DNA of 64,000 nucleotides from Agelas oroides (Eukaryota > Porifera > Demospongiae > Agelasida > Agelasidae). Made by a program: the position numbers and the translations under genes. Of this stretch, positions 1-64,000 are shown one piece after another. The stretch is taken from positions 4,619,292-4,683,291 of the forward strand of contig OX422202.1 of NCBI GenBank assembly GCA_949130485.1. Reading direction: 5' to 3'. The notes beneath the pieces were generated by a model, which worked only from the letters and a program-made list of their open reading frames with translations, made no database searches and was not told the DNA's origin. Position 1 is the first letter of the stretch, and each line of letters starts with the position of its first letter.

Positions 1-38
1 ACCCACGGTTCTATCTAGAGCCAGCTGCAGAAAGAATA

Positions 39-264
39 GAGGTGGCTGATGTGGAGGTGGCTGATGTGGAGGTGGCTGATGTGGAGATGGCTGATGTGTG
101 CTTGACACCTTTTGCAGTGAGGGCATTTATGAATTGGCTGATGTGGAGGTGGCTGTTTAGTATGGGGATTTTCCAAAAACAGCTGCTGTGGGGGTGGCTG
201 AGGGTGTAGCACATCAGCCATCTCCACATCAGCCACCTCCACATCAGCCACCTCCACATCAGCA
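39..264. repeat. 15-bp minisatellite in two inverted arms
   Basis: Four copies of GAGGTGGCTGATGTG (39-98) face their reverse complement at 208-264, so the two arms can pair as a long hairpin over about 110 bases. A second matching pair lies outside: 99-134 is the inverted counterpart of 391-430, and both encode the CPHC zinc-finger segment. The whole stretch therefore looks like an inverted duplication of one 5' coding region, not just a local tandem repeat. Confidence 0.85.
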
Positions 265-496
265 CCCACTTCGACAGCAGGAAGCCTCAAACCACTCCCC
301 ATCTTCTGTCATTCAACCACCTCTACAACAGTCATCTTCACATCAGGCTGCACACCGACAGCATAGGATGCAAGAGTCACCAGGGAATAAAATTCATATG
401 TGCCCTCACTGCAAAACGTTTCAAGCACACAAAAAGCACCTGTCGAAACACGAGCAAACAACTCTTGTACCAAGTGCAAGCAAAGATAAAAGTTAA
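188..496 (+). CDS. His/Pro/Gln-rich ORF with one C2H2-like finger
   Basis: This 102-codon ORF starts in the minisatellite, which gives a Pro-His-Gln repeat, and ends with CPHCKTFQAHKKHLSKH, a C-x2-C...H...H zinc-finger-like motif. It overlaps the start of the reverse-transcriptase ORF in another frame. It may be the 5' part of the Penelope-like element or an unrelated zinc-finger exon. The inverted copy on the minus strand (15-302) also carries CPHC. Function unknown. As a free-standing gene it is doubtful. Confidence 0.35.
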   Translation: MGVAEGVAHQPSPHQPPPHQPPPHQHPLRQQEASNHSPSSVIQPPLQQSSSHQAAHRQHRMQESPGNKIHMCPHCKTFQAHKKHLSKHEQTTLVPSASKDKS

Positions 497-1415
497 ATCC
501 ACTGAAGTGACTAACACCCCAGAAAAGTTGAGACACGCAAGAGCATTGGATAGCTTTGATTTCAGTACACTCTATACTAACATCCCCCATAGTCAGCTCA
601 AAACACGCATGGAAGAGTTAATTAGAAATGCATACAATACTAGAGATGCCTCCCACATGGCCTTAGGAAAAGATTATGCTTACTGGACTTCCAGACCTGT
701 AGCTAATACCCGTAACTTAACGGTGAACCAGTTAGTTGAGATGTTCAATTTCTTGATAGATAACATATACATCCAGATAGGATCAGCTGTCTACCAACAA
801 ACAATTGGCATCCCTATGGGTACTGATTGTGCTCCATTAGTTGCGGATCTATTTCTTTTCTCCTATGAATTTGAGTTTATGAAATCCCTAATCCGGACTG
901 ACCTCTCTGTAGCAGCTAAATTTAGTAATACTTGCAGATATATTGATGACTTGCTTACACTTAACAACCCTGATTTTCAAGCATGCATAGGCCAAATTTA
1001 CCCCCCAGAATTAGAGCTTAAGAAAACTACAGAGAGCCATGACAGCTGTTCCTACCTGGATCTTAACATTAATGTCCTGAATGGTAAGTTTTGCACAGAC
1101 TTGTATGATAAGAGGGATGCCTTCAACTTTTCAATAGTCAATTTTCCACACATGGATAGCAACATACCCTCAAAACCAGCATACGGAGTAGTAATTTCAC
1201 AGTTAGTTCGATATTTGAGGATATGTTGTAATTACCAAGATTTTGTTTACAGATCTAAACTACTCACAACCAGATTATTTAGACAGGGATACGTATACCA
1301 AAAACTCTGTAGCACCTACAAGACCTTTGTGCATCGCTACCCCAGGACTTTACAGAAGTACGGGAGGTGCCTGAAAAACATTATTACTGAACGCATTGCC
1401 ATAGCTACTGTTTAA
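465..1415 (+). CDS. Penelope-like reverse transcriptase
   Basis: The 316-residue ORF copies RNA into DNA for a Penelope-like retroelement. RT homology begins near residue 25. Motif A reads FDFSTLYTNIPH and motif B is TIGIPMGTDCAP. Motif C is CRYIDDLLTLN, with the catalytic Asp pair in YIDD. A SYLDLNI segment and a thumb region (PAYGVVISQLVRYLRICC, then TTRLFRQGYV) follow. The FDFSTLYTNIPH and IPMGTDCAP signatures are typical of Penelope-like enzymes and unlike LTR or LINE RTs. The annotated ATG lies in sequence that is probably not native, so the true N-terminus is unknown. Related broken pieces occur at 18235-18415 and 19800-19960. Confidence 0.9.
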   Translation: MYQVQAKIKVKSTEVTNTPEKLRHARALDSFDFSTLYTNIPHSQLKTRMEELIRNAYNTRDASHMALGKDYAYWTSRPVANTRNLTVNQLVEMFNFLIDNIYIQIGSAVYQQTIGIPMGTDCAPLVADLFLFSYEFEFMKSLIRTDLSVAAKFSNTCRYIDDLLTLNNPDFQACIGQIYPPELELKKTTESHDSCSYLDLNINVLNGKFCTDLYDKRDAFNFSIVNFPHMDSNIPSKPAYGVVISQLVRYLRICCNYQDFVYRSKLLTTRLFRQGYVYQKLCSTYKTFVHRYPRTLQKYGRCLKNIITERIAIATV

Positions 1416-1757
1416 CGCAGCCTGAACATGCAGTTTACTTGGCTTGGCACATTTATGCACACACAGCCTTTTAAACACGCACTGTTTGCCTTACACTGTT
1501 TGCCTTGTGCCTTATTAACAATACTTCCGGTACCTCCAGTGCCTCTGTAGCTGTATGCGCACGCGCGCGCACGCACGCGTCGATAACACGTGACGATCAA
1601 TCGCTACGTAAGACCTTCGAACGAAAGACAGCTGCACGAAGAACAGCTGCACGAAGAGACGGTGCTTTCGAGGAGTCTCTACCGACTTTTGAATAAGGCC
1701 AGCCACCTGACTGCATTCTGTGCATGAGATAGCAGTCCCCATCTCCCGGTCACCCCA

Positions 1758-1801
1758 GCGCAGCTGATGAGGCCTGGTATTGGCCGAAACGCGTCCTGCG
1801 C
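1758..1801 (+). ncRNA. Hammerhead ribozyme (Penelope type)
   Basis: All the core boxes are present in order. Stem I 5' strand GCGCAG is 1758-1763 and CTGATGA is 1764-1770. Stem II is GGCC/GGCC (1771-1774, 1782-1785) with a 7-base loop, followed by GAAA at 1786-1789. A minimal stem III precedes GTC at 1793-1795, and stem I 3' strand CTGCGC is 1796-1801. Self-cleavage is expected after C1795. Outer bases (CACCCC with GGGTG) can extend stem I. The very short stem III is the form known from Penelope-like elements, and the location 340 bases after the RT stop fits. Confidence 0.85.
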
Positions 1802-2133
1802 AGTGGGTGACTTTGCATAACATCTAGGCCTGTTTTATAAGGGAGATGTGGTTCGTTGATTGTTCATACATGTACTATACTATTTAGTTATACATAGCAT
1901 TGTGTGTATCCATAACGAGCATACTTCTATCCACTAGGATACCAACAACACAGGCTAACAGCTGTGAGTCTGTGCTTCTACCAGGTGACCAGTCTTGATA
2001 AACTATGGGTGTTCTAATCATTTTCTAACCAATGTTGATGTAACAGATTAGAATTAAGCAAACTGCCCAATAAGGCCTAGTCCACCTACATGGGAATAGC
2101 AGCCCTGCTGGCCAAAATTATGCTGTGTTAGGC

Positions 2134-2714
2134 TAGTCTCGTGCCCAGCTGTCTACGCCCCCTGGCGGAGAACGTCTGGTGGTTTGATTTGAATTTCTTG
2201 TCACTAATACCTTTCTCATCTGGAATATGAGATGAGCAATCAAAGCGCAGAGCGCACAATTAAAAGTCATACGTCATTGAATTGCAAAATGGCCCTGCCT
2301 CGATTTTATTCTCAGGTTTGCAATTTTTGTGTGGAAGAGAGAACTCTGTGCATCAGTGCTCCATTCTTTTATGGACTGGGCTACAACGAACCTACTTATG
2401 AAAAACTCAGGCAGTTTGCGGGTTTGTGTGAGGGAAGGATGTCACCAGCTGTTTTAGCCCAAGGTTGACAAATAAAATCAGGAAGTTTGCCACTCCTTTC
2501 ACTAGCGACTGATGCTTTGATGGTTAGGGAATGTTGCTGACTGCTTGAAGGTGAGGCCACACAACAAATTGAGCAGCAAACAGAGAACAGGTCTGATAAT
2601 TGCATTCTTGCCACAATCATTACGTGTTCCATGGGACACACCTTCGTGACAAGAAATTCAAAGCAAGCCACCAGACGTTTCCGCTGGGGGCATGGACAGC
2701 TGGGCACGAGACTA
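2134..2714. mobile_element. Mutator-like MITE, 581 bp
   Basis: The ends are inverted repeats starting TAGTCTCGTGCCCAGCTGTC. The element is flanked by a perfect 9-bp duplication GTGTTAGGC (2125-2133 and 2715-2723). A 9-bp duplication is the hallmark of Mutator-type transposition. No transposase is encoded; the short ORF inside (2232-2468) looks random. Confidence 0.85.
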
Positions 2715-2780
2715 GTGTTAGGCACGTTCCCAGGCCCCACCCAGCTTTCTGTCGTGATGGAAGGCCTGGGAGCAAGGCTA
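2715..2780. mobile_element. Mini-MITE interrupted by the 2134-2714 element
   Basis: The sequence TAGGCACGTTCCCAGGCC...GGCCTGGGAGCAAGGCTA has the family termini. Its first bases (TAGGC, 2129-2133) lie upstream of the 581-bp element and were duplicated when that element landed, so the younger element sits inside the end of this one. The outer flanks ATGCTGTGT and ACTCTGTGT agree at 7 of 9 positions, as expected of an older target duplication. Confidence 0.6.
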
Positions 2781-3070
2781 ACTCTGTGTGCCTTTAGACC
2801 ATATATGAATAATTATGATGAAAGCTTTGATATTTACCGGCTTCTACAGGGCCTTCATACAATTGCCTATATGTACCTGCTAGGGGGTATAAACACCCTT
2901 GGAATCCTTGCAACGTTATTTGGTAGACCTGGGCGATAGTGTACCGATTAACACTGCCTTCCTGGTTCATGTAAGGGTATACTACCTTGTACTTTGTTAC
3001 TGACTTTCCGGCCTGAACAGAGACTGATTACAATATACATGGGGAGGTCAATGTCTATCTATGTAGCCAG

Positions 3071-3386
3071 TAGTCTCGTGCCCAGACCCCACCCAGCTCA
3101 TACGGAGAAGAAGGGGTCTGGTGTCATAATTTTAAATCCTTGGGCTAGCTCCAGAAGCATGGATCAACCAATGAAACTCTGCATTGAATAATGTGGGAGC
3201 GAGAACAAGTACTCTTGGCTACCTAGTTTCGTGCCCAGACCCCAGCCAGCTCACACAAGGACAAGGGTCTGCTGTCACAAGCCTGAATCCTTGGCCTTGT
3301 GGAGATATTGAAACCTTGTAATAGGATTACAAATTTGTCAGTGTGAATAATGAATTTCATAACATCACTTTGAGCGGTGTGATTGA
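3071..3386. mobile_element. MITE whose right half is inverted
   Basis: Bases 3071-3212 match the left half of the element seen whole at 51906-52696 (less its inner insert). Bases 3224-3386 match its right half in reverse orientation, beginning TAGTTTCGTGCCCAG. The two halves meet at the same internal point of the family sequence. The bases before the inverted half (CTTGGCTACC) are the reverse complement of the left flank (GTAGCCAG). The right target duplication was therefore carried along in the inversion. Confidence 0.7.
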
Positions 3387-4032
3387 AGAGAGGGAAGGGA
3401 GGGATACCAACATAAGAGAAGTTGTACTAGAAAAGGTCTCACGATCCTTCAGACCGACCCCCACTCCCAACCTCTATCTACCAGCCTTGCCCTCTGTACC
3501 TGCATGCCACAAGCAATCCAGGAATGTGAAGGCCCAAGAACAAGGCTATGGTAAAGCCATAACAAGCAGCTAGTCTGGTTGAAACTGAGAATATAGTCAC
3601 ATCCCCAGACCAAATATTTTTTGCATGTGCTCTGTGGCCTCATCAGAAAATAAGGTCTGGACACTATTCACTAGGAAAACAGCAGCAACTTGACTTAATA
3701 ATTGCATGTAGATTGGCACCCAGAAATCTGCAAGCTGGCTATCTGTGGTGACATAATTTACTTCATAGAGCAATCTGATTGGTGCGACATACCAATACGC
3801 TTTATAATTAGGCCCCAATTTCCCAGTGAAAAGCTGTCCAGACCCTATTATTTGGGGGATTCCTGGGGGAACTGAGCATGTGCAAAGAGTGTGTACCCTG
3901 CTCTCTTCTCCACCCATACACGAGAACCTGGGAATGGAGGCTAGTTATACACATGTGCATGACATCCAGTACAGATGATAAAAGCACGAAATTGTTGGAG
4001 TTGGAATGATTGTAAATTGAACGAGTTTCATA

Positions 4033-4160
4033 GTACACTTCCTGCTTCCTCCTCTTTCTCTTCTCCTCCCTCCTCTTTCTCTTCTCTCTCCTCCTCCTCC
4101 TCCCCCTCCCTCCTCTTTCCTCCTTCCTCTTCCCCACTTTCTCACTTCTTCCTTTCTTCC
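4033..4160 (+). repeat. CT-rich polypyrimidine tract
   Basis: About 130 bases of nearly pure C and T, mainly CTCCT/TCTTC. It ends in CCCTAG like a 3' splice site, but I could not recognise the sequence after it (4163 on) as an exon. Confidence 0.8.
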
Positions 4161-4254
4161 CTAGTGGTGTCAACCTGAATCTGGTTTGTTCAGGAGGACC
4201 AGAGTTACATTACAATCCAGTTGGAATCCTGGCAAATATGTGTGGGAGATAAAG

Positions 4255-4440
4255 GAATTGAGATGAAAATAGAGGAAAGTGAAAAAAGGCCGGCAGTTGA
4301 ACCCAGGACACCTCTGGCTTGAGCCGCCTGAGGCATTCAGTACCACCTGTGCAGTACATATAGAGGATTGTGAGGGTTGACAGTTGTCCAGCTGTTGTGG
4401 CTCAGTGGCAGAGCATACAGTTGCAGTATAGTACAAACAC
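4255..4440 (-). mobile_element. tRNA-derived SINE copy
   Basis: Read on the minus strand the sequence has a degenerate B-box (GGGTTCAACTGCCGG) after a tRNA-like head, and it shares about 100 bases with the SINEs at 32775-33075. A second tRNA-like start, GTGGCTCAGTGGCAGAGCAT, lies at 4397-4416 on the plus strand. The copy is old and partial. Confidence 0.55.
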
Positions 4441-7400
4441 ATCCCATTTCATGGAAATCAACAAATTTTCATCCAACTTTTTGTACAGTGCATGTCACCA
4501 TAGGCAATACTATTAGGGTATAAATATTCTCTACTCGTAAAGTTCATATTTCATGTTGACAAACCTACTCATGCACTCTTGACGTAGCTACATATTGAAA
4601 GGGTCAAGTGAGTCAGTCCATGCAAGGAGCTATCCAAGTTTACCTAGATGGATTCAGGTTTGCAACTGTCCATAAGAATTATAAATAAGTTTAGAGTATT
4701 AGAGCATCCTGAAAGTCACTCTCGCTTTTTTCCCTGCGTTCTGCTTGCAATACAATTATAGAGGATGAATGCATTAGTGACACAGATGTCAATTAGATGA
4801 TGGAAGAAACTTTTCCGAAAGTGAATAGTCTTTCTCAGGACCGAGTGATGTTAATCTAATTATCAACAGCCCCCATATTCTTATTTTATTCCTTCACTAC
4901 AGGGATCAGGAATCTTTGATTGTTTCACATGACACATGATTGTACCTTCCGAGTGTCCCAGATAGCTGTAGACAAGGGAGTTACACAACACTTGTCACTC
5001 CATGACGTGTTGTTTTAGTTGACTATAACTGTAACTAAATACCCTTTTAATATGGCCTTGGAACTTTCAGTGAATCAATTACTGACTAAATTATCTGGTG
5101 AACTGGAGACTGCAACTAAATACTTTTTAGTAAGGGTGTTGGAGTTTTAGTACTATAACTAACTAAAAACAACCTGTTAAACTGGATACAACTGAACCAA
5201 AAGTGTAAGCTCAACAACACTACACATATACAATTGGCGACTGACTCACAGATGTAGTAACCTGTCCCTTCTGTGGTCCTTTTATGGTTCGTAGCAGACT
5301 GTGGTGCCTTGACATCATTTGACCATCCCCCATCAATTAATCGATTTAAGTCCTCCTGTGGCAACAATACCCCACAACAGAAGATCTTCAAAGACTTGGA
5401 AATTGTCACAGAAGACCTTGTAGCCGTGGAATAAGAAAGGCTTCACCATGTCATCAGAACATGGTATGCAAGACCATGCTCACTTAATTCCTCCTTCCCA
5501 GTATATCAATCAAAATCTATAGTGTACCAGAGTACTATCTGCTATGACCCAATACTTGAACCCCCATTTATAGGACTTTTCTCAATTCTAAGGTAGCATT
5601 TTCGACCCTTTCTACAGCTACATCATTTTCCTGTTTCTGGTCCTACAAGTCATTTCAAGATCATCAGGCCACCAAGCTTTTTTTATTTCAGACCACAGTG
5701 GAAAGAAAATAGCAAAATGTGTCACGGAGGCTGCACAAGACTACAAAACAGACACTTGTGCAGCCAAAGCATATGTAGAAGCTTGGATGGTGAAAAACCA
5801 CTGAGTCAGGTTGTGTAAACACTGGTTGCATGCTGAATACTGTTAGTCTGATCAGTAAGCCAGGTAACTCAGTGAAATTGACCTGCACAGAGACTAGAAA
5901 CAGGAAATTAACTTTGTGTGGCCTAATAATCAATTTGTAGTGGCCTTATCTGCCTCTGGTCCCAACATGTTCAGGTTGCCTCCTCATTGTTCCCACTGAA
6001 TGTGGTTAAGAGAGCAGAGCCTCTTTCATGAGAGATCAAGTCAATCACAGAGGGTAGTGTAACTAAGTATAATTTATAACAAATCCAGAATTTCTAGGGA
6101 AATTGAGCATGCACTGTGTACTACACTCTTTTCTCCACCCATGCATGAGAGCCAGGCTATCAGATTACAACTCCAGCATGAGATATATCTACAAAGTACT
6201 TAGTTGATACATAGTGCAAGTCACACACACCACATACAAAACACACTGTAGCCCCCCCTCTCCCCCACATGCACACACTGTTCACCAGACCCGATAGTCA
6301 TTCAAACATAATTTTAACAAGACTAAGTTCCTACTATGATCACTTAGTTATTGTTGCAAAAACTATAAATAGTTACATTCCCCAGACAGAACATGATCCC
6401 AAAGTGTGAATGTTGCTTTGTCTGGGAAATTAACTTATTTGTTGGATGTTGCACCCAGCAACCCACTGCCAAACCCATTATCACCTCCACCCATTCCACT
6501 TCTGTTATTCCAGTTGCAAAGCAACATACAATTTCTGATGCAGTTGAAATGAGGTTTTATGATACTTAATGTTGGGGTGGGGGGCGTGCCGGTCTGGGTC
6601 TTCATGGTCCTGGGCACACAAAGCATTTTATGCGCATGCGTCATATGCAAGTACCTCATGCACTCACTTGCCAAAGAAAGATAAAGCAGGGGGCTGTTTC
6701 TAGACATACAGTGCCAGCAGGGTATAATGCCATCAGGCTAAAAAGGCCATGGGCCAAATGGCCCCATGGCTCTAAATGGAGTTATAATCATTCTTGATCC
6801 ATCGCTAGTAACTGTGAGTAAGCTGCCGGCGTATATGTCGTTAGCCAAACAGGCACTGCTCCATGAGGCATTGTCAGCAATCCTGCATGAAAAAAAAAGA
6901 GGAGTTCATTATGTGTGTGCTTATGGCAAGGTTGGGCAAAAAATTACACCCCAAGTGGAAAGGAAAAAGTATAGTATAGCATAGTATAGTATAGTAATGT
7001 TGAGAAAAGCCATAAAGGTGCATGTGTATGCCCAATGTTTTAGCCTGTCTTTCCAAGCCTAAGAGGACTCACTGAAGTTTGACACCACAGCTAGATACAG
7101 TTTGTCATTGAAGTGTCCTTGGTTAAAGCACTAGGGCTGAGAGGTAATCTACGGAGACTATATAGGGCCAAACATTTATCACGAAATGGGACCTATGGTG
7201 ACACAGGATTTTACAGTGCCCAAACTAGCTATTTTAGCATGAAGGTACTTACATTTGCTAAAAATGAGAATATGCGATTTTTTTAAAACCACTGCTAACC
7301 TGAGTTTAGCCTCATTCCCGGGCTCATTCTAAAAATCGGAGAAAAGGGCCTGGTATCCACTGTTCAGGCATGGGCTTAATTAGTGCGTGGGCAAGGGTGT

Positions 7401-8290
7401 GTCAAATGACGGCCAATATCATGTGGTTATAAACTATATGACGTTATATATATTGGCTTTCTCTTAGTCAAACTTCATTTTTGGTGCTACTCAAGTGAAG
7501 ATGAATGCAGGTCATTGTGGAGGCAAGCACAAATGAGTTGACTTCTGACCCTACTGGCAATAAATGTTTGCATATACTTAGTTGTAGTGATGGCAGGGAC
7601 GGAATGGGGATGAGTTTAGCCTGTTAAATAACACTTGTCACATGTCACTGTGCGTATATAGGTAAGTTTGAAAGTCAGCTTGGCATACAAATGGAGTTAA
7701 GTGCAGTTGAATAGTGCTCTATTTCGAGTACAGCTCAACACACGCACAGCACACAGATGCCTTCTACAATCTCTGTGTATCCTGGGACAGGTAAACTTAA
7801 CCTAGTAACAGTATTCCAACCAGTGCCCAACTTATTTGCATGCAAAGTGCATACAAACGTGCAAAAGGAGAGTCCCATCTCACAGTATTGTAGCCTAACA
7901 AGGCTTCAGAAGTCCCTGCAAATTGAGCCACACATTTCCACTTGCAAATGCTCTCAGAAAAGGTAGGAAGGGGCGGTACTAGTTGATGAGTGATCATGAA
8001 TTTTGTCAAGGGATGCCACACATTTCAGTATTCTAGGTAGCTATACTCTACGAGTCAACAGTAAACATGGACTTGTAAGTGGACTACACTTAACGTGTCA
8101 GCATAGCAGCTTTGATTGAAGCTTTTATCATGCATTGTCCAATGTTGCTACTCCGTAGTCATGTTCCTTGGCCTTAGGTGATGTTGCTGTTAGCCCACAT
8201 ACAGTAGACACTGACACTCCAGCCATCCTTCCTGATCGGCTCTTCTGGTCTGAATGAGTCTGCATGAGTCTGCATGAGTCTCTGGTCTGC
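4441..8290. other. No gene seen; old repeats
   Basis: I see no convincing exon on either strand. The stretch contains TTAGTTTTAGTT-type sequence (5010-5175), a TAGTA microsatellite at 6970-6998, and the start of a TAGCCTCATTCCCGGGC element at 7308 whose right end I could not find. A CAC-rich patch lies at 6225-6280. The ORFs here lack coding character. Confidence 0.5.
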
Positions 8291-8297
8291 ACAAGTA

Positions 8298-9378
8298 CAG
8301 TGCTCCAAAGCAAAAGAGCAAAACTTGTGAAATTTTTCAAATTATATAGTAAAGCCCTCCTATCATCTTATTTACACATACAAACGGTACAAATCATCGC
8401 TATTTGCACGTACACGGCCTGCGCTGCGAGTTTTAGCTTCTCTATATACTTGCCATACTTAAGAAGAGCTACAGATAATTTGTGATGTCACAGATGTGCA
8501 CTATGACACCAACAAACCATCAGCCAGCTAGAATTTATCACATTCAAACCGAGTATTAGCTAGAAGTGTTCGGTTAACTAGGCTTCGTGGAAAACGTGGC
8601 AAGCTCAACTACAACGGTTCTTCTCAGAGCCAACTCACACTTCCTTGATCACCCAGCAACCAGGAAGTGAGTCCTGGGAGTCAAACAGTACTGCGCAATG
8701 TCAGCAACGTGGCTCTACCACGAGAAACTGTAAGATTTCATACTCTGCACCTAGAACCAGTGAACGCAGATCAATGAAGACAGCAGCCATACTGTTCACC
8801 TAGCTAAGCGTTGTGGTTGATGACATCGTGAAAGGAATGCCCACCCATGAACGTCACTAAAATGGCTGAAAGTTACCATTTCCACGCAAAAGCACTCCCA
8901 TACCTTCTAGGGAAGTTTTTATTCTAAGAAAAGTACTTGAAACAAAACTTTAACCTATCTAAAAGCCATCTTTCAAGTAATTCCTGTTAACTCAGAGTTT
9001 TGTGGCTATACTATGCTAAACACTTTTGCCCCTCAAAAATCAATTTTTATAGATTTTCTTGACAATGCTTGGGAGTGAAGCCTGTTGACTACCCTCATAA
9101 TAAACTTCCAAGTAAAGGCTACTTTCACACCGCATCTGCACACTTAATTTCAAGAAGCAGGGCTAAACTATGCTAAACACTTTTTTCTGAATGGGCTGAC
9201 TGTTGGCAGCCATATTGATGAGGAGACATCACGTGACACTTAATTAATTTAGGGAAAGCATAACAAGTGTTGAGCCATTCCTTTTATGTACTTTGTAAAC
9301 ACATTAGATGTTTGTATCAAGCACTGCAGCTAAATGTTTCCAAAATTGAAAGTTTTGCTCTTTTGCTTTGGAGCACTG
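8298..9378. mobile_element. TA-flanked element, Tc1/mariner type, 1081 bp
   Basis: Inverted repeats of about 31 bp beginning CAGTGCTCCAAAGCAAAAGA lie at both ends. Each end is bordered by TA (8296-8297 and 9379-9380), the target of Tc1/mariner/pogo elements. No transposase ORF is present, so the element is non-autonomous. Confidence 0.8.
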
Positions 9379-9591
9379 TATATTTTTTCCAAATATGTTT
9401 GGTTTGGTTTTCTTTAGTGAAAAGAACAGTTTTGTTGTTTTAGGTCAAGACCAATTAAAAGGGACTGCCTTGTGAGTGACACTGTCTCTGAAGACTCTCT
9501 AGCATAGTGCTGTTCCTGCTATACTGTCAATGTTGCTGAGCTATCTAGCTTTGCAGATTTACAAGTTGTGCATTGACTGGAAAAACATTAA

Positions 9592-9790
9592 ATCCCTGAC
9601 TGTTGAGTAGTACTAAGTACAGGCCACAGCTTTCCACTTACATCACTATCAAAAAAAGCAGAAAGGTGTGGTACTAGTTTGTCAGTGATAGTGAATTTTG
9701 ACAAGGGTGGTCTAACTCAAAGCTTTCTCTCAAACGGATGAAGCAAATGGCCTCAAGTTTCCACTTACAGTGGGAACATACTACCAGTCC
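9592..9790. repeat. Dispersed repeat with GGTGTGGTACTAG core
   Basis: Related to sequence at 7955-8015, 17755-17935, 21235-21445 and 46150-46550. All share a stretch like AAAGG(C/T)AGGAAGGGGCGGTGCTAGTT and an ending like CCTC(C/A)AGTTT(T/C)CACTCAAGGT. At two sites it lies within TTAA-flanked elements, so it is probably the body of that element family. Confidence 0.6.
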
Positions 9791-9909
9791 AGACCCTATT
9801 TTTTGATGGACACAAGGCATGCACAATATATTTGGTCTGGGGCAAAGACTGGAAGGATAATTGCCACACAATAAACATGATATCCATACCCACACATGCA
9901 TACCTGCAA

Positions 9910-9917
9910 AACACACA

Positions 9918-9982
<65 letters not shown>
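9910..9982. repeat. (CA)n microsatellite
   Basis: About 35 uninterrupted CA units after a short impure CA stretch. Confidence 0.98.
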
Positions 9983-9984
<2 letters not shown>

Positions 9985-10051
9985 TGAAAGAAGGCTATCC
10001 TAAAGGATGATGCCTTTCTGCCACAGAGTGGCAGACTGAGCTACATGGGCA

Positions 10052-10837
10052 CTAAGTTGGTGGTGGTGTTCCGCTCTTTCGGCGGGTCGTCTGACACTTG
10101 TGTCTAGCAATATCTTGGCGTCTGCGGAATGATCTCTGGCAACTGTTACACACATACTCAGCCACTACAGTGGTTGTTGTTTCCTCCTGTCTGACATTGC
10201 ATCTGGCTCTGTCCATATGCACTCGCTTCTCCGCACACACATCCAATCCCAATCTGCATTGTGCTCTCCAAGGACCTCTCTCCTGGGCCACTTGGAACCA
10301 GCTACTTTCAGTAACATTGAATTTCTTTAGGTCTTGTCTCACTTTGTGCCTCACAATCCTGGAACCGACCGCCTTCCAGATCTCACCAGCTTCCTTCCAG
10401 GCTGTTGTCATTTGGGGGTCCAATACTATGCCAACTCCCTCGTTCTGCTCGGCTGTTTGAGATTTTCCTGGGATTGGACATCCAGAATGGAGTATGGTGT
10501 ACCCTTCCACTTCATAAACTGCCTGCCCAAACCGCTTGGTCTCACTAATTCCAGTGACATTCATCCTAAATCTTTTTAGCTCTTGTACGATCAGCGTAGC
10601 CTTACCATCTACTGTAACACCTCTTGAGCTGGGTCTAACCACACTCGTTGCAATGCTGCTTTCCGCCTCCACAAGTGTCCACATATTCCAACACCCGATG
10701 TCTAGTCTTTGACCATGGCGACTATGGCCATGGCGGTTTTGACTCTGCTGTTTTCCAGAACTTGGTGCCATTTGGCTCAGCTTCTCATGCAAACTTGGAT
10801 ACACACTGAGGGCTTGCAACACCACTGTACCTTTCAC
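10052..10837 (-). CDS. LINE endonuclease fused to C-terminal zinc finger
   Basis: This 261-residue ORF begins with an APE-type endonuclease half: DIGCWNMWTL, KATLIVQELKRF, GISETKRFG, NEGVGIVLD, residues 46-165. It jumps straight to the tail of the same LINE class: a helix with VAQERGPWRAQC, then a C2HC finger CNSCQRSFRRRQDIARHKC near residue 235. The whole RT domain and half of the endonuclease are missing, yet the join keeps one open frame. The catalytic His/Asp of the second endonuclease half are absent, so nuclease activity is unlikely. It is either an internally deleted LINE or a domesticated or non-autonomous derivative that may still bind nucleic acid. Confidence 0.7.
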   Translation of the reverse strand: MKGTVVLQALSVYPSLHEKLSQMAPSSGKQQSQNRHGHSRHGQRLDIGCWNMWTLVEAESSIATSVVRPSSRGVTVDGKATLIVQELKRFRMNVTGISETKRFGQAVYEVEGYTILHSGCPIPGKSQTAEQNEGVGIVLDPQMTTAWKEAGEIWKAVGSRIVRHKVRQDLKKFNVTESSWFQVAQERGPWRAQCRLGLDVCAEKRVHMDRARCNVRQEETTTTVVAEYVCNSCQRSFRRRQDIARHKCQTTRRKSGTPPPT

Positions 10838-10935
10838 ACAGCAACTGACTCGTCAGAATGAATACTGTGTGACACAATGGCACTGTGGCTAGTGCCAGTC
10901 ATGTTAGCCAGCTAGATCGATCGATCCACTGTCCC

Positions 10936-10955
10936 CCCCCCCCCCCCCCCCCGAC
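10936..10955. repeat. Poly-C run followed by CA repeat
   Basis: A run of about 17 C is followed by a short (CA)n. Such mononucleotide runs recur at 20881, 28361, 38061, 44591 and 62382, and their exact length should not be trusted. Confidence 0.8.
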
Positions 10956-11030
10956 ACACACACACACACAAACAATCGATAAACTGCCTCTTCTGTAAAA
11001 AAAAAAATAAAGGCCTACACATGTAGATGT

Positions 11031-11651
11031 TAGCCTCGTTCCCAGGCTCTCCCCGCGCGCGAACGGAAAATCGAAAGAAAGGGGGGAGCCTGGTAAAATT
11101 TATCACGTGAGAAACGTCATAGGTAGAGAGATCTTAATTACATGTGGGCGAATGAAAGAACTCGCCCACGCTTTATGGACAGAATATACTCGCGATAGCT
11201 TTATGGCCGACAGAATGGGACTAGACGGCACTATGCTACATTACCTGGCAGTACGGAAAGCTATGGTGAGCGTACACAGACCCGTACATTCAAAAATCAC
11301 ACTAACCTACTCGCTTACCTGGCAGACTGACCGCTGTACACCCCGGAGAATGGCTTTCAAGGCGCTATTAAACTCCAAGGCGGCCCTTTCCTAGGCTTTG
11401 CTCAAGTTTTCTCTGCGCTTATTGTTCCAAAAAACTGCCGGAACGGGCTCCTACTAAACACAGCTACGTGTACTGTCAATTATGATCAACTACGTGCGTG
11501 GGCACATCAACAATCCGCCTACGCTCAATTAAGTCCTCTCTACCCTTCTCTCTACCCCTACGTCACTCACATGATAAATTATCCCAGGCCCTCTCCCGCT
11601 TTTCCGTACTGCAAGCGACGGAAAGCTGGGCGGGGCCTGGGAACGAGGCTA
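11031..11651. mobile_element. Mutator-like MITE, 621 bp
   Basis: The termini are TAGCCTCGTTCCCAGGC and its reverse complement. A perfect 9-bp target duplication TGTAGATGT lies at 11022-11030 and 11652-11660. The 95-codon ORF inside (11107-11394) shows no recognisable domain. Confidence 0.85.
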
Positions 11652-12239
11652 TGTAGATGTTATTGCTAGTAAGCTACTATTCATAGCCTGCAAAGAATAG
11701 GTTCAAACAAGTACAAAACAGCTTACTCAGCAGTGGTTGAAGTGACAGATGAACAAGCCCAGCCCAGTTACACACTACACAAATGTCAGACACTACAACA
11801 CTAAATAGCTAAGAGCTAACTTGGGCACTACAAGTACTCTCGGGATTTATGTGTGTAAAAATTCTAGGTACTACAGGGTGTGAAGAATTGAATATGTATC
11901 AGTTAAATATGGTAATCAGTTGAGTGTTGTACATTAACCCATTACCAACCAGTGATGTATACGCATCATGTACATAGGGATGTTTTGAGGAGTTTTCTCT
12001 AAAGCTACTGGTTTAATAGGGACTTCCTGCACTATTAACCATATTCATTACACTCGCTGGAAGCTAGCCATGCACGTACATTTACAAAGAGACTATGTAT
12101 TGTCCAGAAGTTGACCATTGTGCAGTGTACGTATCGCAATCAACAAGGCCGTGTTACATTTAATCATGACTGATCTTGAAAAGTAGTCCAACTATGGAGA
12201 TAGCTCTAACTTTGTTGCAGATTCCAAACAACACAGAAA

Positions 12240-12447
12240 TCAGACTGCCAAGTTATAAGTATTTAAAAGAAACGGTAGTGACTTAGCCATCCCTCCTCTG
12301 CAGATGACAGCTGGCACAGTATTTTTCAGGATGGAGCTTCCAAAATCATGCCTATGATTCTCTGACACCAATGCATTTACTAACCGGTCATACTCAGTAT
12401 CCCACTTGCAATGTAGCCAGCTCAAGCATTCCACACTCCCAGACACC
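12240..12447 (-). CDS. Last exon of unidentified four-exon gene
   Basis: It reads EVSGSVECLSWLHCKWDTEY... to the stop at 12240-12242. The acceptor is ATATCTAG just upstream (12448 on). Its first base completes the GA left by the preceding exon. Joined with 12584-12764, 13203-13304 and 13634-13754, the coding length is 612 bases, exactly 204 codons with the stop, and every junction agrees in phase. I recognise no domain. The C-terminus has two Cys and several Trp in the first 20 residues. Confidence 0.55.
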
Positions 12448-12583
12448 CTAGATATTGGTGTTTCTATAAAGTACCATTTTACTTCCTTGCTCCTCTTTAC
12501 TTCAGTACACTCTGCTTATGCCCCTCCCCCCTTGAAAAAATTTCTAAATGAAACCCTGTTGTTATAGTAGCCAAATAACTTAC

Positions 12584-12764
12584 TCCTTCATCACTCCCTC
12601 CTTTTGAGAATCATACATTTTATGGAAGAGGCCCCTATAAATCTGTGTGGGGCCTCCCTCTGGTGGGTTCTTTTCCATAACTGGTTGGCCTCCATGGCGC
12701 CTAACAACGGATTCTATCCAGTGTTTAAATGCATCAGCAACAGTTGGTGCTGGTAGATCTGCAG
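12584..12764 (-). CDS. Exon 3 of unidentified four-exon gene
   Basis: This 181-base exon is bounded by a strong acceptor (TTTTTATCCCACAG) and a consensus donor (GTAAGT). It encodes ADLPAPTVADAFKHWIESVV through QIYRGLFHKMYDSQKEGVMKE. The peptide looks like a folded, helical, soluble segment. The splice sites and open frame make this the best supported exon of the gene. Confidence 0.65.
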
Positions 12765-13202
12765 CTGTGGGATAAAAAGAATACCACATAGCAGGACACT
12801 TTCGATGGGTGCAAATTTTCATGGTTTTTTGCAGATTGACTTCCTTCCGTAAAAATAAAGAAAGGAATGGGTGTTAATCGAAGAGCTCATAAGCTCCTGT
12901 TACAATATTGAAACCTTTCCAACAAGCAACAGAAATTGTCTGGTTCCAAATACCCCACAGTGTCAATGCTTCACCCTCCCACAGTGTCAATGCTTCACCC
13001 TCTTCTTACTAGGTATATGCATGCGCATCATGTGCCTCACACCGAGCACATGTTCACGGGTTAGCAAGCGAAGTGAATCGTCGAGTAATCGGCTCTGGAG
13101 TCTTCCTACTGCAATGCCGTGCTGTCCTCCGCCTATCCCATTCACGGGTCAGTGAGCAAAGTGAATCGCTCAGGTGCTGACGTGCAAGTCATCTCCTGTC
13201 AC

Positions 13203-13304
13203 TGTTATCCTGTTGTCTTTCATCCCATTGTTGAGCAGCTAACCATCTTCTATACCTCTGGACTCGTTCTCTAGCCTGCCGATGTCTTCTATCCTCCGAG
13301 TCCT
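13203..13304 (-). CDS. Exon 2 of unidentified four-exon gene, basic helix
   Basis: The 102-base exon encodes a highly basic helical segment, DSEDRRHRQARERVQRYRRW, then LAAQQWDERQQDN. That suggests nucleic-acid or protein binding by an Arg-rich coiled helix. The acceptor is CATCACAACAG and the donor GTGACA is weak. Phases match both neighbours: C|AG before and A|CT after. Arg-rich segments of this kind also occur in transposon proteins, so a mobile origin is possible. Confidence 0.45.
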
Positions 13305-13633
13305 CTGTTGTGATGGCACCATGAGGCACGTGCCAGAAAGGTACGTAAACTATGTGTATATTTCAATCGTAAACCCGTTATGGACAGACATACATACAGT
13401 AGGCACCAGATAAAAGTATTTATTATATACCTAGTATACGCGCCAATAGTATTTCCCATAGAGCAACATGACAAATATTTTCCCATATTCGATAGTCCGT
13501 ATTTCATAGCCCTCAGGGCATATGCTGCGTAGCAACCGCGGCGTGTGCTTTAATTGGAATGCACTCGTAGCCGCTGCTGAAACAACGAATAAGCTTTCAT
13601 TACAGATGAAAACGGAATTATTTACTGACTTAC

Positions 13634-13754
13634 GGTACTTTCTTCCACTGGTAGAGGGATCGGTACGCGTGCTGGTGGCGTCCAAAGCTAGAAACAGGCC
13701 AACAGCCTGAAGCTCATTAAATATGCACGCAGCAGCGACCTTTGTACTGCGCAT
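13634..13754 (-). CDS. Exon 1 (proximal copy) of four-exon gene
   Basis: It encodes 40 residues, MRSTKVAAACIFNELQAVGL to TSGRKY, and ends with one base before a perfect GTAAGT donor. The ATG lies inside the palindrome TGCGCATGCGCA, so translation starts in the promoter-like motif. A nearly identical copy of this exon lies 537 bp upstream at 14171-14291. The chosen splice joins C|AG to exon 2. An alternative 57-base intron (acceptor TTGTTTCAG at about 13575) would give a different short product ending at 13431. Confidence 0.5.
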
Positions 13755-13759
13755 GCGCA
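13748..13759. promoter_or_regulatory. NRF1-type palindrome at start codon
   Basis: TGCGCATGCGCA is the consensus of the animal transcription factor NRF1 and is common in CpG-rich animal promoters. It is repeated at 14285-14296 in the distal copy. Each palindrome contains the ATG of its first exon. Confidence 0.6.
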
Positions 13760-13813
13760 GTAGCTGTCTATCTTCTAGGTGCTGTTAAATCACAGTAGTA
13801 TATAATAAATCTA

Positions 13814-13949
13814 TTATTTGATGTGTGAGAGGGCAATATGGCTGGATATTGCACTCTTGTGCTGTATTTCCACTCGCCTGCGGCTCGTGAAAATACGACC
13901 GCACACTCGTGCAATATCCAGCCATATTGCCCTCTCACCCATCAAATAA
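13814..13949. mobile_element. Hairpin MITE, 136 bp
   Basis: The arms TTATTTGATG(T/G)GTGAGAGG and onward for about 41 bases are near-perfect inverted repeats, ending in CATCAAATAA. The centre is itself partly palindromic (CACTCGCCTGCGGCTCGTG). Confidence 0.8.
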
Positions 13950-14170
13950 TATATATTTATTATATACCTAGTATACGCGCCAATAGTATTTCCCATAGAG
14001 CAACATGACAAATATTTTCCCATATTCGATAGTCCGTATTTCATAGCCCTCAGGGCATATGCTGCGTAGCAACCGCGGCGTGTGCTTTAATTGGAATGCA
14101 CTCGTAGCCGCTGCTGAAACAACGAATAAGCTTTCATTACGGATGAAAACGGAATTATTTACTGACTTAC

Positions 14171-14291
14171 GGTACTTTCTTCCACTGGTAGAGGGATCGA
14201 TACGCGTGCTGGTGGCGTCCAAAGCTAGAAACAGGCCAGCAGCCTGAAGCTCATTAAATATGCAAGCAGCAGCGACCTTTGTACTGCGCAT
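14171..14291 (-). CDS. Exon 1 (distal duplicate) of four-exon gene
   Basis: This is the second copy of the 40-residue first exon, intact and with the same ATG and GTAAGT donor. It differs from the proximal copy by two residues (Val18 to Ala, Thr31 to Ile). Transcripts starting here could skip the proximal copy and splice to the same exon 2, giving alternative first exons. Confidence 0.45.
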
Positions 14292-14350
14292 GCGCAGTAG
14301 CTGTCTATCTTCTAGGTGCTGTTAAATCACAGTAGCATATAATAAATCTA

Positions 14351-14486
14351 TTATTTGATGTGTGAGAGGGCAATATGGCTGGATATTGCACTCTTGTGCT
14401 GTATTTTCACTCGCCTGCGGCTCGTGAAAATACGACCGCACACTCGTGCAATATCCAGCCATATTGCCCTCTCACCCATCAAATAA
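14351..14486. mobile_element. Hairpin MITE, second copy
   Basis: The same 136-bp hairpin as at 13814-13949, copied as part of the tandem duplication and not by separate insertion. The flanking sequence is also duplicated. Confidence 0.8.
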
Positions 14487-15056
14487 TATATATATACATT
14501 CTGTTATCATTCTATGGTCATCTTTGTTTCACGGAATCCTCCATTTTTCCGCTAGGACGATGGCTCATTCAGCAATTATTGCATACCGAACGTAGTGGTT
14601 AACATTTGCTCCGAATTTATCTCCAGTTATAAGTACCCTATCGACACGGGATAAAGACCAACACATACCTAAGGCCTGTTGCTAAAACATATCCAAGAAT
14701 CAAAAAAATCCTACCCAGAATATATATCAGTTTCAAGTGCTATAAGTTGGTAGCCAGGGTTTCCACCGCGATCGTTTGATTGCCGTCTGTATCTCTGGCT
14801 CTTGGACAGATACAAACACGGGATAAGTATTGGCAGGGAGAGAGACTCAAGGCCTAAAACATATCACAGTTTGAGTAGTGTTGGACATAGGATGCAGTGG
14901 TTATAAACGTTGAAGTATTTTGCCCGTCTGGAAATGTACAAACAGTGTGTAGCACGATTCCATAGTAAAAATTTCACACCGTTTTTTGAGGAACGTTCTC
15001 ACCGTAGAACGATTATAGAATGGGAATGGAACGTAAACTTTTATTTGGCCCCTACT

Positions 15057-15090
15057 GTGCATACATACATACATACATACATACATACAA
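15057..15090. repeat. (CATA)n microsatellite
   Basis: About eight CATA units. Confidence 0.95.
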
Positions 15091-15166
15091 GTACAACCTC
15101 AGACCTCACTAGCACCTGCCACGCCCACACGATTATGAGCCTCACACTAAGCTGTTCAGCAGTTAA

Positions 15167-15563
15167 CCATTACACCTGATAGCAGCCAGATGCATCCGCC
15201 CTTAGCTTCCGCTATTTGTTGTGATCACTATGTGTTTTTTGTCTTGGAGTTAGTTATTACGTGTAACAGGAAGTCAATCGAAGCATAATAAGATGCAATG
15301 GTCTTATAGGGACTTACCCTCAAAATTGGTCTTCTTCATAACATGGCTGGTGCTGTTCTGTGACAATGCTAAGTTCAACACCATTGCCAGGCAAACTTCA
15401 ACACAATTTCTGGGGAAAGTCCCTATAAGACAGCCCAGCTAATTATGCTTCATTTGATTTCCTGTGGCATATACTAACTATAGTCTACATAGCAATGAGG
15501 TATAGAGTGCTAACCACTTGATGGTGGCCATGACGACTATAGTCATCGTAAGGGTATAAAGGG
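15167..15563. mobile_element. TTAA-flanked MITE, piggyBac-like, 397 bp
   Basis: It is bounded by TTAA at 15163-15166 and 15564-15567. The ends CCATTACACCTGATAGCAGCC and CCCTTTATACCC are inverted relatives. An inner inverted repeat (TAACAGGAAGTCAATCGAAG with its counterpart near 15440-15470) supports a fold-back structure. A TTAA target and a CCCTTT-like end are piggyBac features. Confidence 0.65.
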
Positions 15564-16515
15564 TTAAGCATTGACCAATCAGTGAGCTATTACACCTTGC
15601 ACGGTTGTAGTTTTTGTACAATCAGAATTTCTACCTGTACAATTACAAAAATAACACTTTTCTATGCGTGCAAATGTATTGACTATAAATAAGTATGTGC
15701 TTATAAACTCGTGGAACTCTTCAGCGCTGTGCATAGCTTTGCATGCTAGCCGAAATGGTGTGTAATGTCTGAAGCGCCTAGAAACTATTCAGATGACAGA
15801 ACATTCTGCTGCGGTCAATGCATGCAAAAAGAGCGGCAACCGCTACTATTGATCACAAGTTACAAAGGTATTTATCAGGAAGAGTACAAAATCCCCATAC
15901 ATTCTCTATGGGATGCTGTCGAAGTTTTACCCCAGACCTTGTGCGTGACATCATCATGCAAGTCAGCCATTTGGGATTAACAGCACTCATGAATGGTATA
16001 ATTGCACTCTTGGCTTTGCCTAGTGCAAAATTGCACTCAAAACCATGCTGTTACTTATACTTAGGACCATGCATGTTTGTCCGAATAATCACAAAGTACC
16101 TTATACATTCACTGACTCACTATTTGTAGCATTTCTAGTACGGATTGGAGATCCATTGAGCCTACAGACTTGAAGTATTGTCGCATCATCACTGTATGCA
16201 ATGATTATGCAGGGGTCCAATTCTGCAGAAAGAATTGATAACAATAATGCACTGATCCCGAGAAAGGAATGTTTTGTCATTTGTGCCAAAACTTTGGAAA
16301 GACCCCAGTAGTAGCAAAAGGTGCTTGGACCTCAAGGGGTATTACTGACCAAGGTTTCATACAGAGGGAGGGAGATGAGGGAGGGGGAATGCACTGCAAT
16401 CCCCCCCAAGAAACTTTGAAAATTATGTCATAATTGCCTCAACAGTTACTATTCAACACAATAACAAGTACAGCATAAGTATAGGCTTCATGTATATTCT
16501 TGTCCTTAAGGTTAA

Positions 16516-17125
16516 AACCCTTTACACCCGATAGCAGCCAAATGTGTCCGTGAAATTTCTTGTCCATTAACCCTGATAGTGGCCAAATGCGCCCATGCTT
16601 AGCTTCCACTATTTATCGCGATCGCTGCACATTTTTGGAGTTAGTTATTACGCGTATGTGTAACAGGAAGTCAATCGAAACATAATTAGCCACAATGTCC
16701 TATAGGAACTTCCCCTCAAAATCGTGTTCGAAGTTTGCCAGTCAATCGTAGTTAGCCACAGTCAGCTTATATCCCACACGCTACTTGTTCAATCGAGTGT
16801 ATACTATCTAATTGTGTCAGAAACGTACCTTCGCTTAAACTGTCAGACAACTTTTGCCATGTATTATTGGTAATTTGCAGGTACATAGCGGGTACCCACG
16901 TTTCCACCGTTATAGCTTATTCGGATTTTACTAGCATGCAGGTCTTCTGACTACGTCCTGAGTAAAGCAGGTTTGTTTTCAACCAAACTAAGTCTAACTA
17001 TCATTGCCTGAACTCTGCTATTTTACAAGATATAACGCTATGCATCAACACGACACAAAGTTGCCATTTTTTTTTGTAGCTTCACTCATAATTGGATTTC
17101 TGCGCACGCGCGTCGGGGTAAAAGA
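16516..17125. mobile_element. TTAA MITE, inverted relative of 19049-19638
   Basis: The left end is TTAAAACCCTTTACACCCGA and the right end is CGCGCGTCGGGGTAAAAG. The interior matches 19049-19638 in reverse, for example the AAAGCAGGTTTGTTTT and GATATAACGCTAT segments. The right TTAA has decayed. Confidence 0.6.
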
Positions 17126-17530
17126 AGTTCAGAATTTCAAACCCTTAGGCTAGTAGGTGCACTGACACTTGCATGCGGTCCTTTGCAGGCATCTACATCC
17201 CACCCAGGAAAAAATCCTGTACAAAACCCTGCTGACTGGAATCATCCAACTGAGCTCTTGAAGCTACACATACATGTAACTCTAAATGGTGCAAAGATGG
17301 ATCAATTGCTGTAGAGCAAGCAGCAAGCAAAATTACCCGTTGCGTGTGGAAGCCAATAATTGTTGAGTCAGCAATCGTACTTACACAAAAACGGAACGGA
17401 ACGGTTCGCACCATAGAATGAAAACGCAACGTAAACTTTTTATTGGCGCCTACTGTATAAGCATGACAAAATGTGACACCTGTGTTGCGGATCACGTGGT
17501 AAGATTCACTACCTAAAGGGAGCGCTTTAC

Positions 17531-17607
17531 CTTCCTGGATAGATGGTCCATGCTCACAGTCTCTCTTTGGCGGTGGCAGTGATGTCTCCAGCTCCGTTTG
17601 CTCCATG
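17531..17607 (-). CDS. Putative exon, MEQTELETSLPPPKRD...
   Basis: The exon has an upstream acceptor TTTTACAG, an ATG one base in, 25 codons, and a donor GTAAAG. Joined to 17193-17263 (acceptor ATGTATGTGTAG) it gives a 48-residue frame that ends SQQGFVQDFFLGGM. Lengths and phases agree. The product is short and unrecognised, and the second part resembles repeat-derived sequence. Treat it as a weak gene call or a transposon-derived exon. Confidence 0.3.
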
Positions 17608-17689
17608 CTGTAAAAGGAGAGAAATCAAGAACTTGAAGTATTAATTCATTGCACACGGGAGGCCACTTTAGTGACCCAATAATTGCCAG

Positions 17690-17935
17690 TTAGCCCATGC
17701 GGAAGGCCACTAAAGTGGCCCGTAAAGTAGAACTCACGTTTACCATGAAGCTAAGAAGCTTAGCAAAACTTGGGGGGGTAGGCCCCTTTATATTTACCGT
17801 AAGAGGTGGTGCTAGTTCGGGGGTGATCATAAGTTTAGCCGAGGCACTCAGACGTGAAGTTTTTACTCAAACACAGCGAGCAAACAGCCTCCAGTTTTCA
17901 TTTAAGGTAGGAGTTCTACCTTCATGTAACTAGTA
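17690..17935. repeat. Dispersed repeat copy
   Basis: It matches the sequence flanking the 36-bp tandem repeat at 46140-46550 in reverse orientation. Shared blocks include GTAGAACTCAC(C/G)TTTACC and AGCAAACAGCCTCCAGTTTT. Confidence 0.65.
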
Positions 17936-18234
17936 AACTGGCTTACAAGTCGGAGCTGTAAGTATCCAGTAGTAGAATTGTGCCGTTTCAAATGCTAGTC
18001 AGCTACGATGTATAGCTAGTGAACAGAGAATGGATTCAAACAAGTAGAAATAGCTTAGTTGGCAGTGATAAGCTACTTAGATAAACTAGTACACTCAATC
18101 ATGTACCCAAATCAAGCCAGTGACACTGCCCAGGGCTTGCTGGGACGCTTGTCAACTTTGACCTTCAGACATGATGCTGATTATGGACAATTGTTCACAA
18201 GAAATAAAATTAATTATAACTACAGTGGTCATGT

Positions 18235-18415
18235 GAGAGAACAAGATAATCTGATTTTCAAGCATACACAGCCCAGATTTACCTCCCAGAATTAGAAAAC
18301 TTCAGAAAGCCATAACTTTAAAAGTCATGAATGGTCCATTTAGTATGGACTTATATGATGAGAAATGCTTTTAGCTTTCAAACAGTCAACTTTCCAGCAT
18401 ATGGAGATCAACAAA
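18235..18415 (+). mobile_element. Penelope-like fragment, middle part
   Basis: About 180 bases align with 943-1160 of the intact RT, including the DFQA...QIY.PELE region and VNFP. It is a decayed relic. The 3' continuation appears at 19800-19960 after an interruption of roughly 1.4 kb. Confidence 0.7.
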
Positions 18416-18416
18416 G

Positions 18417-18830
18417 ATGTTCGCTGACCTTCCAGGAAAGCGAGCCAGTGATTCTCCACCGGCCACAATTCCAGCAGACATAAGCACCACCACCTCCAGA
18501 CCCGACCTAGTGTTCATCACAGGGCCAGAAGTTACTTTTCTACAACTAACAGTCCCCTTCAATTTGCCTGAGGCTCTAGCTGCAGCCAGGTCAAGAAAAT
18601 CCCTCAAGTCAAACTACCTCCAGCTTGCAACTGACCTTGAAGACAGCGGATGGTCAGTATCTTACTTCACGTATATCTCTCGGCCACTTTGAACCAAACG
18701 CCACCAGAACTTTATCAGATGCCTTCCTTCTGTCCAAGCAGGAAGCTAAGCAAGTGTTGATGAAGCTATCTAGGTTTCCTGCTCTTATCACATTTTCAAC
18801 GCCAGACTTTGTAGTACCTGGGATGTGAAC
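18417..18830 (+). pseudogene. R2/NeSL-type LINE C-terminal endonuclease relic
   Basis: The reading frame gives SRPDLVFITG, LQLTVPFNLPEA and RSRKSLKSNYLQLATDLE. This is the RPD...LTVP...R-K...Y..L..DLE pattern of the restriction-like endonuclease at the C-terminus of R2/NeSL-class LINEs. A second frame continues with LGHFEPNATRTLSDAF to a stop at 18826-18828, so there is one frameshift near 18670. Only the 3' end survives, as expected from 5'-truncated LINE insertion. It lies inside the Penelope fragment. Confidence 0.65.
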
Positions 18831-19048
18831 AAACCTGTATGCTCTTAAATTGTTTTTTTTTTTATTATCCTGCCTCATTGTCTTGTTCTTTTTAATCGTT
18901 ACTTGCATATATTTTGTTGCCTTGCCAAGCCCATCATTTATCTGTGTTGGTATCTTGTTGTCCTAGGCTACTTACCTACATTTACTAGTTACACCCCAAG
19001 ATGCAACTTAAAGGACCTGCGTATATTACACCCCAAGATGTAACTTAA

Positions 19049-19638
19049 CTCTTTACCCCCGACGCGCATGCGCAGAAATCAATCTCGTAGCCACGAGACA
19101 AGATATTGAAAAAATGGCGATTGATGATTCATAGCGTTATATCTTGTAAACTAGGTGAGTTCACAGTTAGGCTTAGTTTAATCAAAAACAAACCTGCTTT
19201 ACTCAGGAAGTAGTCATACGAGTTGATAGTGAAGTTCGACTAAGCCAGAATGGATGAAGAGCGGGTACTCGCTATCCATTGGAAATGACTGGAAATCCGT
19301 GGCCAAACTTCCAGCGAAGGTACGTTTTCATTGTTGTTTAGATGATTAGCTACAAACAATTCTGTAGAACCAGTTGCGCGTAGGATACAAGCTGTTCTGT
19401 GACAATGCTAGGCTCAACACGGTCGGCAGCCAAACTTCGAACGTGATTTCTGGGGAAAGTCCCTATGGGACACCCCAGCAAATTATGCTTTGATCGACTT
19501 CCTGTGGCTTATAATAACTATGTACTAACTCAAAAACACGCAGCTGTGGCGATAAACAGCCAGAGGCTAACTCGGGCGCATACGGGTGCTATCGGGTTTA
19601 AAGGTTGTCAAAATTCTGGGCGCATACGGGGTAAAGGG
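19049..19638. mobile_element. TTAA-flanked MITE, piggyBac-like, 590 bp
   Basis: TTAA lies at 19045-19048 and 19639-19642. The ends are CTCTTTACCCCCGACGCGC and its near complement CGCATACGGGGTAAAGGG. The empty site is visible: the duplicated neighbour at 18993-19028 reads GATGCAACTTAAAGGACCTGCGT, matching the two flanks joined at one TTAA. Confidence 0.75.
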
Positions 19639-19799
19639 TTAAAGGACCCGCATAAACAATATAACATTTATGTACATTTGGATGAATGGTATTTCTCTCT
19701 GTTTGTTTACAGCAGAATGCAAAAGTCTTGCAACAAGTAATTATGCTGAACAGTGGAAAACCATAATAGATTTACCACATTTGAATCTGATCGTCTTTA

Positions 19800-19960
19800 A
19801 CACCTCAGTATGGCCTTCATCAAATCAATTGTGGTTTCCACTGCAATCTGCTGTACAACTAGACTACTCAAACAAGGATATGTAGTAACTATATACCAGA
19901 CTTTTGTGGATCGTTATCATTAGGGTTTGCAGAAGTACTACAGCAGTAATGGAATAAAAA
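19800..19960 (+). mobile_element. Penelope-like fragment, 3' part
   Basis: It matches 1255-1390 of the RT (TTRL..QGYV, TFV.RY, LQKY). It is a continuation of the 18235-18415 relic beyond inserted sequence. Confidence 0.65.
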
Positions 19961-20552
19961 GAGCTACTAGCACAATGCGTTGCATTGTGGGGCGAGCTTG
20001 AGCAAGCAGTGGCGGGTGTCTCTAGTCGCTGGAATATGGAATAGAACGGTCATTGTATGCATCTAACTTGTGTAGGTAGCGTTGTTCAATCTAGGTTGAG
20101 CTACCTACTATGACTCTAGGGCTATTATCTGGGTGTGGCTATGTGAGACAATTAACCTCAGTAGCTGCACGAGCATGCCTTGCTCTATCTTTTGTCCTGG
20201 GGTTACTCAGTCTGTGTTCTTTTTGCTCCGCTGTTTCAGCAGCGCGGCATGCTCTGTCACGTTCGATTCTATGTTTCCTTTTCTCCTCCATTGTTTGCGG
20301 GATGGGTCACTTCGAGAACACGATGGTGCCATACCAATGACCCCCGAAGCTTCACTTCAAAAAACGCGATGGTTCCAGATCACCTACCCCTTAGATTTAC
20401 GATGAGAACATGTCTAAGACTGTGACGACTACTGCTATTGACATTGACCTGGATGCAGGTTTTCATTTAGAAAAATGGACAAAGGGGGGCAAGATAATAC
20501 TTAGAGAAAATGTGGGGTGGCGAAGGGACTGCACATGACAGTGCGCACTCTA

Positions 20553-20645
20553 GAGGGGTCTGGGGGCATGCCTCCCCAGAAAATTTTTGAATTTCAGACC
20601 CTCTGAGATTGCTTCTGGCACATTTTCAGACCATTTGTGGTTTTC
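20553..20645. repeat. Dispersed repeat, GGGGTCTGGGGGCATGC type
   Basis: Shared with 59730-59760 and 59977-60045, including AGAAAATTTTTGAATTTCAG and CTCTGAGAT(T/C)GCTTCTG. Confidence 0.7.
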
Positions 20646-20667
20646 AAATGACATGATGAGATGACCA

Positions 20668-20800
20668 TATTTCTGGTGCTGATAAGACACTTAACACCTA
20701 GAGACCAAGTTACACTGGTGCTGATAAGGCACTTAACACCTACAGACCAAGTTACACTGGTGCTGATAAGGCATTTAGGAGTAATTTAACACCCATAGAT
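20668..20800. repeat. 52-bp tandem repeat, about 2.5 units
   Basis: The unit is CTGGTGCTGATAAG(A/G)CACTTAACACCTA... ending ACCAAGTTACA, repeated head to tail. Confidence 0.85.
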
Positions 20801-21109
20801 TAAACAGTACTTAGCAGCCTTTGTGTTAGTCAGCAACTGATCCAGTTCTGCTAACCTAATTTCCAAGGGGGGCGAATGCACCCCCCCCCCCCCCCCCCCC
20901 TAAATGAAACCCTGGGATGCCATAACTTCTATGCTGTGCCTAATATACAGGTAATGAAAAGTGAATTCTAGAGATGATAACTTCTGATAGCAAACTCCAA
21001 TTTAGTGCAACAAGTATCAGTAGATAGAGCGTCAAAAGAGCTACAAAATGGTAGCCATTTCGTTAGGCTGTACCTTATATTGTTGAAAAAAACAAATACA
21101 AACGCTTAA

Positions 21110-21757
21110 CTCTTTGCACGCGAAGTGCAGATTTATATGCATACGTGATTAATTTAGCCTACGCGAAGTGCACATAAATCTGCATGCGATCTTGGGAAAA
21201 GCAGAACCGTGCAATAGTAAAGCCAAACAAGAAGTTAGGGTAAATCCCTGTCTATTGAGTAGTAATAAGTCTAGGCCACACCTTTCCACTTACGTTGATC
21301 TCATAAAAGGCAGGAAGGGGCGGTGCTAGTTCGCAAGTGATCGTGAATTTGACCAAGGGCTGCTAAAGACGAAGCTTTCTCTTCAACACGGTGAGCAAAC
21401 GGCCTCCAGTTTTCACTCAAGGTGGAGTACTACCTTTAGATAACTTGGAAATCGGCTGAATCTGTCAAGGCTGTAGGTAACAAGTGAGAAAATCGGCGCC
21501 GTTTCGAATCGCTGGTAAGCTAAGATGTATAGCCACAGATAATGGCTTCAAACAAGTACAAATTGCTTACCTAGCAGTGATCAGCTATTTAGATAAACTA
21601 GTCCAGCCTAGTTACACGCTGTCTATGCAAATCAGCTCACTGGCACTGCCCAGGGCTTGCTAGGCAACGCTTGCCACTTTACTTTGACCTCAGACTGATA
21701 ACATTAATTTCCGCGTTAATAAACGGTAATGTACAAACCATTTCCGTGTGCAAAGAG
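21110..21757. mobile_element. TTAA-flanked MITE, 648 bp
   Basis: TTAA lies at 21106-21109 and 21758-21761. The ends are CTCTTTGCACGCG and CGTGTGCAAAGAG. The body contains the dispersed repeat found at 9592, 17755 and 46150. Confidence 0.75.
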
Positions 21758-21761
21758 TTAA

Positions 21762-22970
21762 GTGTAACTAGTATAGAGCATCTCCTACAGCAGCTTCCGC
21801 ATCAATTTTCGATACATTAGCTCCACCTATTGCCTAGAAATTACGCAATAATTACCCGTGTTAACTGATTTGCAGGAATATTTTGCACAAAAATCACATA
21901 TCTAGCCAGTGAAATGGCAACCAAGGGTATGGAGTCAGTGTGAATGTCACTAACCACTGGACTGGACTGGAATCACAAAAACTTTCAGAAAAAGTTAATA
22001 AACCACTGGAAATAAAATTAAGCACACATATAAGACTAGGTAGCAGCTGACATGTTTTCAGTCCACTTTAGTCCAGTGATTAGTGACACCTAGTCAGTGC
22101 AGGCGAAATAGCACTCCCCAAAATTTTGCTATGTGAACCACATGAACAAAGTCGCTCCGTTCTCAGGTATCCTGTGCAAGGCCGGTCATCATCATAATTT
22201 TGCTCAACCATGTTGACTCAAGAACGGTTCAAGTACTCACCGTAGTTTTAGCATGGATACAATGTGTACCTCAGTGCACAGGTCCAGCAATACATTGTGT
22301 CTTCAGAACTTCAAGTTCATCCCAAGTCATATGCCATTCACAGCAAACTGCAGCTGCTACCCGTTTTGAAGGAGGCCATTTTCTAACTGTGTACGCATGC
22401 GCACACATAGTGTAGCAGAGTTAATATTGTATATTAAATAGAGCAGGTTATTAGACTTGTGAGATAGCTAATAGGTTTTGCATCATCTTTACAGTGTAAC
22501 ATTTGCGCCCTTATCTGGTTATAGATTGGTTTTGAGATTGTGCCTAATACCTTTGTGTTAACCCTGATTGTATTCAGAGGCTTCCTTCAGTTCTGCCCAG
22601 TGTGTGTCATGTGCTCTTTTGGCTGAATAGCCTAGGTCACTGTGTTGCACCTGTGATGTTATCTGTACTAGTGAAGACGGTGGTTTGCTTATGTCTGTAT
22701 TTAAGCAGTTCTTCTTGTACCATCATTATTCTGATTCTCATTCTTCATTCATCATAGATCAGCTATTACACTCAAGCTGTCTGACAACACCGCTCCGGCT
22801 CAACGCTGTGCCGCATTACACATAGTCTCGTTCCCAGACCACAGATTGTTGACATTCGTCTGAGAATGGGACTTGCAGACAATTTCTTGCCACATGTAGT
22901 TTATCATGCACAAATTATACCTCAACTTCAAATTTCACGCATAGAATAAACTATACTTTTATCACAAGTA
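21762..22970. other. No gene seen
   Basis: About 1.2 kb without a convincing exon. A short decayed TAGTCTCGTTCCCAGACC mini-element lies at 22824-22873. Confidence 0.5.
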
Positions 22971-22974
22971 TATA

Positions 22975-23720
22975 CCGTAGTGTCCCGTTAATAGGCCCCC
23001 CCATTTTGTACACTACATCCCGCCTAAAGTGGGGGGGGGGCTTATATTCGAGGATGCAATTAGTCTCGACTATAAGCCCCCCCCGTATGAAATCAATGCC
23101 TTTCACTATCAACTAACTATGGCGACGACTTTCAGGATCGAGAGTACTGTTCGCGGACATCACGTTTACAAAGCTGCGTGGTCTCCCTACATCGGAGAAG
23201 AGCTGCCAGTTCAACGCGAGGTCAACTAGTAACATTCACGACGACTTCGCCGTAGCTGTCCTCAAGAATGGCAACATTGTCGGTCATGTACCACGGGAAA
23301 TTTCCGGAGTCTGCTGGTATTTCTTGCACAAGAGTGGCAGCGAGATGACTTGCATCGTCAATGGTGACAGAAGACGTTCTGAAGTTGATGGGAAAGGACT
23401 CGTGGTTCCGTGCGTGTACATCTTCAGAGGGAAACAAAAACACCTTGACAGACTGATAAACCTGTTTGCTAAACTAGCAGCTTAAAACTTGGACATCTAA
23501 CCTGCTTTTCTAAAAGCCACAAAACTTACAAAAGATTCACCGACTACTATAGTCTTACTGAACGCACTTGCAACGTATAGTAAGCACGTGTAGTTTTGAT
23601 GTTCCAGAAGACGCTCACCGGGGGGCGTTATAACGAGTCAAACTACCCTGTGCAGGAACTTTGGCGGAAAAGAGGGGGGGGGCGTATTTTCGAAGGGGGC
23701 GTATTAGCGGGACACTACGG
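22975..23720. mobile_element. TA-flanked element carrying a HIRAN-like gene
   Basis: The ends are CCGTAGTGTCCCGTTAATAG and the reverse complement of CCGTAGTGTCCCGCTAATAC, flanked by TA on both sides. The 746-bp element has no transposase. Its interior is taken up by one small gene (23119-23485). Confidence 0.75.
23119..23485 (+). pseudogene. HIRAN-like domain protein, one frameshift
   Basis: The first part reads MATTFRIESTVRGHHVYKAA, then GEELPVQREVN. After an extra base near 23226 a second frame continues DDFAVAVLKNGNIVGHVPRE and VPCVYIFRGKQKHLDRLINL to TAA. The arrangement RGH-V...GEEL..QRE.N..D..AV.V...G..VGH.PRE is the HIRAN domain pattern, which in Rad5/HLTF binds DNA ends. The protein would be about 121 residues, a HIRAN domain and little else. 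The domain is carried by a short transposon, a gene capture or a long-term cargo. The single extra base could be mutation or sequencing error. Confidence 0.65.
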
Positions 23721-23729
23721 TACATGTAA

Positions 23730-24570
23730 CAAACCAGGAATCACCCAAAAAAGTCTGGGAAAAGGGCTACATGTACATTAGCACCAACTAAACTGTTCTC
23801 AGTGCTGTGTGATAGTATACTGAAAGAATTTTTGCGTACATGATGCGGCTATGCAGGCGCTCGCTGGAGGGGGGCTTGACAACCAACTCAATGTAAACAG
23901 CTTGGGTCAAGGTCACAACAGCCTACAACCTCTCACAAACCGAACATGAGTGGTTTGCCCAAGCACATGGCGCGCCTTTGGAACAAAATTGGGGAAGTGT
24001 GGAATGAGGAAATGGGAACTGGGGAACGAGGACATGGAAAGGAGAAATTCCGGCATTGATTATGTCACAGTCTAGCTAGCAGATCAGCTGGATGATCGTT
24101 TAATGTAGTTCTAGCAGCTACACAACCCATTAAAGATTTGTTGTCCGACACTTTGATGGTGTCTGGAATTAAGTGGTGTCCGATGATTGATGAGCTACTC
24201 TAGGGATGACATGAAAAAAATTATGCAAACAAGTTAAAAGTGAAGGCAGTATACAAAACCTCATTCCTACAGCTTTCTTACTCTACGCTGCACAGTGGTG
24301 TGAAAAAGATGTAGGGACGGATCATTTCTAACTTGTTTGCATAATTCTTTTTACTGCTTTATACACTTTTTGGGGTGTTTGCCTTATCCTGATGTACAAA
24401 AAACATTCAACTAACACTAACTACCACCAACCCTACGGTTCCATCATTTACATGTACTTGTTTTCGTTCAGAAAACTTTTTGTGACTTTACACATTCGCC
24501 TACCGCAAGAAAAGTTTGTTCTGGAAAAAGTAGCATCGGGGGTGAGCGCTCCGATGTTCTAGAGCAGGTG
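23730..24570. repeat. Repeat-rich stretch with short inverted repeat
   Basis: AAAAATTATGCAAACAAGTT (24212-24231) faces its complement near 24327-24350, and GATGTAGGGACGG lies between them. This is the core of a family also seen at 53000-53170. The sequence ACTTGTTTTCGTTCAGAAAA at 24456-24475 matches the terminal part of the element at 56187-57013. No gene seen. Confidence 0.55.
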
Positions 24571-24571
24571 G

Positions 24572-24572
24572 C

Positions 24573-24671
<99 letters not shown>
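24572..24671. repeat. (CA)n microsatellite, about 49 units
   Basis: Long uninterrupted CA tract. Confidence 0.98.
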
Positions 24672-24715
24672 GTTCACCGCAACTGACAACTCACAGGCAA
24701 AATTGTGCACCAGAT

Positions 24716-24852
24716 TCTGCGGACAACAACAACACCAGATTCTGCGAACAACAACACCACCAGATCCTGCGTAACAACAACACCACCAGATCCTGCGTAA
24801 CAACAACACCACCAGATCCTGCGTAACAACAACACCACCAGATCCTGCGTAC
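24716..24852. repeat. 26-bp minisatellite, about 5 units
   Basis: The unit is close to AACAACACCACCAGATCCTG plus CGTAAC. Confidence 0.9.
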
Positions 24853-25115
24853 ATGTATTAAACTTCTGAGAAAGTGGGGATCAGGGATTAGAACCAAAAT
24901 GGGCGGGGCAAATCCTATTTCCGGATTGCAAACGCGATCTGCACGGTCCTCCCGTCGAGGCCAGATATGTGTTGGATGCTAACTTCATGCAGACATATAA
25001 AATTGCTCACAGTTGCACATGTTGTACAAATTGATAACAGAATTTGCAAGAAAGTGTACATAGAATGCAACAGGCTTGCAGAAGCACGTCTGGCAACGTC
25101 CGCATTTGCCCTCGT

Positions 25116-26404
25116 TAGCCTCGTTCCCAAGCCATTCCCGCCTCCAGTTTTTGATCGCTTGCAGTATAAAAACGGAGGGGAAGGGGGTCACTCTAAAAGT
25201 AGGAACGAGGAAATGAGAAATGGGAAATGAGGAAATGGGAAGAAAGCACATTGTATTTCACTTCAGCAAACTGCTGACGTTTTGTTACTGTAGTCACGAT
25301 CATCAAAAGTGATGTCAATGTCCATCCATTGGCACTCATTGAGAGATCATCTTTGTCTTACAGTTGGCATCAAATGGGTATGTATGCAAGGGCATTCAGC
25401 ATGGCATTCATGGCATCATGGTCTGCAAGCTAGATGTATATGTACTCTACCTTTGGCCACTTGTTAGCGTTCTTGAAGTTTGTTGAATCTGTGAATTGTT
25501 AATACTTCGTTCCAACTTCTACATTTTGAGTTTGTTCAGTTTCTTGGATTGTTCTAGATATATGTACGTATATTTGTCTCATACATACACTATTATTTAC
25601 AACAGTATGTATTATCCAAAATTGATATACATGCAAGTTCACAAAACACCTGTTTGCAGTCATTCTTCAGTGGATACACACACTGGCTCTGCGGAGAATA
25701 TAATTATTGTGTGTGAATTATAGTTGCATGCACTGGGTGAAGGAGGCAATGTACAACAGCTTTATACCTGTGTGAGACAATCCACAAAGTAGATATATGC
25801 ACACACTCCATGCAGTTCTTCGCTAGAATTTGCATGTTATTGCTGACTTATTCTTCTTGCTTTTCTCACCAAAATGGTCTAGTCTGGGCCTACCTCCTCT
25901 AGGTAATACTTGAGCTACTTTGCACAACATGTACACTCTACTGTCCTCTTTTACAACTCACCACTTGTGTCGGAGTACCCGGCGTTGCAGTTCCATTTCC
26001 CCATTTCCCCGTTTCCCATTTCTTATTTCCCATTTCCCGTTCCTACTTTTAGAGTGACCCAGCGGAAGGCCTGGGAGATAGAGTCACGTGCGTGACGTCA
26101 GGTAGACGTGAGGGGGGCGGTGCCCGACGAAGAATCTCGAGGTCCTTCTTGTAATACCTTGTCCAAGAACTTGAGACTGTAACATTCGAAAGACAGCGTC
26201 AATACAGCTCGTTGTTTGGTAGACTCGAGGCTAATCAACGCAAAGTTTGTGAGTTACAACGATCGGGCACCGCCCCCCTCACGTCTACCTCACGTCTACC
26301 TGACGTCTACCTGACGTCACGCACCGTGACTCTTTCTCCCAGGCCTTCCCATCCACTGCAAGCGATCAAAAACTGGAGGCGGGAACGGCCTGGGAACGAG
26401 GCTA
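25116..26404. mobile_element. Mutator-like MITE, 1289 bp, internally palindromic
   Basis: The termini are TAGCCTCGTTCCCAAGCC and its complement, with a perfect 9-bp duplication TGCCCTCGT at 25107-25115 and 26405-26413. Inner inverted blocks lie at 25190-25240 against 25985-26060 (GAAATGGGAAATGAGG type) and at 26055-26130 against 26260-26345 (around GACGTGAGGGGGGCGGTGCC). Other elements have probably landed inside. Outside the element, the frame left of it (from 24967) continues in phase on the right to about 26575 if the element and one duplication are removed, so it may have hit an old exon. Confidence 0.85.
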
Positions 26405-26824
26405 TGCCCTCGTATTTCCCAAGTATACTTTCTACGTTCCCAACCCATGTATCCTGGGAACCAGACCAGTCTTACCATGTAAAAATGGCTCCTGTTGTAA
26501 GCTTGAGTTGGTAGGAACAAAGAGCGTGTTTGTCTTATGCTACAGTCGCTATTTGTCTGCCGTTGGTTGCTCACAGGTGAAACTGTCATACCGGTAAATT
26601 TGATAGGGGTTGTGCCTACCGTTGTGGAGAAATCCGTGTTTTACGGATATCTCCTGCTGCACTGCCTGTTTCCGTTGGTCTACCGATTAGTGACAGCTAG
26701 AAGCTTTCATACCTGCCAGTCTGATAGTGATCCCGTACACCATTCTTGAGGTATCGAAGTTTTTAGGCCAACTTCCGGGTTTACCATTGACGACGGCGAC
26801 GACGACGAAAAACTCAATTGAACC

Positions 26825-26965
26825 CGGTCAGGTGTCACGGTAAAATGGGGCCTCCCTAAATCGGGGCCCACCGGCCCCATCCTACCGGTAAAATGGGGCC
26901 GGGGGGCCACATCCTACCGGCAAGATGAGGCCCCTATCATGACAATGGGGCCCCCCATGATGTTA
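26825..26965. repeat. Irregular AAAATGGGGCC repeat
   Basis: Six or so variants of GGTAAAATGGGGCC and its complement occur in 140 bases. Some copies face each other and can pair. Just after it, CGTCGCGCGCACCCC is repeated three times (27055-27090). Confidence 0.6.
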
Positions 26966-27181
26966 CGCGCACGCCGAAGAAAGCGTTGTAAAATGGGATC
27001 CACAGCGGTTCATGTGGCGGTTACGTCACCTATTGAATATTCATAAGTAACCCGTCGTGCGCACCCCGTCGCGCGCACCCCGCCGCGCACTTACCGTACC
27101 AACGAAGACAAATGTGTTCACCACACTTATAACACTACAGGAAAAAAAAAAGAAACACACCTAGTGCAATCCCTGGCCCCA

Positions 27182-27212
27182 GCCCTAACCCTAACCCTAA
27201 CCTTTAACCATT
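27182..27212. repeat. Short CCCTAA tract
   Basis: Four to five CCCTAA units in a row, an interstitial telomere-type repeat. Confidence 0.75.
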
Positions 27213-27403
27213 TAGCCAACAAGCCACAACAGACGACCAACACACTGTTCGGTCTAATGTATGCTGTGAAACGAGCGAATTCCGTTGTAAAATAGGGTGC
27301 TTGCTACTGCGCTCCGATATGTTAAGCAAGCTGTAATGCCATGCATGAAAGGGGCCCATACTGCTGGTGATCTACGCTGCTACTAGTGATGTATACTGCT
27401 ACC

Positions 27404-27629
27404 TGTTAGTTTGCTCGTTCGGGCAAGGTTTCGCAGCGCAGCACTTTCGTCACTTCCACCACACGAGGCCCAATATCAGAACTCTCCACACGCATGTGTA
27501 CAACGTATAAATAGAACACACACAAACAGGAAGTACACTCGAGTCTAACCTCAAACCAACCACACCTACACACAGGCACATATAGAGTCAACACACAGTA
27601 TCTGTGGTCCAGGTAATCACTCTGTTACA
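27404..27629 (-). repeat. 3' LTR of the Gypsy fossil
   Basis: The 226-bp stretch reads TGTAAC...CTAACA on the minus strand, the usual TG...CA limits. A TATA-like CTATTTATAC lies within it. A purine-rich tract (GGGAGGGAGTGA) lies just inside the element, where plus-strand priming is expected. Confidence 0.65.
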
Positions 27630-28558
27630 TCACTCCCTCCCTTCGGAGAAGCTCGACCCGAGCTTGGGCATCACTAGGTGAGTTCTCAGCACTAGTCTGG
27701 TCACAGATCTGGTCACCTGCAGGTAGAGAATAATCAAACAGAAAACTGGTTGGCTCCTCAGTAGATTCATCAACCCTGACCAGTTCACAATCTGATGCAT
27801 CGGTCATAGTGCCTGGTTCACTGCGTGACTCAGCAGACACGTCGACTGGGTCACCATTGGATTCATCAGTTGGAACAGGGGCTGGTTCAACGTCTCTGTG
27901 TGATTCAGCAGTCCCCTGACCTGAAAGATCTGGCTCTACACGTGATTCAGCAGCACCCTGTGGGTCGGGGTCAACGTGTGATTCAGCAGCACCCTTCTGC
28001 AAAAGGTTTTGAACCCATTTTGGGGGTCTACCAACAGAATGTCTACGAGTTCCATACCAAAAGTATCCCACAGGTGGGCAGAAACAGATTCTCTCTTGGT
28101 GTACTTGTATAATGCCTTCCTGGGGATAGTACACCTTCAATACTGTTAGATCTGGATCATTGCGCTCCATCACTCGATAGGGTCCATGCCAGGGGTGTGA
28201 GAGCTTCCTTATCCTCCCTTGTTCTTCTTGGGGGAACTTCACCATAACCCTGTCACCAACTTTGTAGTGGCGTTGCTGAGCTCTCCTGTCAAATTGACCT
28301 TTGTACAATAGTTCAGAGATGTTCTCGGATGCAGAGCTTGTCTCCAGTGGCAGTACCACGGGGGGGGGGGGGGGGGCGCAGGGGGGCGTACGCCCCCCCA
28401 AACCGCCCATCTGGCCTGGTCGCGGGGCGGGCGCCATGCTATTATCTACACGGCCACACCCACAGCTAGCTAGCTAGGTACGTAGATCAGACATTCTTTG
28501 TAACTCAAGAGAGAAGTCCACTCATCCAGTCGAAGGAGCAGTAGCCCAGAAGTCCATT

Positions 28559-29251
28559 CAGTGGCGGATTTAGGGGGGGTAAGGGGGGTGCAAATGCACC
28601 CCCCTTTGGCGGCTAGTAATGTATTTTGCGTACATAACTGCACGAGACCATCAAATGATTATGCAGCAGTTGCATGCAGCAACAACAACCAGGCACAGTT
28701 ACACACTCACGTATCAGTTCCTTACTGATCTCCAGACGTTTGACTAGGCCTAGAGTTGCTTCGAGATATTCAGTTCGGCCCGAGGAGTCCGCCACGGTGC
28801 GCCTCGGCGTACGAGATTTCGAAATCCACCGGATTTCACGTGGATTTCGGATTTCACAGTGGATTTCTGGATTTCACAGTGGATTTCTGGATTCAGTTTG
28901 GATTTCTGGATTTCAGTTTGGATTTCTGCAGACAGGTTTCTTCTTGTATGTTCTTGGATATTTTAGTTATAGTTCTCAGCTTGGCAAATTTCTTTAGTTA
29001 GTTGAAGTTTTGGTTAACTAAATTTTTTAAAAGGCCATACTAAAATGTATTTAGTTAAAGTCATAGTTAACTAAAAGAACAATATCGCACAGTGTACGAG
29101 ATTTCTTTTGTGACGGACCCTTCGCTTCGGCCTTCCAGTTTTATTGCGTTCAAATGACCGAAAGTGGGCGTGGCAACCCCAAAAATTTCCGCCACGCTTC
29201 GCTCGCGCCGATGACTGAACCCCCCTTTCTAAATTTCTAGATCCGCCACTG
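28559..29251. mobile_element. MITE with CAGTGGCGGAT termini, inside Gypsy
   Basis: The ends are CAGTGGCGGATTTAG and CTAGATCCGCCACTG, near-perfect inverted repeats, with CCATT on both sides. Runs of G just inside each end are matched by C runs. CAGTGGCGGAT ends occur in hAT-like miniature elements of many animals. The class is therefore likely but not proven. Confidence 0.7.
28820..28935. repeat. Minisatellite GGATTTCTGGATTTCACAGT
   Basis: About five variant units of roughly 20 bases in a row within the MITE. Confidence 0.8.
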
Positions 29252-29648
29252 CCATTGATTCAGTCGAAAGAGCAACAGCCCAGGAGTCCACAACGAACGA
29301 CCAACAACCCACTCAGTCCCATCGTCAAGCGGACGTTCAGCTTCTACTCTGAGTGGTGGTGCCGCACATCATAAATTTTGTACATGCTTCTCCCCCCCAA
29401 CCCTCTACTGCTGTGCATGCCTATGCTTGTCTCGGATTTGACAGCTCCAACTAAGGGTTCAGAGTCCCTCTCCTCGGCAACTCCAGTCATAGAGTCAGGC
29501 TGTGGGCTCCTCGACAAAGCGTCAGCGTTGGCACTCCACTTGCCAAGTCGGTACATGATATCCACCTCTTGGATTCCTGACCCATAGACTCGAGTCCACC
29601 ATCTGGCATGCTTCCCAGACGGATTAGGTGCCAGTAGTACCGCCTTAA

Positions 29649-30354
29649 GGTTACGGGATACCATAGAGAGTGCTAGTAAGATCAATAATGCATGACAAAT
29701 TCATTTCACCACAAAGCATGTCCGTTACGTGCATATGTTGGCTTCCTACTTGACTGCTGTACAAATCTCCCGCCTACTGAAGCCGCATGCGCACTTTGTC
29801 AACCGCAATAACGCAATTATCTCACTAGCTAGCCATGGCTGCCGGCTACACGGAGCTGCCCGCTCTTGCACAAAAAATAGCCTTCTGTGGGTGTTGGAAT
29901 GAACTTTTACGGACTTATACGGCTTGTAAACTCCTCCCCCGAGGGATTGACGGAAGATTTTGGTGATTGCTTAACCTGGAGTGAATATATGACTGGGTAA
30001 GTCCCTGGGTAGGGCTTTTAGCAGGCTATGATGCTCTATATTAGCGATTTGCTTCAATATTGTTTAAAAAGCTTCCGTCAGTCGCTAATAACCATTCTTA
30101 AGATGCCATTGGGCGCTTCTTACAGTTTCCTGGGCAACTTAACCGCGTGTTATCTTGTGCGCGAGTTGGTTAATATTTGAACCACCATAACTTGTGAACT
30201 GTTTATGTGTAGCTGATGATTTTTGCTGCACAAAGGCACCTATGTGTGGTGCTTGTGTGGTCCAAGTTTCATGTGCTAAGACTTTAGTATGCCTGTTTTA
30301 GGAGCATATATGTATACATATATGAAGTCATATAATTCTAAGTATCCCGTAACC
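29649..30354. mobile_element. TTAA-flanked element inside Gypsy, 706 bp
   Basis: TTAA lies at 29645-29648 and 30355-30358. The inverted ends are GGTTACGGGATAC. The Gypsy sequence resumes exactly across a single TTAA, which proves the insertion and the target. A degraded relative in reverse orientation lies at 49500-49985 (shared GTGGTTCAAATATTGACCAA type blocks). No transposase. Confidence 0.85.
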
Positions 30355-30854
30355 TTAACTGCTGAATGGTCTGTATATACCCTGACTCTGTTTCCATAGA
30401 GATACGCTCAAAAAACAAAAGTGAGTCACCGCCCACACAACTTCGAGTCTCAAGTTCCGTTATTCCGCAGTTTCTCTCGGCTTGGTTCAGTGATCGCTAG
30501 CATACGCAACGGGGTGGATTGTACCATCAGGTTGTTGTTGGGATAGAATTGCTCCTAACCCGAGTATGCTTGCATCTGTCTCGAGGACGAAGGGGTCCTC
30601 CACTCGTGGGTAAGCTAAGACTGGTGCAGACGTCAGTAGCCGCTTCAGAGTCTCGAAGGCTTGCTGACACTCGACACTCCATTGGAAATGAACTCCTTTC
30701 CGGGTTAGCTGATGGAGTGGTTGAGCGATCGCAGCGAAACCGTTGATGAACCTTCGATAGAACGAACTAAGCCCAAGGAATTGTCTCACTTCCTTTAGGT
30801 TCGTGGGTACTGGGAATTCTCTGACAGCAGACACAGTGGTAGGGTTGGTCTTCA

Positions 30855-30896
30855 AACCCTAACCCTAACCCTAACCCTAACCCTAACCCTAACCCC
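30855..30896. repeat. Interstitial telomeric tract (AACCCT)6
   Basis: Six perfect AACCCT units plus a partial unit lie inside the fossil element. Confidence 0.95.
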
Positions 30897-30955
30897 GAAG
30901 TTGAATACTTAGGCCATGTGTTGACCACACATGGCCTAAGTATTCAACTTCGGGG
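30893..30955. repeat. Perfect 29-bp hairpin abutting telomeric tract
   Basis: Arms 30893-30921 and 30927-30955 are exact complements around a 5-base loop. The arm sequence belongs to the surrounding element, so one arm is a fold-back copy of the other. The telomeric repeat starts where the hairpin ends. Confidence 0.9.
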
Positions 30956-31680
30956 GCGACAAACCGACACTTGGTAGGCTTCAGCTTCAGTCCTGTCTCT
31001 CAAATGCGGTCGAACACTCGACGGAGGTGATACAGGTGATCTGTTAGTGCAGGGGAAAACACAACCACATCGTCAATGTAGACCTTCACGAAGTCTGGTC
31101 CCTGTTCAGGGTTCAATCCTGCTAGTACCTGCTCCATCAACCTCTGGAACACCGCAGGTGCATTCATGAGTCGAAAGGGCATGACTCGGAATTCGAATAG
31201 GCCTTGTGGGACTGAGAAAGCAGTCTTCTCTTGTGAACTTGGGGAAAGTCTGATCTGCCAATACCCGCTCGCTAAGTCACGAGTTCCCTAGCTCATAGAT
31301 AATACAGTATGCATATCCACGTCCGTACTATATCATCTATGCCTAGCTGGTCAAGGAGATCGTCAATGCAAGGAAGTGGGAAGGTGTCTGCCCTGGTGAC
31401 TGTGTTCAAAGCCCGATAATCAACACAGAAGCGCTGTGTCCCATCCTTCTTTCGGACCATGACTACAGGGCTGGACCAGGGACTGGCTGATGGTCGGATC
31501 ACTCCGGCCCTCTGCATGTCTTTCAGTTGTCTTGCCACTTCCCGACGCACAGGTAACGGCATCCTGCGTGCTGGCACTCTTTGGGGTGGTGAATCTCCAG
31601 TCTCAATCACCATCTCGGTCAAGTTGGTCTCTCCTCTCTCTCCATCTTCCCTGGGCTGACTGAGTACCTGGATCAACTAG

Positions 31681-32140
31681 AGCAACTTCATGCACCACAC
31701 CAACACACGTATTCTCATCAATCTGACATGATACACCATTTGTATTGGACAAAACAAGATATGCAAAACCATCATAGGAGGCATTAACACGCTTTGTTAA
31801 ACTTTGTGGTACATACTCTCACAAAAGATCTATATCTAGTTTGTCTACTCATTGTTTTGCATCTGTTTCCAGTAGTATCTCGTACCCTACTCAATTTACT
31901 GTTGTTTTGTCTACTCAATATTTTTGCTTCCATTTACAAGTACTGAAGTCAAAGATTTGCTTTTCTTTGCATCACATGGTCAAGTACAAAACTGGCCACA
32001 TAAGTGCATTGGCCTAGTGGTCTGTATATAATGAATATGGTCCACAGACAAATTACCATGTGAAAGTGTGTCACAAAACAATCAAATGCCTTGCTACAAA
32101 GGGTCATTGAACATTTATCCCCAACTTACATATGTGAAGA
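31681..32140. other. No gene seen
   Basis: AT-rich intergenic-looking sequence without exon or clear repeat. Confidence 0.5.
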
Positions 32141-32144
32141 AATA

Positions 32145-32416
32145 GTCGCTGCCAACCCAGCTCACATGAGGAAAAGGGGTTTGGTGTCACAAGCCCAAAT
32201 CCTTCCAGAAATGTGAAGCAACCAATCAAATCTCCAAGTGGCATTTATTAGAACAATGCAAAGCGAGAACAAGTACTACAGCTCAAGTGTACAACAATGA
32301 CCAATTTGTAATCCTACAATTACAAGGCTTCAACACTTCTGCAAGCCCATGAATCTGGATCTGGACTTGTGACACCACGGACCCTTTTCCCAGTGAGAGG
32401 GCTGTCTCTGGGCATG
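32145..32416. mobile_element. Mutator-like MITE, worn copy, about 270 bp
   Basis: It aligns end to end with the outer element at 51906-52696 without that element's insert. The right end is GGGCATGAGACTA and the left terminus is decayed. It gives the uninterrupted state (AACACTTCTGCAAGCCCA, 32331-32348) of the site into which a second element went at 52156. Confidence 0.75.
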
Positions 32417-32730
32417 AGACTAGGGAGAATGAGTGTACCCACTCATTCTCCCCTCCTTACAGATGGGGAGAAAGACTGAACTACACTCTCTTTTCCCTTC
32501 AGTATGGTGAAAATTTGAAAATGTACCCCACACTCTTTTTTTTTTTTTTCATCAGAAGGGTTCAAAGAGTGAAAGTTTATCCCTACCCATGTTACTGAAT
32601 CTTGCATCTATGTACTAAAATCAAGCATCAAAAGTTGTTGCTTGTTTTTTCAGTTACATTTGTGTCTCATATGCATTGTTTTTGCAGTTGGGCCTCTCCC
32701 GTTTACATCCACCTCGCATCCATGCGCCTG

Positions 32731-32760
32731 GTCTCATTCTTATGATGAATGAGACCAGGC
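32731..32760. repeat. Small perfect hairpin
   Basis: CTGGTCTCATTC and GAATGAGACCAG face each other over 7 bases. It looks like the two ends of a miniature element with nothing between. Confidence 0.8.
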
Positions 32761-32774
32761 CTTTAGGGCTCCTT

Positions 32775-32945
32775 GTATTATTGTGAACACAAAAGGAAAA
32801 TGCTCTGAAAATGGAGCTAGGTTGTTGCATTTGAGGCAGAGGAAGAAGAAAGTGAAAAGCCGGCAGCCGCCGGGAATCGAACCCAGGGCCTCTGGCTTGA
32901 GCTGCCAGTGCTCTGACCACCGGGCAACCACCAGCCCCCACAATC
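32775..32945 (-). mobile_element. tRNA-derived SINE, minus copy
   Basis: On the minus strand a tRNA-like head, GGTTGCCCGGTGGTCAGAGC, is followed by a B-box (GGGTTCGATTCCCGG) and a body ending near CTAGCTCCATTTTCAG. Confidence 0.75.
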
Positions 32946-32954
32946 CTCTCCATA

Positions 32955-33075
32955 TACTGCACAGGTGGTACTGAATGCTTCAGTCTCAACACCTGGGTTC
33001 GATTCCTGGCGGTTGCCAGGTTTTCACTTTCTTCTCCCTCTGCCTCAAATAATTATAACAACCTAGCTTCACAAA
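32955..33075 (+). mobile_element. tRNA-derived SINE, plus copy
   Basis: A B-box (GGGTTCGATTCCTGG) lies at about 32994-33008, with the same body as the preceding minus copy (TTTTCACTTTCTTCTCCCTC, then AACCTAGCTTCAC). The two copies are head to head with their tRNA heads nearly touching. Confidence 0.75.
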
Positions 33076-33269
33076 AGGAAAACTGAATAAAGCTATATAA
33101 AGATTGCTGGGAAAACAGATCACTGATGGCCAGTATGCCACTGACAATTAACGCCTACAATTACTGACTGGTACAGTTGTATGTCAACTGACAGCCAGTT
33201 TTCTCAGAGGACAGGTGGCCTCAAGAGACAAAAAGTCAAGCATACAGGTACACCAAATAGCAGATGAGT

Positions 33270-33490
33270 GCTAGTTCATAAACAGGACAACAATACATGA
33301 AGAGGCACAGAGTTAATACACATAAGCAACAACATAATAAGACTTGAAGGTATAGCAGCTGAAGATGGAAGTGGGATAGTTGAAGGCAGAGAGTTCCATA
33401 AAGGAACAACAGATACGAAAAAGGAAGATCTATGAGCAACTGAATGAATTTGTGGTACAAACAAAGGAAGATTATGGGAATGCTGTAGTG
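33270..33490 (-). pseudogene. LINE reverse transcriptase C-terminal tail
   Basis: The minus frame reads HSVAHRSSFFVSVVPLWNSL, then PSTIPLPSSAA. The (N)SFF.R.VPLWNSLP signature marks the C-terminal end of CR1/L2/Jockey-group LINE proteins. Only this tail is left, as in a 5'-truncated insertion. Confidence 0.7.
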
Positions 33491-34313
33491 ACTGGTAAGG
33501 GTGCTGAGAAAAAGTACTTGGTGGAATACAAAGTTTACTAACACTTCACTTGATGTTTCCTTTGAGGAAACCATCTAGCACCAGTTTCTCATGCTTGTTG
33601 TTTCTAGGATAGGTGCACCATGGCAATCCTGTGCTCACAATTCATCCAACTGCACATGCCAACAACCTCAACCTAGACACTGGTGCATCCATTGACATGA
33701 ACTGGAACTCACCTCAGTGTCTTTTCTCTATCCCTCAATTTTCACCTAAACTAATTGTCATCTTTCTTTACCAAGCACCTAACTAACACCTTTTCTCACT
33801 ATTTACACCCCAGTTTCACACTTGGTTGTATTTATTCTGAGGCCATTCTGTTGTGTATCAGCTGAAGAAGATCCAAGGACTGAAACGTTCTATGTCATTG
33901 TAAAAGTGAATACTCCGTTTATCTGCTCAGTAACACAGATTTTCGAATTTGGTTGTAGCAACATAGTAATGAGGCTATACTCTATTATTACAGAGAATAG
34001 CTTGTCATGGAGTGGTACCATACAGTGGAGCCATTTGTTCTACCTAAGCAGCTACTGTGGCTATTAAACTGTAGGCTAAGTCTGAACACAGTCTGGCTTG
34101 TCATGCATAGTCCTTACTTGAGGCATCTTAGAGAAATAGCAACTGGGAATTGCCACACATCAGCCATGAAGCAGAATCTTTGCCACCTTCTGTGTTCATC
34201 CTGTCTACACAATGTTAGCCCTTGTATACAAAGAGTAGGTACTCATACCCAGTGTTGCCTCCTTGAATGCAGCAGGGGAGAAACTGATGGTCTCCATCTC
34301 CGCAGCTGAGATG

Positions 34314-34367
34314 CAGAGGAGTACCTCATGGACCTGAATGAAAGGTGGGCAGGTTGTAGTCAGATAG
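34314..34367 (+). CDS. Possible spectrin-repeat exon remnant
   Basis: The frame gives EEYLMDLNERWAGC, which fits the conserved LNERW turn of a spectrin repeat. It lies 1.1 kb upstream of the clear spectraplakin exons on the same strand. GCAG precedes it and a GGTTGT donor-like site follows. Too short to be sure; it could be chance. Confidence 0.3.
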
Positions 34368-34475
34368 GCCTTTTGGGTGCCTGCCCTCCCCCTCCCTTCT
34401 TCTCATACACTCAAACACTCTTGAACATGCACATGTATACGTATTTACATGCACATATACATTCTGTTCTCTCTC

Positions 34476-34500
34476 ATACACACACACAAACACCACACAC

Positions 34501-34547
<47 letters not shown>

Positions 34548-34692
34548 TGCACACACACACCACACATAACACACATGCACATGCATGCACACACGCACAT
34601 GCACACACACACGCACACACACACGCTACGCACACACGCCATGCACACACACACGCACGCACACGCACACACACACGCACACACACACACAC
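34476..34692. repeat. Impure CA-rich microsatellite
   Basis: CA, CACG and CATG units over 217 bases. Confidence 0.95.
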
Positions 34693-34737
34693 TTGTGCTG
34701 TTCAGTTTAGTTTCAGTTTGATTAGGCTGCAGATCCA

Positions 34738-34970
34738 AATTGTTAGTTTAGTTTTAACTTTAATTACTAAAACTAAAATGGGTTAGTATCGGTACATTTA
34801 GTTTTAGTTAACTGCCATTTTTGGGTGATTTCAAATTAGTTTAGTTGTAGTTTTTAATTAACAGACTAAGCCAGCATCAATTTTAGTTTTAGTTTTAATT
34901 ACTAAAAGTTTTTATGCGTTACTAAAATGCATTTAGTTTTGGTTTTAGCTAACTAAAACAACACTGACAC
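34738..34970. repeat. TTTAGTTTTAGTTA-rich dispersed repeat
   Basis: Many copies of TTTAGTTTTAGTTAACTAAA in both senses. The same motif clusters at 5010-5175, 28990-29080 and 50578-50665. Confidence 0.8.
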
Positions 34971-35308
34971 ACACAATAAATAACAACTATGGGAGTTCTT
35001 CCTGCCAGTATTAATCTTCCAATGCAAATTGGCTACGCCTTGTACAAAGCAGCCACCATTCATTAGACCCACAGCCTATTCACCTAACACCTAGCAATTA
35101 CAACCACCCAACCAACAGTCTTCTAGAAAAGGTCAGTCATTTGAAGAATCCAGCAGCATCGACCACTCTTCTGAGGTATAAGGTACACAAGTACATTCTA
35201 TGTGCTGGTAGTACTGTCATTTTACTAATGCCCCCAATAACAAAAATAAAACAAGGCGGTGGATAGCCACACTTCAGATCAGACTAATCCCTAAGGAAGC
35301 ATGGAAGA

Positions 35309-35495
35309 CTAATCCCTCCCTCCCCTCCCTCCTCTCCTCCCTCCCCCTTCCCTCCTCTCCTCCCTCCCTCCCACCCTTCTTTCCTCCCTCCATCCCCTCC
35401 CTCTCTCCTCTCCTCCCTCCCCTCCCTCCCTCCTCTCCTCTCCTCCCTCTCTCCCCTCCCTCCCTTCTCTCCTCCCTCCCTCATCTCTCCCCCAG
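35309..35495 (+). repeat. CT tract serving as polypyrimidine tract
   Basis: Almost pure CTCC/TCCC sequence for 187 bases, ending in the CAG of a splice acceptor. Confidence 0.9.
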
Positions 35496-35660
35496 GCATT
35501 CATAGAGGAGGTGCAGTCACATCATGCACCCATCAATGCTCTCAAGTCAAAGGCAGATGATCTGAAGTCTTGTGATGTGGTGAGGATAGTGGAGAGGTGG
35601 ACAAGTCATGACTTGGTGGGAAGGCGGGAGGACCTCAACGGTGCACTGGAGGAAAGACAG
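35496..35660 (+). CDS. Spectraplakin exon (spectrin repeat) a
   Basis: The exon encodes AFIEEVQSHHAPINALKSKA through ALEERQ, 55 codons, phase 0 at both ends. The heptad pattern and the position of W in VERWTSHDL match helices of a spectrin repeat. With the following exons it belongs to the long rod of a dystonin/MACF (spectraplakin) type cytolinker, which ties actin, microtubules and junctions together. The acceptor is TCTCCCCCAG after a 190-base CT tract. The donor GTGTGT is the first unit of a GT microsatellite. Confidence 0.8.
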
Positions 35661-35916
35661 GTGTGTGTGTGTGTGTGTGTGTTGTGTGCATGTGTGTGTG
35701 TGTGTGCATGTGTGTGTGTGTATGCGTGTGTGTGTGTGGTGTGTGTGCATGTGTGTGTGTGTGTGCTAGTGTGCGCATGTGCGTGTGTGTGCGTATGTGT
35801 GCATGCATGTGTGTATGTGTATGTGCGTGTATGTGTGTGTGGGTGGTGTTTGCGTGTGTGAGAGGGCATGTGTGTGTGTGTGTGCGTGTGCTATCTATCT
35901 ATCTATCTATCTATCA
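35661..35916 (+). repeat. GT microsatellite and CTAT repeat at donor
   Basis: Impure (GT)n for about 225 bases begins with the first intron base. Then come six to seven CTAT units (35890-35915). Confidence 0.95.
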
Positions 35917-35964
35917 GTGTAATGCTATACACACCATTGTACACACTCCATCCCTCTGCTACAG

Positions 35965-36120
35965 ATGCAGCTATATCAGGCAAAGGACCAGGCAGACAAG
36001 TTTGACAGGTCCTACCAGTCCCTCATTGCTGGCCTAGATGGGGTACAAGAGGCGCAGGAGAAGCAGGAACCCATTCACACCAAGGTAGAGATAGTCAAGC
36101 AACAGCTGGAGGCACACAAG
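35965..36120 (+). CDS. Spectraplakin exon b, atypical donor
   Basis: The exon encodes MQLYQAKDQADKFDRSYQSL through KQQLEAHK, 52 codons, phase 0. The QQLE.HK end is the classic start of helix B in a spectrin repeat and should run on into EHLKVLANLE of the next exon. The base after HK is A (AAG|ATGGGG), so the expected GT donor is missing. GT sites at 36085 and 36125 would cut the helix or shift the frame. This may be a single-base loss of the splice site. Confidence 0.75.
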
Positions 36121-37458
36121 ATGGGGTACATAGCCAACTGTCATTCCATACCATTGCCCTAGTTCCATGTTACTTAATACCATTTTCTCTCCTAGTTTTA
36201 TACCAGTTCAATACAATGTACTGCTTTTGTGCAATGCAATTGTTGAAATGACCAATCAAAGCACCAAAAACCTGGCCTTCCATGAATCTGATTGGTTAAT
36301 TTCAAAGTCCAATACTGTGTTCTCTGACTCAGCAACTTGAACTTTACAGTACATATTCATCAATTTCTTTCCGCACATTTGAAGGAGTTAGCATTCCAGT
36401 GATTGATAAGCACCAAATATGAACCTCTAAATGAGCCTAGATTGTGAGACATATAGACCGTATGTCCCATTTCCAGCCCATGTGCCCTGGGAATGAGACT
36501 ACTAGTGTAAATTGTGGGGCCTGAACAAGCAATGCAGAGCAGCATCGTTTGACTAAGATTTCACAGGCTAGTTTTATTACCAGGTTATAGCATACAGGTT
36601 ATGCGTGTCTGCAGCTAGCAGGGTTTAATTCTGGCTTCCTGCTGACCTCTGTTGGCTCTGGACACACTGCCCGGCTTGTCACGCATAGTTCTTTCACAAA
36701 TAGGAGAGGCATCGAAAAGTCACTACACATGGTAAACACATTGTCAGCCATTCAACTATCAAAGCATCTCTGCTACCTTCTGCATTCTGTAAGTAGCCAG
36801 GTTTGTCTTCACAACTTCCAACCCTCTTACAGTAAACGTTCACGCTCCAACTACTCCTCCCAAGCGTCTCTCCTTGCTGTGTTTGCGAATTGTCCACACT
36901 ATGACTGGAAAATATAGTTTGCAGGACGAAAATGTTACTTATTGTCTGTACGCGGCATGCGGTTGTGTTAAATTACAGCCTAAACAGACATACGGAATAC
37001 GTACGACAGATATATATATGAAAAGTGTACCGTTCTACTAGCTAGCGTGGGGCTCGCTCAGGCTCGCCCCAATAATATTGTAACGGATCGAGCCGCACGC
37101 ACAAGTATCAAGTACTCAGGTAACTCAACAATTAAGTAATACTGACAGAGAAAAGAGGACTGTACAACACTGGAAGACACTAGTTAAATACAAAAAGAGA
37201 ACAAAGTGGTGCAAAAGACCAGCTAGCTACAACAAAGATCTATTCAATACCACAAAGCACCATAAAAGTCTCATACAAAACCCAAGCAACAAATTAACAC
37301 CTAATTAGCACAAATCAACACCTAGTACTGTGGTAAGTTCAGTCCACCACAAATATTATCCAGTTACTTAGTTAGCCTGTTGCATCTGGGATATTAGGTG
37401 TTCTGACACAGGTCTGGTAGCATCACATGATCCCTAATGGTACTGTTTGTGTGTCCAG

Positions 37459-37586
37459 GAGCACCTGAAGGTGCTAGCCAACCTGGAGAGTCAGCTGGAT
37501 GATTTGGATGGACTGGGACAGCTGCTTAGTAGAGACTGTGTGAAGATTGATGGAAAGATCATCCAACAAAGGATTGCTGACCTCAG
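37459..37586 (+). CDS. Spectraplakin exon c
   Basis: The exon encodes EHLKVLANLESQLDDLDGLG, then IIQQRIADLR. The acceptor is GTGTGTCCAG and the donor CAG|GTGAGT is a strong consensus. It ends with two bases of the Arg codon, completed by the next exon. Confidence 0.85.
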
Positions 37587-37772
37587 GTGAGTCCATCTGT
37601 CTGTTTGGCATGGTCTTTCTACTTTAATGATAGAACAGATTCAAATAAAAAGAAGATACAATCTTATTCTTCCCTTCCCTCTCCCATTCCCTCCCCTCAC
37701 CATCCTTCCCTACTCCTCCTTCCTTTTGTTCCTTCTGCCCTTCCTTATCACCTCCCTCCCCTCCCTCACCAG

Positions 37773-37962
37773 GGCATGGTGGAATCATCTTTACTTGGCA
37801 GCCATTGCTCAGCAGTCCTCCCAGGAGGAGCCACTGCTTTCCCTAGGACAGTTTAAGAAGGCCTACGAAGAGCTAAGGCCATGGCTCACCGATGCCCTCA
37901 GGCAGCCAGCAGAAATGGAGCCCATCACAGGAGACCTGGATGCTGTTCCTACCCAGCCCAAG
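37773..37962 (+). CDS. Spectraplakin exon d
   Basis: The exon encodes AWWNHLYLAAIAQQSSQEEP, then FKKAYEELRPWLTDALRQ and EPITGDLDAV. The W at the start of helix A, the second W in RPWL, and the EPI.GD motif are hallmarks of the dystonin/MACF rod. Phases match the exons on both sides. The acceptor follows a CT-rich stretch, and the donor is GTGTGT. Confidence 0.9.
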
Positions 37963-38029
37963 GTGTGTACATGTTTAGGTTGACACTTTCAGGTCACTTG
38001 TGATAATTGCTTTCACGAATTTTTTTTTT

Positions 38030-38157
38030 GCCTCTCCCTTCTCTCTTCCTCCTTCCCACTCCCCCCCCCCCCCCCCCCCCCCCCACCACCACCACCCCTT
38101 TCCCTTTTCTTGACCTTTCTCTTCTTTTTTCTCTCCCCCCCCAACCTTCTCCTCCCA
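38030..38157 (+). repeat. C- and T-rich tract with poly-C run
   Basis: CT-rich intron sequence with an uninterrupted run of about 24 C at 38061-38084, ending at an acceptor. Confidence 0.85.
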
Positions 38158-38158
38158 G

Positions 38159-38428
38159 GCCCTCCAGAAGCACCACAAGACAGGAGATAACTGTGTCGTT
38201 CTCAAGAAGAAGCTACAAGACCTGGAGAGGAAGTGGGAAACAGTCTGTCAGGTGTCCGTGGAAAGGCAGGATCGTTGTCTTGAGCAAGCGTACAAACACA
38301 TTGGACAGTTCCAGTCCCACCTTATCCCCCTACGATCATGGATGACTAAAGTTTTATACATGTTGGATGATTCTGAGCCAGTACATGGTGATATTGATAC
38401 CACAGATGCTCTCATGGCTACACATTCT
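38159..38428 (+). CDS. Spectraplakin exon e
   Basis: A 90-codon exon, phase 0 at both ends, encoding ALQKHHKTGDNCVVLKKKLQ, KWETVCQVSVERQDRCLEQA and SEPVHGDIDTTDALMATHS. The W-[DE]-TVC..SVERQ..LE.A and PVHGD segments correspond closely to the rod of human dystonin (WDTVCGKSVERQHKLEEA, QPVHGDLD). That is the best evidence for the family. Donor GTAAGT. Confidence 0.92.
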
Positions 38429-38463
38429 GTAAGTATGAGTGCTCATCCTGTGACCAATGATCC

Positions 38464-38745
38464 TTTATCCAACTCTCCCCCCCTTTTTCCTTTCTCCATT
38501 CTTCCGTTCCTTCCCTGTTTTTCTCTCCTTATCCCTCCTTCCCTTCCTCTATTCCTTCCTCCCTAATTTCTCACCCTTTTCTCCATCCTTCCCTCCATTT
38601 CTTCCTCCTTCCCTCCTTTCCCCTATGCCTTCCTTTCCTCCCCATCCTTCCTCCCTCCTTCCCTCCCCATTCCTCCTTCTCCCACCTTCCATTCCTTTTC
38701 CTTCCCCCTCCCTCTCTCTCCCTCTCTCTCCCTCCTCCTCCACAG
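38464..38745 (+). repeat. CT-rich intron
   Basis: About 280 bases of CCTTC/CTCC sequence fill the intron and end in CCACAG. Confidence 0.9.
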
Positions 38746-38928
38746 TCCTTCCAGAGGGAACTAAGCTCATACCAGAAGAGCGTAGATGCAGCCAACACCA
38801 GCTGAGTTCACCTGATAAATGATGACCCATCAGTCACCAAGCAAGAGCTGCAGGAGATGAATGAGATGTGGGACACCATCTGCCAGAAGTCCACCCAGAA
38901 ACAGGAACGACTGGTCACAGCATACAAG
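38746..38928 (+). CDS. Spectraplakin exon f with in-frame TGA
   Basis: The exon encodes SFQRELSSYQKSVDAANTS, then TGA at 38803-38805, then VHLINDDPSVTKQELQEMNE and WDTICQKSTQKQERLVTAYK in the same frame. Everything around the stop fits a spectrin repeat and both splice sites are good, so the stop looks like a single substitution. Together with the lost donor of exon b this suggests a decaying gene or copy. A sequencing error or an allele-specific change remains possible. Confidence 0.8.
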
Positions 38929-39048
38929 GTTTGTAAATAATGGGCACCCAATCAGATTGAGACCCAGAGCTGCATTAGATTTCATAGCACATGTGAAGCC
39001 AGAGTTCCTTTCTCTCCTCCCTCACCTCCTCCCTGATCTCCCCTCTAG

Positions 39049-39180
39049 GCTGCTTGTGAGTTTGAGGAGGCATACAGTAACATGATGTTGCGGATGGAGG
39101 ATAAGTGCAAAGAACTGCAGACAATGCCTCCACCGGATCAGGATGCTAGCATACTGAACCAACAGATTAAAGAACATTGG
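39049..39180 (+). CDS. Spectraplakin exon g
   Basis: The exon encodes AACEFEEAYSNMMLRMEDKC through NQQIKEHW, 44 codons, phase 0. The helix B start I..QIKEH is again typical. The donor is GTTTGTGTG, the first bases of a GT microsatellite (39181-39260). The acceptor is CCCCTCTAG. Confidence 0.8.
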
Positions 39181-39203
39181 GTTTGTGTGTGTGTGTGTGT
39201 GTT

Positions 39204-39241
<38 letters not shown>

Positions 39242-39336
39242 CATGTGTGTGCGTGTGCATGTGCATATACATGCATTTCTCTTCCCTCCTTTGCATTTTT
39301 CCCTCCCCTCTCCCTTACCTCTCCCTCATTCCTCAG

Positions 39337-39487
39337 GCCTTCATCCATGAGGCATTTGCCAAATATGACACACTCCTAGCAGATGGGCTGAACCTACTGC
39401 AGCTGGCCCACCCAAAGGCAGTTCCTGTCCTACAGGACAAACTCCACCACCTGGAACAGAGATGGGTCGATCTATGTGGACATATTG
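39337..39487 (+). CDS. Spectraplakin exon h
   Basis: The exon encodes AFIHEAFAKYDTLLADGLNL and QDKLHHLEQRWVDLCGHI. It ends with one base before GTCAGC. The LEQRW..LC motif closes a spectrin repeat. It begins with AFI as exon a does. Confidence 0.8.
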
Positions 39488-39664
39488 GTCAGCCTTGTCA
39501 TCAGGCGTTCTAATAGCTTGTACACTCTCATCCCATGCTTCCCTCCCCAGCATTTCTGTCACATGGTGGTACATTTTGCAGCTGAAATCTGGGGAGGAGC
39601 CTTGGAATGAGGCTACGCCACATTTTGTACACCTCCCTTTTTTCTAGCTGCATCCCAACTCAGG

Positions 39665-40023
39665 TAGCCTCATTCCCAGGCTCCACCCAGCTTTCCATCG
39701 CTTGCAGTACAGAAAGGCAGGGAGAGCCTGGTATCTTTTCTCACGTGAGTATGACATAATTGTAAAATGGCCAAAATTTCAGAAAGAACAAGCACCGTTT
39801 CGCGTGCTGTGCAATCAACTACACGTTCAACTCTTGGTGTGTATGACAGTCACCCCTCGCTAGCTAGATACGTGTGGTAAGTTACCTTGTATCTTTGCTC
39901 TTCTTGCAGTTCTGGACCCCGTGCGCCCACGCACAATTAAACCCTTTTACCATCCTTTCTATCCTGATTTCACTTCCGTACTGTAAGTGACGGAAAGCTG
40001 GGTGGGGCCTGGAAACGAGGCTA
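39665..40023. mobile_element. Mutator-like MITE in spectraplakin intron, 359 bp
   Basis: The ends are TAGCCTCATTCCCAGGC and its complement. The flanking duplication is AACTCAGG (8 bp, 39657-39664 and 40024-40031). A decayed right end of another copy lies just upstream (39598-39615). Confidence 0.85.
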
Positions 40024-40473
40024 AACTCAGGTGTATTAAGACATCGGTTGGAAAAGTAGGAGGTTCCATAACTTTTTCCGCTTAACATACATTATCCAAA
40101 CTTAGAGACAAAAATATATTGTGTTAGCTTGAATTGCCACACCCTTTTTGGTGATCACATGACCAATTATGACATCACTCTTTCCAAAAAGGGACTAAAA
40201 ATACATAGCCAAAACACCATTTCTTTTCCTTTTAGATGTAAGCTTGAGAATGGTGTGAAGCAAAAAATTAGTACGAAGATCCTCCATGGGAAACAAAACC
40301 ATGCTGTACAAAGTAAATTATGCCCAAGAAGTCTTCATGATGGTATGCACTAATTAATTAATCCAAAAAGGGCATTCTCAGAGCATCTAATTGACCAGGC
40401 TTTCCCCATGGTACCCAAGATGCTCCCTATGACATAGAATTAACCCTCCCTCCCCCACCTCCCCACCCCCCCT

Positions 40474-40475
<2 letters not shown>

Positions 40476-40550
<75 letters not shown>
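40476..40550 (+). repeat. (CA)n ending in splice acceptor AG
   Basis: CA repeat whose last unit is CAG, directly before exon i. Confidence 0.95.
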
Positions 40551-40551
<1 letters not shown>

Positions 40552-40696
40552 TGCTTGCAGCAAGGCATTGGGCTTAGTCTTCCTGGAACTCCTTGGCCTA
40601 AAGGACACGCTGGGCAGGCTATGGGAGTGTGTTACAATGGGAGAGGGGAAGCTGCACCTGCAACAAATAATTTTGCAGCAGCTGGCAAAACATGAG
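40551..40696 (+). CDS. Spectraplakin exon i, last one seen
   Basis: The exon encodes ACSKALGLVFLELLGLKDTL, then LHLQQIILQQLAKHE. The first two bases complete the codon opened by exon h, and the donor is GTAGGA. The LLGLKDTLGRL...LQQ..QQLAKHE pattern fits helix A and the start of helix B. No following exon was found before 44 kb, so the gene continues far off, is cut here, or the next exon is not recognisable. Confidence 0.65.
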
Positions 40697-41366
40697 GTAG
40701 GACCAATTAAGTTACCTTCATTCTCAGGCCATTCTCAGGCCACATTAAATGTGTGCAAATGACACGCTTGAAATGGCTGCGTTAGATTAGTCAAAGGCCT
40801 CTATGAGCAGTCTCAGTCATTATCGAGAGCTTCCATGAGCAACAGGACCGTTAACTTTGCTGGGAAGCATCACTAAAGTACCAGACCGGCAAGTCGGAAT
40901 AGCACGACAATGGCTGAAGCTATTACAACCCTTCAAACACGAAAGAACAGCACAAATCACCGGGTATTGCACTCACTAGTTACCATTGTCAAAGAACTTG
41001 AACTAGTCGGTGGCAATTCTCAGGCGATCCCACGCTTATGCTTGCTGCTATACGCCATTTTGTTCGAATATAAAATATTAATAGCAATACATCACCAGAA
41101 ATTACGCCCCTGGCCGGAAGCTTAACCGAGCACACGTTTAGATAGCTTACTGTGATAAGAATTGTAGGCAGCAGCTGACACAGAGTGTAACAGCCAAAGT
41201 CAGGTGGTATAACACAAAACATAGAGAGGGGATGTGTGAGGAGAAAATTAATATTGTATTGCTAGGGCTGCTGTATTGAGGACTCCATACACAGACGTGT
41301 AGTTTGCACTGCAAGGGCAGCAGTTTCTACTTCCGTTTAGACTATAGCTGGAAGTCATTCTGTAAC

Positions 41367-41428
41367 TAGCCTCTTCTCCAGACTCTTTCCCGTGCACGGA
41401 AGAGGAAATGAGCCTGGGGACGAGGCTA
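41367..41428. mobile_element. Mutator-like mini-MITE, only 62 bp
   Basis: TAGCCTCTTCTCCAGACTC and GAGCCTGGGGACGAGGCTA face each other with about 24 bases between. A perfect 9-bp duplication TTCTGTAAC borders both sides. Confidence 0.85.
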
Positions 41429-41437
41429 TTCTGTAAC

Positions 41438-44400
41438 CTGATTGGTCAGTTGCTAGTCCTACAACTCACCTAGCCAGTAGGTACTTGATACTTTAGAACA
41501 CTAGCACTTCTGGTTATTCATATACTCTGGTCTCATGTTCTCTACCCTTCCAGAGACCAGTAAATGCCCCAACTGCCTCCTTCCAGATTAAAGACTCAAC
41601 TGTGCCTACTTTATCCACGGAGCTCACTAGTTTCTCCTCCTTTCTGCCTGGGAGTTCTGCACATATACAGAAATTTTGCACAGAATACTTAAAATCACGT
41701 GGTGGTGAACAGCCAATGATGTCTCTGTTTTGTGCTTACTGTGGCAAGTACAAACTAAAAAGAGAACATTTCTGGTTAGATGTAACTTTTTTGAACGCTA
41801 TCCACACGTGTTTGTAGTAAAAACTGTTGATAGCAAACCTTGGATCAAGCTTATTAGAAATTGATGTATTTGTGTTCTTGCTTTGTGTTTGCATTGTGTT
41901 CTATTTAAATAGAGGAATTATCTAAGCAAAGGTCATCATTTTGTTTTTTGGTGTTCTTGCATTTTAAGTGGAGGAATTACTTAATCTACCTTTACTACCG
42001 TTTCTGTGCTCAGGGCACTACAGCCCAGGGCCCTAATAGCCTTGGTCTTGGTATCTAACCAGTAAAAGAGCTAGTATAAAGGTATCAAAAGTTTGACTAC
42101 CTACTTAGAGTAGCAATATACAAAAAAAAACACAAAAAAAAACCTGTCGTTCAGCTACTGACCAAATTAAAGTAAGGGGACACCGAGTCGATCCCAAATA
42201 CTGTTGGAAAGATAGCACAGTGTAGACTAGTACAGAGGAATTTTTCATTTCCAAATTAATGAAGGGCTCTGATACTGGTCTAACCCAACATCAAGTACTG
42301 GAAATTGCATGAATTGCACAGAAAAACTTACATACCCTATGAGCATAAGACTAAAAGTTTGAAATTCTTAAATTTTCAGCAGCTTCTGAAATGCATTTTG
42401 TGAGTATTCCCATGTTAGGGGGGGCTGACTCAAGATTTGTGGGTTAGACCACTCTGCTTCTCGGTCCTTCAGTAATTAAGGTGAGGGAACGTGTTTATGT
42501 TGGACTGTACATTAAGTATAGAAGTTAGACATACAGAGCTTGTAACAGCAAGTGGGATCCCCTTTCTGAACATCTCCACAAGCAGCATCAATGTTGGACA
42601 CCCATGCAATTCACCATTAACCATCCAGTTTGTAAGACCCTGTTAAAATACAGCACTGTTTGTGAGCTCATATATTGCCCGTTATGTAACAATATGTAAT
42701 TGGATAGCCTTCAGAAACTCAATAAACTAAGTCACAAACTCAACTCTGGTTATTTCCTTCTAGAAAGCGAAGAGGCTAATTCCAATTTACAGTCGAAGAT
42801 TTGTTCTGCCAAGCAGCTCAAGTACCATAATTATATAGATCCTCAACACTGACATTATGTTCAAGTACACACGATCTGTATTTCCTGTATTATCCACCTA
42901 AGATTAAAGCTGGATGAATGATTCTGCTAATCATGATGCATTTGAGGTAGGCAATTTTAGGCTAAACAAGAGAATGTATTGTCTTTACTTCTAAATGTTT
43001 TATCAAATGACTGTCTTGGTGAAGTGTTCTTCCATTTGTTGAAACAGAAGAGGAAGAGAATGTGTTCAGCCTATTACTCACTTTATTTGACAAAAATTAA
43101 CACACTCTTTTACCCGAGATTGAGTCAGAGATTCTCATCACAGAAGGACTCCCTAAGACCACGACCCTCTCTGCCTCAGAAAACCCAGCTTCCTTTCCAA
43201 GAGTCATTATTGGTACACTGCCAAGTTGGAGAAGTGTCTGGCCTAGATATACATTTTAAGTGCCCTGCCATTTGTGATTAGTCTACTCTCTTCTCTGCCA
43301 TTGAGAATCACCGCTGTTTAAACGAGTTTGTTTGCATTTACATGGAATACCAGTGCAGAATGCGTGTGTAAGCAGGTTCTTTTCTCCACAGTGACCTCTA
43401 GCAAAAATGGCACCTGCACATGACGCGGACTTCTGGTAGGCCGTTTAGTTTACACGTGAAAGATTTTCCTCAAAAAACATCCTCTCTGAAAAGAGGAACT
43501 CTAACACCTTTCCCACCATGGATGTCAGTTTCATTCCCCTATAACTGTCCACCACACCCCTTTTGAATTCAAGGCTTCAGGAACAACCTCTAGCTCCACC
43601 ATACCAATCAGAATATTCAATAGCCAGATCACCATGAACACTCTAGCCTGGTTCCCAGGCCCCACTCAGCTTTCCGTCGCTATTAACCCATCTGGCCCTG
43701 TTGCCTTTCAATTCTTCAGCTTTGCTGTTGCAATAGCTTAAGAAATTCAGTTTACTTCACCAGTCTGTTTTCTTTGTCAGAGTGTGGTCTGGGGACAAGC
43801 AAGGCCATGCATGTTTTTTCCCCCCCCTTTACCATAGTTACTGCATCTATACAGTAATAATGCTGTATTATTAGTAAGCACTCCAGGAGACCAGGTCAGC
43901 CCATAGTCACAAAACTTACTGAGTTGAATTCACGATTTGTATGCCTAGGTTTCCTACTCAAGTACTGTAAAATTTCCATGCTACTGCTATATAAACAGGT
44001 GAAAGGTTAATGACAAATAAGGTCAAAGTTCAGTCAGTTCACCACAATTACATTCCAGTAACAATGGCCTGAATATCCTCCTTCCCAAAACTCAGCATTC
44101 ACAATTGAAAAGCAGAAAGATTGCTTGCTGTTGGACTTGTGCATAAAGGATTTCATACCAAATTGAGTTTGTTTCATCAGGGTTGAAGGACCAAAAAAAA
44201 ATGGGATGATTATTGGGATGAGTCTGAGTGAGGTGGGACTATGTTGCAATCCAGTGACTTCTCCAATAATTAAAGCTGTAGGGTAAGTAGGCAAGAGCAT
44301 GCACTCACTTAGGTTAATATTAGTAAACAGAGCTGTTATTTTCAATGAATGAAAAAACCGGACAAATGCGCACTCAATTACAGAGGAATGGTAGAGTCAG
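41438..44400. other. Long stretch without clear gene
   Basis: I see no reliable exon. An ORF at 41602-41817 contains FCAYCGKYKLKREHFW, a C-x2-C...H pattern, but it has no splice support. A partial TAGCC-type element begins at 43645. Confidence 0.5.
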
Positions 44401-44815
44401 TCAGTGGTAGGTTCTTGTAAGGATGTCCTCTTCCTCTCCCTCGTCCTCTTCCTCTTCATGAGATGGCACACGAGATGGCACATGCACATGAAATGGCAGT
44501 CTGTCTTCTATGGACTTCACCCTCAGGTTAAGAGTTTTTATCTCTTCGCTTATAGACAATAGTAAACTTGGCAAGTCGTCTTGGGGGAGTGGGGGGGGGG
44601 GGGGGGGAGCTGCAAATTTTGCATAGACTCGAATAGCTCCGATAGTTGGAGGACTACGGGGTGAGTCCACTCACTGGTACACTTATTGGCTTCCATTTCT
44701 ATCATTTCAAGACACTCCAAAACCTCCTGGAAATTCGCAGTGTTAAACTTTCGCTTCGTGTAACGATCTTTTTGCCATCTGAAGATAGCCAAAGTGTCGG
44801 GGGTGATCAGTAAAC
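44401..44815 (-). CDS. PD-(D/E)XK nuclease-like gene, last exon
   Basis: On the minus strand the exon continues GLLITPDTLAIFRWQKDRYT through SELFESMQNLQLPPPPP. After the poly-Pro tract it goes on in another frame with LPQDDLPSLLLSISEEIKTL and an acidic end EEEEDEGEEEDILTRTYH. The run of 17 G (plus strand, 44591-44607) is one base short of keeping frame, most likely replication slippage or a sequencing artefact. GLL.TPD..A.FRW is the strand after the catalytic core in restriction-like nuclease folds. The tail is acidic and may form a coiled coil. Confidence 0.65.
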
Positions 44816-45332
44816 CTGTAGGAGAGTACAAAATGGTTAGATGGGTACCTTTGCTACAGTAGAACCCCGCTTAACCTATTATTAACTTCTGTATACCTGT
44901 ATACTTAAGACAGCAGACCCTATCCAAAAAAGCTTATCTGTCCTCCAATTTATAGCACTTTGATCATTAAACCACTTCATGTACATAGCTGCTGAACTCT
45001 ATTTTTGGCTAAAAAAATACACATCTAATTGTGGCTGTTTCCAATGAAAATTGTATCACGTGTACGTAAATTTAGAATATACAGTAAGTATGCACGTGCA
45101 AGCAATATCCCGTATGTAACCTTAACTCATTGTATGCGGAAGTAATTTACATGTTCCAAATTAGCAGTGCGGAAATTGCCCGCAATCAGCATTGTCATTC
45201 TGAAGGTCGAAGTTGACAAGCGTGTAACTAGGCAGGACTAGTTTATCTAAGTGGCTTATCAATGCCAACTAAGCTATTTCTGAAGCCATTCTGTGCTCAT
45301 TATACAGCACATTCTACCACTGGATACTTATA

Positions 45333-46112
45333 CAGTGAAACCTCACTTTACGGTCACTTGGTAAAGCGGTCACCTACGATATAGCGGTCAGTAGGGACGG
45401 TCCCAAAATATTTGCCAAAACGCTGTATTCATACTAGCACCCGCTGAACGGTCACTCGTTAATACGGATAACAGCCACTACTACGTGTCCCTACAGCATG
45501 AAGCATAATAAATGCAACTCGTTAATAACAGTCAGTGCAACATGTGGTCTGTACCATAGATAATATACCCTCTCGTACTTGCACGGAATTTCCACTCCAA
45601 AACCAACCCCGCGATTGACGCTGCTGCCAGTTCACAAAATCGAGCCCTAGCAATCGCCTAGCTAGCTTTGCACACTGTTACTCGTACTCGCACACTGTTA
45701 CTCGTACTCGCGTACACGTGCGTGTCGGCCTCAGCTCTTTCAGCTCTTGAGCATTTGTGTATTCAGTGCCAGGACTGTGGCAGTCCCAGATAGAATTTCA
45801 ATATTATTCTGTTGCGTATTTCAAGCGCATTACCGAGTTTGATGCGCTGTAGCACTCTGTTAGTGGCGCGGGCTCATACAGTATTAGCCCCACCCTTAGC
45901 GGAAGTTCAGCGCCAATGCGTCAAACTCGGTGCAACGGAATAATATTCGATTTCTATGTATCCGGAACTATGTATGACAGTTGTTTGTACTTACTCTTCA
46001 TTATACTATGCTAATTATGATGAGTTTGAATGCCACTCAGTAAAAAGGCCACCTCGATATAACAGCCAGTTAGATTTGGTCCCAAGGTGACCGTTATAAT
46101 GAGGTTCCACTG
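45333..46112. mobile_element. Tigger/pogo-like MITE, 780 bp
   Basis: The ends are CAGTGAAACCTCACTTTACG and the complement of CAGTGGAACCTCATTATAACG, each bordered by TA. CAGT-GAACCTC ends with GGTCACC nearby are typical of Tigger/pogo relatives. No transposase remains. Another end of this type lies at 44857 (CAGTAGAACCCCGC). Confidence 0.75.
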
Positions 46113-46198
46113 TAGCTCTGACTTATATAGGCCGGTTTCTAAGTTATATAAAGGTAGAACTCCTACCTCAAGTGAAACTGGAGGCTGTTTGCTCGCTG

Positions 46199-46378
46199 TG
46201 TTCGAGTAAAAGCATCATGTCAGGCTGACATTTGTGTTCGAGTAAAAGCATCATGTCAGGCTGACCTTTGTGTTCGAGTAAAAGCATCATGTCAGGCTGA
46301 CCTTTGTGTTCAAGTAAAAGCATCATGTCAGGCTGACCTTTGTGTTCGAGTAAAAGCATCATGTCAGGCTGACCTTGC
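46199..46378. repeat. 36-bp tandem repeat, five units
   Basis: The unit starts TGTTCGAGTAAAAGCATCAT and ends GTCAGGCTGACCTTTG; units differ by one or two bases. It expanded within the dispersed repeat also seen at 17690-17935. Confidence 0.9.
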
Positions 46379-46606
46379 GAGCAGTGCCGATTACCCGCGA
46401 ACTAGCGCCGCCTCTTCCTGCCTATCCAGAGTGATGATGTCAGCCAAAAGGTGTGGTCTAGCTTCATTACTTCTGAATATAAAGGGGCCTGCCCCCGAGA
46501 TTCACTAAGCTTGTTAGCTTCGCGGTAAACGGTGAGTTCTACTTTACAAGCCTATTATTAGGCTTTCCGCGTAGACTAATTGTAGCACGTAAGCCTATAT
46601 GTAGGC

Positions 46607-47237
46607 TAGCCTCATCCCCAGGCCCGTTTGAAAAATCGGAGCGAGGGCCTGGTATCCACTGTTTGCGCATGCGCTTAATTTCCCGACATTCTGGGAATAC
46701 CGGATAATACCGTGTTACCTCCGCGTGCCGTGACGTCAGGTACGTGTATTTTGCTGTATATTTAGTCATACACTGCTGACAATGGCTATTTGTGTGCAAG
46801 GCCTGGATTCTGCCGTCTTGTATGCCTTCCTGTGACTTCAAGGCGAAGCGATGGCACTAAAACACGACAAGAAAGCATCTATGAAGCGTTTATACTTGGG
46901 TCTTATGGGTTTTGGCAAGTTATAATTTGTGTTACGAAGTTATAGCTTACATTTGTAGTGTGAAGATGGTCCTGCGTCGACAGCGCAGTTCAAGCGATAA
47001 GCGCTAGGGTCAGAAGAGCTGGGCAAAGGGCTAGGAGAGCAGCGCTCGCCTCTTCGGCGTTATAATATCAAAGTTCATATATGAACGTCATAGTTCATGA
47101 CGACATGATACTGGCCGTCATTTGACACATCTTTGCACAATTTCACGTGATCTGTACACACTAATTAAGCACATTCGCGAACAGTGGATACCAGGCCCTC
47201 TTCTCCGATTTTTCGAACAGGCCTGGGGACGAGGCTA
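46607..47237. mobile_element. Mutator-like MITE, 631 bp
   Basis: TAGCCTCATCCCCAGGCC ends with a 10-bp near-perfect duplication ATAT(G/T)TAGGC (46597-46606, 47238-47247). The subterminal repeat GAGGGCCTGGTATCCACTGT is shared with the lone end at 7308. Confidence 0.8.
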
Positions 47238-47268
47238 ATATTTAGGCTTACTGTGCGCAATGAGTTAA

Positions 47269-48215
47269 GGGTGGTTGGAACTAGCAACCATGCTGATGCA
47301 AAAGTATGCAAAAAGCTGTTGTCATAAAACAACCTGGGCAATTATTTTGATGACCTCAATCCAGAAATTAGCAAAAACCTCTCACGGATTCGTTGGTTCC
47401 AGCGCTTTACGTTAGTGGGCGGGGGTTGGCAACGATGGATCGATTGCCGACTGTATCTCTGTTTGTAGAAAAGCTATAAACATTGGACAGAATTTAGCAG
47501 AAAAAGAACCTCTAGGCTTAAAATATACACAGCTAATCTGTTACCACACAACTGCGCACTGGCAGAATATCACATCCTATGAAAATAAGCACCCATTCTG
47601 GCTGCTAATTTTGAAAATAGGCACCGGTGCTTAATATCCCGATTTTACGGTATGCCGACATACAGCAGTAAGTATATGTTCGATATGTGTGGGGTATGTG
47701 CAGCTTGTAGCTGGAACTTTGCTACAAACTCAAGTACTGGTCGTGAAGGGTAAATCTGTATAATATTTTTGTGCAAAGCGCTATTCAAAGTTTCTTAGTT
47801 TAATCTAGACATTTACCATGTACACAGGTAACATACAGAATAATTGGATTTGTTGTTGCATTAATAGCAAACTTGGAAAAACTACAAAACGACATTATTT
47901 GCCTTTGAAAACGAAACAACTTTCATGAGCTCCGCTGCTGCATCCTTGCAATTAAAGATCACGACTAAAATAATGCCTTGGGAGCCTTACTAGCTTGGCC
48001 GTTGCTTCACGAGTTCGCAGAACTTCAGTATATGCTGTGCTGGTAGGGAAATTTCACCGTACAACCATAACACGCTCTAGTTCTGGGTAGTGACGTCAAT
48101 GCCAAGATAAATTTGAGGCGTTTCCAATCCCTTCTCTGTAGGTCAATAATCTATGCCGGGATCCAATCCCCTAGCAACCGGCCATGCATGCGCCCTCAAT
48201 TAGTTCCGACCACCC
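47269..48215. mobile_element. TTAA-flanked element, 947 bp
   Basis: The left TTAA (47265-47268) is shared with the preceding element and the right TTAA is 48216-48219. The ends are GGGTGGTTGGAACTA and TAGTTCCGACCACCC. Part of the interior resembles 14640-14880. Confidence 0.7.
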
Positions 48216-48374
48216 TTAAAAACATTGTGCCCTGTCTTGTACACATACCACACTTCCATTACTGGGGTGACCTCATGCAAGCCCCACACTAGCAAGTTGA
48301 ATTGCAGATTTTATCAGTTCTGTCATCTGTCATTTTGTAAGTTGTAAAAAACCAGTAAAATAAGCTAGTCTTAC

Positions 48375-48524
48375 CCATTGGGTGGCAGCCTCTTTGGTCC
48401 ATCTCACATCTAAAAAGGGCCGCCATCAGTTGCCACTGCCCTGGCCCGCAGGCACTGCTTTTAATTTCTGCAATTAGTAGCACACGTTGGGTGCTTGCAC
48501 AATGAACTTGCGCATCAACAACTC
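48375..48524 (-). CDS. PD-(D/E)XK nuclease-like gene, catalytic exon
   Basis: The exon encodes VVDAQVHCASTQRVLLIAEI, then KSSACGPGQWQLMAALFRCE. A D in VVD, then E-x-K in LLIAEIKSS and a Gln-rich helix (GQWQLMAAL) match the D...ExK...Q layout of the PD-(D/E)XK superfamily (RecB/restriction-like folds, also in Crinkler-type proteins). The acceptor is TATTTCATAG and the donor GTAAGA. Phases match exons 50311-50544 and 44401-44815 (one base left over each time). Which PD-(D/E)XK family it belongs to is not clear. Confidence 0.7.
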
Positions 48525-48636
48525 CTATGAAATAGAAGCAAACAGATAAACACTGTTGTCTTACAAAGAGCGCCCATGGGCACAGTACCTTACACAAGTC
48601 TACCAATAACCATTTAACCATTTAAACCCCATGTTT

Positions 48637-49490
48637 CGAGCAAAGTAACCGCACCCCAAGATGCTCACAGGAGGTTAGTGCTGCAGGTTTACCTTGGCTC
48701 AAACACTTGAGAGTTCAGTGCTACACAAGAAACCACAAACTCTGAACTCTAAGGCTCTCTACTTCTGGTCTTGTGGCTAAGTAGCAGTGAACTAGCCTTG
48801 TCCCCAGGCCCCGCCTTCCGTGTATTTTCTGTCGCTAATGTAAACATCATCAAACATGTGCTACGGTAGGACACGCCTTACTGCAACCGTTGATGTCAGC
48901 TGACAATCATGCAAATGTGTGCAAGATCAAGCAAGAGCGAGTCGAACAAGCGATGCTGTAGTATGCTATCTTCCATGTTTATCTATCCAGTTCGAATGCA
49001 CACTGTCTATACACAAATTCTGACAGATTGTCTCAGTTGATCGGGACCCAAGCCAGTGCCAACAGACGATCGGGGAGTTTGTCTCAATAACCTGTATGGG
49101 TAAACAGCGCTCACCAATTTCGATCGTCCACCGATTTCCTGTAAACGCGCTAGAAGACAGAGACGATGCCATCACGAGCTACTCTACCATATTGCATAGT
49201 CGGCACTTTTGGCCTCGTGCACATGTGATGGGATCATGTTGGCTCCTCAAAATTTTGAAAGGTAATGGTCAACAGAAAATGCGTGGAAACGCTACCAGGC
49301 CCCTTTCCCGATTTTTCGGGCGGGGCCTGGGGACGAGGCTAGCAGTGAACTTGGTTTCCCAAACCTACTAACAAAGATTTCACCTATGTATAGCACTGAA
49401 CTATAAAGTGTTTGAGCCAAGGTAAATCTGCAGCACTAACATTCCGTGAGCATCTTGGGGTGTGGTTACTTTGCTCAAACCAGGCATACT
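48637..49490. mobile_element. Element with 87-bp inverted ends, MITE inside
   Basis: The left arm 48637-48725 and right arm 49395-49490 are inverted copies (GAGCAAAGTAACCGCACCCC... to GTTCAGTGCTA). The 549-bp MITE at 48793 lies between them. The outer target duplication is not clear. Confidence 0.75.
48793..49341. mobile_element. Mutator-like MITE, 549 bp
   Basis: The ends are TAGCCTTGTCCCCAGGCCCC and its complement, with a perfect 9-bp duplication GCAGTGAAC (48784-48792, 49342-49350). Confidence 0.88.
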
Positions 49491-49499
49491 TAACTCTTA

Positions 49500-49985
49500 G
49501 CACCACACATAGTTTAAAATCATCACCCATACGTAAACCGCTTACTAGTTAGTTACGGTGGTTCAAATATTGACCAACTCGTGCACAAGATAACATGCAG
49601 TTAAGTTGCCTAGAAAACTGTAGAAGTGCCTAGTGGCATCCTAAGAACGGTTATTAGCGACTGACATACATGTAAGCTTTGCAAAAAATATTGAAGCAAA
49701 TTCCTAATATAGAGCAACATAGCCTGCTCAAAGCCCTGCCCAGGGACTTACTCAGTCATATATTCCAGTCAAGTAATCACCAAAAACTTCTATCAATCCC
49801 TTGGGGGAGTCGTATTGAGTCCATGAAAGTTCATTCTAACACTCAGATGGCTGTTTTTGTGCAAGAGCAAGCTACTCTGTGTGCCAGGCAGCCATGGCTA
49901 GTTACTCGACATTGTTGACGAACTGCACACGCAGGCACATTGGAAGCCAACATATGCAACATACATGTTTTGTGGTTAAATGAAT
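49500..49985. mobile_element. Relic of the 29649-30354 element, reversed
   Basis: Blocks such as GGTTCAAATATTGACCAACT, TAGCGACTGAC and GGGACTTACTCAGTCATATA match 29649-30354 in reverse order and strand. The ends are worn. Confidence 0.65.
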
Positions 49986-50310
49986 GCTTTATTGATCTTA
50001 CTAGCTCCCTGGCTCAGCAGTTCTGGACTAAAGCTGAGCACTGGCTTTCCACAAAAGGTCTTTCAACAGTTACTGTTCAAGCTTCATACCCAGGCCAATG
50101 AACCGCATACAGTCATATGCTATTGTTGTCTATTACATAATTATTATACTGTTAAAAATAGGGTGAGGTAACACCCCACAAATTGCAGCTCATTTTGTGG
50201 AGTGTTATTAAAACATAAAATTGAGTAGTGTTAGCTAAAAGTTACGAGTATAGTTTTTAATGTCTGCCCCAATCAGAAATCAATTGATTTTAACAATAAT
50301 ATCATCTCAC

Positions 50311-50544
50311 CGTATAGTGGTCTGCTCTCTGATATGGGATATCCACACCAGTCGGTTCTTGGGTCGGTTGTTGTGGAAATTTTGGTGACACCTATCTCGG
50401 TGAGGCAAAGTAGGTGGTAAATAAAAAGTTTACTGGACCCATTCCTCAACAAAAACCCATAAACTGTGTTGATGCCGTGTATATAATTGAATAGTGGCTG
50501 AAATCGAGAGGGCAGGTGGGTGGGCAGCGCTCTCCTATCATCAT
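50311..50544 (-). CDS. PD-(D/E)XK nuclease-like gene, middle exon
   Basis: The exon encodes DDDRRALPTHLPSRFQPLFN, YIHGINTVYGFLLRNGSSKL, then LCLTEIGVTKISTTT and GYPISESRPLY. It is 77 codons plus split ends, with acceptor TTTTCCACAG and donor GTGAGA. It forms the N-terminal helical part of the nuclease-like domain. The next exon follows after a 1.8-kb intron that contains a MITE within a larger inverted repeat, and a TTAA-element relic. Confidence 0.7.
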
Positions 50545-51032
50545 CTGTGGAAAAGTTAAATAACAAGGTAACATTCCAATTTTAGCTTTAGTTGATTGTT
50601 AAAATTGTTTAAATAATTTTAGTTTGAATCTTCACTTTTAGTAGTTGTTTTAGTTATCAGAGTCGGTAGACTATGTAGGGATGGTGCTGTGTAGGGATGC
50701 AACACACAATATATGCAATACTTAAGCAAAAGCTGTATAACTTGAACACACTAAAAGCTTGTTAGCACAGGCTTCCTCTTGAGTGCTTTTGTGATCAGTA
50801 GCAAATTGAGCACATGCATATTTGCACCCAATCAACACCTTCAATTATTGCAGTAAGGAGACCATATCCCATAAAGAGTTTATGTATGCAAGTTTACCAG
50901 ACCCTCCTTCCACGTGCGAGGGTCTGGCTCCGAGACTATCGTCCGCGTGGCTTTTGGCCACTTACAAGAGTCTTGCTGTAGACGGTCGCTGCCAGTGAAG
51001 ATACTAGTAACGAAGCGACCGTTTGACAGTAC

Positions 51033-51109
51033 CTTGGAGAGCGCCACTGCTACTTTTGGCAGGCAATTTAAACAGCCAATAGCAGGGAAGCCGGGAACTG
51101 TGGTGTTGG
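51033..51109 (-). CDS. Probable exon 2 of nuclease-like gene
   Basis: The exon encodes QHHSSRLPCYWLFKLPAKSS, then SGALQ, with phases that fit both sides (AG|C before, G|AT after). The acceptor TTTTGTTAG and donor GTACTG are acceptable. No homology is seen. The fit of three phases in a row is the only support. Confidence 0.4.
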
Positions 51110-51254
51110 CTAACAAAATTTGCGTGACTTGTGTTGTCATTTTAGCGTTGGTCAAGTTAGATTTTAAGCAATGTGACTCACCATGCCACTTTCAACTTGA
51201 GCCCCACGCATAAAACGTTTAGCCAACTCTTTTGCTGGACCTTGCTCGGCTTAC

Positions 51255-51331
51255 CTAGCTTGAGAAAACGAAGAATTCACTAGTTTTCTTGTCAAATACC
51301 GTCCATATTCTTGACCACGTAGCTCGATCAT
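51255..51331 (-). CDS. Probable first exon of nuclease-like gene
   Basis: It encodes MIELRGQEYGRYLTRKLVNS then SFSQA and ends at a good donor, AG|GTAAGC. With this start the protein would have about 317 residues (if the poly-G slip is ignored). Another upstream start cannot be excluded. Confidence 0.4.
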
Positions 51332-51905
51332 CTTTTGTCCGATTGCCTTGGTTTTTACACCGTTCAATAGCACAAAGACTTAGTTTTCTTACAATATGCG
51401 CTACAATGGATTACATGGTAGAATGCGGAAGTTAGATGCGATCAAAAAACCCGGGAAATCCCATATATGGCCATACTTAAGGGCACAAAATGGCGCCGGG
51501 ATTGGACTACGGATGTATTATTGCAATTATTGCATACCTTAGACTAATCCTTATGTGCAACTGGCTTATTTACGTTATAGATAAACCACAGTAGACAGGG
51601 ATTTACGGTCCATAAACCACCCTAGCCCTGAGGGCGCAGTTATATTCTCCACTCTTATTGGTCCTTGTTGTTATTAGTAAATACACATGGTAGTTTTCAC
51701 TGTAAATAAGGTATGTTATTAGTAAACATGTAAAGTAATTTACACTCTAAACAAGGTAGCTTATAGGAAACATCATTTTACAAATTCCTATGGTATATAT
51801 GGAACAGAATCTACAGAATCTACAACTTCCTGTCAGTATATTACCCACCTGTTGCCACAGAAACAAGGGTGAAGTGGAGTATATATACCTTTGTACCACG
51901 AAAAC

Positions 51906-52696
51906 TAGTCTCGTGCCCAGACCCCACCCAGCTCACGCGAGGAGAAGGGGTCTGGTGTCACAAGTCGAAATCCTTGGGCTAGCTCCAGAAACGTGGAGCG
52001 ACCAATGAAATTGCAGAGCGGCGTTTATTGGAATAATGCGGAAGCGAGAACAAGTACTTCAATCGTACCGCTCAAAGTGATGTTATGAGATTCATTATTC
52101 AACACTGACCGATTTGTAATCCTACACTAACAATTACAAGGCTTCAACACTTCCGCAGAGGAGGGTGGAAGCTAGTAATTAGCGACGCGCGATCACGCGA
52201 AGGTAGCAATTACTGCTACGTGATGACGTAATCATAGTAAAAGGTGAAATCAACTTACACTACGGCGCCCTCGCTTGTTTGAAACAAAACTCGCTCAGTG
52301 GATGCTGCCAGGTGAGCTCTAGATCGACCACTATAGCTCTTCCTTATACACAAAGCATTTGAGTGTTTCCTTGGGGAATCCCGTGAAAGATTTTGCGCGT
52401 CATAAAATGCCATAGCGGTCGATCTAGAGCTCACCTAGCAGTATCGACTGAGCGAGTTTTGTTTCAAACAAGCGAGGGCGCCGTAGTATAAGTCGATTTC
52501 ACCCTTTACTATGGGCCTCAATGGCAGCTCGTATGATTACGTCATTCACGTAGCACTAATTGCTACCTTCGCATGATCGCGAGCGTCGCTAATTACTAGC
52601 TTCCAACCTCCTCTGACACTTCTGCAAGCCCAAGGATTCAGGCTTGTGACACCAGACCCTTTCCTCATGAGAGGGTTGGGTCTGGGCATGAGACTA
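51906..52696. mobile_element. Mutator-like MITE with a second one inside
   Basis: The ends are TAGTCTCGTGCCCAGACCCC and GGGTCTGGGCATGAGACTA. The flanking duplication is C(A/G)CGAAAAC, 9 bp with one CpG-type change (51897-51905, 52697-52705). Without the insert the element is about 320 bp, like the copy at 32145. Confidence 0.88.
52156..52615. mobile_element. Fold-back Mutator-type MITE, 460 bp
   Basis: It starts CAGAGGAGG(G/T)TGGAAGCTAG. Its terminal inverted repeats are about 190 bp, leaving only a short centre. The 9-bp duplication is ACACTTC(C/T)G (52147-52155, 52616-52624). The uninterrupted site is known from 32331 on. The long ends and 9-bp duplication fit Mutator-like elements, though the ends differ from the TAGYCTCG family. 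Confidence 0.88.
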
Positions 52697-53953
52697 CGCG
52701 AAAACACTGGTCAGCTTTTATGCTCTGTCAGTAGTTTTCTGGTTGGTCAATCGTCATGTGATTGAAAAACAGAAAATCGGCTTCTCGAAATGTGGTACGG
52801 AGAATGGTTAGCCCTTCATCGGATTCCACACCAGCTGTATATTACAATTCACATGCTTGGAACCACTATTAGACTGTCAATGCTGCTTCAAGTTCTGGTT
52901 ACATGTACACTTGAGAGAAACATTCTTCTTAGGCTTAGGTCTAACTGTAACTGAGCAAAAAAGTACAGAAACAAGACTTAAAAAACATTAAAAATGTAAA
53001 AGGATGTAGGGATGGCATGCCAAAAAGTATGCAAACAAGGTAGGGATGATATAATAGTGAAGGTAAATTTACAAAGCCCTATCCCTACATCTTTTTACAT
53101 TACAGTTGCAAAATAATGTGAAAACAATGCAGGGATGAGGCTTTGCAAATTTACCTTCACTATTATACTAGTAAGATGATATCATCATCGTGGGGCGAGC
53201 CTGAGCGAGCAATACATTGCTGATTTCATGGCACACAAACCATGCATAACAGCAGGGTTTGTCATGTCTGCTGTTCCATGAGCGCACGTGGTAAGCAAAA
53301 CTTCATGCAGCCAAGCACTTAGTTGTCACCAGATATAGATGATCATACATGTTGCCAAATTGCAGTCATTTCTCAGGTCAAGGAAGCTACTACGGCTACA
53401 CACAAACTTGGACTAAACTTCACACTGAAGTCATGAACTAAATCTCTGGAGCTTAATTATGAGTGTTGATTATGCATGGCCCTTCCTCAAGCGACCTAAA
53501 CTCTACTGGGCGTAATTTGTACCGTCTGTGAGTAGCCTGCCCTTGTCTGTCACGGTCCGCAGTTGCCATTCGTGCGTTAACTTGAGTCGTCTTCGCTCTG
53601 AGTTTCTTTCACGTCGACGCTGCGTTCTGACGGTAGTCCTTCACCGAGTATCCGACGTTCATTCAGTCTTCGTGAAATATTTAAATGCGCTCATTTAAAA
53701 TTTACGGTATATGGCCGCAAACAAGCACGTACGTAAACACACTTCCGCAATGCAGTCCCGCTAGTGCAGTCGAATCGCCAGCGTGCGTAAAACGGGGACT
53801 TTAATTGCAATGACGTAATCCAAGAGGCACTATTTGGAGCGGGAAATGCAGGAGCGGTTCAGCTGTGTTTGGAAGGCTGGGGTTGGAGACGTAGGTAGAA
53901 ATCCTGACTAGAGGTAAGCTCAGCTGCTAGTACTAAGATAATAGAATGTAAGA

Positions 53954-54027
53954 ATGAGTACTGAAAGCAAGTTTAAGGTTAAACAGGGTCCAGGAAACCG
54001 TCGTAAGTGTGGGGCATGTGGTCATGG
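53954..54027 (+). CDS. Zinc-knuckle mini-protein, exon 1
   Basis: The exon encodes MSTESKFKVKQGPGN, then RRKCGACGHG, and stops two bases into a codon before GTAGGA. The basic stretch with C-x2-C-x-H is a zinc-binding knuckle half. The next exon at 54274 supplies another Cys. The product is 53 residues. It could be a nucleic-acid-binding peptide of the surrounding mobile region. Confidence 0.5.
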
Positions 54028-54273
54028 GTAGGAACGTTTTATGCTCGCTTTCCATACTAGGGTAGTGGACACAAACGATATATGCGCTGCTAAGAACTAC
54101 AGCAACTGTAGGTAACACACATGAATTTTGGAGGTTGTAGGTGCTGGCTACAGCAAATGTGCCACCAAAATATGATCTAACCATTTGATTATGTGGGGGT
54201 CTTCACTCCATCATTCATTGCTGGAGCCTATCTACTTGATATTTTGGGGATATTTTACTTCTATTTGCCCCAG

Positions 54274-54361
54274 ACTACTCAACAAGTACAAGACTTGTGT
54301 CCCAGTGTTTCCACAGAAAGACAAGAATACAAGTTATAACTATTACCAAGAGCACATTTAG
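54274..54361 (+). CDS. Zinc-knuckle mini-protein, exon 2
   Basis: After acceptor CTATTTGCCCCAG the frame continues LLNKYKTCVPVFPQKDKNTS to YYQEHI and TAG at 54359-54361. The junction GG|A restores Gly. The motif as a whole is C-x2-C-x-H-x8-C. No known family recognised. Confidence 0.5.
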
Positions 54362-55479
54362 ATTTTGATGCAATCTAGCTATTGCTTAAGAGCATTCAAT
54401 CACTGTGTAGCATTCCGCATGCTAGGTGTTTCAGGACACTGTGGGGGTTATAAATGCCTTAGTAGCATGCCGAATGTGTGCTGTGCAGGCCATCATTGAT
54501 TCAGCCATAAATTTGGTAATGATAATTACTTCCTGTTCTCCAGCAGAGTGTGCCTGAAAGACCAGTTGAGTATATTCACCACACAGGCCTTGTTGGAGTT
54601 ACCAAAAGTTGCCAGAAATTCCCATGGTAACTCTTTTATCCCTGGACTGAGCCCTCTAGCCGGAATTCTGCTCAATCATTATTGTTGTCTCACTGCAACC
54701 TGTGTTCACCTGTTTACTGTTGATTTGTATCCAATTACATGTAAACATGATATATCAACCAAAATGAGTTGTGTGTGAACTTGACAGATTGAACAATATA
54801 TGCACGTACACCATAAAAGCAGTATTTGATACCTATGTTTTTGGAACATGCGCTGAACTGTTATGCCACAGTGGACACTGATTTTTATGGTCTAGTTTTA
54901 TGAAATATACCCAGTCAGATGACAGCATGCCTTTGGAATAGTTCCAGTAGGTGGCTACGGCAAATGTTCCAGCTTTGTTGGCACAGACCCGGAATATCAC
55001 TCTGCAGCTGCAGTATCTTTGCTCCTAAAGCTGAAATAAGTCCTAAACTTGCTACACATGAAGGCCTACTTATGCATTGCATGTCCTTCTATTTTTATGC
55101 TATTTCTGTATTGGCTTCCTGAGTTACAGCGGTTAAAATATTCATGCAGCTTCCGTGCATTTTCGCGCACCTCCGTATATTATTGCACACGTACGCACGC
55201 CGCGTTGTAAATAAATTTGTACGGGCAGGTATTGGCGTTACGTACGCTGGCGATTCGACTGAGTGTGGGGCTCGCTCAGGCTCGCCCCAATCATGTTTCT
55301 CTCAAGTGTACATGTAACCATAACCCTAGAACTCGAAGCAGCATTGACAGTCTAATAGTGGTTCCAAGCATGTGAAGGGCTAACCATTCTCCGTACCACA
55401 TTTTACGTTTTTTAAGTCTTTTGTTTTGTGTAACCCCGATACAAAAGCCCTGGTAGGCATGGTCAAACTACTACTTATC

Positions 55480-55872
55480 TTACAAAGTCCGCTTACTTAG
55501 ACAAGCTGCCCAATAATCCGCGCACTCCCTCATCGCCGGGCCATCGAAGATCCTGCGGAGGCTTCCGTTTCCCTCCTCCTCAAAAGTCTCGACAACTGGT
55601 TTGCACCGAACAAATTGTTGGAGACTCTTCAGGTCTTGTACGGCGCTGAAATACATCGAATTCTTGGGCTTAGATTGGCCCTGCTTAGGCTTGGATGGCG
55701 CCGACTTGGGTGGCGCCGACTTGGGTGGCGCCGACCTGGGTGGCGCCGACTTGGGTGGCGCCGACTTGGGTAAGGACGACTTGAGCGGCACTGCCACTGT
55801 GGGTCGCAATCCCGGTATCATGTGTCGATTGGAGCCAAAGGGGGACATGTACAATATTTCTCGAGTAGCCAT
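55480..55872 (-). CDS. Pro/Ser/Lys repeat ORF, 130 residues
   Basis: The ORF begins MATREILYMSPFGSN and has a PPKSA repeat (six units, residues 36-62, a 15-bp DNA repeat). It then has a well-composed tail with VQDLKSLQQFVRCKPVVETF, IFDGPAMRECADYWAACL. A GTAAGA donor overlaps the stop, so it may be the first exon of a longer gene. The linker-plus-domain layout looks genuine. Domain not recognised. Confidence 0.5.
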   Translation of the reverse strand: MATREILYMSPFGSNRHMIPGLRPTVAVPLKSSLPKSAPPKSAPPRSAPPKSAPPKSAPSKPKQGQSKPKNSMYFSAVQDLKSLQQFVRCKPVVETFEEEGNGSLRRIFDGPAMRECADYWAACLSKRTL

Positions 55873-55904
55873 GGGCCAGGAAAGACAATCCTGTTGCTGT
55901 CAAC

Positions 55905-56045
55905 CGTGAGTCTTGTCACACGTCCGCGAGTCAGCAAGCCTGTTGTCACACGTCCGATCCGCGAGTCAGCAAGCCTGTTGTCACACGTCCGATCCGCGAG
56001 TCAGCAAGCCTGTTGTCATACGTCCGCGAGTCAGTTTTAAAGCCT
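55905..56045. repeat. 30- to 35-bp minisatellite, four units
   Basis: The unit is GTCACACGTCCG(ATCCG)CGAG then TCAGCAAGCCTGTT. It lies just upstream of the 55872 ATG, in the probable promoter. Confidence 0.9.
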
Positions 56046-56129
56046 GTTGTCAACCGTGACAGGAAGCCGAGCAGGCGCGCGCCGCCAATTACACTTAGAT
56101 CACGTGATACAGATGGGGCGTATAGATAT

Positions 56130-56183
56130 TAGTCTCGTGCCCAGACCCCACCAGCGAGAGGGCGGGGTCTGGGCACGAGACTA
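56130..56183. mobile_element. Mutator-like mini-MITE, only 54 bp
   Basis: TAGTCTCGTGCCCAGACCCC and its complement are separated by 14 bases. The flanks TATAGATAT and TATAGAAAG agree at 7 of 9 bases. Confidence 0.75.
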
Positions 56184-56186
56184 TAT

Positions 56187-57013
56187 AGAAAGTCACAAAA
56201 AAGTTTTCTGAATGAAAACAAGTGCATGTAGGGATGGAACCCTCAAAAACCAACCAAACTAGATGGGAATGACACCACAACAATTTCACACCATCCCTAC
56301 ATCTTGTGCCATTTTGCCAACTATGCTTTGTGTTTGTTAGTTGTGTTCATAGGAGGGTTGTGGAAGGCAGTGGGATGGGTAGTGCTGGGTATGGAGTGCA
56401 TGTTGATGTGCATGGGGGGTGAGTTATGTTGTGGGTGGCTGTGATGTAGTTGCTATGCTGAGAATGGCAGGTATGGTCTGTCTTGAATTAGTCTTGCAAG
56501 CCAGACCCTTTCTGCGCAGCACCGATCGCTTTCAGTATGCGGCACACAGAGGGAAGAAGTTTGATGTTTGGATTTACAATTTCACTTCAAAGCATTTATG
56601 ACGATTCTTAGTGCCTTCCTCTGCGTGCCGATACTGAAAGCGATCTGCACTGTGGAACGGAAAGGGTCTGGCTTGTGAGACTAGTCTTGAATGCAGAAAC
56701 TGTCGAGTGCATGAGCTGGGTCTGTTGGAGTAAGTTATGTTGTGAAATTTTATTGCTGCTGAACATGGCAGATATGGATTGTCTTTATGTAAAAGGCTGT
56801 GGAATGAGCAGCGCTAACTACAGCTAGTATTCATTTAGTGGGTGTGAATAGGCTAGAGAGTTTACTGGTGTGCATAGTTGGCAAAATGGCACAAGATGTA
56901 GGGATGGTGTGAAATTGTTGTGGTGTCATTCCCATCTAGTTTGGTTGGTTTTTGAGGGTTCCATCCCTACATGCACTTGTTTTCATTCAGAAAACTTTTT
57001 TGTGACTTGTTCC
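56187..57013. mobile_element. Element with about 135-bp inverted ends
   Basis: Arms 56190-56325 and 56873-57010 are nearly perfect complements: AAGTCACAAAAAAGTTTTCT, GTAGGGATGGAACCCTCAAA and onward to TTTGCCAACTA. The near-identity implies recent activity or gene conversion. A related lone end is at 24456-24490. A 195-bp MITE sits inside. Confidence 0.85.
56489..56683. mobile_element. Mutator-like MITE, 195 bp
   Basis: The ends are TAGTCTTGCAAGCCAGACCC and its complement, with a perfect 9-bp duplication GTCTTGAAT (56480-56488, 56684-56692). A worn relative lies at 57135-57190. Confidence 0.9.
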
Positions 57014-57189
57014 TGCTCTTTTTTTTTTTTTTTGTATTGCTTTTTAGGAATGGTAAGAGAGAAGTGACATGGGAGGGTAGGCCGAGGGGAAGATGCATGG
57101 TGTGTACAGTATGATAGTAGAAAGAGCTAAGAATTGTCATAAATTCAAACGCTTTGAAGTGAAATCGTCAATCCAAACATCAAACTTCG

Positions 57190-57789
57190 GGGGGTTTAGA
57201 AGTACAGTCCAAGCAAAGCCTCATAAAAACCAAGTGAAAAGCAGATGAGTTTAATAAGGCTTTGCATGCAAGCTTATAAATCCTGTGCTCATTTCACGTG
57301 GACTACTAATGGGTTCACCGAAAAACCCTCCATAGACTGTCACCAGAGTATTGAGTCGTAAGACCCCATTACAGAACTGTTTGATGCATGGTGAGTGGCT
57401 ATAGTCTAAATGGGTTTGAAACGAACGCATAGGGGTCTGTGGAGCTGAACAACCGCCAGTTCTGTGGCCACCTCTAGTGCAGAAGTTTGGAATGAAGCCA
57501 TGCACTGTTGACTCGGTGCTACTAGAGTTTGAGTATACCAAGCTACCAATAGGCTGCCACTTGCTTCGTTGGAGGAATATGAAGACTCGGGGACAACACA
57601 AAAGGAGGATGTTAAGAAGACACCAGCCAAAGTGCTACCATCAACTCGCAGTAAACATTGTATGTGTACTATATGCATGTAAATGACTATAACAAGCAAA
57701 TTTGAAATGTGAAAGTTGACAATAAAACTTGAAATTGAATATCAGTGGCTAGTGTTCTAAGTCATATGAAGTACTTGATGGTTAAAACA
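57190..57789. other. No clear gene; poly(A) signal on plus strand
   Basis: An AATAAA lies at 57720. ORFs on both strands here have no recognisable domain. Confidence 0.4.
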
Positions 57790-58269
57790 CTAGCTGGCAT
57801 AGTACCGTCTATACCACTTGAGCTTGGCTTTTGCAGCCTTCAAATTAGTCATACGAGCTGCTGCCCTTTTTTTGTCAGGGTTCCTCCAATAACTACTACG
57901 GGAGGATATGTGGGAAGCTGCCCTTCCTTTCTCAGGGTCCTCCCAATAGCGGGTATGGGAGGATATGCGGGAAGCTGCCCTTCCTTTCTCAGGGTCCTCC
58001 CAATAACGGGTATGGGAGGACGCCCTTTTCGTCTCAGGGTCCTTCCAATAACAGGCATGGGAGGACGCCCTTTTCGTCTCAGGGTCCTTCCAATAACAGG
58101 CATGGGAGGACGCCCTTTTCGTCTCAGGGTCCTTCCAATAACAGGCATGGGAGGACGCCCTTTTCGTCTCAGGGTCCTTCCAATAACAGGCATAGGAGGA
58201 CGCTTGCCTTTTTTTCCCCTTTGTTTCGCAGGTAGTTCTGCTTGTCCTGCGCTCGTTTCTTGCGGACAT
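57790..58269 (-). CDS. Tandem YWKDPETKRA repeat protein
   Basis: I start at MSARNERRTSRTTCETKGKK, the second ATG of the frame, since the 13 codons before it look uncoded. Then come five units of SSHACYWKDPETKRA (45-bp DNA repeat, 58005-58215), two SSHTRYWEDPEKGRAA units, one SSRSSYWRNPDKKRAA unit, and a basic tail KAAKAKLKWYRRYY. The protein is about 159 residues, very basic and highly regular. From memory, similar Y-DPEKKRAASR repeats occur in many predicted proteins of sponges and cnidarians, often with transposon-like domains. The identical units towards the N-terminal side suggest recent expansion. Function unknown; binding of nucleic acid is a guess from the charge. Confidence 0.7.
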   Translation of the reverse strand: MSARNERRTSRTTCETKGKKRQASSYACYWKDPETKRASSHACYWKDPETKRASSHACYWKDPETKRASSHACYWKDPETKRASSHTRYWEDPEKGRAASRISSHTRYWEDPEKGRAASHISSRSSYWRNPDKKRAAARMTNLKAAKAKLKWYRRYYAS

Positions 58270-58319
58270 TATGCATATTGCGTTCGATGTAAAGTGCAGC
58301 ACAACCACGTCAACTGATC

Positions 58320-59740
58320 CACGAAATCAGATTTGCAAACTCCAACACTCAATTCTCACCTCTGTACTACGAAGTACTGAACCACGTGCTCAGTTGAACC
58401 CTGGTGACGTAATTATGAGTAATATTTAATTCGAGCAAAATGGCGTGTAGCAGCTAGCGTAAGTGTGAGATTACCTGAGAATGGCCGACAAGTTTGAGTT
58501 CTTTCTTTTAGACCGATAAGTGGCAGGTACAATACCTAGTGATTTGTCCTGTTGTTTTGCGTTTGAATCGTTGTAAAAGCTCCAGCCGTTGTCGTGCTAT
58601 CGTGGTGAGAAAAAGAAGTCAGAAGATAGACGATTTGCCTTTTTTAGCGACTTGATGTCAGGTATACTTAGCGATGCTTTCCAGCAAATTTAACGATCCT
58701 GTTGCCCATGGAAGCACTCGATAATGTCTGATATGGCTCATGGAGGCCGTTGACTTATCTAACGCGGACATTTCGAGCGTGTCATTTGTGCACTTTGAAT
58801 GTGGCCGCCATTTTTTTTCGGGGTCATCCCTACATATGGCGTACTACCGTACGCCATGATATAGGCCAGCGTTTCTGCTACCAGCTAAGCCTGCCAACCT
58901 GTTAATCTTCAGCATATGTAGTAGAGCCGTCTAAAAGTGCCAGCAATATAGTTAATCTGGATTATATTGTATCTCTCGTGAATTTCCTTCAGAATACTTG
59001 TGAAGTTGTATTATTCCTATTATAATGATTGACATAACAGGTTAGTACAGCCACACCCTTCACAAAGAGAGGAAGAGTCTTGTCACACTACAACTAATGA
59101 GTTGTCACTGAAAAACTATTGTACTGCACAACTAAACCTGTCTTGGCTATCATGCATGTCTAGAATGCAAGAACAGGCGGCTAGAGTAAGAGCATGTAAC
59201 TACATAAAATTCGAACCCGGGCGGAATTTACCACCCTGCGCACACTGCGTACACGTGCACGTTGACATTATCCATTATGCAATGTTGCTAAGCACGCACG
59301 TGACCAGTTATTTTCAGTATGGTTCAATAATTTTGCCTGGACTACGGGCTTCTATTGGAGTTGCACGCTCTTACTCTAGCTGCCCGTTCTTATGCACTCT
59401 TGTGCACGTCAAATGAGTACCATCTACAAAAAGCACAATTGGTTATGGAAAATTTCTGCTGTGGCAGTGACTTGATAGTTGCAGTTGGACCAGATTCCTC
59501 CCCATTTTGTGAAGGTTGATTTCTATGCATGTGAACATGAAACGAATCAGAATTCTGGCATGCCAGGGACTAAAGCCAAGACTAGTAGTGGTGTTTGGGG
59601 CCCCAAAATGGCCTCAGGAGCCATCTTAGAGCATCAAATTCGTGTGGGAGCAGGCCCGTAGCCAGCATTTTTAGAAGGGGGTTTACATGGGTGTCAGATT
59701 TGTATGCATGCATGCATACGCATACAAGACTAGGGGGGTC
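58320..59740. other. No clear gene
   Basis: Contains several short GT-flanked plus-strand candidates (58440-58670) that could be untranslated exons. A weak palindrome lies at 59160-59400 (GGCTAGAGTAAGAGCATG against its counterpart). Confidence 0.4.
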
Positions 59741-59752
59741 TGGGGGCATGCT

Positions 59753-59975
59753 CCACGCTACGCTACCGAAAGAAAGTCATGTACTGGTGTTCATGAAAGT
59801 CATTCAACCGCTGCTGTTCAAAGACTCGAGAGTGTTGCAGTCTGTCACTTAGTGTCTACCCCATTCAATATATCAAAATTAATAAGTGGCAATGCAATAA
59901 TAAAACTCAACACTGTACTATAAAGTAGGAGCATACACACAAAGCAAAGGATAGAGTCAGTATCAACTGACTTGC
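59753..59975. repeat. Long direct repeat, copy 1
   Basis: From ACGCTACCGAAAGAAAGTCA through AAGACTCGAGAGTGTTGCAG to ATAGAGTCAGTATC(A/G)ACTG it repeats at 62653-62887 in the same orientation with few differences. The following TGCTCCCCCAGAA belongs to the 20553-type repeat. Confidence 0.9.
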
Positions 59976-60045
59976 ATGCTCCCCCAGAATTTTTTTTTTG
60001 AAATTACATGCTCTGAGATCGCTTCTGAGGCCATTTTGGGATGGA

Positions 60046-61244
60046 AGCAGAGTCGTAGTAGCCAAATGGCTCGTGGAGTATTGCATCCATTTTTGCCTAA
60101 CCATGTATGCATTTGCTAAGCCAGCCTACTTCGAATTTCCACGAGAGAAGGTACTAAGTCTAATGTTGTCTAGAGTGCCTGAACTTGCGATTTATTTACG
60201 CATGTCATTTCATCTCAGCAGTGTTACGCGCTTTCCGCACTGGCACAAACTTGCACAGCTCCAACTCGTTCTCAACAGCAGTGAGCCTAGTGCACCACTT
60301 TCAAACAGTAGGACACTTATCTTGTGGAGGTCAAAAGGGGGGTTCGAGCGAAACCCCTTCAAAACCCCCCTGCCTACTGGCCTGGGGAGTATGCCCCTAG
60401 CTTATTCATTTGATTCTCAGAGATTCAAGTTAAAGTAAAGGTCAAATAGCTGTGACAGTCTATAGTCATTTAGCTACCATAAGACTGATGATCAGCTAAG
60501 AAACCATTTTGAAAGGAAACAGCAAAACAGTGCATACTCAAACGATCACATTGCTAGGTAATGCGTAGATCAGTTTGATTGTACTCGGTACAGTATATCA
60601 TACACAATCAAGCACCTCCTAGGAGAATAAAAGAGCAAAATTTTTTCACTGCCTCAAGGTGCAATTAATGGACAACTTCCCTGCCACCCTCCTTAACAGA
60701 AAAACTCTCAAACACACACACACACACACAGACAGACAGCAGTCTCACATCAGATAGCATGATAGAGTCAATTACTGGGTACATTATCACCAATTAGCAC
60801 CCGCAAGAATGTTACTCATGTACAGTGTGTTGCAGGTAGTAACAGGACAAGGTTGTAGCCATGGACACCACAGTGTGTGCGGGTAAGGTCGTAGCTGAAC
60901 TTGAAGAAATGATGCTATTATACAAAGCCAGAGGAGGTTGGAACGTATCATGTGATCTTACATGTGGTCAAGTTTACTATAGTCATATCGATTGTCAAGA
61001 CTAGGTAAATCTGGCCAGAGAAAGTTCTCACCTAAACATTCTCAACAATTGAAGACCCGTACCCGACAGTCCACCCTTCAATTTTGGAAAGACAGCGCAA
61101 GTGTACACACAGAGCATGACAGAGCTCCCCACACTCCAAGAGCACCACAAGATTCCAAGTACTTGCAGTATATGTCCACAACCTAAATATGTTTGAGTTG
61201 GTACCAGTTTGCCTACTCCCATTTCGCTGCTGTGCTGCGCTGAC
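60046..61244. other. No clear gene
   Basis: ORFs without domain. A short CA repeat lies at 60712-60732. Confidence 0.4.
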
Positions 61245-61270
61245 TTACAAACTACAAACACTAACATTCC

Positions 61271-61348
61271 TAGTCTCATTTCCTGACCAAACTTTAGCCG
61301 CGCTCCCCAGCCCAACCCACACAAAAATTTGGTTTGGGAATGGGACTA
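61271..61348. mobile_element. Mini-MITE, 78 bp
   Basis: TAGTCTCATTTCCTGACCAA and TTGGTTTGGGAATGGGACTA face each other. The flanks TAACATTCC and CAAAATTCC agree at 7 of 9 bases. It lies in the possible 3' end of the next gene. Confidence 0.65.
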
Positions 61349-61477
61349 CAAAATTCCAGCTGTGACAGCAGTCATGCGACAGTTGCTTATGTTCCAACCT
61401 CCACTGATACAAAGCTACTCTGTGCATAATCCACCATACACTAGCATTGATATTGAAGCTAAAGCTGGTTGGTAGGT
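61349..61477 (-). CDS. Putative membrane protein, third exon
   Basis: After acceptor CACGTTTACAG the frame reads LPTSFSFNINASVWWIMHRV, then ALYQWRLEHKQL. The single base left by the preceding exon fits. The true 3' end is not determined, since the frame runs on into the mini-MITE. Confidence 0.35.
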
Positions 61478-61518
61478 CTGTAAACGTGTGATGAGTAAAG
61501 GGCAAGCTAAGTACTTAC

Positions 61519-61629
61519 GGTCAGGAAGCCCAGTACATAGATAATTGCATGGCCAATGAACCAATCCCTCCAAAATTCCTAGGTTTTGCCCATAATTCCC
61601 TCCTTTTGAGGGTACACCGTACTGAGGAT
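61519..61629 (-). CDS. Putative membrane protein, second exon
   Basis: The exon has strong signals at both ends (acceptor CGTTTCCAG, donor GTAAGT). It encodes DPQYGVPSKGGNYGQNLGIL, then EGLVHWPCNYLCTGLP. Length 111 bases; phases 1/1 match both neighbours. Two Cys and no hydrophobic span suggest a part outside the cell or in the lumen. Another frame of the same DNA reads FWRDWFIGHAIIYVLGFL, which looks like a membrane span, so the frame choice is not certain. Confidence 0.45.
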
Positions 61630-62056
61630 CTGGAAACGTACAAATATACTTTAATTGACCCGTTAATTGTTTCTGGAAATAAAGGGTAGGGTATTGGGTC
61701 AGGCAGGGGTATGTTTCCAGGAACACAATTGGGAGGGTATGGGGCGAGGTATAGTTAATACCCCCGATTAGTTGCTGGAACAAGATTACTCCACATGGTC
61801 CTGGTGAAAGGTAAGAACTTGTTCATTTGGATGCTGCCAGGCAAGCTCTCGATTGTCAGGTATGACATGTTGTAATGCTTCCCAAGCAGTCACTAATGAG
61901 TTTCAAGCAAGAATGGTTTCAAGGGCAGCCAGATTTCACCCGCCCTAGCTATATATGGCATATATTGGCACATGGGTCCGTTTAATACCCAGGCTCCTCC
62001 CGGTACGAGCTAGGCTATCCGTTTAATCCTCCCACACACTATGGCAACCTGGCTAC

Positions 62057-62161
62057 CTTGGGGGTAGATAGAGTAGTATGCCAGAATAGTGAGAAGGACC
62101 CCAACGTAGATGGTGCCACTGGTAGCCAGCCACACCCACCACCTCTCTTCCCCTTGGATCA
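62057..62161 (-). CDS. Putative membrane protein, exon with TM span
   Basis: The exon encodes IQGEERWWVWLATSGTIYVG, then VLLTILAYYSIYPQ, with one clear hydrophobic span of about 20 residues. The donor is AAG|GTAGCC and the acceptor CTGTATAAG. Length 105 fits phases 1/1. A possible first exon upstream is MDVELYYTSLDRL (about 62495 down to 62455, donor GTATTT), which would give a short cytoplasmic tail. No family recognised. Confidence 0.4.
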
Positions 62162-62381
62162 CTTATACAGATCCAAGAGGTCAAACATGGTTGATCTTTG
62201 TGTGTTAGGTTGCTAATGAAGATACCCTTCGAGGGGCCCTAATTAGGTTCCTGGCACATGACCATACCTAACCCTAGTTGCCGAGCGCAGCGAGGCTTGG
62301 TAATCGTGACGTAGCGCCTGTAGCCACATTGCAGTCTCGGCCCCGAGAACGTCATGTGTATGTCACGGTTTTGGCCCCTGC

Positions 62382-62400
62382 CCCCCCCCCCCCCCCCCCC
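62382..62400. repeat. Poly-C run
   Basis: About 19 C in a row; length uncertain. Confidence 0.9.
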
Positions 62401-62652
62401 GGCAAGTTTGGCACATGTGATCTTCATCTTCATCTGTTACTGGGTGTGAGTAAATACGTAAGCGATCGAGCGAGGTATAGTATAGCTCAACGTCCATCGC
62501 TCTTGAAGCCAGATGGCGATAGCAAGCAAACAAGTTCGTAGTGAACATCCAGTCAAGCTTCTATTGGTCGGTTAATGGTATTGAGCGAGCTCCGCGTAGC
62601 AATCTAGCTCGACTTCAGCGATCAGCAGTTTCTGGACTCTATTTGTGGGGAT

Positions 62653-62887
62653 TCACGCTACCGAAAGAAAGTCATGCACTGTTCAGGAAGGTCATTCAAC
62701 CGCTGCTGTTCAAAGACTCGAGAGTGTTGCAGTCTGTCACTTAGTGTCTACCCCATTCAATATATCAAAATTAATAAGTGGCAATGCAAAGAAAGTGAAA
62801 TAAATGAATATAGAACTCAACACTGTACTATAAAGTAGGAGCATACACACAAAGCAAAGGATAGAGTCAGTATCGACTGACTTGCAC
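62653..62887. repeat. Long direct repeat, copy 2
   Basis: Second copy of 59753-59975, with a small insertion (AAGAAAGTGAAATAAATGAA region near 62790). Confidence 0.9.
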
Positions 62888-64000
62888 AATGACATTTACA
62901 TTTGCTACTTATATTTGGTAATTTCATTCCTACATATCATTCACTGCATGTTTGTGGTCGCCAGAATCTGCTTTGCACGAGGCTTGCTGCATGTCATGTA
63001 CCCCTAGTAGTAGTGAACTATGACATTAGGGCCCCTGGAGGGTACTCTCATTACCAGCAAAGGTCAACCAGACCTCCTTGGACATACATGTAGATCTATT
63101 TGCACAATCCCCAAAGTGCACAGCTGTTCAACACATAAGGTGCTATGTACACAAAAGGGTTGCACTTCTGAGATCCAAAGACAGTGCAAATGGTGTAATA
63201 GGTGATGATAGTATAATTAACCTCATTCACACATGTAACATCATTCACACATCACCTGACTGCCTGTAACAAAGTCTACATGTACCACAAACAACCCACA
63301 CAGTGCCACATTCTTTGGGTGGGATCAAGCAGCTGCACTAGCTGTGATTGTTTGTCCAATCAAAGATTGAATGTCCATGTATACATGCCCCTTACAATAC
63401 CTCAGCCAAGAGTGAGAGTGAAAGGCCGAGGTTGGTTTGCCTGCCTCTGTGTTTATAGTAACCATTTGACATCACTCGCTGTGATGAGGTGAAATTTTGC
63501 AGTTTGGCTCACAAGAAATCCTCACAAAATTAACAACCACAACTGATATGTCAGAATCACACAATGTGCAGAGAAGATACCCCACTCACTCGAGCATTGC
63601 TAAGCATAAAAGGAGAGTGTCTGGTGACATTCGGCTGTTTCCGTGCATTCCCATTGATTTTATGTGAGTCAGAGACTCAACAGGAAATATACAAACATGG
63701 CTATGGAAACAGAACAACTTTTTTGGACAGGTAGAGAAGGAAGCAGATTTTATGGTGGGACATATATGAGAAGGCTAGGCTTGATATAATGTACTAGCTA
63801 ACATTCAGCTTATTTACTTGCTGAGGTAATTGATTTGGGCATAGGGTAAAGCAGGAAATGGAAATGAAATGAAAACTGGAAACGGAAAACAGAAATGGAA
63901 ACACAACCTCTTAGCCTAGCCTCGTTCCCAGGCCTAGTATAATGTGTGATTGTTTGGTATTTCTCACTTGGGTGTGCAAGTCATTATGTTCTCATTCTAT
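62888..64000. other. No clear gene; element start at the end
   Basis: No convincing exon. At 63917 a TAGCCTCGTTCCCAGGCCTAG terminus of the Mutator-like family appears, preceded by GGAAATGGAAATGAAATGAA sequence like that inside the 25116 element. Confidence 0.5.

What the first reader, a model, noticed from the sequence alone, without database searches (positions are those of the whole stretch)
2134..61348. A swarm of TAGYCTCG-CCCAG elements, 54-1289 bp, with 9-bp target duplications
At least ten elements share ends near TAG(C/T)CTCGT-CCCAG(G/A)CC: 2134, 11031, 25116, 39665, 41367, 46607, 48793, 51906, 56130, 56489, 61271. Perfect 9-bp duplications at 2134, 11031, 25116, 41367, 48793 and 56489, and 8-10 bp near-perfect ones elsewhere, point to one Mutator-like transposition mechanism. 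Internal sequences differ completely, so the transposase seems to need only about 18 terminal bases. This is a high density for one family in 64 kb.
Basis: partly seen in the sequence, partly recalled or inferred. Interest (0 to 1): 0.75.

Follow-up and report, generated by a model that had tools for sequence, protein, structure and literature searches.

The report
Swarm of tiny 9-bp-duplicating transposons
This genome carries thousands of copies of the ends of very short, gene-less jumping DNA pieces that copy about 9 bases of their target when they land; they are a dense case of a known kind (MITEs), with some members only about 50 bases long, and the enzyme that moves them is still unidentified.

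Summary
All eleven listed places are facing pairs of TAGYCTCG..CCCAG ends; six have perfect 9-bp duplications, the rest 8 bp perfect, 10 bp with one mismatch, or 7-8 of 9. Window ends: 36 against 0.96 expected; genome: 26,906 exact ends, reversed control 0. Of 92 facing pairs 16 have perfect 9-mers, against 3 of 5,000 mispaired ends. They are non-autonomous TIR transposons (MITEs). 'Internal sequences differ completely' is wrong: subfamilies share bodies. New: 1,301 places of 40-70 bp have both exact ends, and 49-53-bp members show 8-10-bp duplications; three different elements stand in a row on one 9-mer. The transposase is unidentified. Mutator fits the duplication length, but none of 21 MULE loci inspected (of 119 matches) lies between such ends with a matching duplication. 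An 11.1-kb element with these ends holds a broken CxC5/KDZ-related gene among nested insertions, yet a recent KDZ family has another 3' end. Mutator membership is undecided.

The parts
2134..2714 (.). element, 581 bp, TSD GTGTTAGGC (9, perfect); ends TAGTCTCGTGCCCAGCTG; 74-bp TIR at 89%
11031..11651 (.). element, 621 bp, TSD TGTAGATGT (9, perfect)
25116..26404 (.). element, 1289 bp, TSD TGCCCTCGT (9, perfect); longest overlapping stop-to-stop frame 119 aa
39665..40023 (.). element, 359 bp, TSD AACTCAGG (8, perfect); 75% identical over 395 columns to L021:2084-2470
41367..41428 (.). ultra-short element, 62 bp, TSD TTCTGTAAC (9, perfect)
46607..47237 (.). element, 631 bp, TSD ATATGTAGGC/ATATTTAGGC (10, 1 mismatch); 75-bp TIR at 89%
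48793..49341 (.). element, 549 bp, TSD GCAGTGAAC (9, perfect)
51906..52696 (.). element, 791 bp, TSD CACGAAAAC/CGCGAAAAC (1 mismatch); its first 238 bp and last 52 bp match the two ends of an 11.1-kb element at 94% and 90%
56130..56183 (.). ultra-short element, 54 bp, 20-bp perfectly complementary ends, flanks 7 of 9
56489..56683 (.). variant element, 195 bp, ends TAGTCTTGCAAGCCAGACCC / TAGTCTCACAAGCCAGACCC, TSD GTCTTGAAT (9, perfect)
61271..61348 (.). decayed element, 78 bp, flanks 7 of 9
2719..2780 (.). decayed 62-bp pair; its left end (TAGGC) is part of the TSD of the 2134 element
63917..63933 (+). left end; no partner with a matching TSD seen in the 3.4 kb beyond the window

Best explanation
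The elements are non-autonomous cut-and-paste DNA transposons (MITEs) of several subfamilies. They are mobilised in trans by one unidentified eukaryotic transposase that recognises a short terminal sequence (TAGYCTCGTNCCCAGRC) and joins both ends to target strands staggered by 9 bp. Shown: end pairs, the 9-bp mode, number of ends, subfamilies, ultra-short members with duplications. Inferred: a DDE-type enzyme, action in trans, and that two abutting ends of about 25 bp suffice. Superfamily: Mutator about 0.4, KDZ-related about 0.2, another about 0.4.
For: 31 nonredundant supported elements: 9 bp perfect 16, 9 bp with 1 mismatch 8, 8 bp 3, 10 bp 4; 26,906 exact ends, control 0; (subfamilies; TIRs of 74-93 bp; 1,301 places of 40-70 bp; 127 of 30-39 bp), controls 0; insertion L069:247 with the unoccupied site in the related copy L048; 11.1-kb element C1:17528865-17539972 with TSD GGGGGAAGT whose ends are those of window 51906-52696.
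Against: No transposase shown to belong to these ends. Most of the 147 facing pairs have no recognisable duplication (31 nonredundant ones do): decayed, nested or wrongly paired. The genome count is of ends, not insertions, and includes segmental copies (L011/L020; a roughly 17-kb repeating array on C1). The 30-70-bp places were counted without flanks; duplications were seen only in loci that I held. 30 of the loci come from the first 0.64 Mb of contig C1.
Confidence: 0.85

Rival explanations
1. A Mutator-like (MULE) transposase moves them; they are Mu-MITEs.
For: Mode of 9 bp (8-10) fits MULE duplications of 8-11 bp (PMC6446971 passages). At least 119 MULE domain matches in the genome, many in long open frames.
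Against: 0 of 21 MULE loci inspected lie inside such a pair with a matching duplication (8 of the 21 had only 1.5 kb on each side). The one MULE with defined ends (L047) has GGGATTCGC TIRs and a 10-bp duplication. G/C-rich first three bases are usual in arthropod MULEs (PMC13359780 passages); here TAG.
Confidence: 0.4
2. A KDZ-related transposase with a CxC5 cysteine cluster, coded in many exons, moves them.
For: The one long element found with these ends and a perfect 9-bp duplication (11.1 kb) holds, on the minus strand, a gene with a CxC5 match over the curated cut-off (27.9 against 26.9 bits, E 2.8e-6). A homologous exon series lies on C4 (L072/L062). KDZ-type (Zisupton) elements are multi-exonic (PMC9297572 passages) and about 9-11 kb in Cryptococcus (PMC12810828 passages).
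Against: The gene is broken and lies between inverted minisatellites, beside DNA that looks by eye like a nested LINE and a Helitron relative, so it may be a separate nested element; none of its pieces matched the PF18758 transposase domain. The C4 copy has no such end in 4.2 kb upstream. A recent KDZ family (3 equal-scoring copies, 2 compared) has a 3' border at CACCCGG and no TAG end in 5.7 kb of its 3' side. Published KDZ duplications are 7-8 bp (PMC12730594 passages), 4-8 bp in PMC12810828. The 9-mer at the 11.1-kb element is repeated three times in a row, which weakens it as proof of that pair.
Confidence: 0.2
3. Another superfamily (P-like, Merlin, a hAT variant, or an undescribed one) supplies the transposase.
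For: The ends match no family that I could test. The P-type search (PF21787) and the Merlin-type search (PF12762) did not complete. Not excluded.
Against: hAT: 8-bp duplications are expected (recalled) but the mode is 9; 0 of 8 hAT loci inspected (of 150 matches) lie inside such a pair.
Confidence: 0.4

Closest known systems
MITEs (miniature inverted-repeat transposable elements)
   Same: Short, many copies, terminal inverted repeats, target duplications, no coding capacity, several subfamilies sharing ends.
   Different: Many places are only 40-70 bp (1,301 with both exact ends), little more than two ends.
Mutator-like elements (MULEs)
   Same: Duplication of 9 bp, range 8-10.
   Different: Ends start TAG, not G/C-rich; no MULE gene between such ends with a matching duplication in 21 loci.
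KDZ (Kyakuja-Dileera-Zisupton) transposons
   Same: A CxC5/KDZ-related gene lies inside the only long element found with these ends.
   Different: Published duplications 7-8 bp, CA..TG termini for Kyakuja (PMC12730594 passages); a recent KDZ family of this genome has a 3' border at CACCCGG.

Membership tests
MITE (non-autonomous TIR DNA transposon) | inverted terminal repeats in facing pairs | tested here: met
MITE (non-autonomous TIR DNA transposon) | target-site duplication of fixed length | tested here: met
   16 of 92 pairs perfect at 9 bp (14 distinct) against 3 of 5,000 mispaired
MITE (non-autonomous TIR DNA transposon) | no transposase gene inside | tested here: met
   the largest window element has no frame over 119 aa; the other accepted window elements are at most 791 bp
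MITE (non-autonomous TIR DNA transposon) | high copy number | tested here: met
   26,906 exact ends
Mutator superfamily | 8-11-bp target duplication (PMC6446971) | tested here: met
   mode 9, range 8-10
Mutator superfamily | MULE transposase between the same ends | tested here: inconclusive
   0 of 21 loci inspected, out of 119 matches
Mutator superfamily | G/C-rich first three terminal bases (most arthropod MULEs, PMC13359780; not strictly defining) | tested here: not met
   ends start TAG; the L047 MULE starts GGG
KDZ | 7-8-bp target duplication (PMC12730594) | tested here: not met
   mode 9
KDZ | KDZ transposase between the same ends | tested here: inconclusive
   one broken CxC5 gene in an 11.1-kb mosaic element; another KDZ family has a different 3' end; the CxC5 genome search (PF18718) did not complete
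hAT | 8-bp duplication (recalled) | tested here: not met
   mode 9
hAT | hAT transposase between the same ends | tested here: inconclusive
   0 of 8 loci inspected, of 150 matches
P element / Merlin | their transposase between the same ends | not tested
   searches PF21787 and PF12762 did not complete

The most novel reading that the evidence does not exclude
A eukaryotic transposase whose minimal substrate is just two 15-25-bp ends set head to head. Elements of 49-53 bp (perhaps down to 31 bp) transpose as units, up to a thousand times or more in one genome. It also re-uses the 9-mer beside an existing copy as target, building rows of different elements separated by the same duplication. The enzyme would be a MULE or KDZ lineage with unusual ends, or an undescribed superfamily.
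Probability: 0.35. Interest if true: 0.65.

Novelty: new member of a known kind. Interest (0 to 1): 0.45.

Why it matters
A family with about 27,000 exact ends in 259 Mb must have shaped this genome. Members of about 50 bp bear directly on how little DNA a transposase needs between its two ends, which could be tested on plasmids in a laboratory strain once the enzyme is known. By eye, the ends also read as 'SLVPRP' and 'GLGTRL' peptides in many translated frames, so gene models of this host could carry them.

Tried and rejected
Literature: six spellings of the 15-base end gave 0 papers (the held PMC library only). Searches on MITEs or DNA transposons in sponges and on smallest MITEs listed nothing on this family.

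A structural role for the short inverted repeat GYCT-N7-AGRC inside each end: the two variable bases are linked (C/G 75 and T/A 33, against T/G 10 and C/A 8, of 172 ends; the remaining 46 are other pairs), but single-strand folding is reached by 19, 40 and 46 of 200 shuffles for three end types. Subfamily descent can explain the linkage, so it is not used.

Rfam: 0 matches at gathering score in the window; the 8 weaker matches at E up to 0.1 are all below cut-off and ignored.

L049: ends at 1300 and 3805 enclose a MULE domain, but the flanks do not match. L071: the end there leads into DNA that looks by eye like a Helitron, not into a transposase of this family.

Dropped rows: ends within 12 bases of a locus border, pairs were accepted only at 8/0, 9/0-1 or 10/0-1, so other lengths cannot appear in that list (one search is the open length test). 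One of the three 8-bp cases is a CA repeat (L021). The variant 56489 lies outside both scans and was set by hand. The general end search also listed two poor candidates in L050 (4 of 16 terminal bases mismatched), which I discounted.

Full report
Where it is. The window is G000:C20:4619292-4683291 in a 259.3-Mb assembly of 141 contigs. One frame has a weak spectrin-repeat match below Pfam's cut-off (E 0.001) and others look by eye like retroelement pieces, so I take it to be an animal. A sponge is my guess from death-domain-like frames in the loci; this is recall, not a test.

The observation. A scan of both strands found 39 ends scoring 13 or more of 17 informative positions. With up to 3 mismatches TAGYCTCGTNCCCAGRC occurs 36 times against 0.96 expected (0 of 100 shuffles). 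Six have perfect 9-bp duplications: 2134, 11031, 25116, 41367, 48793 and 56489, whose ends are a variant, TAGTCTTGCAAGCCAGACCC. The others are 8 bp perfect (39665), 10 bp with one mismatch (46607), 8 of 9 (51906), and 7 of 9 (56130, 61271).

Genome-wide. The exact 17-mer occurs 26,906 times (13,233 forward, 13,673 reverse) and its reversed control 0 times. In the window and 38 fetched loci there are 92 facing pairs closer than 3 kb. Perfect flank matches are 2 at 6 bp, 0 at 7, 3 at 8, 16 at 9, 2 at 10, 0 at 11 and 1 at 12. One CA repeat gives one each of the 8, 10 and 12, and two of the 16 are duplicate loci. Among 5,000 mispaired ends the counts are 5, 2, 0, 3, 0, 0, 0. With all loci held, 31 nonredundant elements out of 147 facing pairs pass: 24 at 9 bp (16 perfect), 3 at 8 and 4 at 10. 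The duplicated 9-mers lean to G at position 1 and C at 9, T at 3 and A at 7, a weak palindromic preference (24 sites).

What the elements are. They carry no gene (the 1,289-bp element has no frame over 119 aa). They fall into subfamilies that share more than the termini: L013, L016 and L017 are 82-93% identical over their length; window 39665 is 75% identical to L021:2084-2470; 25116 shares 362 columns at 87% with L022. So 'internal sequences differ completely' is not right, although unlike subfamilies share little beyond the first 17 or so bases. Window 51906-52696 matches both ends of an 11.1-kb element on C1 (246 columns at 94%, 52 bp at 90%), the usual relation of a short derivative to a long relative.

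Ultra-short members. Nine of the 31 supported elements are under 80 bp; L014 (49 bp), L038 (50), L033 (51), L028 (52) and L011 (53) have duplications of 10, 8, 9, 9 (one mismatch) and 9 bp. Genome-wide, 1,301 places have two exact 15-base ends with 10-40 bp between them, 40-70 bp in all, and 127 places are 30-39 bp; both reversed controls are 0. These counts include segmental copies (for example the same 53-mer at C1:52299 and C1:236067, which are loci L011 and L020 with the same flanks). The flanks of the 30-39-bp class could not be fetched, so their insertion is not shown.

Rows of elements. At C1:17.5 Mb three different elements follow one another, each separated by GGGGGAAGT or GGGGGAAG: the 11.1-kb element, a 316-bp element and a third of about 300 bp whose right end I set by eye. 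The simplest reading is repeated insertion into the same 9-mer. In the window, the duplication of the 2134 element overlaps the left end of the decayed pair at 2719. This suggests insertion beside existing ends; its frequency was not measured.

Unoccupied site. The insertion at L069:247 (= L050:6647) interrupts a frame (OTU-like, recalled) beside a MULE gene; the related copy L048 reads through the same place without it (CCACACCC, then TAGGTGATG). The right end of that insertion was not found in about 12.3 kb.

The enzyme. MULE: 119 domain matches. I inspected 21 loci (8 with 1.5-kb flanks, 13 of 5.6-7 kb). None had a pair of these ends with a matching duplication around the transposase. A general search for inverted ends with exact 8-10-bp duplications in 13 MULE and 8 hAT loci found one clear case, L047: GGGATTCGCTTTTTTC, 41-bp TIR, duplication CTCTGGCAAT, plus two poor candidates in L050. 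KDZ: inside the 11.1-kb element lies a broken gene on the minus strand with a CxC5 match (27.9 bits, cut-off 26.9). Its pieces match an exon series on C4 (tblastn E 6e-8 to 2e-16). No piece matched PF18758. The gene is bracketed by inverted minisatellites and nested elements, so ownership is unproved, and the C4 copy has no such end in the 4.2 kb upstream. PF18758 itself has 34 matches elsewhere. Two copies of a family with three equal-scoring copies are identical over 2.9 kb and on to a sharp 3' border at ...CCTGAACCGGGTG, with no TAG end in 5.7 kb, so at least that family has another 3' end; its 5' end was not seen. P-type, Merlin-type and CxC5 searches did not complete.

Verdict. A real, dense swarm of MITE-like transposons with a 9-bp stagger; a known kind. 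The new points are the scale, the class of about 40-70 bp, and the row of three at one 9-mer. Mutator membership is plausible from the duplication length alone and is not established. Papers: passages were seen of PMC6446971, PMC12730594, PMC12810828, PMC9297572, PMC5718144 and PMC13359780; all others only as search listings.

Noticed in passing
G000:C1:about 1.26-1.43 Mb: Ends recur with a period of about 17.35 kb over several units, probably a large tandem array (listing only).
   Followed up: no
window 56190-57008: Two perfectly complementary 137-nt arms with 545 nt between them, enclosing the 56489 element and starting just beside the 56130 element.
   Followed up: partly
window 210-1415 +: Open frame with a reverse-transcriptase-like motif (IGIPMGTDCAPLVADLFLF), Penelope-like by eye and recall; no Pfam match.
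   Followed up: partly
L047:1949-6759: 4.8-kb MULE element with 41-bp perfect GGGATTCGC TIRs and a 10-bp duplication.
   Followed up: partly
L074-L077 (G000:C21:914200-919900 and C14:5412010-5417700): KDZ family with copies identical over at least 2.9 kb and on to a shared 3' border; terminus CACCCGGTTCAGGAAC.
   Followed up: partly
L065:570-596: 27-bp near-palindrome TAGCCTCGTTCTCTGGGAGCGAGGCTA, shorter than any pair counted.
   Followed up: no
L071:5017-9070: Long frames that look by eye like a Helitron replication protein and helicase.
   Followed up: no
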